Of a stretch of DNA of 64,000 bases, positions 1-64,000 are shown piece by piece (position 1 is the stretch's first letter; every line of letters begins with the position of its first letter). The DNA comes from Trichodelitschia bisporula. Lineage: Eukaryota; Ascomycota; Dothideomycetes; Phaeotrichales; Phaeotrichaceae. A program made the position numbers and the translations under genes. Location of the stretch: assembly GCA_010356995.1 (NCBI GenBank), contig ML996687.1, positions 1,397,148-1,461,147 of the forward strand, read 5' to 3'. The notes below the pieces were generated by a model that saw nothing but the letters and a program-made list of their open reading frames with translations, was not told the DNA's origin and did no database searches.

Positions 1-1
1 G

Positions 2-949
2 CTCAAGGCCTTTCGCGGCCCGGGCGACAAGGCCATTTCCATTTTCCGACCTGACCTGAATGCCGCGCGCCTGCAGCACTCGGCTTCTTTTATCTCTATA
101 CCTGAAGTCCCGATCGAGCACTTCCTGCGCTGCGTGCGCCTGGCTGTTGGCCTGAACGCCGCGTACGTACCGCCGCATGACACGGGCGCGGCGCTGTATA
201 TCCGCCCGCTGCTGTTCGGGAGCAGCGCGCAGCTCGGCCTCGCGCCGCCGCAGGAATACACCTTTTGCGTGTTCGTCCTCCCGACCGGCGTGTACCACGG
301 CACGGCGCCGGTGGACGCGCTGATCCTCGAGGCCTTTGACCGCGCCGCGCCGCATGGGACAGGCTCAGCCAAGGTCGGCGGGAACTACGCGCCGGTGCTG
401 CGGTGGAGCGAGAGCGCGCACAAGGAGGGGTACGGGATTACGCTGCACCTCGATAGCGCGACGCGGAGTGTGGTGGATGAATTCAGCACGAGTGGGTTCG
501 TGGGGGCGAAGGTCGGCCCGGGCGGGGTGGGGGGGGGTGATGTCACGCTCGTGGTGCCGGATAGCGAGAATGTGATTGAGAGCGTGACGAGTGCGAGTGT
601 GTGTGCTATTGCGGAGGCCTGGGGGTGGAAGGTTGAGAAGCGGCCGATTCCGTATGAGGAGCTGCCCGAGTTTACGGAGGTTATGGCGGCGGGGACGGCG
701 GCGGCGTTGGTGCCGATCAAGAGTATTGCGATGAAGAGTAAGGGGGATAAGTTTCTGTATCGGGAGGGGAGTGATGAGGCGGGGCCGGTGATTACGAGGT
801 TGCTGAGCCAGCTCAAGGGGTTGCAGCTTGGGAAGGTTGAAGACAAGTTCAGCTGGCTGGACCGCGTGGAGAAGCCGGTTGAGGGGAGCTTTCTGAGGAG
901 GGACGCGGTGGAGAATGGGAATGTGAAGGAAGTGGGCGATTTGCCGTAA
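2..949 (+). CDS. Branched-chain amino acid aminotransferase-like protein (5' truncated by window)
   Basis: The frame is open from the first bases and ends at TAA 947-949, giving 315 C-terminal residues with no intron needed. It is a PLP fold-type IV aminotransferase: SAKVGGNYAPVL near fragment residues 122-133 carries the Schiff-base lysine (K124, AAG at 371) in the KxGGNY context of branched-chain aminotransferases. It is followed by a strand ending in DEFSTSGFVG, the equivalent of the E-x-GT-N substrate/PLP loop. The C-terminus has the usual PYEELPEFTEVMAAGTAAAL block and a final FSWLDRVEKP-like segment. The expected reaction is transamination of leucine, isoleucine or valine with 2-oxoglutarate. 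Fungi carry several paralogues, some tied to secondary metabolism (ToxF type), and the missing N-terminus prevents choosing between mitochondrial, cytosolic and specialised forms. The coding strand shifts from C-rich to G-rich along the gene. Confidence 0.9.
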   Translation, partial: LKAFRGPGDKAISIFRPDLNAARLQHSASFISIPEVPIEHFLRCVRLAVGLNAAYVPPHDTGAALYIRPLLFGSSAQLGLAPPQEYTFCVFVLPTGVYHGTAPVDALILEAFDRAAPHGTGSAKVGGNYAPVLRWSESAHKEGYGITLHLDSATRSVVDEFSTSGFVGAKVGPGGVGGGDVTLVVPDSENVIESVTSASVCAIAEAWGWKVEKRPIPYEELPEFTEVMAAGTAAALVPIKSIAMKSKGDKFLYREGSDEAGPVITRLLSQLKGLQLGKVEDKFSWLDRVEKPVEGSFLRRDAVENGNVKEVGDLP

Positions 950-2183
950 GCTAGGAGACCCAAGTAAGTTATACTCGGCTTCTGTGGTTTCTGTCACTGA
1001 TGCCCAGGCCGACGTGTACTTAAAAAGCCCTTCATCTGCTTTCGAGGCCGATGAATACCGTATCTTCCCCCACCACATCTTGCATTGTCTCGGCTTATTG
1101 CTTCCATGTACTCACCTTCCATCGGGGGCTGCCCGCGTCACTCGGTTGACATCCAGACGGAATCGGTATCCCGTACCTTTATCAGCATACGAACACTTGC
1201 CGATCGGCTCCTGGGCTTCGAGAACCGAGTTCAAATATCTGTTCACCGGTGCTTGTACATCCAACATACTCTCTTCTTTTGCCTCGATAGCCTTGTGCAG
1301 TGGTCAACCAGCTTGTAACTTCGGGAAGCCCCTGATACTCGGTTGCCTGTGCCCGTCTGCAACCTCATCTTCGTGGACAACACATCATGATCGAGTACTC
1401 TTCAACCTCTTTTTTTGCATTGCGTGATATCGACATGACCTTGGGCGATGTAGAGGCGAGGAAGGAGCAATGCTAGACGGGAAGGAACAGGAAGCACTTT
1501 ATGTGCGGATAGATTGTGAGCTTCCCATATGTGCTCAGTTGCTCTAGCCATCAGCCGGGTATTCACCTCTGATAACATAACTGGAGAGCTGTTAATGGTG
1601 CGTTTTTGGGTCAGAATCTGCAGTCTCTTGCCCCGTGCTTCGTTTCAGCATCTACGGTCCAGTTGCTCCTTCCACTTGAAACATCCCTTCCTTGTTCTCA
1701 CACTCCATTGACGTCTTCAGCAGTCAGTGTGAATTTCCCGCCAATACCCCGCACGCTTTCCCGACAGTTGTCTAATGTCAATATATCACCTGGCTGATAT
1801 CACTTGGGAGACATGCGGAGAGAAGATCAATCATCATCATGCACCCTTCGCCAAGCCCAATCTATATGAGTTCCAAAGTGCAACGACCCTCTCGTGACGG
1901 CTTACGCTAGGGAGACTGCACAAATCATATGCATTATCGCCTTCGGAATGCAGAGTGGCATCAGGGACCGGATAATTGTGCCCTGCCAATGCTTGTTCCA
2001 TATGTTCGGACAGCATAAACCCCAGAACTTCCAAGAGCTTGATGTTGATATGTCGGCGCCTCTCGCCGCTGGTTTCGAAACATGGATAAAGGACAATAGC
2101 CTACTGAGTCTGTTCCTGAGAAACCCTACCCGGACAAGTCAGTCGTATCTTGGAAGTACCCGACTCTCATCGCTCCCGCCAAC
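950..2183. other. Intergenic, 3' of aminotransferase and 5' of pectate lyase
   Basis: 1.2 kb without a supported gene. Open frames here are under 150 codons, lack recognisable domains and overlap one another in several frames. It should contain the aminotransferase 3' UTR and the pectate lyase promoter. I see no clear TATA box or repeat. Confidence 0.5.
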
Positions 2184-3286
2184 ATGACCTCCACGCGATC
2201 ACTATTTGCTAGCGCACTGCTTGTGGTGCAGGCCATCGCCACACCCACTTGGTTGCGTAACGATGATGCTACTGCGGTGGCGGCTTCGGTCAACGATGTG
2301 GCGACCTTGGGATATGCTTCTGTAGCCGGAGGGTTAGCTTTACCACCTGCGTCGCCAGTGCTTGGCTAACAAGTGTAGAACGACCGGCGGCAAAGGCGGA
2401 CAAGTTGTTCAGGTGTCGACATATGAGCAGCTCGCAGCAGCGGCGTCAGGCAATGAGCCCAAGATCATAGTCATCACCGGCCCGATCATGGCGGAGGCTA
2501 AGACGCGCGTGGGCTCAAACAAGAGCTTCATCGGGAAGAACTCGCGTGCCGGTAGTGCTCCCCGTTCTCCGCATAAAGCTCGCGCTAATATTCACAGAAC
2601 TCATCGGCAACGGCTTCTCCATCGTCAAGTCGAAAAACGTCATCATCCGCAACCTCAAGATCAGCAAAGTCACAGCCAAGAACGGGGATGCCGTTACCGT
2701 CCAGGCCTCGACCCACGTGTGGGCCGACCATCTGGACCTGAGCTCGGACAGAGAGCATGGGAAGGACTTCTACGACGGGCTGTTCGATGTGACGCACGGG
2801 TCGGACTACGTCACGCTGTCCAACAGCCATCTACACGACCACTACAAGGCCAGCCTCGTGGGCCACTCAGAGAAGGCAGCTGAGGAAGACACCGGCCATC
2901 TGCACATCACATATGCCAACAACTACTGGACGAATATTGGCTCGCGTACGCCAAGCCTGCGCTTTGGCACCGCTCATATCTTCAACTCGCTGTTCTCGAA
3001 TGTCACCGATGGCATCAATGCGCGTGATGGTGCGCAGGTCCTCGTCCAAGGGAATGTGTTCGTCGGGATGGCCAAGCCGCTGTACAGTGTTGATAAGAAG
3101 GGCTTTGCTGTCGCGTCGAATAACCGCGTGTTGGGTCAAGGGGCCGTGGGGGGCGGTGAGAGCAAGGCGGCGTCGCTACCGTCGCCTGGAAAGTTGTCTT
3201 CTGTGCCGTACAAGTTTGACTTGATGAGTGTGGATCAGGTCCAGATGTCTAATCCGACGAGGGCAGGGAATACGCTCACGTTCTAG
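2184..3286 (+). CDS. Secreted pectate lyase, polysaccharide lyase family 1
   Basis: Three exons (2184-2332, 2379-2551, 2598-3286) give 336 residues. Both introns are 46 nt, each with a GCTAAC or GCTAAT branch point shortly before TAG or CAG. Residues 1-19 form a signal peptide. The PL1 parallel beta-helix core follows: SVNDVATLGYAS, a GGKGGQ turn, WADHLDLSSDREHGKDFYDG (from W149) with the Ca2+-binding acidic residues, then a segment ending in YKASLVGHS. The segment SRTPSLRFG carries the expected catalytic arginine (R229). The family cleaves polygalacturonate by Ca2+-dependent beta-elimination outside the cell, and the closest fungal type is PelA-like pectate lyase. Length and order of blocks match a complete enzyme. 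A plant-associated or litter-degrading lifestyle is an inference only. Confidence 0.93.
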
Positions 3287-4080
3287 GGGTGGGGGGCTGC
3301 GGAATGGAGTAACCATCATGGTGTATATAACGGGTTTGTGGTTGATATCGCCGACTTGGGACGTTGAAGTCCCTCGTCTGTCTCTCATTAATGATGTACT
3401 GACTCTGGAAAGGCATAAAAACGTAGTTGAGCAAGGCTGACTGTTGTACTTCCAACACTGTCTTTATGTCATCTCCAGGCTAAAGTGATCAGGTTAGCCA
3501 TATCACCGGAAAAATATTGCTAAAATCAACGGATGCCCAAGATCCCTCATATCTTGTACCGATGCAGACTTGAAATAAGAGAGCTTCATCCCGAAGATTC
3601 AGAACATCGGACAGAATGTGTTCAAGTGTTGTCGAGCCGATTAAGTGTTTGTAAACACCAGGATGCAAGGGCCCAAGAGATATCGCCACCCCGCTGCTTT
3701 TTCCGATCCGACCTCCATTCCCTTGCGCCGGTCCAACTCAGACGAATCAACGTCATTGACATCGGCCCCTAGCGCATTCCCGCCAGTCCCTGAGAAGCTA
3801 CCCGGCAGTCGGAGCTGATGCGCAAATCGGCGCACGCCTAACTACCCCTCGCGTGGCGGGGTCGATCTGACAGGCGGCCGTCGGAGACCACCGCACTCAT
3901 GCGCCACCTGTTTCCTTAGTGCGGCAAGATAACACTTCGCTCAAATGGAGAGCTCACTGCTCATCAGATTTGTTCACCTTCTGCTAGATTTTGACTGAAA
4001 GACATACGGAAAGGGAGAGACAGAAGAGAGATCGAGGGGTTCGCCGATTGCAACGCCGAGTTACGAGTAAGAGGAGCGAT
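3287..4080. other. Intergenic between pectate lyase and MoCo sulfurase
   Basis: About 0.8 kb holding the 3' end of the lyase transcript and the sulfurase promoter. Short open frames on both strands have no recognisable content. The last 120 bp before the ATG at 4081 are purine-rich. Confidence 0.5.
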
Positions 4081-6476
4081 ATGGGGGGGTCAAAGGAGGG
4101 CTACAACAGCCTCGTCGAGGACTTTCGAGATCGCGAGTATCCTATGCTCAAGGGTATGCGCAATGGATAGATGCAGAGTGAAAGGCTTACTCGCCAGGCG
4201 CCACGTACCTTGATCATGCCGGCACCACACTCTACGCAAAGTCGCTCATCGAGCGCTTCTCCACCGACATGGTTTCAAACCTGTATGGCAACCCACACTC
4301 CGCCTCCGCTGCCGCCCAACACGCGGCGCATCGCGTCGAAGAGGCACGTCTACGCCTACTCGCCCTCTTCAACGCCAACCCCGATGACTTCGACGTGGTC
4401 TTCGTGGCCAATGCCACGGCTGGGATAAAGTTGGTCATGGAGTGCTTCCGCGAGGAGGGCTTCTTCTTCGGCTACCACCGGGACTCGCACACCAGCCTGG
4501 TAGGCGTGCGGGAAGCGGCGACGGAGAGCAGGTGCTTTGAATCGGATGCTGAGGTCGAGACGTGGCTCAGGTCAGATGTGCGCTCCAAAAGCCTTCTCGC
4601 CTACCCCGCGCAGTCGAACATGGACGGCCGGCGCTTGCCCCTCGAATGGTGTGCTGCCGCGCGGACGTCCCCGCACATATACACGCTGGTCGACGCCGCC
4701 GCCCTAGTCTCAACCTCACCGTTGGATCTGCGCAATGCGCATGACGCACCGGACTTCACCGTCCTGAGCCTTTACAAGATTTTCGGCTTCCCGGATCTGG
4801 GCGCGCTGATCGTGAACCGCAGGGCTGGGAATGCCCTAAGGCGGCGCTACTTTGGCGGCGGCACGGTGGATATGGTGGTGTGTGTTAAGGAGCAGTGGCA
4901 TGTGCCGAAGGAGGTGCTGCACGAACGGCTTGAGGATGGCACGCTGCCTGTGCATAGCATCATGGCGCTGCATGCTGCGCTGGATGTCCACAGCGAGCTC
5001 TTCGGCTCGCTCGGGCGCATCTCGCGGCACTGCGCCTCGCTCGCGCGCCAGCTCTACGAAGGACTAGCCGCACTGCGCCACGGAAACGGCGCGCGCGTCT
5101 GCGAAATCTTCAAGGATGCATCATCTGACTACCTCAACCCGAGCACGCAGGGCCCGGTACTCGCCTTCAACCTGCGCAACAGCCAGGGCGCTCCGGTCCC
5201 GAACTCAGAGGTCGAGAAACTGGCCTCCGTGCGGAATATTCACCTCCGCACCGGCGGCGTGTGTAACCCCGGCGGCATCGCATCGCGCCTCGGCCTCGCG
5301 CCCTGGGAAATGAAGCGTAACTTCAGTGCCGGTCTGCGCTGCGGCGCCGAGGGCGATGTCATGCACGGCAAGGCGACGGGGATTGTGCGTGCCAGTCTCG
5401 GCGCCATGAGCACGCGCGCCGACGTTTGCGCCCTCCTCTCCTTCCTGCAAGAATTCTTCGTTGAGCCCGCCGCGCCCGTCGCGCCTCCCTCGCCTGCTAG
5501 TGACGCAGCGCGGTACTACATCGAAAGCCTAACCGTCTACCCCCTCAAATCCTGCGCGGCGTACAAAATCCCCCCCTCAACGCCCTGGCCCATCCACGCG
5601 CACGGCCTCGCCTGGGACAGGGAATGGTGTCTCGTGCGCCCCGGCTCCAACGCTGCGCTCAGCCAGAAGCGCTACCCGCGCATGGCGCTCCTCGTGCCCA
5701 CCCTCGATCTCTCTGCCGGCGTGCTAGTCATATCCTGCAGCGACGCCAACCTCGCGCTCGACCCCATCTCCGTCCCGCTCTCCCTTGATCCCGCACTCTT
5801 CCTGCCTTCAACTACGGCAGGCCGTCAGACCCGCGTGTGCGGCGAGGACGTCGAGGCGGTGATATATGCGAACCCGGCGCTGGCTACGTTCTTTGCAAAG
5901 GTATTGGGCTTCGAGGCGCGGCTCGCGCGCTTCCCGCCCGGGGCTGGCGCGCGGTATGCCAAGACCGACGTCACGGCCCGCGGGGCGCGGGGTAAGCGCG
6001 CTACAGAGCTGAGTATGCCGGGGGCGTTTCCGGAGGAGACGGGATCGGCGCCGATGCCGATGCTGCTCGCGAATGAGAGCCCGATTTTGCTGATTAGTCG
6101 CTCGAGCGTTAATCGGTTGAATGAGGAGATCAAGAATGCGGGCGGGCGGGCGGTGCGCGCTTCCGCTTTTCGCGCGAATGTTGTCGTTGCGGAGAGGGAG
6201 GGGGGTGGGGGGGAGGAGGCTTATGCGGAGGATAGGTGGAGCGGGGTTAGGTTGGGGAAGGATGTGAGGTTGAGGTGCTTGGGGGGGTGTAGGCGGTGCC
6301 AGATGGTGTGTGTGGATCAGAGGACGGGGGAGAGGAGCGCGGAGCCTTTCTCGACGCTGAGTAAGACGAGGAGGAGGGAGGGGAAGGTGTGGTTTGGGCA
6401 GCATGCTTGCCTTGAGGGTGAGGAGGGGCGGGTGAGGGTGGGGGAGGGGGTGATGGTTGAGCGGGGGGAGGAGTGA
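4081..6476 (+). CDS. hxB: Molybdenum cofactor sulfurase (HxB/MOCOS type)
   Basis: Two exons (4081-4153, 4198-6476; 44-nt intron) give 783 residues. The N-terminal class V aminotransferase (NifS-like) domain starts at GATYLDHAGTTLYAKSLI. The PLP lysine is K218 in SLYKIFGFPDLGA and the sulfur-carrying cysteine is C380 in RTGGVCNPGGIA. From about residue 465 a MOSC_N beta-barrel begins (YYIESLTVYPLKSC), and a C-terminal MOSC domain ends with CRRCQMVCVDQRTG and KVWFGQHA. The enzyme moves cysteine sulfur onto the molybdenum cofactor, activating xanthine dehydrogenase and aldehyde oxidase, so it is needed for purine use as a nitrogen source. The first exon was added because it restores the DHAGTT block upstream of the long frame. 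Slightly shorter than the roughly 840 residues of Aspergillus HxB. The 3' third is very G-rich on the coding strand. Confidence 0.93.
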
Positions 6477-9036
6477 TTCCCGTGATTCTCGTGAGGGGTT
6501 GTGGTGATGGTGAGATTTTGGACCCGGGGATGTGGGTTCTAGCGCGCGTCATTCGGGCTATTTTGGTCATAGTTCGGAGACTTTTTTTGCTCGGCGATGG
6601 TGAGCGTTGGGCTTCGTGGGTTGGTGGGTTGGGTGAGGGCCAGAGAATGGATGGGCGCTTGGGCCGGCGCATGGCCGATGTCGATGGTAGGAGATGCGGG
6701 TGGGCATGCGATGCGATGATGATCCTGGGCGCGCTTGATTCCGCGGGCCGGGTTCGGGAGTTACGGGAGGCCGGCGAAGCGGTCGGCGGCTCCGTGGGGC
6801 AACAGATCAGATCTGCATTCTCAATTCGCCAGTGTGCGGCGGAAAAGACGCATTCTGGAATCCTGATTCGCCAATTCGACGAGAAGTATCACTTTCTCGA
6901 ATTTCGAAGCTTTCGGCTGGGCTTGATGTGTGTGCTAGTGGCGCTTTGATGGGCGTCTACGGTGTAGCTTCTGGCGTGTTACGTTGGTGGGTAGAAGCGC
7001 CGATGGCATTGTAAGAACGGTTGCATCTCGTGAGGGCACTGGTCGAGATCTTGGGGGAGCTCTGGCGCGCAACAGGGAAACGTGACAGCGCGGAGATGGC
7101 GGAGGCCAATGGGAGGCGTGAGCGGTGGTAGACGGGAGACGTAGCAGCGCAAGCGCGCGGTCACTGGACCACATCGGTTTCTTTCACTGGATGGGAAACG
7201 GGTTGCTTTGGCTTGCTTGCTTGCGTACTCTCTTGCTTTGCTGCCCGTTAGGCGCTGGAGGGCAGGCGCGCGCTGTCTTTCTGCATCGCATTCTCGTGGG
7301 CGCGTCACACTGCTGGTATCGTATGCCCTCTGTGAGCGGGCTTTTTCTCGCGCGCGAACAACCTGCTACGGGGGGGAGCAGACAACGACACTTTAGAGGC
7401 CGGTGCCGGGTTGCTTTAATGGAAGGGGAAGACGAGGCAGCGTATTTTTGGGCAGGCGATGCGCGGGAGGGGTTCTGTGAACCTGAGGCTGGCCGTTGGG
7501 GGGCGAGCGGGTTTTGTGGGTGAGGAAGGCGGAGATGAGATGGGATGGACACAGGGCATAAGAGATGTGAGGCCCCGCTGTGGCCGTTGGGGAGTGTTGG
7601 TTTGCTGCTACGTTCGTTGAAGTCGATTGATGCTCGTTGCTTGACTCGCGTTGCAGTGAGGTTGTCTCGTTTCCGCTCCTCATCCTCCGCCAGCGCCTCC
7701 GCCTCCTCCGCCCCACCGCGTCCCGTGCACTCCGCTCCACCCCCACCTCTCCACCAAAAAGCTCCACATCTCCGCCTCTTCCGCCCTCATCACCTCCCCG
7801 CCCCCACTCCGCCATCACCACATCACACCTCCATCCCAAACATCTCGCCCTGCGCCGCGCCGCAAAGAACAAAAGAAAGCTCCTTCGCCCCACGGCTCAT
7901 CACACCCGTCCCGCACCCAGACGTGTAAGTCACATTTCCGCCATCCTTCCACTCGGACACTTGAGCCTCTTGTTCTTCGTTGTCGTCCTGCACGCCCGCT
8001 CCGCTCGTCACGTCCCTTGGCCCTAAATCCTTCGGGCCGCAGCCGCTGGTTGGTGCCCGAACCCCGGTTCCCCCGGGCGCTAGGCCGACCAACCGCGTGC
8101 CGCGCCTGGCGGGTGGGCATGCGAAGGGGCCGGATTGGGATGGTGTGGGCGGCTGTGGGATGCGGGGGCGTGTCTTTTTTTGGCTTTTGGGGATCTTGGT
8201 CGTCTCTGTGTTGGTGAAGATGATGACGGGGAATTGAGAGAGACTTCGAACTTTGCTGTATCCTCGCCTTGCGGGCGTGTACCGATTCCCCTCCACTCAT
8301 CTTCACCCTCCCCTTCCGGCTGACTGTTGCTGTACGCGGCAGTGGATGAAGAAAACCAAATCCACCTGATCAACCGCTAACTGGTCCATCGTGTAGTTCC
8401 CTTGCCTTTGCCTTAACCGGCCTGCAGGATACTTTACTTACCCTCAGCGTGCATAACGCCCGCATCAAGTCTCCTCCCCATCCGACGCAACCTCTCTCTC
8501 TTCTCTCCCTCACACACCTCACCCGTCTTCATCAACGCCTCCAACTGCACTGCGCCTCACGCAGCACCCAAAAACAACCCCCTTCAGGAAAAGCGTCGCG
8601 TCTCTGCTCCCTCCCCCCGCCCATCCCCAAGCGCCGACCCCTTCGGCTGTCCCGCCTTTTCGCTGAATCAGGCGCGTGCAGGTCCCGCTTCGGGGCATAT
8701 TTGCTGGCTTTATCTGCTGCCCACCCCTCCCCCCCGCCGCCGCTCTCTTACTTCTCCGACAAAGGCGCCAGTTTCGCATTTCCCCCAAAACTGCGCGGCT
8801 TCGTCTCTTTTTACACGGCTTTTCCTCCTTCCTCGTCGCTTGAGCTGTGTGTGGGGATCCGAGGTGTTGAGCTTAGCTGTCTCTCGTTTTTGACGCGACT
8901 CTCGCTCGCTCGCTCTCGCCGTCATCATCACCACCTCTCCACCACCACCACCACCACCACCACCACCGCACTCTGACCTCTCTCGCCCTCACCATCACTC
9001 TCACCACCTCCAACCTCCCTCCCTCCAACCGCAACA
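6477..9036. other. Long intergenic region and probable 5' leader
   Basis: 2.5 kb. The left part is G-rich on + and the right part (7640-7930, 8440-9036) is C/T-rich, typical of a fungal promoter and 5' UTR for the gene starting at 9037. An open frame at 8449-8976 could be a long upstream ORF, but it has only low-complexity Ser/Pro/His content. An imperfect hairpin lies at 8048-8094 (GGTTGG/CCAACC outer, GCCCG/CGGGC inner). No gene is supported. Confidence 0.45.
8941..8967. repeat. (ACC)9 microsatellite in the 5' leader
   Basis: Nine exact ACC triplets lying 70 bp upstream of the ATG at 9037, within a C/T/A-rich leader. Probably transcribed as 5' UTR. Confidence 0.9.
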
Positions 9037-9993
9037 ATGGCAACAACATCCAAACCCACCCTCCCCTCCCTCAAAACCCCCCTCAGCGCCAGCTACCCCT
9101 CCGAACTCCGCTCCCCCTTCACCCCCCACACAACCCACTTCAAGCGCGAAGCCGACCTCCCCGAAAAAACCCCCATCACCCCGCCCGCCGCCTACCTAGA
9201 CTTCATTTCCAAGCTCAGTCCCACCGTCGCGACGCCCCTCTCCGCTCCGGGCCACCGCTTCTTCCCGGACGAGCCCCATGCGCTGAGTCGCGAGAGCAGC
9301 GCGAATAGTATTTCGACGCTGAGTAGTGTTACGAGTGCGGCGAGTGGAGTGAGTAGCTGCACCAGCGCACCGAGCGTCACGGCATCGGCATCGGCTTCGG
9401 CTTCTGCTTCGACTTCCAAGGATGTGGACAGCGGCGACGAGCGCACCCCCAAGAAGCCCCGCGCGAACAGCTGCTCCTCCACCAGCACCACTTCCACGAC
9501 CACGGACTCGCGCAAACCCTCGCCTCCCGCCTCCAGCTCGATAGACAAGGCCTTCGCGCCTCCACCTCTCCCCCAGTCCGCCCGCCTCCCGCATACGTCC
9601 TCCAGTTCCTCAGCCCCAACCCCGCAATCCGCCCGCCTCCCCCCCGCAACCCCAACCTCGCCCTTCGCCCACCCACACTCAGCACGCACACCGCGCCGTC
9701 TCGTCATCCCGCCCGCCTCACCTTATTCCCCTGCTTCCATGCGCAGTCCGCTCGGCAGCGCAGCGAGCGTGTACTCCCCTTACAGCGCGGGGGCGTACAG
9801 CGCGGGACTCACGAGTGGAGGCCTGAACAGTGGGGCTTTGGCGAGTCCACGCGATGGGGAGGGGAAGACGAGGGCTGTGAGTGTGCGGCAGGTTGTTACG
9901 CGCACTGTGACGTATAGCAGGCCGGCAGTGCGGGAGGGCGGAGTCTTAGTGGAGCCCGTGCCTGTGAGTCGGAAGAGGAAGGTTGAGGGGTAG
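9037..9993 (+). CDS. Conserved Pezizomycotina Ser/Pro-rich protein, function unknown
   Basis: A single uninterrupted frame of 318 residues. The N-terminus LPSLKTPLSASYPSELRSPF and the following TPITPPAAYLDF block resemble the start of a conserved but uncharacterised filamentous-ascomycete family. The C-terminal part also resembles that family, with ARTPRRLVIPPASPYSP and then VSVRQVVTRTVTYSRP. Between them lies disordered, Ser/Thr/Pro-rich sequence with many SP and TP sites and a basic TPKKPRANS segment. A basic KRKVEG tail could be a nuclear localisation signal. Many SP/TP sites suggest phosphorylation by proline-directed kinases, but that is inference. No enzymatic domain is visible. The reading frame changes from C-rich to G-rich third positions along its length. 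Confidence 0.8.
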   Translation: MATTSKPTLPSLKTPLSASYPSELRSPFTPHTTHFKREADLPEKTPITPPAAYLDFISKLSPTVATPLSAPGHRFFPDEPHALSRESSANSISTLSSVTSAASGVSSCTSAPSVTASASASASASTSKDVDSGDERTPKKPRANSCSSTSTTSTTTDSRKPSPPASSSIDKAFAPPPLPQSARLPHTSSSSSAPTPQSARLPPATPTSPFAHPHSARTPRRLVIPPASPYSPASMRSPLGSAASVYSPYSAGAYSAGLTSGGLNSGALASPRDGEGKTRAVSVRQVVTRTVTYSRPAVREGGVLVEPVPVSRKRKVEG

Positions 9994-10272
9994 GGGTTAT
10001 GAGGAGGGGGGAAAGGAGCGAGGGAGGGCTGAGGGATGTCATGACGACGCGTTTTCTTGCTGCATGTGGGGTGCGTTTGCGGCGGATACCATCCTGGCGC
10101 GTGGGCAACTGGGTTCAACTTGGGGGCGTTTTTTTTGTACTTTTGGAAGGAGATGCACGGCTACTGTACCGGCTTGGATCCGGCGGGCTTTATTGCGTAC
10201 CTACTATTATTGAGAAGAGGCAACTGCTGGATGCAGCGAGCGGGGTTATGGGTAGGCGGATAGCTATGACGA

Positions 10273-10332
10273 TACATCTACATCTACATCTACATCTACA
10301 TCTACATCTACATCTACATCTACATCTACATC
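10273..10332. repeat. (TACATC)10 hexanucleotide array
   Basis: Ten exact TACATC units, followed by degenerate copies to about 10357. Being exact, it is likely length-variable between strains. Every reading frame through it is open, which creates spurious ORFs on both strands. Confidence 0.95.
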
Positions 10333-10606
10333 CAAATCTCCATCTACGCACTGCGCCCGCCTGCATTGGAGTCGTGACTTCCCCACCTACTCTCCACCTC
10401 GAAACACCCCAAATTCCAAAACTCTCTCTCAGCAGCAGCCGAAACGCGCCAAACCCCCCCCCTTCCCGTCTCCCTTCCCCGTCCGCTCCTTCCTCCACTC
10501 CCCCACCGTCCAAAGAAAAAGCCCTTAATTTTCCCCCCACCCCAGCGGCCCCAAACCCGGCCGCACTGCAGGCACGCTCCTTCGTGCCCGGGGTCTGTGC
10601 AGTCTT

Positions 10607-10699
10607 ATTGGTTGGACTGGAAGTGTGGGGTTGGCGCCGGTCCCAGCCGAGCCAATGAAACGTATTGGTGGCGTGCTTAAGCGCCCAAGTGGAGCCAAT
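10607..10699. promoter_or_regulatory. Cluster of four CCAAT/ATTGG boxes
   Basis: ATTGG at 10607-10611, CCAAT at 10652-10656, ATTGG at 10664-10668 and CCAAT at 10695-10699. The middle two face each other 7 bp apart. CCAAT is the binding core of the fungal HAP/CBC complex. Four in 93 bp suggests a promoter, although neither neighbouring gene starts here. Confidence 0.4.
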
Positions 10700-10995
10700 G
10701 GGACGTGCCCGACTGGGGTGCACGGAAGGCTGAGGTTGGTGGAGATGCTGCGAGACGTCTTGTTCTCTTTCTCATGAATTTGAGGGAGAGATACCTGAGA
10801 GATACTTGATGCGGGCTGGCAACGTCAGGCTCATGGCGGCAGACACGGCCCGGACTACGAGTCATGGCTCGGCTCCTCTGATCGATGCGCGGCCCGCAGA
10901 ACCGAAGGATCGGGTAGGCGAGGCGTGACTACCCCGGACTCGTGATAGCGATTACCCGATGTGGAAGGCGGACGTGTGGTTCCGTGCTGCGATGG

Positions 10996-11353
10996 ACATC
11001 CCACGTCTCGCTCTGCAGGCACGGTCTAGATCTTCGTTATTCGGCGGTGGGTTTGAGGCTGGCTATGTCGTCGAGCATGGCCCACATCCGGCAAGGCGTA
11101 CATCCGTAGTGATGCTCTATGAGATGCGGCTCACAGCAGCCGCATCTCGTGTCTATCACCAACATCTTGCCGTGCCGCAATATACATCACGGTCTCACTC
11201 TGCAGACGCGGTCTGGATCTCCATCGCTCGGCGCGGCGTCGGGAGTTGCAGCTGGCTCGGTATGTCGTCGCGCAAGGACCAGATTCGGCAAGGCGAGGTT
11301 AACGACATCAGATGCGGCCCACAGCAGGCCGCGCCTCGCATCCATCACCAACA
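10996..11353. repeat. Degenerate direct repeat, two ~170-bp units, rich in transitions
   Basis: Unit 1 (10996-11164) and unit 2 (11184-11353) align along their length with a few small gaps. Shared blocks include CTCTGCAG, ATGTCGTCG, CGGCAAGGCG and TATCACCAACA or CATCACCAACA. Many differences are C/T or G/A transitions. Each unit contains a hairpin around a CACAGC loop; in unit 1 it is a perfect 11-bp stem (11121-11131 with 11138-11148). It does not appear to be coding. Confidence 0.75.
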
Positions 11354-11409
11354 GCGCAGGTATGCGTGCGTAAACAGTATCTGATTCCCTCTCCCCTCAA
11401 GTTCAACAT

Positions 11410-12330
11410 CTACTGAATCGGCGTAATAGGCGGCAGAAGATCCAACGCCGCACTCTCCACCTCCCACCCATCCGCCTTCGCCCCTCCCTTAAGGAAGAAA
11501 TCGCTGCTCGTCGCATTCCCCCTCAGCACCCAATCGAGCCACAACCGCTCCGCCTTGCCGAACTTGCCGCTATTGGTTTGAGACCACGTCGCCATGTGTC
11601 CGACGGGCAGATTGCCCTTCCAGCGCGGCGTCGTCTTCGGAAGCGCCTTGTAGTCGCGTTCGCCCTGGCCTCATCAGCACCTCCATCATCGCCAGCCCGG
11701 GGGGGGACTTACGTTAGCATAGGCGATATCCGAGCTCCCACCAAGGAAGTAAAAGATAGGCTTCGTAATCTTCGGCGCAATAGTCGCCTGATTCAACTCG
11801 CCCGAGTTAAAAATCCCCACAAACTTGACCCGCGGATCATTCCAAACCGCCAGCGTCTCCAAGCCGCCACAGCTCTGCCCAGCAGCCGCAATGCGCGTCT
11901 TATCCACATTCGCCCACTTCCCCGTCCCCGCGTTCTTCTCCACCCAGTCGAGCGCCTGCTTCTGCAGCAGCGCCTCCGGCTTGTTCAGATTGCTCGTCAT
12001 CCCGCCCCCCGCGACGCTGCCCTGCGCGATCGCGAAGAAGCCGTATGACGCGACTTCCCAAAGCGAGCGCCGGAACAAAGTCCCGTTGCCGCTGCACCCG
12101 CCGTTGCCCCAGATCAGGACGGGGAGCTTGAGGCCCGCGGGCGCTTCCTGGGGTGCGAAGATGGTATGCTTCGGCAGGGAGGCTTCTTCGTAGTAGTGCG
12201 AACGGTACGGGCCGGTTGCGAGCGTGCCGACGGTTGAGCCCGCGGGTCCCGCGGCGGGGTCTTTGGCGCCGCCCAGGCCCTTCTGGCCGAGGGCGAGGGT
12301 GGGGGCAAGGAGGAAGAGGGAAAGCTTCAT
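11410..12330 (-). CDS. Secreted alpha/beta hydrolase (esterase-like)
   Basis: Two exons on - (12330-11713, 11664-11410) with a 48-nt GTAAGT...CAG intron give 290 residues. Residues 1-15 are a signal peptide. The fold is that of dienelactone-hydrolase/PETase-like esterases: the oxyanion region is LPVLIWGNGGCSGNG, the nucleophile elbow is GQSCGG (S153), the likely acid is D201 in GGSSDIAYAN, and the catalytic histidine is H229 in LPVGHMATW. The last two residues lie on either side of the intron, which supports the splice. The C-terminus ends in VLRGNATSSDFFLKGG and a short hydrophobic tail. The substrate cannot be told from sequence. The family is widespread as small secreted hydrolases in filamentous fungi. 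Confidence 0.85.
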
Positions 12331-13309
12331 TTTCGGTGCCGGAAGAGACTGGTGGTGGGGTTGGGTGAAGGGGCCGGCTGTGCGGCGGTATATCTATCAC
12401 ACTGAGGGGATGGTGCCATTGTGCAGTGCCGTTCTAGGGCGAACTCCCGTGACCGTGGAGACGAGAACGAGTTGAACGAGGTGGGCGTGTGCGGCATCTT
12501 TAAAGGGTCGGAGATTTGGGCGGGGAGTTCGTTGCCCTAGCTTGGCGGGGGTGCTGTGTGCCGGTTGGTGCTTTTGGGGCTGGAGGGGTGTAGAATAGAG
12601 GGAGTATAGAGGTGCGGGCCGGACTAAGGAGGGCAAAATCGCGAGATTGAGTGGTGACAGATGGCGATGGGGCGATGGTCGATGTATATCCCACGTGCGG
12701 CGATATTGGATGCCTGTGAGTTTGTAAGTTAGGATGCTTAGCGGATATTGCTCGACGCTGTCTGAATTGATTTAGCCCGATGATATTGCAGTGCAAGGAA
12801 CGGATAACTCGGTACAGAGAGAGAATGAATCCGGGTTCCTGAATCGGGCCGAGCTGAATCGGTAGGACAGATGCTGCTGTCCGTGGACTAACCGAACAGA
12901 GGTTGATTCGGATGTTCTGGATCCATACTGTGGCTGGGAGAGCCTTCCCAATAATGGAAGCATACGCTTGACACATGCAAAGGCTACGGTGCGAAGTGAA
13001 GAGTTGATAAAAGACGAAGAGAAGAAGAGAGTCAAGAGACGCTCGAGACTGGATACACGATGTGGCAAATATGTTCCCATGTTCCTTCCTCCTATCTTGT
13101 GCACATCACTTCCACCATGTTCAGCTAAAGGCAGTCGCATCAGCCCCACCCATCTGCAAACCGATGTACCAAGCTCCTCCTCGTTCTGAAATCGGGTGCG
13201 GCTCTGGAGCAGCTATGTGGTGGCGGCGAGATGAACGAAGTTGCATACGTTCCTGCGGATTTCGTAGGATAGCCATATTCGCCGCAAGCGCACGGGGGTT
13301 TCATGGCCG

Positions 13310-13383
13310 GGTCGACAGCGCGCTGGAAGTGTTTGAACCAGGATGGAACTCATGGTTCAAACTCATCCAGTGCGCTGTCGACC
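13310..13383. repeat. 31-bp inverted repeat with 12-nt loop
   Basis: The left arm 13310-13340 and right arm 13353-13383 match at 28 of 31 positions. The arms begin GGTCGACAGCGC and end GTTTGAACCA next to the loop. As RNA one further G-U pair forms. It could be a hairpin RNA precursor, a small palindromic element or a remnant of a MITE. Confidence 0.85.
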
Positions 13384-13867
13384 GAGGGACACACGGACTG
13401 CCTCTCGAGTTTTGACAGAGCTTGCCCCATGCTGCCTTTGCCTTTACAGCTGCACACCGCCATGAGATGCTCGCGCATACACCTCATCCTGCGCAGTTCG
13501 TCCTGGGAAGATCTGAGAGGGCATATACTGTGACAAGCGGTCTGATACTGGACCTGAAGACACACTCGATGGTCGGCTCCAGCGCATTTCTGTCCTTCGA
13601 GTTCAGGGCCCTAGGCCTGGCCGAGTGTAGGGCCGCACGGCAGTGCTTATAGCGAGACAAGCCCGCCAAGTTGGTGGATCCAGTCCGGGCGTAAACTGAT
13701 GCATAAAGTGGCAGATTGGAAAGCACTCACGGGCTTCTTCGGCAAGGGACGCTGCAACGAACTTGTACGAGGAGCCGCCTCTCCGTCTCCATCAACAGAG
13801 GTAGGGAGATGGAGGGGGAACACTCTGAAGCTGCCGAGTCAATGGCCATGAGCTTTCTGCCGAGTAC

Positions 13868-13899
13868 CTGACCTTCGTTACACGGGTCACGAAGGTCAG
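13868..13899. repeat. Perfect 10-bp hairpin
   Basis: CTGACCTTCG at 13868-13877 pairs exactly with CGAAGGTCAG at 13890-13899 across a 12-nt loop. It lies outside any supported gene. Confidence 0.75.
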
Positions 13900-14882
13900 A
13901 TAGTAACAAATTCGATTCAGCGTCCGATGCACTTCCGTATGGTCCGTCCACATACGTAGTATGCAGACGAACCGTTGGGAGATGCACCAGACGATGAAAC
14001 CGATCTATTACTACCCGGCCTTTGTCGTACGGGTTAACATCCTCATTGGAACCACATTCCAGTGAGTTGAAGGACGGAACGCATCCGAATCACGGAGGTT
14101 GACCAGAGACGCAGCAGCCGGCTCGCTCATACGGTCCGGTTCAACAAACTGCATGGCCTTAATAGAATTAGCCTATGAAGCCTATGGACCGGAGACTGGG
14201 AGACTTACCAATGTCCGGAGTGTTTACCGGTCTTAGCCGGTTGAACACACTAGCAGGAGCTACTGAACGCCTCCAAAGGGCTTATCAACGACCTCCCGCA
14301 GGCGATTGCCATTGATGATCAAGCTGGGAGGAAATCTCTGGTTCAAGAACCTGTGTGACAGACAGGATATATATATATGGCCCGGTCTGTGGAACATGTG
14401 ATGTCACTTGACGTCCCAAAGTGGAGTCTATGGATCAGACTTCGAAGTGACATACCATCATCGCCAAGCCGCCTCTCTCATCACTCATGATGCCGTCGCA
14501 TCATCGCCTCGATCGCAGCGTTTGCAGCACAATGACTCCATTAACATCCCATCTTTTCAGCATAGAAGCAAACAAACCTCGTGGTGGGTAGCAAGATCTT
14601 AAGAACGTGCCCAAAACCCGGTCTCCACCTCCCACGCAGACAACCGCACGAACCGTTACCCTAAGGTTAACACCCAAGCCAAGACCCCAGGCCTCGCATC
14701 CCGCCTTACAAATCCGCCTTAAGCCTAAACAAGCAGCTCGCATCTCCACCTGCTCCGCACCAGCAGCTCCAACCTCAACATCAGGACGTGATCCCCTATC
14801 CTACATCATCACTCTCTCCAAACCCTCACTCCCTCACCCCATCACCACACCCGCGCGCATCCCGCACAAACCCACCGCAGCT

Positions 14883-15562
14883 ATGCCCGCCCAAGCATCG
14901 TCCTTCGCGACGTTCCTAATCATCGGGCGTACGTCCCCACCCCACAAACCCCCTCCTCCCTGTCCCCAACTGATATCTGCCTAGCAACATGTTTCTTCCT
15001 GGGTATCCTCTTCATCCTCCTCCCCTACGACTACTACGTCCTCTGGTCCACCCCCCTAGACCGCGCGCCCTACTTCGACCGCCTCGAAGCGCACCTCAGG
15101 TTCCTGCACTCGTCCCCGCCCCTAATCTCGCGCATCCTGCACATCGCCATCGGAACCGGACTCCTCGGGTTCATAACCAAGCTCTACAAGCCCTCCGAGG
15201 CGAACATGCTTTTCGACGGTGCGAGCCTCGTACTCTACATGTGCGCGATTACCGTGTACATCGCGAACGTCGTCAAAGGCCTGCGGGTCGTGACGGCGGG
15301 CGCGTACGGGACGGAACTAGTGCAGGGCGAGGCGGTGGCGGCGATGGGTGCGGGGCCGGGGCAGGAGGTTGACGTCATCGGCAGAGAGGATAGTCTGCGT
15401 GTTCTGGCGGCGAGTAACACGATCCTTGCGCTCGTGCTTATTGGTGTTTTGGTGCTGCAGGCGGGGCAGTGGTATGCGCTGCATAAGGAGGAGGCGGAGA
15501 CAGAGGAGATGGAGACGCGGGAGCGGGCGGCTGAGAAGCGGAAGCTTAAGAAGAAGAACTGA
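14883..15562 (+). CDS. shr3: ER membrane chaperone for amino acid permeases, Shr3
   Basis: Two exons (14883-14928, 14985-15562; 56-nt GTACGT...TAG intron) give 207 residues. The start SSFATFLIIGPTCFFLGILF is the Shr3 signature and is only complete after splicing. LLPYDYYVLWSTP follows. Four hydrophobic segments (about residues 8-27, 57-80, 90-110 and 152-172) fit the known four-span topology. The C-terminus is charged and ends KLKKKN, a KKXX-type ER retrieval signal. Shr3 helps amino acid permeases fold and be packaged into COPII vesicles, so it controls amino acid uptake. The intron near the 5' end is a common site for this family. The coding strand goes from C-rich at the start to G-rich at the end. 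Confidence 0.93.
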
Positions 15563-16354
15563 GGTGCCGGGTAGGGGAGGTATTTGTACGGATGAAGGAA
15601 GAGTTGGGGGTTTGGGATGAAGTAATGATTCCGCTGCTGGGGTGGGGGATCCGGTATTCTGCTACGACATGACGCCTGGAGAGCGTTTTGCGTTGCGCCG
15701 CTCTGGTTCTACTGCTCAATACCATAATGCTTTCACCTGAGGAACAATCAATGTGCTCACCACGCAGAAGCTTAGTTAATCCGTCTCTACAGCTACCGCG
15801 CGCCGCGGCGTGTGCGCGAGTCCCGTTGCTAGCCCATTACGCGGCAATATGCCATGCCACCGTCGTGTATCTCGAGTCTCTGCCTTCCGCCCCCTCGCGA
15901 GTGCTATTGTACACAGCCCCCCTCTCTCCCCACTCAGCAACAGCAAACCGAATGATAAAACAAGCAAGTCTTGGGGGTACTTTGCAGAATGCACGCTGCC
16001 GCCGAATGCCCGTGGAGAATCAGAGAAGAGAGAGAGAGAGAGCAAGAGAGATAAAGAACGCAAAATCGCAAAGCTCCCAGATGCAAAGCCCCCCCAAACC
16101 AAACCCGCATATGAGAGCCAAAAAAAATCATCACACGAAAAGCTAGATCCACACGAAAGTCAGAAGACAGAGAGTTTTGATATTAACACGTTGGCTTTTT
16201 CGTCCATCACACGCTTCAAGCAGACACACCCTTACCAGCCGCTGCCGAACCACCCCGTTTTCCCCACGCGTCCCAATGCTGATGAAGCCCCGAAGTCGAC
16301 AGCCGATTATGCGCAAGGTCGCCCGTAAGGGAAATGAATGAGATCGCGAGATGC
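15563..16354. other. Convergent intergenic region with (GA)n tract
   Basis: 0.8 kb between the ends of shr3 (+) and the next gene (-). A purine tract with GA repeats lies around 16022-16052. No gene is supported; open frames are short and in overlapping frames. Confidence 0.5.
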
Positions 16355-19217
16355 CTAATTATGATTACGCCGTTTGCGAGCAAACGAAGACCAATCCTCG
16401 TCCTCCTCCTCGTGATTAGCGCCGTTGAGCGGCGACCGACTGTTCTTCTTGGAGTGAACCATAGCAGAGAAAAAACCCTTCTTCTTCGCTGGATCGGCGG
16501 GCTGAACCGTGGTAGCAGTAGTGGTTGAGTTCGTTTCTGCAAGCCGCGAGGTCTGCACTGGCTTGTACCGCGATGGCTGGCCGATGTTGCTACGCTCACT
16601 AGGCGCAACAGACGGCGCGTAGTTGCCGTTGAGTCCGAGGCCGTGAACGGATGCAGAGCTTGAGAAATTGGTTTGTGGAGGAGCCCAATTCAGCGACGGT
16701 GCCTGCGGGTTGAGCATGGACATGGTGCGTTGCTGCTGCATGACGGGCGGCTGCAAGTTAACCATGCTCATGGTGCGCTGCTGTGGGGTGGCGAAGCCGA
16801 GGTTGCTGGGCGCGATGGACATGGGGCGGCCAGCCATGCCGTTTGCCATGCCGGCTGCCATTCCGTTGGGCATGGGCATAGCGCTTGGGTCCATCGGTAT
16901 CCCCATGCTCTGGGCCATCTGCAGGCCCATCATGTACTGAAGCGTCGCCTGTTGTTGCAAGATGACCTGCATGAGCTGCTGCTGTTCCTGGTTTTGCGCG
17001 CCGTTCATCACGGGCATTCCCATCCCGCCCATACCAGGCATGCCACCCATCATACCGCCGCCATAGCCCATAGGCCCCATACCCCCTTGAGGCATTGACA
17101 TCTGCGGTGTCTGGACAAAGCTTTGCGTGTTGGGACTTCCGCGGCGCATAGCACGCTGCTTCTCCTCTTCGGCAATGACGCCAACCAGTCCGTTGGGATG
17201 CAGGCCGTGCACGGGAGACTGTCCGGGTGGAGGACCGAAGCTAGACTGACGAGTTTTGTTGAAACCAGGCGCTTCGCGGTTGGAAGGGTTCACCATATCC
17301 GTAGCACCGATGTACGGATCCGTCGGGAGCTTCCTCGCAAACGGCGGAAGGCTGGTGCGCGGCCCCGCAACCGACTCCCTGGAGCCGTTGCTTCGCATAT
17401 TGCCGTTTACGGTGCTGGGGGGACGGGTACCCGCACCAATGAACGAGCGGGCACTGTAACGCGGATCAGGGGTATTCGAGCCCTTGGGAAAGGCATGGGC
17501 CTGGAGGATGCCGAGCGGGATATCCTCGTCATCACTACCCGTTCCGTTTTCCGACGCAATGGTGGGGAGATTAGGAGTGCTCATACCGCCGCGACCCAGC
17601 ATAGGCCGGTGGGGAACTGAATGATCTCCAATCTCCTTCGTCATCTGCTGTCGCCAGATCGAATGTCTCGCCTCCTTTTGCGCTTGCAGCTTCCTCTTCT
17701 GGGCCTTGGTCTGCTCGTCTTCCTCATCATCTTCGTAGTTCTCCTCATCATCGCTATCCGCCTTCGTCTCCGCCTTCTTTGCCATTGCCTCTTTCTTCTT
17801 CAGGTTCTCAAATTCTGCTGCGCTCAGCACCTTCTTCTTCCCCTTGTCACCCCCGGTCTCATTAAGGAAGGGTTTTTCTGAGTCCATCGCACGAATAGCA
17901 TTAATCATATGGGTATCAAAGAATGGCTCCTCTTCCACGGCTTCCGGCGCAGGTTTCGCCCGAGGAGTAGGAGTATTGGAATTTGAATCGAAAGGATCAC
18001 CATTTTTGCCCTGCGGCGTCAACGGGAGATCGCTGGATGGAAGACTGGAAACACTCGATGACAGTGAACCGGTCTTTGTGGAGTTGCCCGATCCGCCAGA
18101 TGAACCGGACTGCCGAGGAAAGAGACTGTCGCCACGAAGCTGCTCCGTTCGAGTCTGTGCCGGCTTGAAAACCGTGCTTCCACGAACGCTAGCCCGCACC
18201 GCAAGGACAGACTGCCGGACCATCTTCGCATCGCTGTCTTCGAGACCCTCTGATGACTTGGAGAAGGAAGGTTGGTTTCTCAACTGCGGTCGCGACTCGT
18301 ATGTCGACTCGACGTGTCCATTGGTCCGACCACCTTTCGACTTGTGTGGAGGCGGCGGAGGTGGTCTCTCATCAATCGGAGAGCCTCCATCTAAGGGTGG
18401 TGACGACATCAGCCTGTCCTGGGATGTACGGCTGTCCCGATTGCCTGGCTGATATGGCGAATCATAGCCGTTTGATACCGAGTGGAGAGGTGACGTCTTC
18501 ATTGGTCGCGATGGGTACGAAACTCTAGGGCTGGCGAAAAGCGGCTCCGAGTCCTAAAGACTTCAGAATAAGAAACAAACAAACAATTGAGAAACCTACG
18601 GTACGCAGGACTGCCGGGGCAGGAGGCTTGGACATGGAGTCGTCGGCGAACGCGGTGCTCCTTCGGTTGGGTAAGCCAGCAAACAAGTCTCCGAAGTCGT
18701 CGGTGTCGATGTCCTGGGAGAGTGTGAGGTAGTTCGGGGACCCTGCGCGGTCCTGGTGTTTTTTGTCAGCAATCGATATTGATGAGCTTGGCTTGGCAAT
18801 CTCACCTTGCGGAATGTCTCGCTCGGGGATTGGAGGGTTGACGAAGAGCTGAAGCGAGCAGAAGCATTGTCAAAAATTCTGGACCGTGCGGACGTGGCGG
18901 CAGAACTGTTGCTCCCGCTATGCATGTTAGCCACCCGTTTGCCAGCGGCCCGCTCGAAGTCCTTTTTACCTCTCGGGAGTGTGGGAAGGTTTGGCGTACC
19001 GATTTGATATTGACGATTCCTCATCATATGAAGACTGCCGGGCAGGTTGAAGGTCTAAGGATGTTTGAGCCGTGTCGGTCCGCTTCACGCCAACCTCTTC
19101 CCGAGGTAGCACACGGAAACTGGATGCAGCAGCCATAGGACCGCCCTCATCCATGCTGTTTCCCGCAGACTTCCTACGGCCCATTCCTTTCAACGACTTC
19201 AACGTCGGTATGGGCAT
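16355..19217 (-). CDS. Conserved fungal protein with Met/Gly/Gln-rich C-terminus, function unknown
   Basis: Four exons on - (19217-18970, 18917-18806, 18752-18600, 18553-16355) with introns of 52, 53 and 46 nt give 903 residues. The N-terminus MPIPTLKSLKGMGRRKSAGN and SSFRVLP, then DIDTDDFGDLFAGL, resemble a conserved filamentous-fungal family I recall without a known function. Later come a polyproline run, an acidic/Lys-rich stretch (about residues 410-470) and a conserved-looking HSIWRQQMTKEIG segment. IPLGILQAHAFPKG follows, and a Met/Gly/Gln-rich tract of roughly 95 residues contains a Q-rich helix (QQQLMQVILQQQATLQYMMG). The basic end RKRRNHN could be nuclear. It is probably a disordered scaffold; no catalytic domain is visible. 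The first intron uses GTAAAA with branch point GCTAAC, and skipping it would shift the frame. Confidence 0.82.
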
Positions 19218-22108
19218 TGTGTTTGCCAGGGTGGGTTCCACTCCGAAGTTCACCAGGCGCGAGCCGACGCAGAACACGTTGTCACGGCGAGGCCCAGATC
19301 AAGAGCGAGGCATGTGCTGTAGAATAGGGTATGGGTGATGAGGCTTTCTGGGACTGGGTATGATGTCGGAGATGATTATTGATTATGCGGTTGTCGTGAA
19401 AGTAATACTCGGGAAAAAGGCGGAGCGAAAGGAAGCGAAAGCGCACGGAAACTGATCGCCGTTAGCAAACAAAACGTACACAGTCCGCGTAATTGGATCA
19501 GATAGAGCGACCAGCACGTCATGCAGAGGGGGGGCCCGGAGAGCGAAGGAGAGGGAGGGAGACGTTGAGCGTGGACACGAGGGTTTGGGGAGGTGGGAGA
19601 GACGGACACAGGGAGGCGTAGGACCGTAATGGAGGAGGAAGCTCCGGAGTCGCGACTTGGGGAATGGGCGATGATGCAGTTGTCCCTGAGGCTGGCTGAG
19701 TTGCTGTAGGTGGTGGGGGTGTAGTGGAGTTTGGGAAAAGGTTGACGTTGTAGTGTACACATGCGACGGACGATGGGGAGGTGGTTAGGACAGCGGATCG
19801 AGGTCCAATGGGGCATAGGAAGCGCGTGCGTTGCGTGCAGGTCGGAGTTGAAGTGTTGTCGGTCCCGGCTCAGGTACAGGCACAGGGAAACGGGGAAAGG
19901 AGAAACAGTCGGGGAACCTACCGATGCTGGAGAAACGAAAAACGGAGGAGTCGGCCGTCTCTTTGTTTTGCTTTGCTGATGGGGAAGGTGGCCACGCAGC
20001 AACGAGGGTGTTGGAGCCGACAGGCGGGCTCAGTGTGAACGGATGTCGTAAAAAAGAGAGACGAGAGACAAAGGATGTTGAGGGAGTTTGGGGATGGAGA
20101 GGCGGGCGGAAGTGAAAAAGCTGGAGAGGCGAGGTTAAGGTTGGTGGTAGGCGGTTACCAGTGCGAAGGGTGTGTAGTGGTGTCACGGACTACGAGAGCC
20201 TTGGGAGCCCTGGGATGGGGGGGTAAGGAAGGGCGGAAGAGGGGAGGGGGCGGTTTATGGTGGAGGTGCGGGCCAAAAACTCAAGGGTGGGGTTGTTGGG
20301 CGGAAGGCGATGGAGTGAGTGATGTGGATGTCTGGTTGTTGACGGGATGAAGAAGTGAAGAAGCGAAGAACTAGAAGAAAGAAGATGACAGATGGAAGAA
20401 GAGATACAAGAAAACTTGAACGATCCAAAGAAACGCCTCTTTTCCTGTAGTCTCTTGATGTTGGCTTGCAGATGTTGATAAACACCCTGTCTCAACAACT
20501 CTTTCAAACCTGACTGCGACTTGTCAAGCAGGTTCCTGATTTTCTCACACACTTTCTGACCAGCAAGTACGGTAACCACGACTCCTACATCCTCCATCAT
20601 CCATCATCCAAGCACCAAGCGACAAAACACCAAAGATCACAACCTCCTTCTGCCCTTCTGCGCCTATTTCTCACGTCTCTCGCTCTCAGGCCCCATTAAG
20701 GCGCAGCGGTCTATGCCGCGCTAGCACCCGTCCAATGAACCAATTCAATACCCATCTTGCCATCCCTGGCCTCTTCTTCCCTTCAAAAAAGGCGGCAAAA
20801 AAAGACACAAGCCATCGGGTCATCGGCCATTGGCTTTTGCTCGCTTCCTTTAAACTGCTCGCTGACACACGTTGCTCCGACCGGCTCGCACAGAAACATC
20901 CTCCCTCACAGCCAGTAGAAATATGCAGCCGCTCACGCCCACCAGACGAAATGGCTGTGTGTGAAAAGGCAAAATCAAGCGTCATGCACGACAGCAAGCG
21001 ACGCAATGCTTCATCCCGTCGGCGGGAAGAAACTCGAACAGAAAAAACCCGGGGCTGGGAATGTGGAGTGTGGGCCTTGGACGGCTCTTCTGCATCCCGC
21101 ATTTCATCGGCTCAGGGCATACGCGGCCCTGCTGTGGAGAATCTGCACATGCGGAAGCGGTATGCAGGCTGGGATAGCAAGCTCCATCAAGCCAGTCTGG
21201 GGTTTGTCCGACGAGAGTTTTGTATCCCGAGGGAGGATCATGATTATCTATGCATAGCGGGAGTAAATCATAAACTCTCGGTTCCAATCATGGAATAAAC
21301 AGAGCCCATGTAATGATGAAGAATAGGTTTATACTACGAGGTAGCTTCACGTTCACACGCCACACATTCTTTTCAATCGTACACCTCAAGGGGTGCTTCC
21401 GCCCTGCGTTCTGGACAACTTGCCTAGTTAGGCGGCGGGGCAAGCCAGGCCAAAGCCAAAAACCCGGAGGAGATGGGCAATTCTTTCAAAGCCTGGGGTT
21501 TGGCTTGATGACAGATGGCCCAAACGCCGCCTCGTGCTCACACGTCAAAAAGAACTGGCTCGCTTCCTTGACGCAGCGCTTGTTCTTGCAACTGCTCCAC
21601 CAGTCTCCGACTCCTCCGCGCGCCGCTTCAGCCATCCACCCGTAACGACGGAAGTGCGAGAGGGGTCAAGCAGCGGGAAAACGCGTAAACAGCCCATAAA
21701 AAACCTTCTCTCCCTGTTCCTGAACTGGTCCCCTTCGTCCACTCACACTGCTGACTCCCATACCGAATTCCGCCATCCGGATCCAACTGCAGAGCGTCGA
21801 ACTGAAGCAGTGCTGCGCCGGTGTTCGAGTCGATGACCCACAGCGACTTCACTGGGCCAGGCTAGTGGCCACGGGGAACGCCAGGTTCCAGATCGAGTGT
21901 CTTGCCCAGGGGCAGTCCCGCAGCCAGCAAAGCCACTGCAGCGCCTCTTCAAGTCTCCGCTTTGCGCCGTGACGCCCGCATTTGGCTTGGCTGAGGTCGT
22001 TTCTGTGCTCGATTGCAACATCAGGCCCCGCACCCATCATTCCCCCATCGGCAAACCCGACTAAAAGCAACCCACAACCCCCCGTCATCTTCAGTCATAT
22101 TCACCACT
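19218..22108. other. Long divergent intergenic region
   Basis: 2.9 kb between the start of the 903-residue protein (-) and the methyltransferase (+), holding both promoters and leaders. The stretch 19.4-20.6 kb is G/A-rich on +, so it is C/T-rich on the - transcript, as expected of a leader or promoter. CCAAT boxes lie at 20732, 20740 and 20829. Open frames such as 20735-21298 (+) and 21628-21852 (-) show no family signature. Confidence 0.45.
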
Positions 22109-23944
22109 ATGGCCGTCTCCGATGGCATTGCCACACAGGCCCTTGAGGGGTTTGCCGACGGAGCCTCCTACGACAAGTACAGACCGACGTATCCCGATGA
22201 AGCCGTTGACAGGCTGCTTGGCTCGCTCGGGCTGATTGGCTTTGACGGCGCCATCGTCGTTGACCTGGCCGCCGGCACCGGGAAATTTACTGAAGCCCTC
22301 GCGCGGAGAAAGGAAAGTTTCGATGTGATCGCTGTCGAGCCGCATAACGCCATGCGTGGAGAGCTGGAGAGGAAACAACTGGCTCGCGCAGTCGTCAAGG
22401 AAGGTATCGCCAACAGCATCCCGCTTGAAGATGCGTCCGCCGATGCGTTGGTAGTTGCTCAGGTACGTGTCTGCGATGCACAGGCTCTCGTCTCTTATGC
22501 TTTCTTTCCCTTCCTCGTGCACGCTGGTTTCCTTGCTATGATGGCCCACCTTCGCCTTGCAGATACCGCTGTTGTCGCTTTGTCCCGTCCAAGGTCGTCT
22601 CGGATCGGAACCGCGCCTCTCCCTCGGTGCGACCCATCCCCCGCCATCCACATCCAGCGCGTGCGACGACGCTAAGCATTTGGTTTCCCAACTGAGCATC
22701 GTCTAAGACGCCGTTTTACCAATCGCAGGTGCAGCAGAAGCCTGAGCGGATGTTCGATTAAGAATTTTTGGTACGCTCACAGACGGACCGACCGTATTGC
22801 CTTCCAGAAATAGGGCTCAGCCAATAGTCTGCAACAGACACGAGCCATAATGGATCCATCTCCACCATCACCAAGCAAAAGCCGGTCGGGAATGCCGTCA
22901 TCAGGACCCACGGGGCTTGTGGCTTTACTCGCTTAGTCATTCCGAGGCTGACGCCAATTGCCTAATTAGGCCTTTCACTGGTTTGCGAACATGGGTGCGC
23001 TACGGGAAGTCTACCGAGTGCTGAAGCCTGGTGCGGGTTTCGGGATGATATGGAATATAGAGGACTGTAAGCGCCTACCGTCTTTGAAGTTCACCGCGCC
23101 GTTTACTGTCCCACTTAGCCTTGCGGATGCATCCGAGGCGTGCCGTAGTCCAACCGGCCGAGTATAAATATGCTGCAGACCCCGCTGACATGGTTTCAGA
23201 CAACCAGACTCGCGATGCTGGGATGAGCACCGAGTGGGAGGGTAAGTTGCGCGACCTCGTATGGACTCGTGGCAACGATACTCCCCGCTTTCGACACAAC
23301 AAATGGCGTGCTGTCTTTGATGAGCAGCTCTCCAACCCCCTGAGGTTGACGGCGGGTGCTGAACCGTTGTTCTCGCTCCCAATTGGGGAGGACAAAGTTC
23401 CCTGGACGGTGTGGCTGACGAAGGAGAATCTGTGGAGCCGGTATATGACCTTGGGACCGCATTCGGTGCTAACAGGAAAGGAACTGGAGGTATGTGGGCC
23501 ATTTCCTCAGCACCATGTCATAGCTGCCTGGCCATACCCGGCTGCTTCATATCCACGGGTGTCTCTATCGGCCCTTCTCTTACCATATGTCCCTCTTCAC
23601 TGCGACATAACCCCTCATCTCTAAGGTGTTCTGGGACTTGTCGATAGCCTTGTCGTCAAGGTGCCGCCTGTTGCCCACCTATCGATGTGTATCACATCCA
23701 TTCGATGTGCTGCGTTGTATCCGGAGCAATCGGCTGCATTTCGGCATGCCCGCTTTCCGATCGGTGTCCAGCCTTATATTTTTTTTGCTTTGCGCATACT
23801 CTCCGTGCTGACTGCCTATTTCAGGATACTCGGAGGGTATTCGACAGCGCTCTCCAGGGTGCCGATGTCGAAGTGAACGACGAAGGCTTAGTCGCCGTGC
23901 ACGGTGTGACCTACATCGCATGGACGAGCAGACTCCCGAATTAG
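22109..23944 (+). CDS. Class I SAM-dependent methyltransferase
   Basis: Four exons (22109-22462, 22970-23066, 23200-23489, 23825-23944) give 286 residues. The start FADGASYDKYRPTYPDEAVD is typical of the methyltransferase family related to yeast Crg1/Tmt1. Motif I is VVDLAAGTGKFTEAL (about residues 50-64), with the SAM acidic residue in VIAVEPHNAM. After splicing, VAQAFHWFANMGALREVYRVL gives the motif IV/V region, followed by GMIWNIEDYNQTRD. The C-terminal block WTVWLTKENLWSRY and the end GVTYIAWTSRL complete the family pattern. The introns are 507, 133 and 335 nt, far longer than elsewhere in the window, yet each has a GCTGAC branch point and clean borders. The substrate is unknown; relatives methylate small carboxylic acids or lipids. 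Confidence 0.85.
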
Positions 23945-25080
23945 TGCACTGTTGCACGCCATCGTGGGACGAGACGGCTCCTGCATATGGGGTCGCGTCG
24001 GCCGGAACGACCAGTCATGCGGAAGCCTTACCGTGGGACTGGATTCCGGCAGTTCGCCAGTGTAACTGCATCGGCCAGTAGAATTGAAGAAATAGACGGT
24101 AGATCCGAGCACAAATTGTCCCTCATGGTCTGACCCTTTGGGTGTTGATTGTCTCGACTTGCACCTCTGTAGAGCGCGGATAGTGTTTGGTGCAGAACTG
24201 GGTGGAGCATTCTCCGGACTGCTGGCTCTTTAGGTTGGTGATAGGCTGGAGGTGAAGGATGCAGACAAAGCCTTGTCGTATCCCGGAGGTCGACGTGCGC
24301 TGATAATGCTTCAGGAACGGACTTGCAAATGCGACCCCGCGACCCCCCGCTCGTCCCCACGCCGCCCCTCATGGCATGTACTTGAACGAGCTACGAACAC
24401 TCCTATGATTTTCCGTCACTCTAGGCTTCTTGAACAAGATGCTTCTTGCTCTGGGGGACCAGTGCCCTTTCGGGTTGCAGCAGCGACATTTATCACTGGT
24501 GAAAATGGGGGAGCATATCCACAGCCTCAGCACTCGGACACCCCCTCTTCAATTGAGCCTTACGACAACAGCTCAAAAGAAAACCAGCTAGTCCAGGGCT
24601 TGCTACTTCCTGCCCCATGCGCGGATTGTGGCCGTCATCACTTCAGGGAGCGGCGTGCAGTTCCCCAACTCTCTCAAGCTTCATTACCACGCAACTGTGC
24701 GTGGAGCAGACCAAATCGAGCGCGGAAAACAGACGTATGACTCTGGAATTAGGGTTAAATAGACCACTCTGGCTTTTAGCACATGATTTGGCTGGTGGGC
24801 CTCATCTTTGACTGCAAGCCTTCCGACATCGCGCACCCCTCAACCTAGCCGACGGTTTTGGAAAGTGCGAATGCATATGCTGACGTCACTGCCTTCATCG
24901 CTCGTACTTCTTTAGAATGCTGACTCAACATGCTCACTCCTGCCTAAATATATTTCTCGTAGTCAGTTCTTTCCTCGTCTTTCTTCTTCACCTCCCAAGC
25001 TTCATTCAGCATCATCGCTCAACATCATCCATCGGCATCATCCATCGGCAAGACTCATCACCATTGTCCATTAATCACAT
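23945..25080. other. Gene-poor region downstream of the methyltransferase
   Basis: 1.1 kb with no supported gene. Open frames are short, without domains. The right edge (24960-25060) is rich in CATC motifs (short imperfect repeats such as CATCATCCATCGG). Confidence 0.45.
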
Positions 25081-26825
25081 GGGGTTTCAGTGTGATTGAA
25101 ACACTTGTCCAATATATCGTGCCTGGTCCTGCTGAGGAGGCCGGTGTTGCGAAGGCCAATGATGCCAACATATCCAACCTCGCGGTTGCGCATGCCGAGA
25201 CGGCCAATGAGGCTGGCTCAGGTACTCCTGCTCTGCATTAAATCTATCCAGGATCTTCTACTTTGATCCACAGCGCCGGGTATCACCGTCACCCATCACA
25301 TTCATCTACCAACATCCACCACCACCATCAGGAATGTGCTTAGCTGAAGAAGCGCTCGGCTCGGGTTGCTGGCCTTCGTGACAAAAATCCTAAAGCTCCC
25401 AGAGGTCTTCGGACGGGCGGGCAGTCTGGGTTTGAGGAAGAGAGAAAGTTCTAGTCCCAACGTCAGATTGGAGTTCCACTCAGTTGGAGGTACTCAAAAT
25501 ATCCATAAAGCGGGACGACCTAGCCAGTCTCGTCGCAGGCGTCTGCTCTCTCGAGAATGTGAAAGCGGGAGATCCAAAGCTAGCGGCTCCAGTTTTCCCC
25601 CATTAAGGAGCCATGGAACTTAGCACCGCCAGAGATACGGAAAGCTTGTGTCGATACTCCGGCTTGTACCGACCTCCTGGTCAAGCTGGCGGCACTCAAG
25701 TATCGCACGACTGAGGCTGGGTCTTTGACATCGACGGTACACTCCCCTCAGTCATGGCTGTTCCAGCTGCTCCGGTGTCTACGGATGCCATTTCTCAGCA
25801 GAGACCGCAGGCACCAGTGGAGAAGGGGTGGCTGTTAAGAAATCGAAGATGCGTCAGCTCGGGATCATATGGCACAGCGGGTGGCCGTTGGAGAGTACGT
25901 GCAAGGGATATGAGGAAATGTGGCTATAAAGACGGGCTTCCGACGGGGGAGAAAGAGGAGAAAAGGAGGGGAGGGGACGGTGAGAGGATGGACGTGGACG
26001 GCGAAGAGGAGGACGGTCGCGAGGCCGAGAGTGATTTCGTCTGTTCCCCATCGCAGGCGACCCAAAGACTGTCTCCATTATCGCTCTATCCGGACAGCCG
26101 CAGGTAAACGCCACGCGTCATTACGATCGCCGCGAGTGGATGTTTCCCATGGCAGCCAATTGACATACCGGGCAGGCGCTTTTGATGATGATCCACCGAA
26201 ACCACTTCGACGCTGCAGGCAGCGAGGGATCAGAGCAGGAAGAATTCTGTGGACGCTCGTCCTCGCCCGGATGATGCGATCGTCAAGACGTATGATATGC
26301 CGCAGCCTTCTCCCATTTCCAACTACCACAAGCCGATGCGCCAGAAACCCGACTTTATGAAGGCGAATCATCTCACGTGTGCAGACTAGGACAAGCTTCT
26401 AGCCATTCTCGAAGAAATAACGTCATCCAAACCCCATCATACTCCTCTCCTCTTCTCTTTTCATATCTCATCTCCCAGTGCGTCGAAGCTCGCCGTGTCA
26501 TTGAGCAAATCAAAGCAGCCTGATACAGGTGCGTGGGTGCACGGGCAGCGAGACAGCAAAAGCGAGTTAGGTGTTTGGTCTTACGATATAAAAGGCATCG
26601 AGATGAAATATTGTACCTAGTATCGTCCTTTGGGGGTCAACATCTACAGAAAATCAACGCAATACATCCTCTCGCCGCTTGGATAACCTCATTGATGGTT
26701 CACCGCGGTACTTCCAAGTGGGTGAACTGGCTGCGGTTCCAGTGCCAGTTCCGCATTTATTGGACGAGCAGGCGGAGAATTCGAAGGAGCCCTGGTGTCT
26801 TAGCATCCATCCCGAGTATTAAGTG
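25081..26825 (+). pseudogene. Decayed coding-like region of unknown family
   Basis: No intact frame exists, but patches of protein-like sequence follow one another on +. Examples are YIVPGPAEEAGVAKANDAN near 25.11 kb, RSARVAGLRDKNPKAPRGL near 25.35 kb, IKRDDLASLVAGVCSLENV near 25.51 kb and PPEIRKACVDTPACTDLLVK near 25.65 kb. Further on come MRQKPDFMKANHL near 26.34 kb, ITSSKPHH near 26.43 kb and SPRYFQVGELAAVPVPVPHL near 26.71 kb. Amino acid composition is ordinary rather than low-complexity, unlike random frames in this window. Junctions between patches mostly lack convincing splice sites, so I read it as a broken gene rather than a multi-exon one. I recognise no domain. It could instead be a fast-evolving intact gene whose introns I failed to place. 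Confidence 0.4.
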
Positions 26826-28021
26826 AAGCTTCATTGCCGTGTTTCCTTGATTTGTAAGACCCTGTGGTTGAGGACGCCGACAGGTGAGCACTGAATGCTG
26901 AGCGATTCCCGTTCAAGTTGACCGTCTGATGATCTCCCTATTACTTATCAGGACCTGCAGTTGTGATGGCATTAATTCCACACTCTTGGGAAGTCCCCGT
27001 GGTACCATAGTCGTTCGTGCCTCCGGTTGCTAGGCCAACAGGTGTTTAGAGTGGGTGGGGTGGATTTGATTCGCGACCGTATGGATTTCCGGAATGTCCG
27101 CTCGACAATCCTAGGTGCTGAGTTCCTATGCAAGAGGGCTCCGTTCTCGCCTTGGCCTGCCCAAGGAATGGTCGACAGAGTGAGTTGAGCGGTTCTGCGT
27201 ATCTTTCATCCAAAGCCCCTTTGGGAGCGCCGTGAGATTCGGTACCACTCATATGGGGTGACGCGGGGAACTGTGGGAACTTCAGGCGGATACCTCTCAC
27301 TAGCATCAAGCTCTCCTAAGTGTGCATAAACGAGTTTTTGGAAATGAAGAAGGTCTGCACCAAATCGGTTGAATTCGCCTTGTCTGTACATCCGTATTAT
27401 CGGTCATCCGGAATCGTCGAGTGGCGGGCATCGCTCAGCAGCATCGAAGTTTGGAACCTGACGATCTGTGAGCTGAGTTGCTTTTCCAATCACCTCGCGG
27501 CTACCAACTAAACTCTCTAGCATAGCCACATCATGATAGGGGCAGCGGGAGTCTCCAAATGGCTACATCAACCCAACCTGGACAAGGCTTATCACGTGGT
27601 CACGATGACCCGAAATGGAAATTATTGGTTCTGACTCTTCAAGCTTCAGTCAGCGGCTCAACATTGGATGCCAACAGTTATAAAGCACATTTCCGGCTTC
27701 AGGAAAGTCACATTGCTCGGTCGAAAGCTGTCAGAAGTGTGTTCCAATGCATCCGCGTCCCACAGGACAGTCGCCGCAGGTCCGCACAATGGACGGGCCA
27801 TGGAAATTGCGGCAGAGCCCCTCTCGACCAGCCTCAGCCACTCTAAATCCTTCTCCAAGGTTTTATGTAAAGTTGTTGCGCCAAACACTGAAGAACAGGG
27901 GCTGAACGGCAAAAGAATCGGGGGAGGATGATGAATTCAGCTCATGGAGGAGCTATCTAGCGATCTGCTGTTCATGCGAGGTGTGTCTATGGCCAGATTC
28001 AAGGTGTTCCTTTTGCTTCGA
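26826..28021. other. Gene-poor region beside the copia relic
   Basis: 1.2 kb. Short coding-like patches occur on both strands (for example - strand 27206-27391 and + strand 27655-27931) but none extends or carries a motif. It may be further decayed accessory sequence. Confidence 0.4.
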
Positions 28022-28860
28022 TCATAGATCACTTTCTATGAACTGGGTAAAGTGCGAGACGATCGAATCGAGAGTCCAGGTTTCCCTTGCGGCCATCATT
28101 GAGAATACCGTATGATGAGGTCTGACAGCGAACAGGAAGTCTTGGACCTTCTCGGTCCGGAACGAGCAGTCATGTTGCTGTGCCTCAAAATCAAAGACTA
28201 GCCACTTTTGAAGCCAATCTTTGAGATTGGGTTTGCCGTAGCTTTGACGATGGTGGTTGTATTCGCGTCTGATATTCTGCTGTACCACCTCTGGATCAGG
28301 GGCAACCTTTTCCTGGAGCCTATGGTACTGCTGAGAAGGTGTGTCACAGTCCACGATAAGCCCACGAAGGAGCTTAGAGATGGATTTAATAATGAAGGTC
28401 TCGATCTCGGCTCCGATCCGACTTTGCTCAGTGGTCCAGAAATGCTGAGCGCGCCATGCGTCTTACTCTCCATTGGCAATGTTCTCCGGCGGCCGCAATT
28501 TGCGTTTTGGTTCTGCCCATGGATCGTCGAAATTGGCCGGCAGAGGATTCGGAGAAGTATCGATCAGATGTTTGCCGCTAACGGAGTCCACGAAGATCTC
28601 CAGCTGCCGTTTCCACTCATACCACTGCTTGGATTCCCGGAGACTAGAGCGTTATTTGCCGGTCGAGCCATAATTGTTAGACGTGAGTAGATGATGTCGG
28701 ATTTCTTAAAGCTTGCTGCTTATAAGTTAGTTGACCTTTCGAAAGTTAAGGACTTAGGGGAATTACTAAGTACATCCCACTCACCTGCTTAGACAAACGG
28801 CTAGTAATCAACGCAGGTACGCAACCTCGCGAATTAAAGAGTGTATCTTTAATCAAAAGA
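28022..28860 (-). mobile_element. Relic of a Ty1/copia-type LTR retrotransposon (gag part)
   Basis: On the - strand, about 28700 to 28022 reads as a Gag-like protein: QWYEWKRQLEIFVDSV near the start resembles the N-terminal block of copia Gag, followed by a helical region and LKDWLQKWLVFDFEAQQH. No protease, integrase or reverse transcriptase follows. The AT-rich 28700-28860 upstream of it may be what is left of the leader or LTR, although no terminal repeat pair can be seen. The element is broken and mostly missing, with only one long open stretch left. It looks old. Confidence 0.55.
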
Positions 28861-30390
28861 ATCAAGATATGCTAGTACTAAAATGGCTTTTATACAAACC
28901 GTGGCGGTCTTGGTCTATTGGAGTTCTCAATAAGTGCCAGAGCGCGGGGGACCTGTCAAGCAAACGGGCGAGAACTTCCCCTGGAAGGAGCCATGCCGCT
29001 CCCCTTTCCGTCCAGGTCAGTTGCAAACCCCTCAGCGGGAAGGAGCAGAAGACGCCACTCTTTCTTGCTTGACATACTGACCCCGCTTTGCTCTTGACGA
29101 CCTTCAGTCCGCTTCCGCCGGCCGCAATTCCCAAAGTCTCAAGCCGCATACACACATACTCATTCCTCTAGCACCTTAGGTCCTCCACTCTCCAAGCAAA
29201 CAGCTTGTAGACGAGAGGGGACAGAAGGAGGTGACGGGAGGCGAATCAATATGTGCACGCAGAGTACGCGTTGGAAGCCTCTTGAGGCATTTGCGGACAG
29301 GGGGAACGTGCCGTGCAGCGTCATTGCCAGGGTAGGGATCGAGACTTAACAGACCTACGTACTCCAGCGAGAGCGCACAGGTGCGTCCATAGCACCAGCA
29401 TTAGTTTCAGGTATTCCTCTATACACGAATACATACGTATATGCAATTTCATCCCTCCCCGTCATCGCACATGGTGATATATACCAACACCAGCCATCAG
29501 CCCACTCAGCGCCGATACCCAGCCCAACACCCGAAAATCCAGAGCCAAGTCTCCGAAACCACCAGCAACACCACATCCAACCACCGAAACCCAAGCACCC
29601 GTACCGCGCCGCCCATCCCAGGCCCAACCGAGTGGAGGAACACAAGCACAAACACAGTATTGCAGAGGAAGCACCTGAGCAGCCAAAGCACCTGATGAAA
29701 AAAAGGAGAGGAGAACAAGCATCAGTCGGGACAAGACGAGAATGGGTACTAAACCTGAAAGCAAGAACCCCGCCTTGCTCCATCCCGTCTCGTACGCGCC
29801 GTATCCCCTCAGAGGCCCAATTCCATTCCATTCTGTTGCTCCGTTCGTGGTCCCAAAGCACAGTGAACGCCCATTACCAGGCCAGTGTCTGTGAGACAAA
29901 GACCCGCAAAAAGGAAAGAAGAAAACATCCCACACGCAAGCAAGCGTACAGCGAAGTAGGGAGTTAGAAATGCAGTACGCACAAGAAGAGGAATGAACGA
30001 AACCAGTCTCCCCCCAGCCCCAATATTAAAGACCGACGAACCCCCAAAGCTTTCGTCATTTTGTCGCCCTGCGGCGCTCTGTGCATGTCTTCAAGTATAG
30101 CGCATGCAAAATGAAATAACGCTCGCCAATGACCTGCTTATGACAATTTGTGATGAATCCCATTTCATCCAACAGCCCTCCTGAAGTGCAGATCAAATCC
30201 CGAAAACGCCGTGAGCTATGCTGCAATTTGATGGAAAAAGTTAGTTACGGACAGGGAGTCAAGAAACTGGAATGCCGGTTAAGGATAGAAATGAGGTAGG
30301 GGGTGTTGAAGTGATGATACTGCCGTGACGGGGCGAGCAGCACGTGCCGCCAGATCTGTGAGCTGGTGGCGTAGACCAAAGTTGAGACGA
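28861..30390. other. Gene-poor region 3' of atg1
   Basis: 1.5 kb. It includes the 3' UTR of atg1. Hydrophobic open frames on - at 29462-29935 lie in several overlapping frames and no family was recognised. No repeat is obvious. Confidence 0.45.
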
Positions 30391-33300
30391 CTACCGCGGC
30401 GGCGTGTTCGACATGGCGGGCGTAGCAGTCGGCGAAGAGCGGGCATACGTGTTGGGCAGCGCAGACCCAGAGTTGCGCTTAGCAGCCTTTTGAATCTCAA
30501 GCTTGCGCTTGAGAGACCGGAGGCGACCCTTGAGGCTCTCGAGTACTGCATCCGTTAGCACGCATCCAATTTTCCCAACAACCTCGCTCAACACAAAGTA
30601 AAGGGGTGCAAACATACGCTTCAGGACCGTGGCTCGATCCTCCGACTCAAGCCCATTAATCAACACCTCCTCAGCCGCTCCACGACGCGGCCGCTTCGCC
30701 CCCTCTTCATCATCCGCATCAAGAATGGCCTCGAGCATGTAAATCGCCGTACGATATGACAATTCTCCACCCTCGAGATCCTCATTCATGAGCTCATTCA
30801 CCGCCGCACTCCGGCTCATCTCCAAAGCGCGATCATACATCAGCTTCTCCGCCGTGACTCCCGTCGTCAAGTTGATATTCTCCGCACTGCCCGCGCCACT
30901 AGCACTCCCAACGCTCAGTGCCGCACTCGACCCACTCGCCGCCCCGTTCGGATGATTGCTCGGATGGCCCGGGTGGTCCAGCGGGAGGCGCTTCTGTGCC
31001 GCAACCAGCCGACGGCCGACAAAATCGCTCTTCTCGAGGCAGTCATTGAAGCGATTGCGCGACCACTGCACAATGCTATTGATCTTCGGCGCGACGCTGG
31101 CGGCGCCGCTACGCGCGGGTAGTGAGCGCGGCGCGGCACCGAGGACTTCGCCGCGGTTCTTGTGGCCCCACCAGGCGCCTGCGACGTCGATGATTTTGGC
31201 TAATATGGCGAGGGACTTGACATATAGTACGAGCGCTTCTTCTGCGATCGTGACAACCATGTCGACGGTGAGATCATCTTCCTCGCCTTCTTCCGAGCCT
31301 GCTGGATCGGCATCCGATGCGATGCGCTTGGCGCCACCGATGCCGAGACCCGCCGGCCGCGAGGGGATGAGTTGCTGGTATTTGACTTCGGCGAAGCCCC
31401 AGACTACGTCACTCCGGGTAGCCAAGTCCTCGATCACCATCGCGGTACGTGAATCTTCGTCACGTGATTCGAGGGTACGGCCGCCGTCTCCGATCATGAG
31501 AATACTGCTCTGAGCCGCAGTCGGATACGTAGGAAAGGCGCCATATCCCTGAGGAGGCGAGAGACCCTTGCCGGACGGCGGAGAGAAGCCCATCCCAAAG
31601 AGACGGAAGTTGGCCATGTTCAAAGCTTTGCTGATAGCGGACGTGGCCGACGTTGGGCTCTTACCATACCGCCGGTCGTACGAGCCACCACGCTGGTGTA
31701 GAGGTGTCTGCCGAGGAGCAATCTGGACAGCGCGGGTTTGACTCTGGGGCGCAGTGGTAGAAAGCGGTATGCCCTGTGCGGTGGCGCGACGAATCATGGC
31801 CCCCGTCTGTGCAGATGAAGGCGGTTCCCGGTACGCTCCATGGATCTGAGGCGAGTGAGCCAGCTCATCGGCAAAGGCATTCACTTCTACCTGGCGCTTC
31901 TCGACCAACACGTACTCCTGGTCCAGGACATCCTGGGCGGCACGGTTACGGGCTTCCCGCCGAGCGGTATCGTCACGGTCGCCTTTCTCCTTTAGCACCG
32001 AGGAAGAAGGCGACTTGCGGCGGCTGCCAGCGCGCTCCATGGCAACGGGGCGTTCCTGTTGGCGTGCTGGGGCCGTGGCAACTGAGGGCAGTGTGGGGCG
32101 GCGCTCAAGACGCGTTTGCATCTCGTCCGCGGGAAGGGAAGTAGTCCGGTCGACAGGAGGTGTTTTCGAGACGGTTGTCATCTGGCGGGAGGAAGGCCGC
32201 GATGTGGGAGTTCTACGGTCCGCTTCATCGTCCTGTGAATGATCCGACGGACGAGGCTTATTCCGAGACGCAAGATTGTACTGCAGAGTGGGCTCGGCTG
32301 GCCGGTCCTCGCCGACCAGTCCCGGAATGTCGTCCCGCATAACCGCATGTTCGAAGAAAGATTCGTAGGATATCCGCTCTGCCGGGTTCTTCTTGAGCAG
32401 GGCGCGGATGAGCTTCTTCATGCCATCGCTGATGACAAGCCCTTCCACGAACTTTATCCTGTCCTCGTTCTTTTCTATCCGCCGGAGAAGCTCGATGTGA
32501 TTGTTAGCGCGGAATGGCGGCTTCCCGACCATCATCTCGTGGAGGACAGTCCCGACGGACCACAGATCGGCCTTTGCATCGTACTTCTCGTAGCGGAGGA
32601 TCTCCGGAGCCATGTACAGCGGTGATCCGCACAGCGTCTCAGCAAGTGCTAAGCTGGGCAAGAAACGGGCGAATCCGAAGTCAGCAATCTTCAGCATCGG
32701 CAGCGACGGGATTCCGGCCGGCGGCTCCGTGGTTGAATCATCCACCATGACGGGCGTCCGGTCGGCCTTGTGCTTCTCGTACCACAGCCGGGATGGCACC
32801 AGAAGCAGATTTTGAGGTTTGATGTCACGATGCAGGAAGCTACGGGAGCGGATCCACTGTAGGGCGCTGGCGATCTGCTTGAGAAAGTGACGTACCACGA
32901 CTTCGTTGAGGCCGCCGACTTCAGGATTAGGGTATTTAACAAGCATATCCTTTGTCGCCTCGTGGTCTTTGAGCGTGGAGCGCTTCTTGATGAAGTTGGA
33001 AAGGTCTCCAAGCTCGCAGTATTCCATGACAAGGTGTACCTGCGTCGGGCCCTCCCGGCAGTCGAACAAGGCCACAATATGGGGGTGATGCAGAGACCTG
33101 AGGATCTTGACCTCTGCATCTAGGTTGTCCTTGAGCTTCTTGCTCAGCTTCGTGACGTTTACGGATTTGATGGCGACGAGGGAGCCATGGCTCTGAAGAC
33201 GGTCAGTCATACGGCCGGCGTTGGCGGTGAGAGCAGCAGCAGCGGCCTCGCCACCAGCAACACTCACGCTGTGAACACCGCGGAACACGCTGGCGAAGCT

Positions 33301-33405
33301 GCCCTTCCCGATTTCATTTAATCGCCTATAGTCTCCGATTATGACAGCGGGTTCGGCCGGGGGTGGCGGACGTCGCAGCGACGACGAGGGCGTACGAGAC
33401 TCCAT
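30391..33405 (-). CDS. atg1: Autophagy-initiating Ser/Thr kinase Atg1
   Basis: Three exons on - (33405-33268, 33192-30618, 30545-30391) give 955 residues. The two introns are 75 nt (GTGAGT, CTGAC, TTCAG) and 72 nt (GTATGT, GCTAAC, GCAG). Both are multiples of three without stops, so the unspliced frame reads 1004 codons straight through. Splicing the first makes the glycine-loop region match the family in length: IGKGSFASVFRGVHS joins SHGSLVAIK (K55). The catalytic loop is HRDIKPQN (D169), then DFGFAR (217-222) and GSPLYMAPE, with the long Atg1 insert between catalytic loop and DFG. A disordered middle follows, then the helical C-terminal domain that binds Atg13, ending in ESLKGRLRSLKRKLEIQKAA. 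It starts autophagosome formation with Atg13 and Atg17 under TOR control. Confidence 0.95.
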   Translation of the reverse strand: MESRTPSSSLRRPPPPAEPAVIIGDYRRLNEIGKGSFASVFRGVHSVSVAGGEAAAAALTANAGRMTDRLQSHGSLVAIKSVNVTKLSKKLKDNLDAEVKILRSLHHPHIVALFDCREGPTQVHLVMEYCELGDLSNFIKKRSTLKDHEATKDMLVKYPNPEVGGLNEVVVRHFLKQIASALQWIRSRSFLHRDIKPQNLLLVPSRLWYEKHKADRTPVMVDDSTTEPPAGIPSLPMLKIADFGFARFLPSLALAETLCGSPLYMAPEILRYEKYDAKADLWSVGTVLHEMMVGKPPFRANNHIELLRRIEKNEDRIKFVEGLVISDGMKKLIRALLKKNPAERISYESFFEHAVMRDDIPGLVGEDRPAEPTLQYNLASRNKPRPSDHSQDDEADRRTPTSRPSSRQMTTVSKTPPVDRTTSLPADEMQTRLERRPTLPSVATAPARQQERPVAMERAGSRRKSPSSSVLKEKGDRDDTARREARNRAAQDVLDQEYVLVEKRQVEVNAFADELAHSPQIHGAYREPPSSAQTGAMIRRATAQGIPLSTTAPQSQTRAVQIAPRQTPLHQRGGSYDRRYGKSPTSATSAISKALNMANFRLFGMGFSPPSGKGLSPPQGYGAFPTYPTAAQSSILMIGDGGRTLESRDEDSRTAMVIEDLATRSDVVWGFAEVKYQQLIPSRPAGLGIGGAKRIASDADPAGSEEGEEDDLTVDMVVTIAEEALVLYVKSLAILAKIIDVAGAWWGHKNRGEVLGAAPRSLPARSGAASVAPKINSIVQWSRNRFNDCLEKSDFVGRRLVAAQKRLPLDHPGHPSNHPNGAASGSSAALSVGSASGAGSAENINLTTGVTAEKLMYDRALEMSRSAAVNELMNEDLEGGELSYRTAIYMLEAILDADDEEGAKRPRRGAAEEVLINGLESEDRATVLKRMFAPLYFVLSEVVGKIGCVLTDAVLESLKGRLRSLKRKLEIQKAAKRNSGSALPNTYARSSPTATPAMSNTPPR

Positions 33406-35890
33406 TGTAGCGTGTGCCTCCCTCTCTCAGCTTCTCCCTCCTCGTCTACCAGCGAAATTGCGGATACAGCGACGGAGTGAGAGTGTTGCACATCGGCTGG
33501 GGAAGTATGGAGGCGGTGTGGGGAGTGCAAGGTGGTTGTTGGGGGGAGGAGGTGTGGAGGTTATGGTCGTGTGGAGTGGAGTGGAGTGGAGGTGAAGCTG
33601 GGGGGTGGCGGGAGCTACAACCACGGACTACGGGCTCATGCGCGAGCTTGGTGAGTTGTCGACGCCGGAGGTGCAGCTACTGCTACTCGAGCCGCAGGTC
33701 AAGGCAACGAATGACCGAGGACACAAAGGAAGGATACGTGGGAGGGCGATTGAGGAGTGCCTGTGCCTGCAGTCGGAGGTGAATGGGTTAGGATGAGAGG
33801 TCGGCGGGGCGGAGATGGATGAGAGAGGGGAGGGTTGAATGTGGTTGGGGTTGCTGGGGGGTTGGTGGATGATGAGGGGTGCTCAAGAGATGGAGTGCTA
33901 GATGGAGGGGAGACAGTCCAGGGTCAAGAGTACAGCTGTAGCCAGGGAAGAAGAGCAACAAGAGAGGAAAGAGAAGAGGAGGATAGGTTCGCCCGGTTCT
34001 TGTTGCTTTCGAAGAAAAGAGGTTATGGTTGATGGAAGAGTGTGTGAACGTGGAGACTTTCGACGAAAGAACTGAGGACCCGCTGGCTGACTCTCTCACT
34101 CACCACTTCGCACTGTCACCGTTCGCTCGCTGAGCTCTGGCTGATAACTGGATAAAGCGCCACCCCATTCGCGATAGGCGGTCTAGGGCCGTTTTGGGGA
34201 GATGGATGACTGTAGTTGACTGGAGACACTCGTTAAAAACGTCCCAAACCAGGACGAAGGCTGCCTAATGCAGGGCAATTACTGCGTACTCGGGGAGTCA
34301 CTGGATCTACCTCGTAGGGTAGAACTAGGGTGTCTTGCACGAGGAGCAACAGGATGATTGACGAGATGCTGACCTGAACCTCCCTAGCCACGCGTGCGTT
34401 GCAGCTGTTTCTTGACTAAAATGCAAGCCACGAAGCGACATCAGCTGCCAGATCCATTGGAAGAAGAAAATGGAAAATGGGAATAGCGGCATAGCGGCAT
34501 AGCGGCATCAAGTGAGCCGTCGACACCTGCAACCCCGTGAGGCTCATTGCAAACGGGGAGGCGGAAGAGGAGAAAAGGCTCAACCATAACCACAACCCCA
34601 TCCCATCACCACCCATCACCACAAGCCGCCACTCACACAGCCGACAACCGGCAGCCTCCCTCGCACAGCATAAAGATTGAAAGGTGCCGTAAGAGACAAA
34701 CTCATGAAGCCCATGGGTAAGATGCCCACACCTCCCCGCCCTCCACCACCACCAGCACCCCGTGCCCGGCATCCCAACCATCTCGCACCAACGAACCCCC
34801 AGCACATCACGCGTGTCCCCCCCACGAATCAGCCCTCAGCAACGCATCTGAAACGCCCATCCATTCGACGCAGCACCGCAGCCGCGCATCGCGGTATCGC
34901 TGTCCCCTCCAGGCCCCCGCAGGCCGCAGTCCACAGTGTCCGCCTGTTCCTCTCTCACCCACCGGTAAAAATGAGCCTTCGTAATATACGCCCCACCCCT
35001 CTTCGTATCACCATCCCCTCTACTCCCCGCCCTGCCATCACCAAAACGGCCCGCCCACCCCCGCAAGCTGCGATAGGCGGGAGCCCCGCGGCATCGCGCC
35101 AGGCTAACCCATAATCGCCAGCCCAACCGCAACACCAGCGTTGCACTGCAAGGTTGGCGATAGCCTTGATAACAGGAGCTTGCTCCGCGGCCTTACTCTA
35201 CGGCCTCGAGCTTGCTTTCGCTGATAGCTCCGCATGGCACAACCCCAGCTCAACCACCGGTCTCGCTGCCAGCACCAGCCACCCGCACCGCCAATCCCGA
35301 TACAGCCCGGCGATCACCACGGCTGACAATGCACGCCGCGCTTGAGGCCACGCCGGGAGGAGCACGTTTCACACCCGATTAGACGCTCTGTGCCCCGGCT
35401 GGGAGATAGCAGATCGCGAATAGCGCCGCGGCATTACAGTGCTAGTAACGTGTGGGAATGCATCCGTACTACGGTACACAATAGCATATAGCACCGCCTT
35501 AGGGCACCGGCGGAGCATCCTCCGCTGACCGATGTGGCTTTTTGTACGTACACCAGCTGCCCGTCCGTCCACGATACTGATCGTCCATCGATGAGAGGCG
35601 CGCGGCAAGCAAGCCTCGTCGTCACGCGCCGAGGCTCCGGCTGAGAGGGCAGAGCCTCATTCCCTGATTTAAGGCGAGGTCGCAGTCTGGGAATACTGGG
35701 TTGGCGGAGTGAAATGAGGCGTAAGGCCATGGGATTCGCGCCGCTTGGCCTCATACGGGTATCGGCGAATGTGATCTCGCCGTGCGGCCGATGGAAATAA
35801 GAACCGTCAGATGAAAGGAATGAAGGCACGAGGAACGCGCAAGGCGCGCAGACCATCAGCCTGCGCATCACCCTCCGTTCCTGAGACACA
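33406..35890. other. atg1 promoter and gene-poor region
   Basis: 2.5 kb between the atg1 start and the repeat element at 35891. The atg1 leader (33406-34140) is G-rich on +, hence C-rich on the transcript. A short tandem repeat of ATAGCGGC occurs near 34480-34508. A Pro-rich frame at 34677-35114 (+) is not convincing. Confidence 0.45.
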
Positions 35891-35991
35891 TCAAGGGCTG
35901 ATCGAAAAAGTCACGTCCACCCCGGCGACATGACCGCTGCCAAATTTTGGTGAAGGTAGGACCTGACTTTTTCGGGTACCGTAGCCCTTGA
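35891..35991. mobile_element. MITE-like element, copy A
   Basis: 101 bp with terminal inverted repeats. The left end is TCAAGGGCTGATCGAAAAAG followed by TCA. The right end, read in reverse, is TCAAGGGCTACGGTACCCG followed by AAAAAGTCA. It is too short to code for anything. A second, diverged copy lies at 61195-61290. No target-site duplication is clear. It is probably a non-autonomous DNA transposon; the superfamily is not assignable. Confidence 0.7.
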
Positions 35992-36460
35992 CCCTCTCAC
36001 AAAGCAAAAGGCAACCTCCCACGCGCGCCCTTCCAAAGACTCCGCGAACACCACCCGCTCGCCGCATTGCGTGCTCAATTCCCCCCCCATCGCATTATCA
36101 GGTACACGTACCAACGCACGTTGCGTACTACGTAACATACTGTGGTATGGTGTCGGCCGTTCCAAGCAAGCACACACCATAGCGACAGCCTATGACGCAA
36201 CCGAGCCTCCGTTCCTGACGCGGCCCCAGCTGGCGAGCGGAAGCGGCTGCTGCAGGGCCCGCAGGTGCAGCGCGTGGGGCGGCGCGCGCTTCCCAGCCGC
36301 GCGCTAAATACGAGGCGTAACTCACCACGTAGGACCAGACTTGTGGTTATCACGACCATAGGGTTCGAGTCCTGACTAAGGAAGCTCTCTCGGGTATTCC
36401 ATAGCATTACGGCGCCATGCAGCGCATTGATATCGTCCTCTCCACCCCCACCACGGCCAC
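35992..36460. other. Intergenic 3' of sec59
   Basis: 0.47 kb downstream of the dolichol kinase stop. It holds a tRNA-like stretch (GTGGTTATCACG at 36343-36354, GGTTCGAGTCC at 36362-36372) that cannot fold as a tRNA. Confidence 0.5.
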
Positions 36461-39240
36461 CTACACCCTCACCCCCCTAACCAACAACCACAACACAACC
36501 GGCACGACAACATTATCATTCCCCCCCGTAAGCACCGCCTCCATGAAACTCGCTCCACACGCCGCAACCCCCATCCTCCCTAGAACACCCAACCCAGACT
36601 TCCCCTCCTCCACCCATCCTCCCGCCCTAACCCACCACCACCCCGCCCCCAGCCCGATCACCACAGCCAGAGCAAACGCCGCACTCCCCTCAAGACTCTT
36701 CCCCCCCACCCAAGGCCACTTCCTCCGTCCCACGCGGCGGCCCACAAGACTCGCCGCCGCATCGCCCAAGCCCACGCACACCACGCCCGCTATCAACCCA
36801 AGATCCCTCCCCCTAACCTCCCATTCATCCCACGCCCCCTCCCCCACACCCCATTCCCGTCCCGCGAGCGAAAGCCAGACAGGCACCGCACACCCAACCA
36901 GCAAAAAAATATGACTCACAACCACCGGCCCCCTCCAGTCCCGGCCATCCGTATACGGCGCCAGGAAGCGGGCGAGGGGCTTCGCGATCGGCGGGAGCGT
37001 GCTGGCACGGAGCAAATCGAGCAGTAGGAAAAGCACCAGCACGGCCCCAAGCGCCAAGCTCACGAACGCAGGGTCGATATAAGTGGTGGGGAGTAGCAGC
37101 GCAACAACCGTCCCATGGAACACCTTCCTCCTCGTATCAACCTCCACACGGGACGCGAGGCGCGTCACAATCCCCAGTGCCGCCGCGACAACGAGTATAA
37201 AATACCCACACATCCACAAGCGCGTCGTCCCCGCCCCGATCTCCTGACGGTACTGCTCGACCCACCCCCCCTCAACCTGCGTCTCCGCGTCCGGCAAAGG
37301 CGGCAAGGCGATCCACCCCCTAAGCCCGTGGTTAAACACCCAGAACCTGAACCCCCGGATATTGCCCAGAAAATACCCGATGAGCCAGCCGATCGGCTCG
37401 GCCCCACCCAGCGCACTCCTTTGAATAACCCATCTCGCCGGGCCGAGCGCAATAAGTCCCATGACCGCGTACACGTACACCGCGTACAGTACTTTCCTCC
37501 GCGTCGCTTGCGCGGGCGTAAGCACCAGGAGCGGGTTACCGCGGCGCCGCCGGCCCGTGCCCTCTTTCCCTTCCACGCGCACAGCCCCGGACGCGGGCAT
37601 CGTGTGCCGCCTCCGTCTGCCCCCTGGGCCCTCGCCAAACACCGGCGGCAGCGCATGCATGATCTCACTCCCCAGTCTACGCAGACTGGGCCTTGGCCTC
37701 CTCCGGCCCTCTTCGTCGTCGTCCGCGTCACTCTCCACGACCGGGCGCTTGCTCGGGCCCGTGCTGGCACGCGCGCGCCGGACGCCGTTCGCTAGCACGG
37801 CGAGGAAGAGTTGTCGCAGCCGCACCACTTGGCCTGCGCGGCGGAAGCGCCAGCGCGGAATGCGGGAGAGGGCGACGGCGGCGTGGAGCGCGGGCCCGGC
37901 GAGCAGGGTGAGGAGTAGGGCGGCGGGGATGAGGAGAGTGCTTAGGATGGTCGTTGGGGGGGTTGTAGCGAAGAGGGTAAGGTTAATGAGGGCGGTGGAG
38001 GTGAGGGCGAGTTCGGCGGGGAGGAGCGAAGTTGATGTTAGGGAGTGGAGGAAGGGGGTTAAAGAGGCGTGGAGGGGGTGGAGGAGGGTTAGGGTTTCGA
38101 GTGAGGGAGATGTGGGTGGTGTTTTAAGGGCATAAGGTGTTGGAGCGGAGATTTTGCTGAAGGTGTCGGTGTGAGCGGAGAGGATGGCTGGGAGGGTTGA
38201 GAGGAGCCAGTGTAGGTAGTAGCTTCCGTTCGCTGAATTCCAGGACCCGGGGATGAGTGCCGGTGGCAGTGCTGCGAGGCCGAGCACTATGTTCGCGAGG
38301 AGCGGTTCGGGGAATGTCCGGTGCAGCGAGAGCGCGACGAAGATGGGTAGGCAGAGCGGGTATATCAACGGCGCAGGATCAAAGACCGCAGGGACACGGA
38401 TCGCGGCGCTCAGTCTCCTCGCTGCAGTACGCTTCCACGCATACGCAACCAAGCGAACGGGATATAGGAGACATAGCCCGACAACAATAGCGCCCGCGAT
38501 GCGCAGCTCTGCTACACCGGTCAGCCCCTTCAACCCCAGATACGAAAGCACATACCTCTCCCCCAAACCCCAACCCCCGCCTCGCGCACAACCAACCCGC
38601 CCACAAACCCCACAAGCGCAACCTCACACAGCCTCCGCACAACCTCCGCCCTCCGCCGCACCCTCCACCTTTCCTCCCCTTCATCCTCACTCAACGCCGT
38701 CGGCGTAAGCAGTGGGCTGACCCCTGTCCCAACGCCCTTCCCCGCATCTTGCGCATCCCTCAGCCCCTTCCTCGGCCGCATAGCCGGCGCCGGGAGTGCG
38801 CGCACCAAACCCGTAAAACTATGTGCCGACCCGGGGCCAGAGGCATACCCTTGCGCACACGCCGACGCATACCCCGAGCCATAACCTCCAGGATTCAAAT
38901 CGAAGCTCTCGTCATCCGCCTCCGTGCCCGATTCGCTAGGACTAAGCGCGCGTGTGCGGGTTGTGGGTAGTGGAGAGGGTTGGGGGCGCGAAGTGGGGAG
39001 GGTGAGGCGCTCGCCGTGCTTGCGGCGGTGGTAGAGCTGGGGTTTGCGGTCGGGGAGCGGAGTAGGGTCGGAGGACGTTGCCGGGGCGGGATATGCTGGA
39101 TCTGCTTCCATCGTTGTAGCTTTTTGATGTCCTCTGGTCGTGAGTTCTGTATTCGGCGCGTTGCCTGCGTCCATGGCGGTGGAGGTGCCTTCAGCAAGGT
39201 CCCCTTGTGCATTCGAAGTGGGTAGCTGCGGCGGGACCAT
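36461..39240 (-). CDS. sec59: Dolichol kinase Sec59
   Basis: Two exons on - (39240-38556, 38511-36461) with a 44-nt intron (GTATGT, GCTGAC, GTAG) give 911 residues. The ATG at 39240 is the first in frame after non-ATG codons. The first ~190 residues are a soluble, disordered extension (PQLYHRRKHGERLTLP, SPSESGTEADDESFDLN, RPRKGLRD) resembling filamentous-fungal dolichol kinases. A polytopic membrane region follows. The CTP-binding/catalytic motif is at about 811-840: GDAAASLVGRR then WPWVGGKSLEGSAAF. HGTVVALLLPTTYIDPAFVS is another conserved block. The enzyme makes dolichyl phosphate in the ER with CTP, the carrier for N-glycosylation, O-mannosylation and GPI anchors. A basic loop (RRRRHTMPASG region) interrupts the membrane part. 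Confidence 0.92.
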
Positions 39241-39677
39241 TGCGCGCGGGCATTTCGCGTTCTGAGAGGATTGGTCGGGTGGTGTGATGTGTACGGATGT
39301 AGTGAGAGTTGAAAGAAAGTGTTTGCTGTTGCCGTGCAATGTAGTTCTTCACATGTGCTGATCTCGGGATCTGTCTCCTTGCTGGCATTCGTTGGGCGGG
39401 CGTTAAAAGTTCAAGCCACAGTGGCCCCGACCCTGGATGCTCAGCCCTGTGGAGCCGGGAGCGGTGACGTACTCGTAGGCATTGGGGGAAGCTCGGGCTA
39501 GCTTAGCAGAGCTAAAAAGACCAAAAGCGAACAAACCAAGAGCAGCAATAAATTGGCACATGCAGCAAGAAAGGGCGCATCAGAAGAGATCTTTTCACAA
39601 GAACGGTGGTATTTTGTACGGAGCGTCTATACACAGCTCGGCAGAGCTAATATAGGCACAATCCCCTAGCACAGCAT
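39241..39677. promoter_or_regulatory. sec59 promoter and 3' flank of the aminopeptidase
   Basis: 437 bp between two same-strand genes, so it holds the sec59 promoter and leader and the aminopeptidase 3' UTR. No classical TATA box stands out. Confidence 0.45.
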
Positions 39678-42600
39678 CTACTCCAGATACCCCTTCTTCT
39701 TCAACCACTGCTTCAAATCCTCCCCATCCCGCTCCACCCACTGCGACTTTGCGCGAATAGCATCCAAGCTCTGTGCCAAGCTCTGATCAAAGCCCTTCGT
39801 GCTACGCTCATTAAAGAACGCCTTGATCTGGTCAGAATGCTCGGGTCGCGTGAACCCGCTCGTGCATAGCGATACCACCGTGCCCAGCATCGTCAGACCA
39901 GGGGGAAGCTTCTTCTCCAACGCCGCCCAGTTCTCCGTCATCCACTTCCATAGCGCCTCAATGCCCTCACGATGCGCTCGCAGTCCGCTCATCGGGAGGT
40001 AGATGTCCTGGCCCTTGACCTCGTCGCTCAGAGGCAGAGAGAGCGTGCGCTGGATCAGCTCTGGGTCGTTAGCCCGGCCGATAGCGCGCAGCGCCGTGTT
40101 GCGCTCGTCGCTGGTGGCAGCAGTGCGGTACTCGTTGAGGATGACCTCGTACTAGGCAGTCGGTTAGCACAGCATTAGATACAAACTGAAGAAAACACAT
40201 ACCTCCTCCTTTCCGCCATGCGTCAGCGCAATGGCATACACGGAGCTCCGCAGGTTCGGATGGATAGCCGACTTGTCGCCCTTTTTAAGACCCGCAAACA
40301 TGTCAAACGCCGCCTTCTTGACGGTCTCGTCACCCGCCAACCCGGCGTGGACGAACAGCAGAGACTTGAACTGCTGCTCAATATGGCCATCCGACTCCTT
40401 GAACGTCCAGCCCAGCTCGTGCACCTTAGCACTGCTGAGGTCCAGCTGGAACTTACGCAGCGCTGCCTTGATCTTTGGGTCCTCGAAGTACCATGCACTG
40501 CGCACCGCGGACACACGGCCAAGGACCTCATCCCAGACGACGTACTCAGGCTCCGAGGTGAAGCCCTCCAGTAGAGAGAGAATGCCTGAGGTTTTCTGGT
40601 AGCCTGAAGCCGCAAGCGCACCGGCATCAGCGATCATGCCGGCGCGGTCCTCCACCGAAAGTAGGCCCTTCTTGGCCGCCTCGCCGAGCTTCTGCAGGCG
40701 CTCGGGGCTGTACGATGTGCGGTAAATACCAGCGTGATCGGCGTTGAGCTTGTAGAAGTCAAGGGGGACCTTGAAGCTGTCCTCACGCGTCGCGAGCGTC
40801 AGGTCCTCGTTGATACCATCCTTAGTGCGCAGGCCCAGGAAGACCGGAAACAGCGTCTCGTCCTCCTCGGGTTTGACGTCACCGGTACGCAGGAAGCGGT
40901 TCTGCTTAACGTGAATCGTCGAGTTCTTCTCGTCCTCTGTGACCGTCACGACGGGGTAGCCGACGTTCTTGGTCCAGACGTCCATGACCTCCTCGACATT
41001 CTTACCGCTAGCGTCACTCAGAGCGGCCCATAGATCACCCGTCTGCGTGTTGCCGAAGGCGTGCTTCTTCAAGTAGCGCCGAATGCCCTCCATGAATGTC
41101 TCCTCGCCAAGGTACTTAGAAATCATGCGCAGTACGCACGAACCCTTGGAGTATGAGATGGCGTCGAAAATCTGATTGATCTCGTCGGCGCGCTTGACCG
41201 GCACCTCAATCGGGTGGCTGCTACGCAGCGAGTCCAGTGCCAGGGCGCTCTGTAGGTTGTCCGTGACGTAGCCCTCCCAGACGCGCCACTCCGGGTAGAA
41301 CTCGTTGCAGGAATACCACGACATCCAGGTTGCGAAGCCTTCGTTGAGCCACAGCCCATCCCAAAAGTCCATGGTGACCAGGTTACCGAACCACTGGTGC
41401 GCCAGCTCATGCTGCACCACCTCGGCAACGCGCTGCTTCGTGCTGGCGCCGCTGGTCTGCTCGTCAAACAGTAGGTCGACTACACGGTACGTAATGAGGC
41501 CCCAGTTCTCCATGGCACCCGCGCTGAAGTCTGGAATAGCTACCATGTCCATCTTAGGCAACGGGAACTCGCTGTTGAACTTTTTCTCGTAAAACTCAAG
41601 AGTGCGGGCCGCCAGGTCAAGCGAGAAGCGTCCATGCTCGATATCACGGTCGGGCGTCGCGTACACACGCACCGGCACGCGGAACGCATCCGTCTCGATG
41701 ACGTTGAGCTCGCCGACGATGAAGGCAAGCAGGTACGTCGACATGAGAGGCGTCTCGCGGAATGTCACAGCCTTCTTGGTGCCAACCTCCTTCTCCTCGA
41801 CGGCGTCCATGTTGCTCAGGCACGTTAGGCTTTTGTCGGCAATGAGCGTGATAGTGAATTTGGCCTTCAGCGCCGGCTCGTCGAAGCACGGGAAGGCGCG
41901 GCGCGCATCCGTCGGCTCCATTTGTGTCGTCGCCATATAACCCGTCGATCCGTCAGCCTTCTTGTACGACGACCGGTAGAAGCCCGCCATGCTGTCATTG
42001 AGAGTGCCGGTGAACTTTTGCACGAGCTTCGCCTTGGTACCCGCCGGGATGGTCTCAGCAAAGCTAATCTTCGTGGTCTGCGAATCCTTGTCGTAAGTCA
42101 GCGACGGCGAGGCCGAAACAACAGTATCCCCCGCATGGACGGCCGTGGAGTGGATCTTAAGGCCGATTGAGTTGAGGGATATGGAGTTTGTATCTTCGAC
42201 GACGTCGAGGCTAGGACATTAGCTAGGTCTCAAGCTAGGAGTATCACCATACTCAATAACTACCTCGCCTTCGTACTCGAACGTCGACAGGTTCGGCTCC
42301 AGCGTCAGGTGGTAGTGCAACGGTTTAACGTTCTTGGGTAGCACCTCGCGGCCCATGCTCACGTCCACGCTAGCCGCGGGAGCCTCGTCGATGTGGCGGC
42401 ACATGGTGCGCTGGTACGAGCAAGCACGCGTGTGAATTTTTGGATTTAGGAGGTTGGTTTTGGCGCGGCGAGAGGTTGGAGGTTGAAGGGAGGAGGAGAC
42501 GTTGGAGGGGGAGGACGGGTGGGGTACGCAGGGCACATATTCGCGGGTGCCCCAGTTAAGCGCCGACGCGGCTAAGGCGCGGGAGCGGGCGCTGAAATAA

Positions 42601-42725
42601 TGGCGGCCAGTCGCCGCCCGTCCCACCAAACATGGCGATTGTCTTCGGCAAGCCGACACAGGCAGGAGATTGAAGCCGCCTGCCGCATTGGCGACTGATC
42701 GCCTAGCCGGGGCGAAGAAGCGCAT
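39678..42725 (-). CDS. ape2: M1-family zinc aminopeptidase (Ape2/Aap1 type)
   Basis: Three exons on - (42725-42253, 42210-40203, 40151-39678) with introns of 42 and 51 nt give 984 residues. The first intron uses GTATGG and restores EVVIDLDVVEDTNSISLN. Gluzincin motifs are present: GAMENWG at about 389-395 and HELAHQ (H425, H429), with the third zinc ligand in LWLNEGFATW (E448). A C-terminal ERAP1-like helical domain follows, ending KKKGYLE. It removes N-terminal residues from peptides. The first 106 residues are Arg/Ser/Ala-rich without a family counterpart and look like a mitochondrial presequence (MRFFAPARRSVANAAGG). An internal ATG at 42407 (MCRHIDEAPAA, then VSMGREVLPKNVKPLHY) would give the usual 878-residue cytosolic form. 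Confidence 0.93.
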
Positions 42726-44293
42726 TCCTCTTGATGCTTATCTGGCAGGGACGTATCTGTGACTTCTGGCAGGTGAGCTGGAGACCTTGTGGTGGCTCAA
42801 TGGCGCGCGCTCTACCCCGTTTGCGAGCTTTTGCCAGGAACCAGGGACGAAACTTTGCTCGGAGCATGCGGCCGGCCGGACATTTTTCCGCCCTAAGGCT
42901 ACGAGTATGGTGGTCGCAGTGTGAGGGAGAGGATCACGAAATATTCCAGCACGCTTCTCTTCGCTTGGATGAGGCTTTCCGTCGTCAAAGTTGTTTTCTC
43001 TACCCTTTTGCAGCGGCACAGCCTTCCTGCCTACTTCAGTTGAGGATAGCCGATGCATGCAGAGCCTAGAACTAAGGTTAGTTCTAGTCGATGGATTTGG
43101 GGGCGCAGCACTCGTGTTCGCGGGCAGGGTACGACATCAGGGGTAAGCTGCCATACTTAATAGGCGAACTTGATGCATTTACGGAGGTAGGCAGCCTGAT
43201 GTGCAGACGAACTCCCTTCTCCTGAGCTGTGAAAATAGGAGTGCTGCGAACACGGCGACGTTCGTTGAAATCAGCCTCCTGTGCGGCTGCATCGCCCAAA
43301 ACGGACGTCACACCTCATCTCAGCAGTGGCTACACAGGCAGCTTATGTCCCCGATAACTGACGACGTCTTTGGCATATATTCCATCAAATTATGGTCGTG
43401 CAGCTTTTTTCGCTTGCTACCGTTCCTCATCTATATATATAGTCTTCCTCGATCCTTCACTCCGGCTCCTGCACCGTGCACATGTCAAACAGGCTGTAAG
43501 GCGGCGCAACCAGAATGTCCGAGCAGGCCACGCCATAACAAGCAATATTGGCAAATGACGTGCGGGGTCCAAGCGTCGCGGATGTTTTTGTTCCTGAATT
43601 CCGCCCTAGAGATACCTAGGAATCGTGAGCATTCCCATACTAGGTACCGTATACGTAGTAAACAAACAAAGCAATGAGCAGTGCGGGGCAACTGAAGCTT
43701 TTGGTGCCACACCATCAAGGTGCCGAGGAGCATCATGTTCGCCGAAGTGAGTGGTTCCATTGGCATTATTAAGAGAGTCAGTCGGAAAAGCAGCGCAAGA
43801 AGGCTTGCAGTCCCGGTCTCGTGCACCAGTCTTGGCTCCAGTGGGGTTGGTCCAAAACTACGCGCTAAACCTTGACAGGACGGCTGGGAGCAAGGAACCC
43901 CCTGTTCCCATCGCCTTACCTTGCTCTTTTCGTCTGATCTCTTTCTCTCTCTCCGTCCTGTCTTGACTCCGCTGTCTCTCTCTTCTCCTCTCCCTTCATT
44001 CTTGGCCCGTATCGCTCGCTCACCAACATCTCGACCATCTTCTTTTCCCTCCTCTCGCCACACCTCACCTTCGCTACCACTCCCATTCACCCTCGCTTAC
44101 CACTCCGGGCCAGCAACTCCCCACCCCTCCCCACCCGTTCCCCACAGCCCGGTATTCTCCCTCGCTATGCGGTAGCCGATCACGTCCGCTTTGCTCCCCC
44201 GCGAGCACTACCCCAAAACCTACCACTCGCTACCAATCCCCCGCTCCAACATCAACACCAACGATCCGCAGCCATCCGGCAAACACCAGGCTG
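42726..44293. other. Divergent intergenic region
   Basis: 1.57 kb between the aminopeptidase (-) and a membrane protein gene (+), containing both promoters. A perfect 9-bp palindrome with a 4-nt loop (CTAGAACTA/TAGTTCTAG) lies near 43065-43086. The stretch 43920-44290 is C/T-rich, typical of the downstream gene's leader. Confidence 0.5.
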
Positions 44294-45152
44294 ATGTCCC
44301 CCAGGGTCACCAGCGGGGCTTCCCCGCTCTCCGCCATACTCCTGCTCCTCTCTACGTTGACCCTCATACCTACCGCGACCGCCCAGGCAGTTATCGACCA
44401 GTCTAAACTACCGTCGTGCGCAGCCTCGTGTCAACTGCTGAACGCCGCACAATCACTTTGTGTCCCACCGTCCGCGCCCGTGACGGGCCAAACCACATAC
44501 CAGACATGCTTCTGCAACTCCAATTACCTCACCCCGTTTAAGACGACGCCCAATGGTGTCTGCGACTCCGAATGCTCCTCCGCCTCGGACCGCACCGCCA
44601 TCCAGCAGTGGTTTCTGGGTCTATGCAACGGCGGCGCGGTCGTGACTCCGAGTAGCACAGACTCAGCAGCGGCCTCAACATCAACATCATCTTCGCCCAA
44701 GACACCCAAGGCCCCAACTTGGTCCGCCCCTCCGCCCCCTCTCCTATACCCCACTAACACCCCACAGGATATCCACTCATGCCCGTTGGGTAGCAATGGT
44801 AGTAGTCCTCTTAGTCGCCGCAATCGTAGCCATAATACTCGGTGTCTGGCTCCGGCGCCGCCACCGCCGCAAACACGACGTCACGAACTCGATGCTCGGC
44901 CCCGCCGATGCAGCTTCCGCGCTCCGCAATCGCCACCCTGACGCGCCGAGCGTAGGACACCCCCACCCGAACGTCATGATGAGCGGGGCGCGGGGACCAA
45001 CACCGATGGCGGAGGCAACGCCGTATGGCCAGCCTGCGCCACAGGAGCAGCACTCCGGGGGCGTGACGGGAATTCTTGGCCGTGCAGGGTCGAGGTTGCA
45101 GAAGAAGGCGAGTCGTGGGAAGAGTATGAGGAGTCAGCGGAGTAATCGGTGA
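44294..45152 (+). CDS. Single-span membrane protein with 8-Cys ectodomain, function unknown
   Basis: Two exons (44294-44721, 44768-45152) give 270 residues. The 46-nt intron has donor GTCCGC, weak beyond GT, and branch point ACTAAC. Residues 1-30 are a signal peptide (ILLLLSTLTLIPTATA). The ectodomain has eight cysteines (SCAASCQLLNAAQSLC, QTCFC, GVCDSEC, GLC), then a Ser/Thr/Pro-rich stalk. One membrane span (about 150-172) is followed by a basic stop-transfer RRRHRRKH and a cytoplasmic tail ending in basic residues. This layout resembles a family of uncharacterised filamentous-fungal plasma-membrane proteins. The cysteine count recalls CFEM domains, but spacing differs and I do not assign it there. 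A wall-sensing or surface role is a guess. Confidence 0.78.
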
Positions 45153-46175
45153 TAAACGACTGGGCGGCGGTTGTCTAATGTCCGACTTTTTGGAGAGGAC
45201 GATTTTATAGGTGTGTGGTGTACATCATAGCCGATCTGTGGCTGAAACGGCTGATTTTGCGTCATTTCTCTTTTGCGCGTGTCGTTTTTACGGGAGTCTT
45301 GGGCATGCGGATCCCGGTTTTGGACAGCGCGTTGGATCAGGTGGGCATGGTTTTGGACATTGGAAAGCGTCCTGGGAGGCAAAATAGTACAGTCTTTGCA
45401 TGGAGATGGTGTCGTTTAAGGTTGTAAGGGGTTCCTGACGAGATGGAAGATAGGAGTGATATATTGACGGAGTGTGCGCTCACCTCCGGCTAGGCCACTA
45501 CGCCTTATTTTAGTGTTGAATAGCATCTCGCCGCTGCATGCTCGCCGCGGCGGTCTGGTTTTTACGTTGTATTATGCCTGAGAATGGACCGGTCTCACAG
45601 GCAGCGAACAACTGGATCATAAGGTACGTAGCTCCTATTACTCTATCTAACACGTAGGCGTACCTCGCTAACCGGTACTTTAACACCGTAGCAATGGTGA
45701 TACACGTCTTTGCTGCTGCTTCGCCCGAATATCTTCGTTGCATTGGCACTTACTGGCGCCCGAGATTCTCTCCCACATTGAAATGTGCACAATTCGAGTG
45801 CCGCACTCCACCAGCTGCTTGGAATGCGCTCGGATAGACACGAAGTATTCAGTCGGCTACATCGATCTCGGTGGTATACGACGACGAGAGGGGGCAAGCG
45901 AAGCAAGCGGCAAACGAAGATGTGGACGAATCGCCGGCGATGATGGTGTGTGATAACGCCGGGAGAACTTGCGACTGTCCCGTACAAGTTGATTTGGAAG
46001 GTCCAACTGGCAGTCCCCTCGTACCTGCCCTTCTGCCCTTCAAATGCCAGTATGCCAAGGATAGATGTACTCCATGTACTCCAGGTGGTCGCAGCGGGTG
46101 CCAGCAGACCTCATTCCCACGCAGGCCTCCAGTCACTACCAAAATTGCAGACGCAGACGTAGCCCTTTCGCCTCG
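45153..46175. other. Intergenic between membrane protein and secreted protein genes
   Basis: 1.0 kb. The 3' UTR of the left gene and the promoter of the right one. Small open frames overlap on both strands without recognisable content. Confidence 0.45.
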
Positions 46176-47295
46176 ATGTATCAATTCATCAGAACCCTCC
46201 TTGTCATGTGCGCCGTCGGTCTGGCCGCCAGTCTTCCTCAACCGAAGCATGCCACAGCTTCCTTACAGATATACCCCGATACAAATCTAGTCCATGCGAG
46301 AATCCCGGATTCCAGTGGTTACTCCCCTAGCCCCTTGGGTCTCCCCTCGGTCTTCCGCGCCAAAATCCACAAAGTTCGACAAGCGAAGAGCCAGCCTCCG
46401 GAATGGCAAGACAACGTTTGCCGCGGGCGTAAACTCATCTCTATCATGAAGGCGGCGACTTTGGAGGAAGCAGCAGCGAGCAACGGCGGTAGAGACCTTT
46501 CGACCCCCTGGAAGGATATAAATGATGAGACCCTCACCAAGTACGGCTGGACGCTCAGGGAGCAGCGCATGGGAACTGAGGTCGCCGGAGTCGGAGAACG
46601 GAAGCTCCAAAGTGATCTAGGCATCCAGGGCGTGTCTCCCATGGGTCTTATCGCGCACCATAACAACCCCTGGACAGATGATGCGGGAGTCAAGCGAAAG
46701 GTTCGTCATCCATTATATGCTCCTTAGGTTTCGGTTTAACTGATCGCTCTGTGTTTAGGAAACCTATGGCATTTACCAAGACATCTTCAACCCTGCATTC
46801 GGACTGATTGTCGCGGTAATCATCGAAGGCCCATCGTACAGAGCCGAGGAATACGGACTTTCGCAGAGTAACGTCCCTCCTCTCAAGCAATGGGCAGATT
46901 TTGCACACCTCCTCTGGATCCGCCAATGCGAAGCTAAGGGCGTTGACCCTAAGGGACTGCGCTACGTCATTCAAGAAAACATTGAAAACGAAGAGACAGT
47001 TGCACTCATGAACTGGGCCGTGTATTCCACTGGCCAGAAATTTCGAGGATGGAAAGACCGCGGTCCGATTTACTTCTCCGCGGATAGCGACGAAGGCGCT
47101 GCTCTCATCGGATCGGCTAACGGCCGTGGGACGGCGTGGCTCCTTGCGCAGCATAAGGACACTCTCGGCCACAAGACGATCACAAGGGTTGCCGTTTTCC
47201 TTACCGACGTGGACGGGGACAAGGACTACAGGTCGTACTCGAGCAAGATGGAGGACATCCAGATCAACGCGCTGTACATCATCGAAAACGTGTAA
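46176..47295 (+). CDS. Secreted protein of a fungal family of unknown function
   Basis: Two exons (46176-46700, 46759-47295; 58-nt intron, GTTCGT...TTTAG) give 353 residues. The chosen ATG begins a clear signal peptide (MYQFIRTLLVMCAVGLAAS), so upstream in-frame ATGs at 46065 and 46074 are less likely. The second half carries a pattern I recall from many Dothideomycete proteins of unknown function: LKQWADFAHLLWIRQC, LRYVIQENIENEET, and then a block ending SANGRGTAWLLAQHKDTLGH and KTITRVAVFLTD. Most relatives I recall lack a signal peptide, so a secreted version may be a host- or substrate-directed form. No catalytic motif is visible. A 238-codon frame on the opposite strand is a shadow. Confidence 0.75.
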
Positions 47296-48448
47296 ACCGG
47301 AGACATATCTCGACCGCCTACGTCCGGGAAGAGCTGCAGTCTCGTCCATGTCCGTGGGACCGACTTCAAGATTGACCCGCAAGACATTGGGCAGTTGGTT
47401 TGACACATGAACAGGGTAGAAATACAGTATCGTTTCGATCTTCCGAGACGTGTGTTCGAGCTCACTTGCACGCTGAAATACAGAGATATTAAAACGTGTC
47501 TCCGTCCTATCTTTTTACTGCTTCATCTCTCCAAGCCCCCATTCTTCCTTTGATGCATCCTTTTCCCTTCTTGTCTCTCCATTTGATTGCTGGCAGTGTG
47601 ATATAGTGCAATGGCATGTACCGATGGGAAGGCCGGATTGGCCGGGTCTTTTCCTACTTCGTCAGGTTTCCAAGGCAAGGCATGCCATAGCAGCAACACC
47701 ATGCTTCTTCTTCTCCTTTTCCTTCTCCACGACTCTCTTCTATTTCTTCTCGCAGTTGAATCAAGTCTCGCTCTGAGGCTTCCTCCATAACCGTGTTTAC
47801 ATAGGTCACACAACAGTCTCGCCTTCGAGCTCCAGCCTCCGCCGAACCCCTCATCTGAACCGCAGGCAAACGACGGCGAGTCCGACAACCGTTCGCCAAA
47901 ACCAGCTCTGAAACCTCTTGCGATGAAAGCCTCGGTGCGAAGCGGCGTGTTCTCGTTATGCAGGTGCAAAGATCAGAGTTGATTATGTCCTTTGGTAACG
48001 CCTCATGACCGAAGCGGTTCTCGTAGGGTCCGGCTATGAAAATACCTGAGGCGGAACACCGTGCTCCGAAGGCAGAGATTTGGCTTTACAACAACATGTT
48101 GCCTCCTAAACAGTTGTTGTGGACATCGGTTATGATCTCCAAGACCAAGTATCCCGTCTCGAGTGCAAGGGGATAACTCCTTGGGTTTGCGGCGACAAAC
48201 GCGGAAGCTGACTTTTCCGACCAGTCAGCCAAGTGGAGTTTTACACAGAGCCAGCAACCTGTCGAAGGATTTTGCGCTCTTGCCAATACTACCGTGATAT
48301 TCTGCCTTGGCACTCTCGTGGCAACTATCTCCAACGGCGCCTTCCACATGCGGATCAAGTCGCGCCGCCGCATTTTTTTCTTTCCACCGTAGCCAATACG
48401 AGCCCCTCTCGGGCTCCTATTTTCGACAATCTGGGAGCTGCCAGCAAA
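47296..48448. other. Intergenic region
   Basis: 1.15 kb. A Lys/Arg-rich frame at 47523-47969 (-) has no family pattern. Nothing else is supported. Confidence 0.45.
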
Positions 48449-48920
48449 ATGCAACACCCCAAACATGCTCTTTTCTTCAGCAAGGCCCCCATATCAGCAA
48501 AGTCAAAAAAGCACACTCCTTCAACCATGTAAGTTATCGTTCTCATCACTCTAAAGTTTCGTTTGTTGAAACATCCTCAGCACCATGCCATTGCCACCCT
48601 TCGTGTCGTGGAACCAGTTAAAGACTGTATTCCTCCTCGCCGAGGACGTGGGCGATGTTCTTCAGACTCTCGAGCCCTCCCAAGACGTTGAACTCCTGTG
48701 GACTACCTTCAACGAGCTTCGCGTGGCCATCCTTGAGCGCGCGGAGGCTTACCTCTATCGCAACATTGGTGACGCCAACGACACCCTTGACCAGCGCTGG
48801 TTTCTCCTGGAGAATTTCTGTCGCGAGCGGCAAGTGCGCGACGGGCTCACCCAACTGGCGGAGGCGGTGCTTAGCGGACCTTCCGGTGTGGGACAGATGG
48901 GGGCGGGTACTGGGCTGTAG
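48449..48920 (+). CDS. Small orphan protein with one intron
   Basis: Exons 48449-48528 and 48581-48920, with a 52-nt GTAAGT...CTCAG intron, give 139 residues. Splicing joins MQHPKHALFFSKAPISAK with TITMPLPPFVSWNQLKTVF in frame. The core looks like a folded helical protein: VFLLAEDVGDVLQTLEPSQD, LLWTTFNELRVAILERAE, AYLYRNIGD and LDQRWFLLENFCRERQVRDG. The second exon alone could start at ATG 48584 (111 residues). The acidic helical composition and consensus donor argue for a real gene. I do not recognise the family and no signal peptide or membrane span is present. Confidence 0.6.
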
Positions 48921-50206
48921 TGGCTCGCACGATGGGCTCAAGTGCGATGGCAGTGAATGGGTGTTTACGGCCAACGGCACGCTTTGTCGGATGGGCTCCG
49001 CTTTATCTTGTGGTGTGCACTCGCGCCTGGACATTCCAACCTCATGTTATTGATCTGAATAATGGTCATACCTGCTAGTCTGTCTCTCAATCAAGAGTGT
49101 TCAATAGGCTCCCATCCGTGTTCGTTGACTAGGTGATTCAATGGACTGATACCACGACATATGAGACAGCGCATGATAGAGACATCACTTTCTCAACGTC
49201 TTAAAACGTGATCTCTGTATTTCGTTCACCGGGAGCGAACATCTTTCAAGAGATGTGAAAAGACGAACTCCTCACAGCCAGAAAGATCGTCACTACTCTG
49301 TTGGGCACAATGCTAAGCGCCAGGTCGGCTGGATGCTCGCCTACTAAGCGAGATTCCCCATCCGCATTCGGTTGAGATTCGGATTTGTTATCAAGCTCGA
49401 ATACATCGTTCAAGTCGCAAGCCTCTTCCAGAAAACTTTTCCTTCGGTCAAGTCGAAAATGATTTAAAATCCACAAATAATGATGTGAAGTCACGTGGAG
49501 GGGCAAGGCCGGAGACCTCGTGGCTGCCTCCGTCAGAGAAAGGTGTCTCCCCGACATCACGATCTCTTTCATCTTTCCGACCGACTTCTGAGAACTCACC
49601 GAGTTCAACAGCGATTTCAACACCGTTTTATAAAGGTCGCACTGTCTCAGCTTCTAAAAGTATGAAAAGGCTCGCCAGACCTCCTTGAATCACCTCGTTT
49701 GCATTCTCCTCCGCTCCCATACTTTAACTCAGTGAGTCCCGTTTACGATCTCCATTCAGGCTTCTTACACTTGAGGCAGTTACTCATCAATTGATGCTTG
49801 GGCGATTGCTGCACTGCGAATATTTCTCGGCTTGCATCATCACTCGCGGTTCACTCCTTCCACCTGTCACCCAGGGTGTGCCACCTCCTCGAGAACCTTG
49901 CCTATCTTCCCTGCGTATACATATTGACAACGTCCACACATTCTTCTTCTCCTCTTCCTCCACTGCTTCTAATAACCTTTGTCATATTCATATATCATGC
50001 TAGTATATGTCTTCTGTCGGCTCCGGTCGGCGCCAAGTCCCAGGTCGGAGTATGCGAGCTGGGACTATCGAACTGCAGGTCTCTCGCGGCAGCAAATTCG
50101 ATGCCGGGTGAAACGCCGTTGGCTCGGTTTCCAGCGCCGCCTTGTTTGCCCGAGCGTCTCTGGTAAGTTGCTCTATCCACTTCGAGCTTTGCTCACCCCA
50201 ACGCAG
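48921..50206. other. Gene-poor region
   Basis: 1.3 kb. A frame on - at 49246-49623 has ordinary composition but no ATG at its 5' end and no domain. The stretch 49979-50162 (+) is open and ends at a good donor that would splice to the Cdc42-like exon. Confidence 0.4.
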
Positions 50207-50283
50207 ACTCGGAGGGTGCTGGAAAGACCTGCCTGCTCATTTCGTGTACTACGGACAAGTTCCCAAGCGAAGATGTTCCGTTG
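50207..50283 (+). pseudogene. Orphan exon fragment of a Cdc42/Rho-type GTPase
   Basis: After an acceptor CAG at 50204-50206 the frame reads [20 protein letters not shown] and VP. This is nearly the P-loop to switch I start of Cdc42 (family: [23 protein letters not shown]). The first P-loop glycine is lost, and after VP the sequence no longer resembles a GTPase: no TVFDNY, DTAGQE or CAAX tail follows within 1 kb. Upstream, an open stretch ending at donor GTAAGT (50163) could splice to it, but it does not encode the usual KCVVVGD. Best read as a captured or left-over exon of a host GTPase gene. Whether it is transcribed is unknown. Confidence 0.7.
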
Positions 50284-50939
50284 AGACGCTGGAATACCAA
50301 CATGTGTATATATTCCGGTAGGCATCTCTCGTAAGTACTCTCACATCGACTCGGGCTGCTCCTTACCTCTAAGCAGGCAAGCCCGGCAGTACTCGTGATG
50401 AGATCTCCTATATGGCCATCCACCGGTAGGAGAAGCAGACGCTAGCCGTGATTTATTAGTGAGTGCTGATGCACTTGAAGCTGGAGAGCAAGCTGATGAT
50501 CCTGCGACCAGTGATGCAAGTGAGCCACTGTTAGAGAATGCTCACGAACTCGATATTGTTTGTGAAGCTACCCTTCCACTAGTAAGGACGGTGTGGGAGC
50601 CTGCGATTCCGTATATGCCTGAGATTCTATAAGCATCTCTCACATTGAGCGAACGGGTGCTCTACCACTCACAGCACTTACTATCGTGCTAGGCCTCAGT
50701 GATGGAGCTATAACACGTCCATCGGCTTCCGAAACTCACGAACCTCGAGCGACCTCACAATATCGGGAGCCTATCGAGTTTATATATCCTGGAGTACCCC
50801 CTCCAACGAACTTTTTCATCACCGCTCTCGAGCTATCTGCTAAAAACCTTGAAGCACTAGCCCCTTCCAGCTCGCGCTTCGGAGGCTTTTTGATCTGATA
50901 GCATTTTTCTTCTCTCCTATAAACTTCTTCTTCGCTGAG
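50284..50939. other. Region with open coding-like stretches
   Basis: An open frame without ATG at about 50427-50632 (+) has acidic content (DPATSDASEPLLENAHELDI) and another at 50686-50898 reads PIEFIYPGVPPPTNFFITAL. Neither connects to the GTPase fragment or the next gene by a clear splice. Function unknown; possibly remnants. Confidence 0.35.
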
Positions 50940-51929
50940 ATGGCTCCCCGCCGTCCCACTAAGAAGCGGGTTGCTGCTAAGCACTGCATGGCGGCGACAG
51001 TGATAAACCATCCCCCGAAACGTCGCCGGACCAACGCCGAGGGCGCTTCCGAGCGGGTCCACACCCCGGAGTCGCATGAAGACCTCCTGACTTCACTGGA
51101 GCCGGAGCCGCTGCCAACGATCCGGCACAACCCAGATTCGTGGGCCTGGATGGACGAGGCAACTCTGGAGAGGCATGTGGAGGCGCTGGATAGATATCCG
51201 GAGCAGCCAATGTTTATTCCGGATCCTTTCCTCATACCACCGATCCGGAGGTCACTGGCCCGGAGGGCACCGTTCCACGCGGACGATGCCGCCACCCCGG
51301 ATACGATGGAGGTCGATCCGCTCACCCCGGCTCCCGCCGAGTCGCCCGGCACACCCTCCGGGACAATGGATGTGGACGACACGGCCTCCTCCGACAACGA
51401 AGAGCTCATGTCGGACACCGAGGAAGTCCCCCCGGCCTGGCGCGTCCCTAGGCTCCGGGCCCCGCCCGCCACCATATCCGAGTGGATTTTCGGCCGCCCC
51501 TCGGCTCGCAGTAGCCCACCTCCGGCTACGATCGATCCGGTGGTGCTCTCCCGTCCCGCGGTAACGTGGGAGCCCGCGCAGCTCGAGTGTCGGTTCCCGC
51601 CAGCGGGCACCTTTAGTGTCACGCCGCCAACGAGCGAGGGACGCCGGGGTGCGATCGCGGAGGGCATGAGGCCACGTCCGGCTCCGGCTGGAAGCTTGAG
51701 ACCCGCGACGCGGCCAGGTCCTGCGCCTGGGCCTGCGCCGACGGCTGGGGCACCCGCACCTGCACCGGCGGGTAGAGGCATCACACCAGCTTCCGGGACA
51801 TTCTCGGTTACGCCAGGAACTGGGCGTTTCCTTGAGCCCGGCAGCTCCTCTAGGCCTGCCCCAGCGCCAACAGATATCTGGTCTCCTAGGTCAGAGTCCA
51901 CCGAGCCAGAAGATTCCGACTCCGACTAA
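50940..51929 (+). CDS. Proline-rich orphan protein, probably nuclear
   Basis: A single exon of 329 residues, ATG directly after a pyrimidine-rich leader. The basic N-terminus (MAPRRPTKKRVAAKH, then PPKRRRTN) looks like a nuclear localisation signal. A middle segment has ordinary composition (WAWMDEATLERHVEALDRYP), then an acidic DVDDTASSDNEELMSDTEE stretch. The C-terminal half is disordered with two copies of a GTFSVTP motif (AGTFSVTPPTSEGRRG and SGTFSVTPGTGRF) around a Pro/Ala/Gly tract. It ends in the acidic SESTEPEDSDSD. No domain is recognised; it looks lineage-specific. A 353-codon frame exists on the opposite strand, but its composition fits a shadow and the + frame has the sensible charge pattern. 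Confidence 0.55.
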   Translation: MAPRRPTKKRVAAKHCMAATVINHPPKRRRTNAEGASERVHTPESHEDLLTSLEPEPLPTIRHNPDSWAWMDEATLERHVEALDRYPEQPMFIPDPFLIPPIRRSLARRAPFHADDAATPDTMEVDPLTPAPAESPGTPSGTMDVDDTASSDNEELMSDTEEVPPAWRVPRLRAPPATISEWIFGRPSARSSPPPATIDPVVLSRPAVTWEPAQLECRFPPAGTFSVTPPTSEGRRGAIAEGMRPRPAPAGSLRPATRPGPAPGPAPTAGAPAPAPAGRGITPASGTFSVTPGTGRFLEPGSSSRPAPAPTDIWSPRSESTEPEDSDSD

Positions 51930-52856
51930 CACGGTCGCAGGTGGACTCAGCGCGGGATTCGCTGGACGATCGGCCGCCAAAGGGGTTGCGCTGGGAGGAC
52001 TGCTAGGGACGAGCGGGATGCTAATCCTGCTGGTCAGGCGTCTTCTAGTGCGACCTCCCCTAAATGTAATCTCACGATCACGGGAAGGGGCAGGGGCTGG
52101 CTCCTCCGGCGTTTTTTCAGCGGCTAGGATCTCGGGATCGGGCTGAGCGCGGGACAGGGCACGGGGTGTAGAGTGTGATCTAGAAATAAAAAAACAATAA
52201 GACGACCTGATTACCAAATGATGTATCTGCTGTGAAACTGACTTATAAAGGTGACATTGTGACTCAAGACGGTGAAATCGCCATTCCCGACCCCACTGAT
52301 GATAAAAGTGAAAGGCATCAGGTGCAAGATGGTCGCGCACATATCCCTCTAACAGAGAGTAGTTCTGGTAAGCTAAACAATATAGGAGTACATGACAGAC
52401 AATGTAACGATCAGCTTGCCTGCCGAGAACTCCCTCTCGACTCCTCTTCAAGAAAGACCTCTCGTCCGGTCACGCAGCCTTGGCGTCTTGGCAGCCTTAT
52501 ACCTAACCCACCAGTCAAAGAATCGACTCCCCAACTCGACTGTCCCACAACCCCACGCTAACATCTCTCACCACCAGCTTCACCAGCTTCAACACATCAC
52601 ACAATGAACGTAGATCCCATAACTACATACCCTTCCCACCATAAACCCCCCAAATGCCCCCCCCAAAAAGCATCCATTACAAATACATCACACATAAGCC
52701 CCCCACCCGTTCCCCCAACCACACCAACAAAAACCCTACATACAAGCCTTTAAAAAAAAAAAACCCCGGGGTATATAATAAACGCGCCTCACCAAAATCC
52801 CAAGATCCCCTCCCCAGCCCCTTCTATCCCCTCCTCAGTCCACCCCCTCCCCACAT
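51930..52856. other. Convergent intergenic region
   Basis: 0.93 kb between the ends of the Pro-rich gene (+) and the RhoGAP gene (-). The right part is A/C-rich with an A12 run near 52752-52763. No gene is supported. Confidence 0.5.
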
Positions 52857-54873
52857 TTACTTCCTCTCAAACCCCGGCCCCCCAACCCTCTGCCCAACAA
52901 GCCCAACCCCAACCCCCATCATACTACTCTCCCTCCGATTCTTCTTCCCCGCCCCAGCACCGCCCCCTCCACCACTAACAACAACCTCCCCCCCCGCACC
53001 AACATACACACTACTATTCCGATTACTCCTTCCCCCGGCACGGGGCTGCTCCACCGTGAGTCCGCCCGCATATCCCTGCGAAGGAGGCGTCCCCCCCGCA
53101 AGAGCATTCAGACTAGCGAATGCATCGCCCGGGCCTCCTCCGCCGGTCGAGGCTTGCGCGAGGGGACGCGGGTACGTCCCATCAGCCGCCAAGTACGGTG
53201 TCTGGTACACACTTTGCTGTTGTTGCTGCGCCTGTTCGCGCTGGGCCTGCGCCTGTTCCCGCTCGCGCAACTCGCGTTGCTCGCGCGCCTGCTCACGCTG
53301 CTGCGGCGGGGGATACACACTCCCCGGCAGCCCGAGGCCCGCCCCTCCCCCGCCCATCGTATGCCCACCCATACCCATCCCACCTCCCATACCGCCCGGC
53401 CCTCGTCCCGGCCCAATCCCGCCACTATAACTCGCCGACTGACCCTGACCCTGGGCTTGCGCCTGAGCAGCATACAACGGTTGAAAGCCCGGGAGGCTAT
53501 TCGAGAATCCAGGCGTGTACAGCGGGGTAGGCAAATCCGAGAACATTTGGTGGCGGGGAGAGCGGATTGCGTCGCTTGCTTGGAGGTTATTTTGCGCTTG
53601 TTGGGCGAATTGGGGGTCGCCGGTGACTGGGGGGCCGAAGATGGAGGCGTAGTCCGTGAGGAAGAGTTGGATTAAGGGCGCGGGGATGTTGAGCGTGGGG
53701 GCGAAGACGATTGCGACTAGACCGGTTAGCTGGGTGGGGCTACAAGATGGGAGTTAGGGGACTTACCATTCCGCACATTCATCTTATTAACATCCGCATG
53801 GTCCGCCACATCCGCCAGGTACTCACACAAAAAGCTCAACAACTCCGCATTCGCACGGGGCAGGCGATGCACCAGCGCATTAAACGCGGCAACCTTGCGG
53901 GCCCGATCATCCACATCCAGCACCTTCAAAAAATCCAAATGTAACTCCCTTGTCAGCACGCTAGCAGGCAGTTCGCGCAGATACAGCTTCAGCAACGACG
54001 CCACGGCATGCACGTCGTAGTACTCGCCGTCGAGCAGGCGGACATCGCCCTCAGCATTGAAGCGCTCGCGCAGCGCCTTGATTACGTTCTGCGAGCCGCT
54101 GAGGCGGAAAATGCCCTCTTCGCTGATAGCCATGCGCGCTTGCAGGTACTCGATGCAGCGGAAGACGACGGCGGGGAGGTAAGCCTCCACACCTGCAGGC
54201 TGGGAAACTTCAACGGCTTCGAGGAGGGGGATGCCGAAAACAGTCCTATTTGTGGCCGGGCGTCGGAAGTCGGAAGATACGGAGCCGATGCTTTGACCAT
54301 ATATTTGCCCGGGAGCCAGGTCGCTCGAGCTGCGCCCGCGGAAGCCGAAGATGGAGCGCTTCTTTTCTTTTGCGGGGGTTTTGTTGCCCCATAGACCGGC
54401 GTCTTGGATCACGGTGCCGTTCGTCGGGCCCGAGATGACGATGTGGCCAGACGAGCCTTGCTCACGGTGGCGCGCACCGTTGAGGTTTGGTGAACCCATG
54501 GCTCGCTCCTTGTACAACGGCCCACGCACAGGAGTGTCACCCGGAACCGTCTCCTCGTAGCTCATACCCGGTACATAAACCTCCTCCGGCTCGGGTGTCT
54601 GCATCGTGCGCTGCGTGGGCCGCTCCTTGAGATCCCGAGAACCGGCCGAGTTCGGCCCTGAGCCGACCTTCTGGTCCTGCTTGCCCTCGTGGATGTCGAC
54701 GTACTGCAGCAAAGCTTCGACCCAAGCATCGCGCTCGACGTCGCTTTCCGCGCAAAGCACGTGGCGGACAAGCGCATTCGAGTCCTTGCGCTTGGGCTCG
54801 AGAATCAAAAACGCATGCCGGTACTGATTGTCGTTCTCTTCGTCTTGGCCAACCGGAGACCCACTCTGCTGGC

Positions 54874-54908
<35 letters not shown>

Positions 54909-57900
54909 CTCTGCTTGCCAATCTGCGCCTTGAAAAGCTTAATCGTCCCAATCTGCGGTCCGCCCATACTGTCGTAGTAGCGCAGCTCCGGCCCATCAAG
55001 AATGAAATACCGCGCCTTCCACCCGCCGAAATTCTTGCCCCGCTTCGTCAGGTACCCCTCACGACGCGGCTTCGACGACGGTGAAGACGACGCCACGGCA
55101 GGGATGACACCGGCAGGCGCCACCTCAGCCGGCGCAGTCAAGTCCTCTTCCGCGCCCATGACGCCTGTGGAGAAGAACTCGCAAACCACGAGCGCTGCCT
55201 TTTCCGTCAGCGGTGTGTCGAGAAGCATGTCAAAGTAGGCATCTAGAGCGGCGCGACGCGCGTCAATCTTGGCGGGAGCATGGCCGGCGAACAGGTTCCT
55301 GTCCGGGAGCTTGGCGTCAAACTGGCAAAGGTTCTTCACCTGCTGGTGCAGCGCAGCCAGTGCGATAGTTGTCTTCTCAAGGCGCCACAGCTGGCGACTA
55401 TCTGAGCGCGCATAGATACCAAGCAGGAACACCGGGTCGTCTTCGATATTTTGCAGGAGGATGCTGTTACGCGACGGCCGCAACCGCGATGAAAACACCT
55501 TGACGTCGATGACCGGGAGTGCGTTCGGCGGCAGCAGTAGTCCGGGATACAGCTCCGACGCCAATCCGCGAAACACCTTCTCGTCCGCAGGCGAATCCGT
55601 AAACCGCCCACTCGGCGGCGTACCATCGGGTGATAGGCGCAGTGAATCGGTTGCGGGTGTGTTCTTCTCGCTACTCGACGCACTACGCGCATGCAAGACC
55701 TCGGGCGTCTCGCGAGGGGCCGAAAACAGCGGTGCAGGCATGACAGACGGCGAAGCCATGAATCCCAAGCCCTGCGCCTGAGGCGGAATCATCGGCGAAA
55801 GTGGCGGCGAGGCAATTGTATGAGTCTTCGGAAGACGCGGAGAGGGTGCACCGAACGGTCGATCGCCGGGACGAGGACTCACCGGCAGACCGGGACTGCG
55901 CAGCGGGCTGGTGCCTGGGTTGCGGAGGATGACGGTCGACGTGATGGACGATTCAGAGCCAATTGGGCTGAGGAGCGAGCCGAAGGATGGCGGTGGCCGG
56001 GACTGGCGGGGTGGAGGCGCAGTAACCTCGGGCTCCTTGATCTCGGGTTGGTCCTGGAAGACAGGTGGTATGGTAGGTGATGCCGGCGGCTTGCTCTTGC
56101 TCTTCTTCGACTTTTTAGATGCGCTCCGTGCCTCTTCTCGCTGAGCGGCGATAATCTCACGCGCGCGCTCGTCCGCTTCACGGGTGCGTCGTCGGCCGCG
56201 GGCGAGTTCGTCTTCCTCGAGTGTCTCGGCGATGGGGTCAACAGTCTGCTGCTGCTGCAGCGGCGGCGAGCGGGTAGGCTGCGACAAATTCAGCGGAGCA
56301 GGGGCGTTCTTGCGCGGAGTCTGGCGGTTACGCGGGCTGAAGTTGCCAGTATTACTGACGGGAGTGGCCTCGATGACAGCGACGGAGGGTGGAGCGGTAA
56401 GAGCCGTCGGTGTGGCCAGCGGAGGTGAGACGGGTGAGACAGGCGACACGGGACTAGGAGCGATTTCTACAATCTGGGTCTTGAGGTCGGATGTTTCGAG
56501 GCGCATTGCATTGACGCGGTTCGGATCGCCTGGCGTTACCGAGCGCTCCCGCGAGACGCTAGTAGTGGTAATGGGCGACACGCCATGGCTCGACTCGGGG
56601 TGGGACGCGGAACCAGTGTCCGTCTGGATTGGCGAGGGTGTTGGTTTTGGCGGGTCCGGCGACTCGCGCGTCTCCGGCGTTGCGGCGGGTGCCACATTCT
56701 TTGTCTGTTCCTTCTTCGACGCCTCGGCCGGTCTCGACGTTGCGGGGGATGCGCTGTGGTCGCGATCCAGCACCGAGTCCGGCCGCGTAACAGCCGCATT
56801 CGACTTTTCAGCAATCTGCTCCTTCAGTTTCCTCCGATATCGATCCTTCTCTTTTAATGCGCGTTCCAAGTCTTTATTCAGCCCTAGTATCATGGTCCGT
56901 TGCTTCTCCACCAACCGCCACAGCTGGGCATTATGCGAGTCGGCAGTCTGCTTATCCCTCCAGACCTTCTGCAGCGCCGCCTCGACGCTCCCCGCCGCAG
57001 CAATCAGGCCCGCGACATCCCCGCTGCCGTCTTTGTTCCCCGCCGGCGTTGACCGCGCCGACTGCGACGCATTCGACGAGATGGACGACACGGCGGAGTC
57101 GATGGACGGATTGCGCGGCGGCATGACGGGGCGCGGATCGGCGCGACTGGGCAGCATGGCATACGCGGGCGACGAAGGCGGCGAGAACCCGAGGCCGGGG
57201 AAGAGACTCGAGGGCGCAGAGACGTTGCGCAGCTGCTGCGAGTGCGACTTGAGATCGGGAGGCGATGCAGGGCCACTGCTGCTGTTGGTGCTGCCGGCTA
57301 AATGATTAGGATTGTGGAAGTTGGGACTATGTGGACTCGTGCGTGCGCTGGTATCGTAGCCAAGCAGGGCGTCGAGGCGTTCGCGCGGCGAGCGGGGTCC
57401 TTCGAGGGTAGCGGCGTGAAAGACGAGCGGGGAGAAGGAGGGGGAGAGGGGAGAATAGAGGGCAGCGTCGGTGCGCCCGTAAAGCTTTGTTGTATGCGTA
57501 GTAGGCGCGGCGGCGGAGGTGTTGATGCCGAGACTGCTGGTGTTGGCGGAGTGGGAGAGGGGATTTGGCCGTTTGCGACGCGAAGGATCGGAGGCGGATG
57601 GAGGTGAGGGGAAGAAGTTCGGTGAGACGGCTGCGGCACCGGACCCGGCTTCTCTCAGAGCGCGGATGCTGTCCGCGAGCGTGGAGGCGGATTTGGAGGG
57701 GCGGAGGACGGAGGAGGGGGAGGGAGTTGAGGGAGACGGTGATGCTGACGATGGTGATAGGACATGAGACGAGAGGTATGAGGAGCTGTGTGCGTAGGGT
57801 GGTGGTTGTTGAGAGTGGAGAGTCTGTGCCTGTGCCTGTGCCTGTGCCTGCGCCTGTGCCTGTGCCTGTGCCTGTGTCTGAGCGTATGCCTGTCGCTGGG

Positions 57901-58084
57901 AGTGGTGATCAGCTGGTGGTTGGGCTGATGCAGCAACAGCTGCTGCTTGAGCCAGTGTCGGCGCTGGTACTGCTGGTGGTGGTCCTGTGGGTGGTGCTGG
58001 TGCTGGTACTGGTTGTGCTGTTGGTGCTGCTATTGCTCCTCCAACTGGTGCTGAGGCGCCAGTTGGGCCAGTCGTTTGCGACAT
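52857..58084 (-). CDS. bem3: Bem3-type RhoGAP with PX, PH and RhoGAP domains
   Basis: Two exons on - (58084-53767, 53716-52857) with a 50-nt GTAAGT intron give 1725 residues. The ATG at 58084 is preferred because the frame further upstream has no ATG. Order: a disordered N-terminus with a (Gln-Ala)n repeat; a coiled coil (about 370-430, VWRDKQTADSHNAQLWRLVE); a PX domain (about 840-975, LQNIEDDPVFLLGIYARSDS); a PH domain (about 1005-1130, REGYLTKRGKNFGGWKARYF) containing a polyglutamine insert; and a RhoGAP domain from about 1280 with the arginine finger in EEGIFRLSGS (about 1329). The intron falls inside the RhoGAP domain, joining KMNVRNVAIVFAPTLNIPAP. A Gly/Gln-rich tail follows. It turns off Cdc42 at polarity sites, reaching membranes through PX and PH. 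Confidence 0.94.
54875..54907. repeat. (CTG)11 trinucleotide repeat, polyglutamine in the PH domain of bem3
   Basis: Eleven exact CTG triplets (CAG on the coding strand), lengthening a polyglutamine loop between PH strands. Uninterrupted, so it may vary in length between strains. Confidence 0.9.
57824..57877. repeat. (CTGTGC)9 hexanucleotide repeat encoding Gln-Ala in bem3
   Basis: Nine units, two with one changed base, giving alternating Gln and Ala in the disordered N-terminus of the RhoGAP. In-frame hexanucleotide arrays change length without breaking the frame. Confidence 0.9.
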
Positions 58085-59801
58085 GGGTTGGGCGGGCGGG
58101 GAGGGGGGGGGGGTGTTGGCCTTGTGGTCCTGTGTTTCCCTTGTCTGGGATTGGGGATAGACAACTCTTGCGGCCCTGCAAGAGATCTCTCTCCCTTCCA
58201 ACCCACTACTCTCACCCTCACACAAATCACACAATTCTCTTTCTCTTTCTCTTTCTGCCCTAGGGCCGGTCCTGTTCCACCAGTCCCGTTTGTCTTGTCC
58301 TGGTCCTGTCTCCGTGCCTGTTCCTTGTGCCTTATCCGGACCCAGTCCTGTCCTTTCAAATGATCTTCTTTCTCTTTCTCTGTGCCTTCTTCTCTCCTCT
58401 CACTCGGTTTCCTGCTCTGCTGTACCCACGGACACCCCAGTTCTTCGTGTCTGATTGCTGCGACGGGTTTGGCGACTGGCCGCGTCGCAGGGCGTGTCAA
58501 GGCACGGGAGGCATGGGCTGAGAGGTCACCGGGGGTGGATCAAGCAGCGGGCGGGAAGGAGAGGGGGGATTGCGATTGCACGATTGTTTCGTCCGGAATC
58601 CGCGAAGAAAAATTGGAGAAGGAAGAAAAAGGCAGATGGCGACGTGTTAGGGTTTTGAGGTGAGATGCGAATGGGATGCAAGAGATGCAAGATGGGCCTA
58701 CGAAAGTGAAAGTGGAGACGAGATGCTTGATTGCTGCACTCTGGCTCTCTGTCCCATCTCGGCCATTCAGCCCAAAGGCTTGCTCTTTTGCAGGGGCGCT
58801 TAATGAGCTGGGGGGGATGGAGTGGTGGAGGGAGAGCAGACTGGGGGGAAAGGGATAATGGTAATTGTGGTGTGCAACAGCTTCAATTCCTGCTCGACAA
58901 TCAAACACACTTTGATCTACTTCATCCCCGGCCTGTTCACTCTGCTGTCACGATTATCGACCGTTTTTTTTTTTTTTGGTGAGTTTCGTCACATTTTCTC
59001 CTCCCGACGCCATGATGAACCATCACCACCATCTCCGCCATCACCATCACCTCCGCACTCCACAAACCTTCACCTCCCCCAAACAAGACACAGGTGAAAC
59101 CTCCCTCGTGCCCATCGATGGGCGCCAACCACACTTTCTCATTGGCCCACCTGCAAGATGAAGGCTTCTGCGCCTGCCGTACCCTCCCTTCCACGCCGGT
59201 CAGTTCACGAAGCACATCACAGCGTCTTCGTACGGGCCGCAAACACCTGGGAATCCCAAATAAACCCTCACCTGCAAACACCCAACATCCCCCAACCCCC
59301 TCACAGCTCACCTCCTCCCCCCCATCATCATCACCCAAAAACCCCACAACGTCCCCTCCAGCCGACATCCTCTCATCAAGCAATTGGCCAATCCTCGCCA
59401 ACGCCGCCTCCTCCACACCCCCTCCCGCGCCCTGCCCGCCAAAACTGAGGAACCTGACAAATCCCCGCATCGCAAACCACCCCAATCGGGTCATCCTCCT
59501 CCCCCCATCTCCATTTGCCCGCATGGCATGGCCAGCATGCAGCATGCAGGCGAAAGACAGACCAGACCAGGCCAGACCGAGCCATCCACACCAATGCAGC
59601 ATCTCAGGTACCAGCAGCAATCAGCGCAAGGGTCCATCGAATAAACCTCCGCGTTCGGAGCATGACGGTCCCGCGTGCACGATACTCCTCGGCTGGCCGT
59701 GAGCCGAGCAACGTGCACCGCGCTCACACATCCATATACATCAACCGTCGCCTTACCACCAGCTAGACGAAACTTATCTGCCACACCCGCACCCGCTGAC
59801 G

Positions 59802-59836
59802 CCCCCCCCCCCCCCCCGCCCCCCCCCCCCCCCCCC
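59802..59836. repeat. Poly-C tract, C16-G-C18
   Basis: Thirty-five bases with a single G at 59818. On the - strand this is a G-run able to form quadruplexes. Exact length in an assembly is unreliable. Confidence 0.85.
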
Positions 59837-60226
59837 AACTCCAGTGCGAAGTAAATAGCCCAAGCAAGAGATATACAGCCCCAACCTATATTACCCGCAG
59901 CTTTGCGCGCGGGCTCGCAGCGGCGCCGGCCCCCCTGGCGTGTGCGTCTTCATTTCCGCATGCGCCGCGCGGGGGTGTCGTCTACGCGGGCCAGAGGGAG
60001 TGGCGGGAGGGCTGTGAGCCTCGTGATGGTTGCAGATGCAATTAAGCATAATAGGTCCGAAATAGGCGGTTCACTGACCGCTGTACTAGAGATAGCAAGA
60101 CGTCGGCCGTCTTCGGTGCCATGTACATCCGTAAGATGCAACCTGTCAAAATCGCCTGCTCAAACAGCATCGCGACCCGCGCCCCCTGCGTACTGACTCG
60201 GAACTTTTACGCCAGGGATGCGGGCT

Positions 60227-60260
60227 CCCGCAGCCGCGCCCGCGCCCGCGCGGCTGCGGG
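60227..60260. repeat. Perfect 13-bp GC hairpin
   Basis: CCCGCAGCCGCGC (60227-60239) pairs exactly with GCGCGGCTGCGGG (60248-60260) across an 8-nt loop. It lies in a gene-poor interval. It could be a terminator-like structure or a palindrome without function. Confidence 0.8.
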
Positions 60261-61194
60261 TTCGGGGACGTCTGACGACGGTGAATGTATACTGAGGTAT
60301 GCCGCGAACCGAAGTCATGTAAAACCACTGCAGGCAACCCTCGAGGACATCGAGCCTGAACCCACCGCCGTCATCGCGGCCCACTCCCACGCGCGAACCC
60401 GAGTCTAGTTCTAGCGAGGGTCGATGACGGACGTCAGTCCGCGCACTCGAGCCCGACGCCTGCGCTGCAAACGGCCTTATTCCTTAAATCCTCCGCCCCC
60501 GCGAATGCCGTGTAACGTGCCATAAATATCCGGTTAGTTGGACTTTGTGCGATGGCGGGAGGGAGACGCGCGGTTGTTTCAACCATGAGGCGAGCGTGCG
60601 GTCCGGTTGGACGGCGGCGACGGTGGAGGCGTGCAGCGCGGGTATGGCGTGGAGGATGGTTGTGGTGCTGGTTTTGAGATTTGCTGTGCGGGATGCAGGG
60701 CGGTTGTGATGCTGTAGAAGCGGAGGAGGTTCGTAGCTTGATGAAAATAGTGTATTTTACGTCGTTCCTCGATGTCAGTTTGGTGTTGGTGCAGGATAAG
60801 GCTGTAAGGCCAGATGTCTTGGCGTTTTATATCAGCCTCACCTCAACTGCCATTCCCACGATGTGAAGAACCGAAACAAGAGATGATGTCTCTTCGCCGT
60901 TGTTATGATTTGAGGATGAGCACCCATAGGTCTTACATCAGCTGATATTATGGCAAACCGTCTTCGTGAGCAGTTGATGGAATTGAAGTATGTATGGCTG
61001 TAGGCTTATGCTATGGCAACGACTGCTGAGTGAAAGTGTTTCGAAAGACGAAGAACAAGAAGAGGTGAGCGGCGGAGCCGCTCGAGACCATAAATGCCGG
61101 CTGTGCTGGTGTGCTGCCATAGGCTCCTTCCTTAGATAAGAATGCTCCTTCCCTGTATCTACATCATGTCTCGCCGAAGTAGCAAGCCCACCGC

Positions 61195-61290
61195 GGAGGG
61201 CTAATCGAAAAAGTCATGTCCCTACCCGCCGAGAGACCTCTGCCAAAATTCAGGTGGAGGGGCGGCATGACTTTTTCTGGTAGCCCTTGA
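61195..61290. mobile_element. MITE-like element, copy B
   Basis: 96 bp. The left terminus reads AGGGCTAATCGAAAAAGTCA and the reversed right terminus AGGGCTACCAGAAAAAGTCA. The centre shares CTGCCAAA and a following GGTG with copy A at 35891-35991. It has lost the outermost TCA on the left. It sits about 230 bp from the 3' end of prp28. Confidence 0.7.
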
Positions 61291-61519
61291 TCTTACTCAG
61301 CCAGTCCGCGGTCTGCTGCTGGTCTCTCCCAGTAGCACACGTCAGAAGTTGTGGATATATAGAAGGCAGATAGACATGCGTAGACAGCTCTAGACCCGAA
61401 GGCCATGCTGCTATCACACGGAGCATCATCACTTGTACTCCAGCACACACATTAGGGGCAAATTTAATCCCATATTCATCCACCATCTCACCTCCCACCT
61501 ATCCGAACCAACCCAACAC

Positions 61520-63999
61520 CTACATCATAAACCCCCCCTTATTAAACCCATCATCCTTCTTCCCCCCCCTTGTCGGCTTCTGCTGCGCCGCCTCATGCTT
61601 CCTCAACTCCTCCGGCACCCTCGAAATACTACTCTTCGACAGCATCTGCTTCAAATCATACAACACATCCGTGTCCTCATTGCCGAGGAACGTAATCGAC
61701 ACACCACTCTTCCCCGCACGACCGGTACGACCAATGCGATGCGTGTACTGCTCGATATTCGTCGCCATATTGAAGTTGACCACCAAGCTCACATCCGAAA
61801 CATCGATACCGCGCCCAGCTAGGTCAGTGGCAACGAGCACATCCGCCTTCTTAGCACGCAAGTCGGCGAGCGCCTCCTCGCGCTGGTCCTGCGTCTTGCT
61901 CCCGTGCAGCGTTACGGCCCGGAAGCCCATGTGTCGGATGTCCCGCGCCACGGCATCGCAGTTCCGCTTGATGTTCACGAAGACAATGATCGGCGGGCCG
62001 AATTCGCGGCTCTGCAGTATCTCGCCCAGCCTCTTCTTGCGCTTGTCCTCGCCGGACACAAACTCGACCCGCTGCTCCACCGTCTCCACCGCCTCGCCGA
62101 CATTGCCAATGGTGACTATCGCCGGGCGGCGGAGGTACTTCCGCGCGATGCGCTCAACGGCGGACGGCATGGTGGCCGTGTACATCATAGTCTGGCGATA
62201 ACGATCCTTCCCGCCAAGATGGCGCATCATAGCCGCCGCATTCTCCGCGTCCTCGGAGTCCGGCTTCTCGTTCTGCACCGGCAGCGCATCGAGGATTTTA
62301 TTCACCTGCTCTTCGAAACCCATGTCGATCATCCGGTCCGCCTCGTCCATAATCACGTAGCAGCACTGTCCGAGGACAAGCACACGCCGCTCGATACAAT
62401 CTACGAGACGCCCGGGCGTCGCGATGACGATTTCGGCCCCGTCGCGCATTTGGTAGGATTGTTCTTCGATGCTGTGCCCGCCGACGATGGACACGCAGGT
62501 AAAGCCCAGCGGGGTCGCGAAGCGCTTGGCCTCGGCCTCGATCTGCTGCGCCAGTTCGCGGGTCGGGGCCAGGATAATAGCGTACGGGCCGTCGTTCTTC
62601 GTGAACTCGTTAAGCGGGTCAAGGTCCTGAATATAAACCAGCAACGGGAGCAAAAACGCCGCCGTTTTACCCGACCCAGTGACTGCAATACCAATAAGAT
62701 CCCGGCTTTGCAGCGCGATCGGGATGGCCGCACGCTGAATTGGCGTCGGCTCGTTGTATCCGACCGAGTAGACGATGTCGAGCAAGCGCTTGGGGAGTTT
62801 GGATTCCTGCCACGAGCGCATGGGATTTGGGATCGAGCCGCCCTTGGTGCTGATGTTGAAGTCCTCCTTGAAAATGCGCCAGTCGCGCTCGAGCATGTTC
62901 TCCAGCGGCTTAACGCTCCAGTGCTGGTCGAGCTGGGTGCGCCGACTCGTCGCCTTGCGCGCGCGCTCCATCTCCAGCATTTCGCGCGCACGGCTCGAGC
63001 CAGCCTCGTGATCGCGCTCCTCCAGCGCCTTGGCGTACTCAATCGCCCTATCCTCACTCTCGCCAAACCCGCCCAGTTTCCCGCGGCCGAAGAACCCCGC
63101 CTCGACGCGGGCTTTGTAGATCGGATTGTAATCCACACTCGTGTCCTCCTCTACATTCCACTCGAAATTGAACTTCTTCTCCGTGGTTCGTCGCCGCTTT
63201 TTCTTCGCTGAAAAGGTGCTCACGGTCTGGTCGGCCCCCATGTATCGCTGGCGGATCAGCGTCGCCTCCGTGTCCTCTGCCCCACGCTTCGCCCCCTGCG
63301 TGATGTTTGGACCTGTAATCGCGACGGCTTTAGGTGGTGGAGGCGGCATCATGTCGTACCCGCGGTTGTGCTGTTCCCGCTGTCCGCGCATCGACGACGG
63401 CCCAGTGGGCACGTCGCGGTCGCGCTGGCTGCGCGGACCTGTCGGTATATCGCGCCTCGACGAACCTCGCTCATCTGGGTACCGCGTGTGGACATTCCTG
63501 ATCGTGCCATTGGGGAGCACGCCGTTGGACTGCGGCGGGGGCGGGGGGGCAGAGGCGGTGGCTGTAGCGGTGGCACGTTTCTGGGCCTCGACTTCCTTTG
63601 CGCGTTTCTCAAGTGCAAGTCTTTCTCGCTCCGCTTTGGAGAGGAATTTAGGCTGTTATGTGTCAGTACGGGGATCGGGACTAGAGGCGTGAACGGGACG
63701 TTGAGAACGGCGGGTGGGCATACCTTTTTCGCGGCTTCGTCGGCCTCGCGCTTCTTCTTTAGCAGATCTTCGATGCTGAGGGGTGTCTTCTTTGGCGCTG
63801 TGTTCCAGCCTCGTTTCTTAGGTGGTGCGGGAGCATCGTCTGGCGGAGGAGGGGGGGCGTCTGATGATGGGGGGGGTGCGGGTGGGAGGTCTGAGGGCGG
63901 CGGAGGAGGGAGTGGGTCTGAAGGCGGAGGAGGGAGGGCATCTGGCGGGGGAGGAGGGGGGGTCGAGCCGTTTAGGCCGTTGCTGTGATGGCCGTTCAT
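61520..63999 (-). CDS. prp28: Pre-mRNA splicing DEAD-box ATPase Prp28
   Basis: Two exons on - (63999-63724, 63652-61520) with a 71-nt GTATGC...ACAG intron give 802 residues, so the whole gene is in the window. The N-terminus is a Pro-rich tract, then KKTPLSIEDLLKKKREADEA. After splicing, PKFLSKAERERLALEKRAKE continues, a Prp28-like feature, followed by KKFNFEWNVEEDTSVDYNP. Helicase motifs: Q-motif GYNEPTPIQ; I AVTGSGKT (about 418); Ia PTRELAQQ; II DEAD (about 527); III TATMP, where many relatives have SAT; then ATDLAGRGIDV and HRIGRTGRAG. Prp28 exchanges U1 for U6 at the 5' splice site during spliceosome activation. Coding sequence is C-rich at the start of each exon and G-rich at the end. 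Confidence 0.95.
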
Positions 64000-64000
64000 G

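Follow-up and report, generated by a model that had tools for sequence, protein, structure and literature searches.

Two small repeats in a 64-kb stretch of the Trichodelitschia bisporula genome are very probably members of a dispersed MITE family with a 3-bp target duplication

The window, by which we mean the whole stretch of 64,000 nucleotides of Trichodelitschia bisporula DNA that was analysed, holds two short repeats, each lying 3' of a predicted gene. Copy A lies ∼470 bp beyond the 3' end of an ORF on the reverse strand (36461-38623) that has no Pfam match, and copy B lies ∼230 bp beyond the 3' end of an ORF for a DDX23-like DEAD-box helicase. An ORF for an ATG1-like kinase is also present in the window; this kinase and the helicase are in keeping with a fungus, and the ATG1 tail resembles that of Pezizomycotina. 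The earlier note had described inverted termini and a similar centre shared by the intervals 35891-35991 and 61195-61290; on re-reading the sequence we found both features as described, and refined the limits to 35892-35990 for copy A and 61195-61289 for copy B.

Copy A (35892-35990, forward strand) is a complete MITE of 99 bp belonging to the main subfamily, F1, from whose consensus it differs by 17%; it scores 88 bits against the F1 profile (nhmmer, E 1.7e-26), of which it is itself a member. It consists of a left terminal inverted repeat (35892-35918, forward strand; end pattern plus a match to GAAAAAGTCA), the central motif CTGCCAAATTTTGG (35937-35950, forward strand), and a right terminal inverted repeat (35959-35990, reverse strand). 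The unequal left and right spacers remarked on in the earlier note are real: the right spacer of copy A reads GGGTACCGTAGCCCTTG in place of the usual GGGTAGCCCTTG, a 5-base insertion. Only one other right-spacer insertion, of different sequence, occurs among the aligned F1 copies (C11:304613). Copy B (61195-61289, forward strand) is likewise a complete F1 element, 95 bp long and 21% off the consensus (75 bits, E 2.4e-22 in nhmmer; copy B is also a profile member). Its parts are a left terminal inverted repeat (61195-61221, forward strand), the central motif CTGCCAAAATTCAG (61240-61253, forward strand), and a right terminal inverted repeat (61264-61289, reverse strand); both repeats carry the end pattern and a match to GAAAAAGTCA, and the first two bases of the element have decayed to GG from CA.

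Within the window these ends are confined to the two elements. Searching with AGGGCTNNNCGAAAAAGTCA and up to 3 mismatches gave 3 matches (0.13 expected; 0/100 shuffles reach 3), namely the left end of copy A and both ends of copy B, and none elsewhere, while exact GAAAAAGTCA occurs at four sites in the 64 kb, one in each arm of copies A and B. Profiles of all five subfamilies, at E values up to 10, revealed no third copy in the window.

When the search is extended to the window's own assembly (25.65 Mb in 30 contigs), the many copies predicted from the two in the window are indeed found: BLAST returned at least 22 matches with copy A and at least 17 with copy B. The ends are constant, a feature that the earlier note had named as support for its reading. 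The exact pattern CCAAGGGCTN{3,6}GAAAAAG matches 28 times in the genome and a second exact end pattern 45 times, with 0 matches in the reversed control for each; the 13-base end core with one mismatch gives 142 matches (16 in the control), and a degenerate 24-mer of the end with up to 3 mismatches gives 247 (9 in the reversed control). At least 54 small repeats are thereby accounted for, and the 247 end matches imply that there are probably over 100.

To describe the elements we fetched 97 loci and parsed 56 of them, the other 41 being, as judged by coordinates, repeat visits to the same places. At least one element was parsed in 45 of the 56 loci; the 11 that gave none include L094, whose element had already been counted under L008. 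The result is a set of 54 elements, 81-134 bp long, which are short, non-coding and bounded by terminal inverted repeats, as befits a MITE. The ends common to the family have the form CAAGGGCT-N(3-6)-GAAAAAGTSRTG, inverted, and their consensus over 78 arms is GGnCCAAGGGCTAnnCGAAAAAGTCATGTC. The elements fall into about five related groups with the same ends and differing interiors, a working count based on centre motif and length, with no formal clustering, which several elements fit poorly. F1, which includes copies A and B, has the centre CTCTGCCAAATTTTGG and a length of ∼94 bp; F2 is also ∼94 bp long and has symmetrical AGGT/ACCT arms; F3, F4 and F5 are ∼106, 84 and 124 bp, respectively. 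Divergence from the F1 consensus is 7.5-21% in 26 of 28 copies, and 29% and 35% in the other two, so the family looks old.

Some elements show further structure. Two F1 copies (L022 at C19:603400 and L032 at C6:486142) have a common insertion holding GACTAGTTCTAG before the centre, which marks them as a sub-lineage. In the longest subfamily (L100, L050 and L102) a sequence close to the end core recurs inside the element (CCAGAAAGTTGTGGCC in L050, for example), perhaps as a subterminal binding repeat. Two other candidates, L098 (G000:C3:1572690-1572900) and L099 (C4:114010-114220), were rejected as members: their likeness to each other continues beyond the end-like motif, and both seem to be pieces of a different and larger duplicated repeat.

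The flanks of the elements, where the earlier note had proposed to look for a target duplication, carry one of fixed length, 3 bp, which is mostly GNC within a palindromic GGNCC. The flanking 3-mers are identical in 20 of 54 elements, where 4.4 are expected and 0/20000 shuffles come as high, and in 37 of 54 (13.5 expected) the two flanks have the same base at the free middle position. The exact duplication has been lost in the remaining 34 elements, and it is kept in neither of the window copies. The same signal appears in a held-out set of 13 further elements read by eye (L102, with its shared GTC, and L098 and L099 were excluded, and only the second element of L105 was used): identical 3-mers in 5 of 13 (1.2 expected, shuffle p 0.0012) and middle-base agreement in 9 of 13 (3.9 expected, p 0.0035). 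A duplication of the whole 5-bp GGNCC is disfavoured, because in the near-intact set (37 of the 54 elements) agreement is confined to the inner 3 bp and does not exceed chance at the next positions outward in the same register (-5/+1 and -1/+5). Identical 5-mers do occur in 4 of 54 elements (0.9 expected; 201/20000 shuffles), an excess that arises because the 5-mers contain the 3-mers. A 2-bp duplication adjoining the terminal heptamer was found in 0/54.

Many copies, constant ends and a short target duplication thus support the MITE reading of the earlier note, and we regard it as very probable that copies A and B are worn members of a dispersed MITE family with a GGNCC target and a 3-bp duplication, whose transposase was not found. 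Copies A and B themselves are ordinary decayed insertions, with no demonstrated job.

Could the two repeats instead be functional hairpins, that is, a structured RNA, a 3'-end or terminator element, or a protein-binding palindrome, kept under selection in gene flanks? Both window copies fold as single-stranded DNA better than their shuffles (z of -4.5 for A and -5.2 for B), each lies 3' of a predicted gene, and the arms have changed slightly less than the interiors (0.12 vs 0.157 in F1 and 0.102 vs 0.118 in F2). Counted per cell over 26 F1 and 10 F2 copies, changes on both sides of the arm also exceed expectation in the small subfamily F2 (8 of 260 cells vs 2.4 expected, 4 of them complementary), although this excess may reflect unrecognised sub-lineages. 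In the larger F1 sample, however, both-side changes match expectation (9 of 673 cells vs 9.6) and only 3 are complementary; the F1 arms thus change independently of each other, a pattern that speaks against a hairpin RNA or terminator. Moreover, arm positions 9-11 are mismatched within the F1 consensus itself, Rfam has no match in 35000-62500, and a hairpin element would not be expected to carry a target duplication. Nor is a position 3' of genes evident across the family: among the gene ends facing elements, 12 are three-prime and 10 five-prime, so that no clear 3' bias and no preference for either gene end is seen among the 20 of 54 elements for which neighbours were called, the other 34 having no called neighbour on either side. 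What does distinguish the insertions, for which the earlier note had suggested a possible effect on transcript ends or promoters, is that the called coding blocks hold 0/54 elements, compared with 289/2481 random positions in the same loci; the blocks come from a conservative codon model trained on eight ORFs of the window. We see nothing that points convincingly to a hairpin under selection, and consider one very improbable.

If copies A and B belong to a MITE family, which transposase moved it? The full transposase that the earlier note had suggested might lie between the same ends was not found in the genome. In a six-frame search that ignored introns, DDE_Tnp_4 had 0 matches in the genome (the control matched 1 of 14 genomes). 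Transposase_21 and Plant_tran had 0 matches both in the genome and in the control genomes, which makes the Plant_tran negative uninformative. A hAT dimerisation domain is present at three places, on C23, C26 and C29, and a DDE_1 domain at one, on C23. On C23 the DDE_1 domain (G000:C23:90264-90599) and a hAT dimerisation domain (92434-92625) are ∼2 kb apart, likely a transposon-rich spot. Nor did the ends lead to a long element. The matches listed (245 places, as 100, 100 and 45) merge to 168 distinct ends, of which those with 2-3 mismatches reach contig C9, with decayed ends possible beyond it. These 168 form 27 pairs spaced at ≤130 bp and a further 7 spaced at 131-12000 bp. Of the 7 wider pairs, 6 link MITEs that are neighbours but separate, and the remaining one involves a weak partial end, so that no long element with family ends was seen among the ends listed. 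Long elements at three unpaired ends (L081, L026 and L038) were rejected, their ORFs being, by eye, unlike transposases. Only 1 of the 168 listed ends falls on C23, C26 or C29, ∼67 kb from the nearest hAT or DDE_1 domain, and the parsed element at C23:288210 is ∼196 kb from the nearest such domain. Since no fitting transposase or long element was found, the partner is missing from the assembly or unrecognised in it: it is absent, undetected, or too decayed.

The candidate superfamilies differ in ends and duplications: hAT ends are often CA(A/G)GG, CACTA/CMC ends are CACT(A/G), Zator makes 3-bp duplications, and the target duplication of pogo is TA. By the Repbase rule given in PMC4455052, a family is placed in a named superfamily if the duplication length is equal and its first 11 bases match with ≤1 mismatch. 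A hAT or pogo origin draws on the domains present in the genome and on the form of hAT ends, but we judge it highly unlikely: the duplication of 5-8 bp given for hAT in the part of PMC4482050 used here and the TA of pogo both differ from the 3 bp of the family, and the nearest listed end is as distant from those domains as stated above. That the MITEs were moved by AcademX, CACTA/CMC or Zator, other superfamilies able to make 3-bp duplications, is a tentative alternative that we hold to be possible, short of probable; the sections consulted give 3 or 4 bp for AcademX (PMC10045372) and 2-4 bp for CMC (PMC4482050), in both cases with no sequence stated for the duplication, whereas the family ends are CAAGGGCT and not the CACT of CACTA. 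An equally tentative reading is that the MITEs were moved by a PHIS-type transposase (PIF/Harbinger, Pangu, Nuwa), with GNC as a new target class. As far as the consulted part of PMC4482050 extends, 3-bp duplications are made by most PHIS groups and the NuwaII target, C|TNA|G, formally resembles G|GNC|C; GNC is, however, absent from the six PHIS classes described there (TWA, AT, AAATTT, ANT, CWG and TNA), PIF/Harbinger ends usually begin with A or G where the outer base of the family is C, and DDE_Tnp_4 is without a match in the genome.

Under the MITE reading, a DDE-type transposase from an autonomous element, now absent from the assembly or unrecognised in it, would bind the ends and excise the MITE. 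The target, opened as G|GNC|C, would receive the excised element, and repair would yield the 3-bp duplication; after insertion, both arms would drift freely. With C as its first base and G as its last, the element rebuilds GGNCC at both junctions. Each insertion would therefore leave a fresh GGNCC on either side, which would permit the next element to insert right beside an earlier one.

The elements are in fact clustered. Among 52 elements drawn from all ends with ≤1 mismatch there are 4 neighbour pairs within 1 kb, where 0.10 are expected under uniform placement (0/5000). One cluster, at C15:559086-559715, is of mixed subfamilies (F2, F1, F2), and neighbours of different subfamilies argue against simple tandem duplication. 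At L102 (G000:C1:89330-89570, positions 1-241) two elements of the longer subfamily stand back to back as CCTTG-GTC-CAAAG, with a gap of exactly GTC, and at L051 the sequence directly after a right end reads GCC, then CAAGGGG. The junction pattern CCTTGGNCCAAGG occurs exactly at 8 places in the genome, against ∼2.4 expected by a hand calculation at the same base composition; with one mismatch it gives 110 forward matches (53 in the control), and 2 of the 8 exact places (C17:610873 and C6:851407) are at an end among the matches listed. The rebuilt target may be the cause of the clustering, and as an account of how MITE clusters arise it is both simple and testable. We have also considered a bolder interpretation, which we think rather unlikely: the family would represent a transposon lineage with a G|GNC|C target outside the classes described in those parts of the literature that were compared, with a 3-bp duplication and outermost bases that restore the target at either end; each insertion would then make two fresh targets, and elements could stack back to back. 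If true, such a lineage would account for clusters of mixed subfamilies, and its transposase would form a new group.

The family is a real, fairly ordinary mobile element. In annotation terms, at least 54 small repeats of the genome are explained by it. Its ends, target and duplication length provide a precise signature for hunting the missing transposase in related fungi, and a GC-rich palindromic class may join the known targets of 3-bp-duplicating elements. A text search for CAAGGGCT in connection with fungal transposition led only to papers on other subjects, as judged by their titles.

It is instructive to compare the family with known systems. Guest of Neurospora crassa (Yeadon and Catcheside 1995), compared by its title alone, is a 98-bp inverted-repeat element and thus alike in length and build. 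MITEs with common ends and differing interiors are already known in a Dothideomycete: the relevant portion of PMC4522978 describes, in Mycosphaerella graminicola (Zymoseptoria tritici), short elements with inverted repeats whose families have common ends and duplication but differing interiors. There, however, the 12 of 13 families with a stated duplication have TA, CT, 5-6 or 8-9 bp, and none has 3 bp. The closest parallels in the target are NuwaII and Pangu, both of the PHIS group, which in the passages of PMC4482050 compared here share with the family a palindromic duplication of 3 bp whose middle base is free; NuwaII also has one conserved base on each side of it. They differ in that their duplication is TNA or ANT where the family has GNC, and in that DDE_Tnp_4 finds no match in this genome. 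It is possible that GNC, which is not among the six PHIS classes described there, is a new target class.
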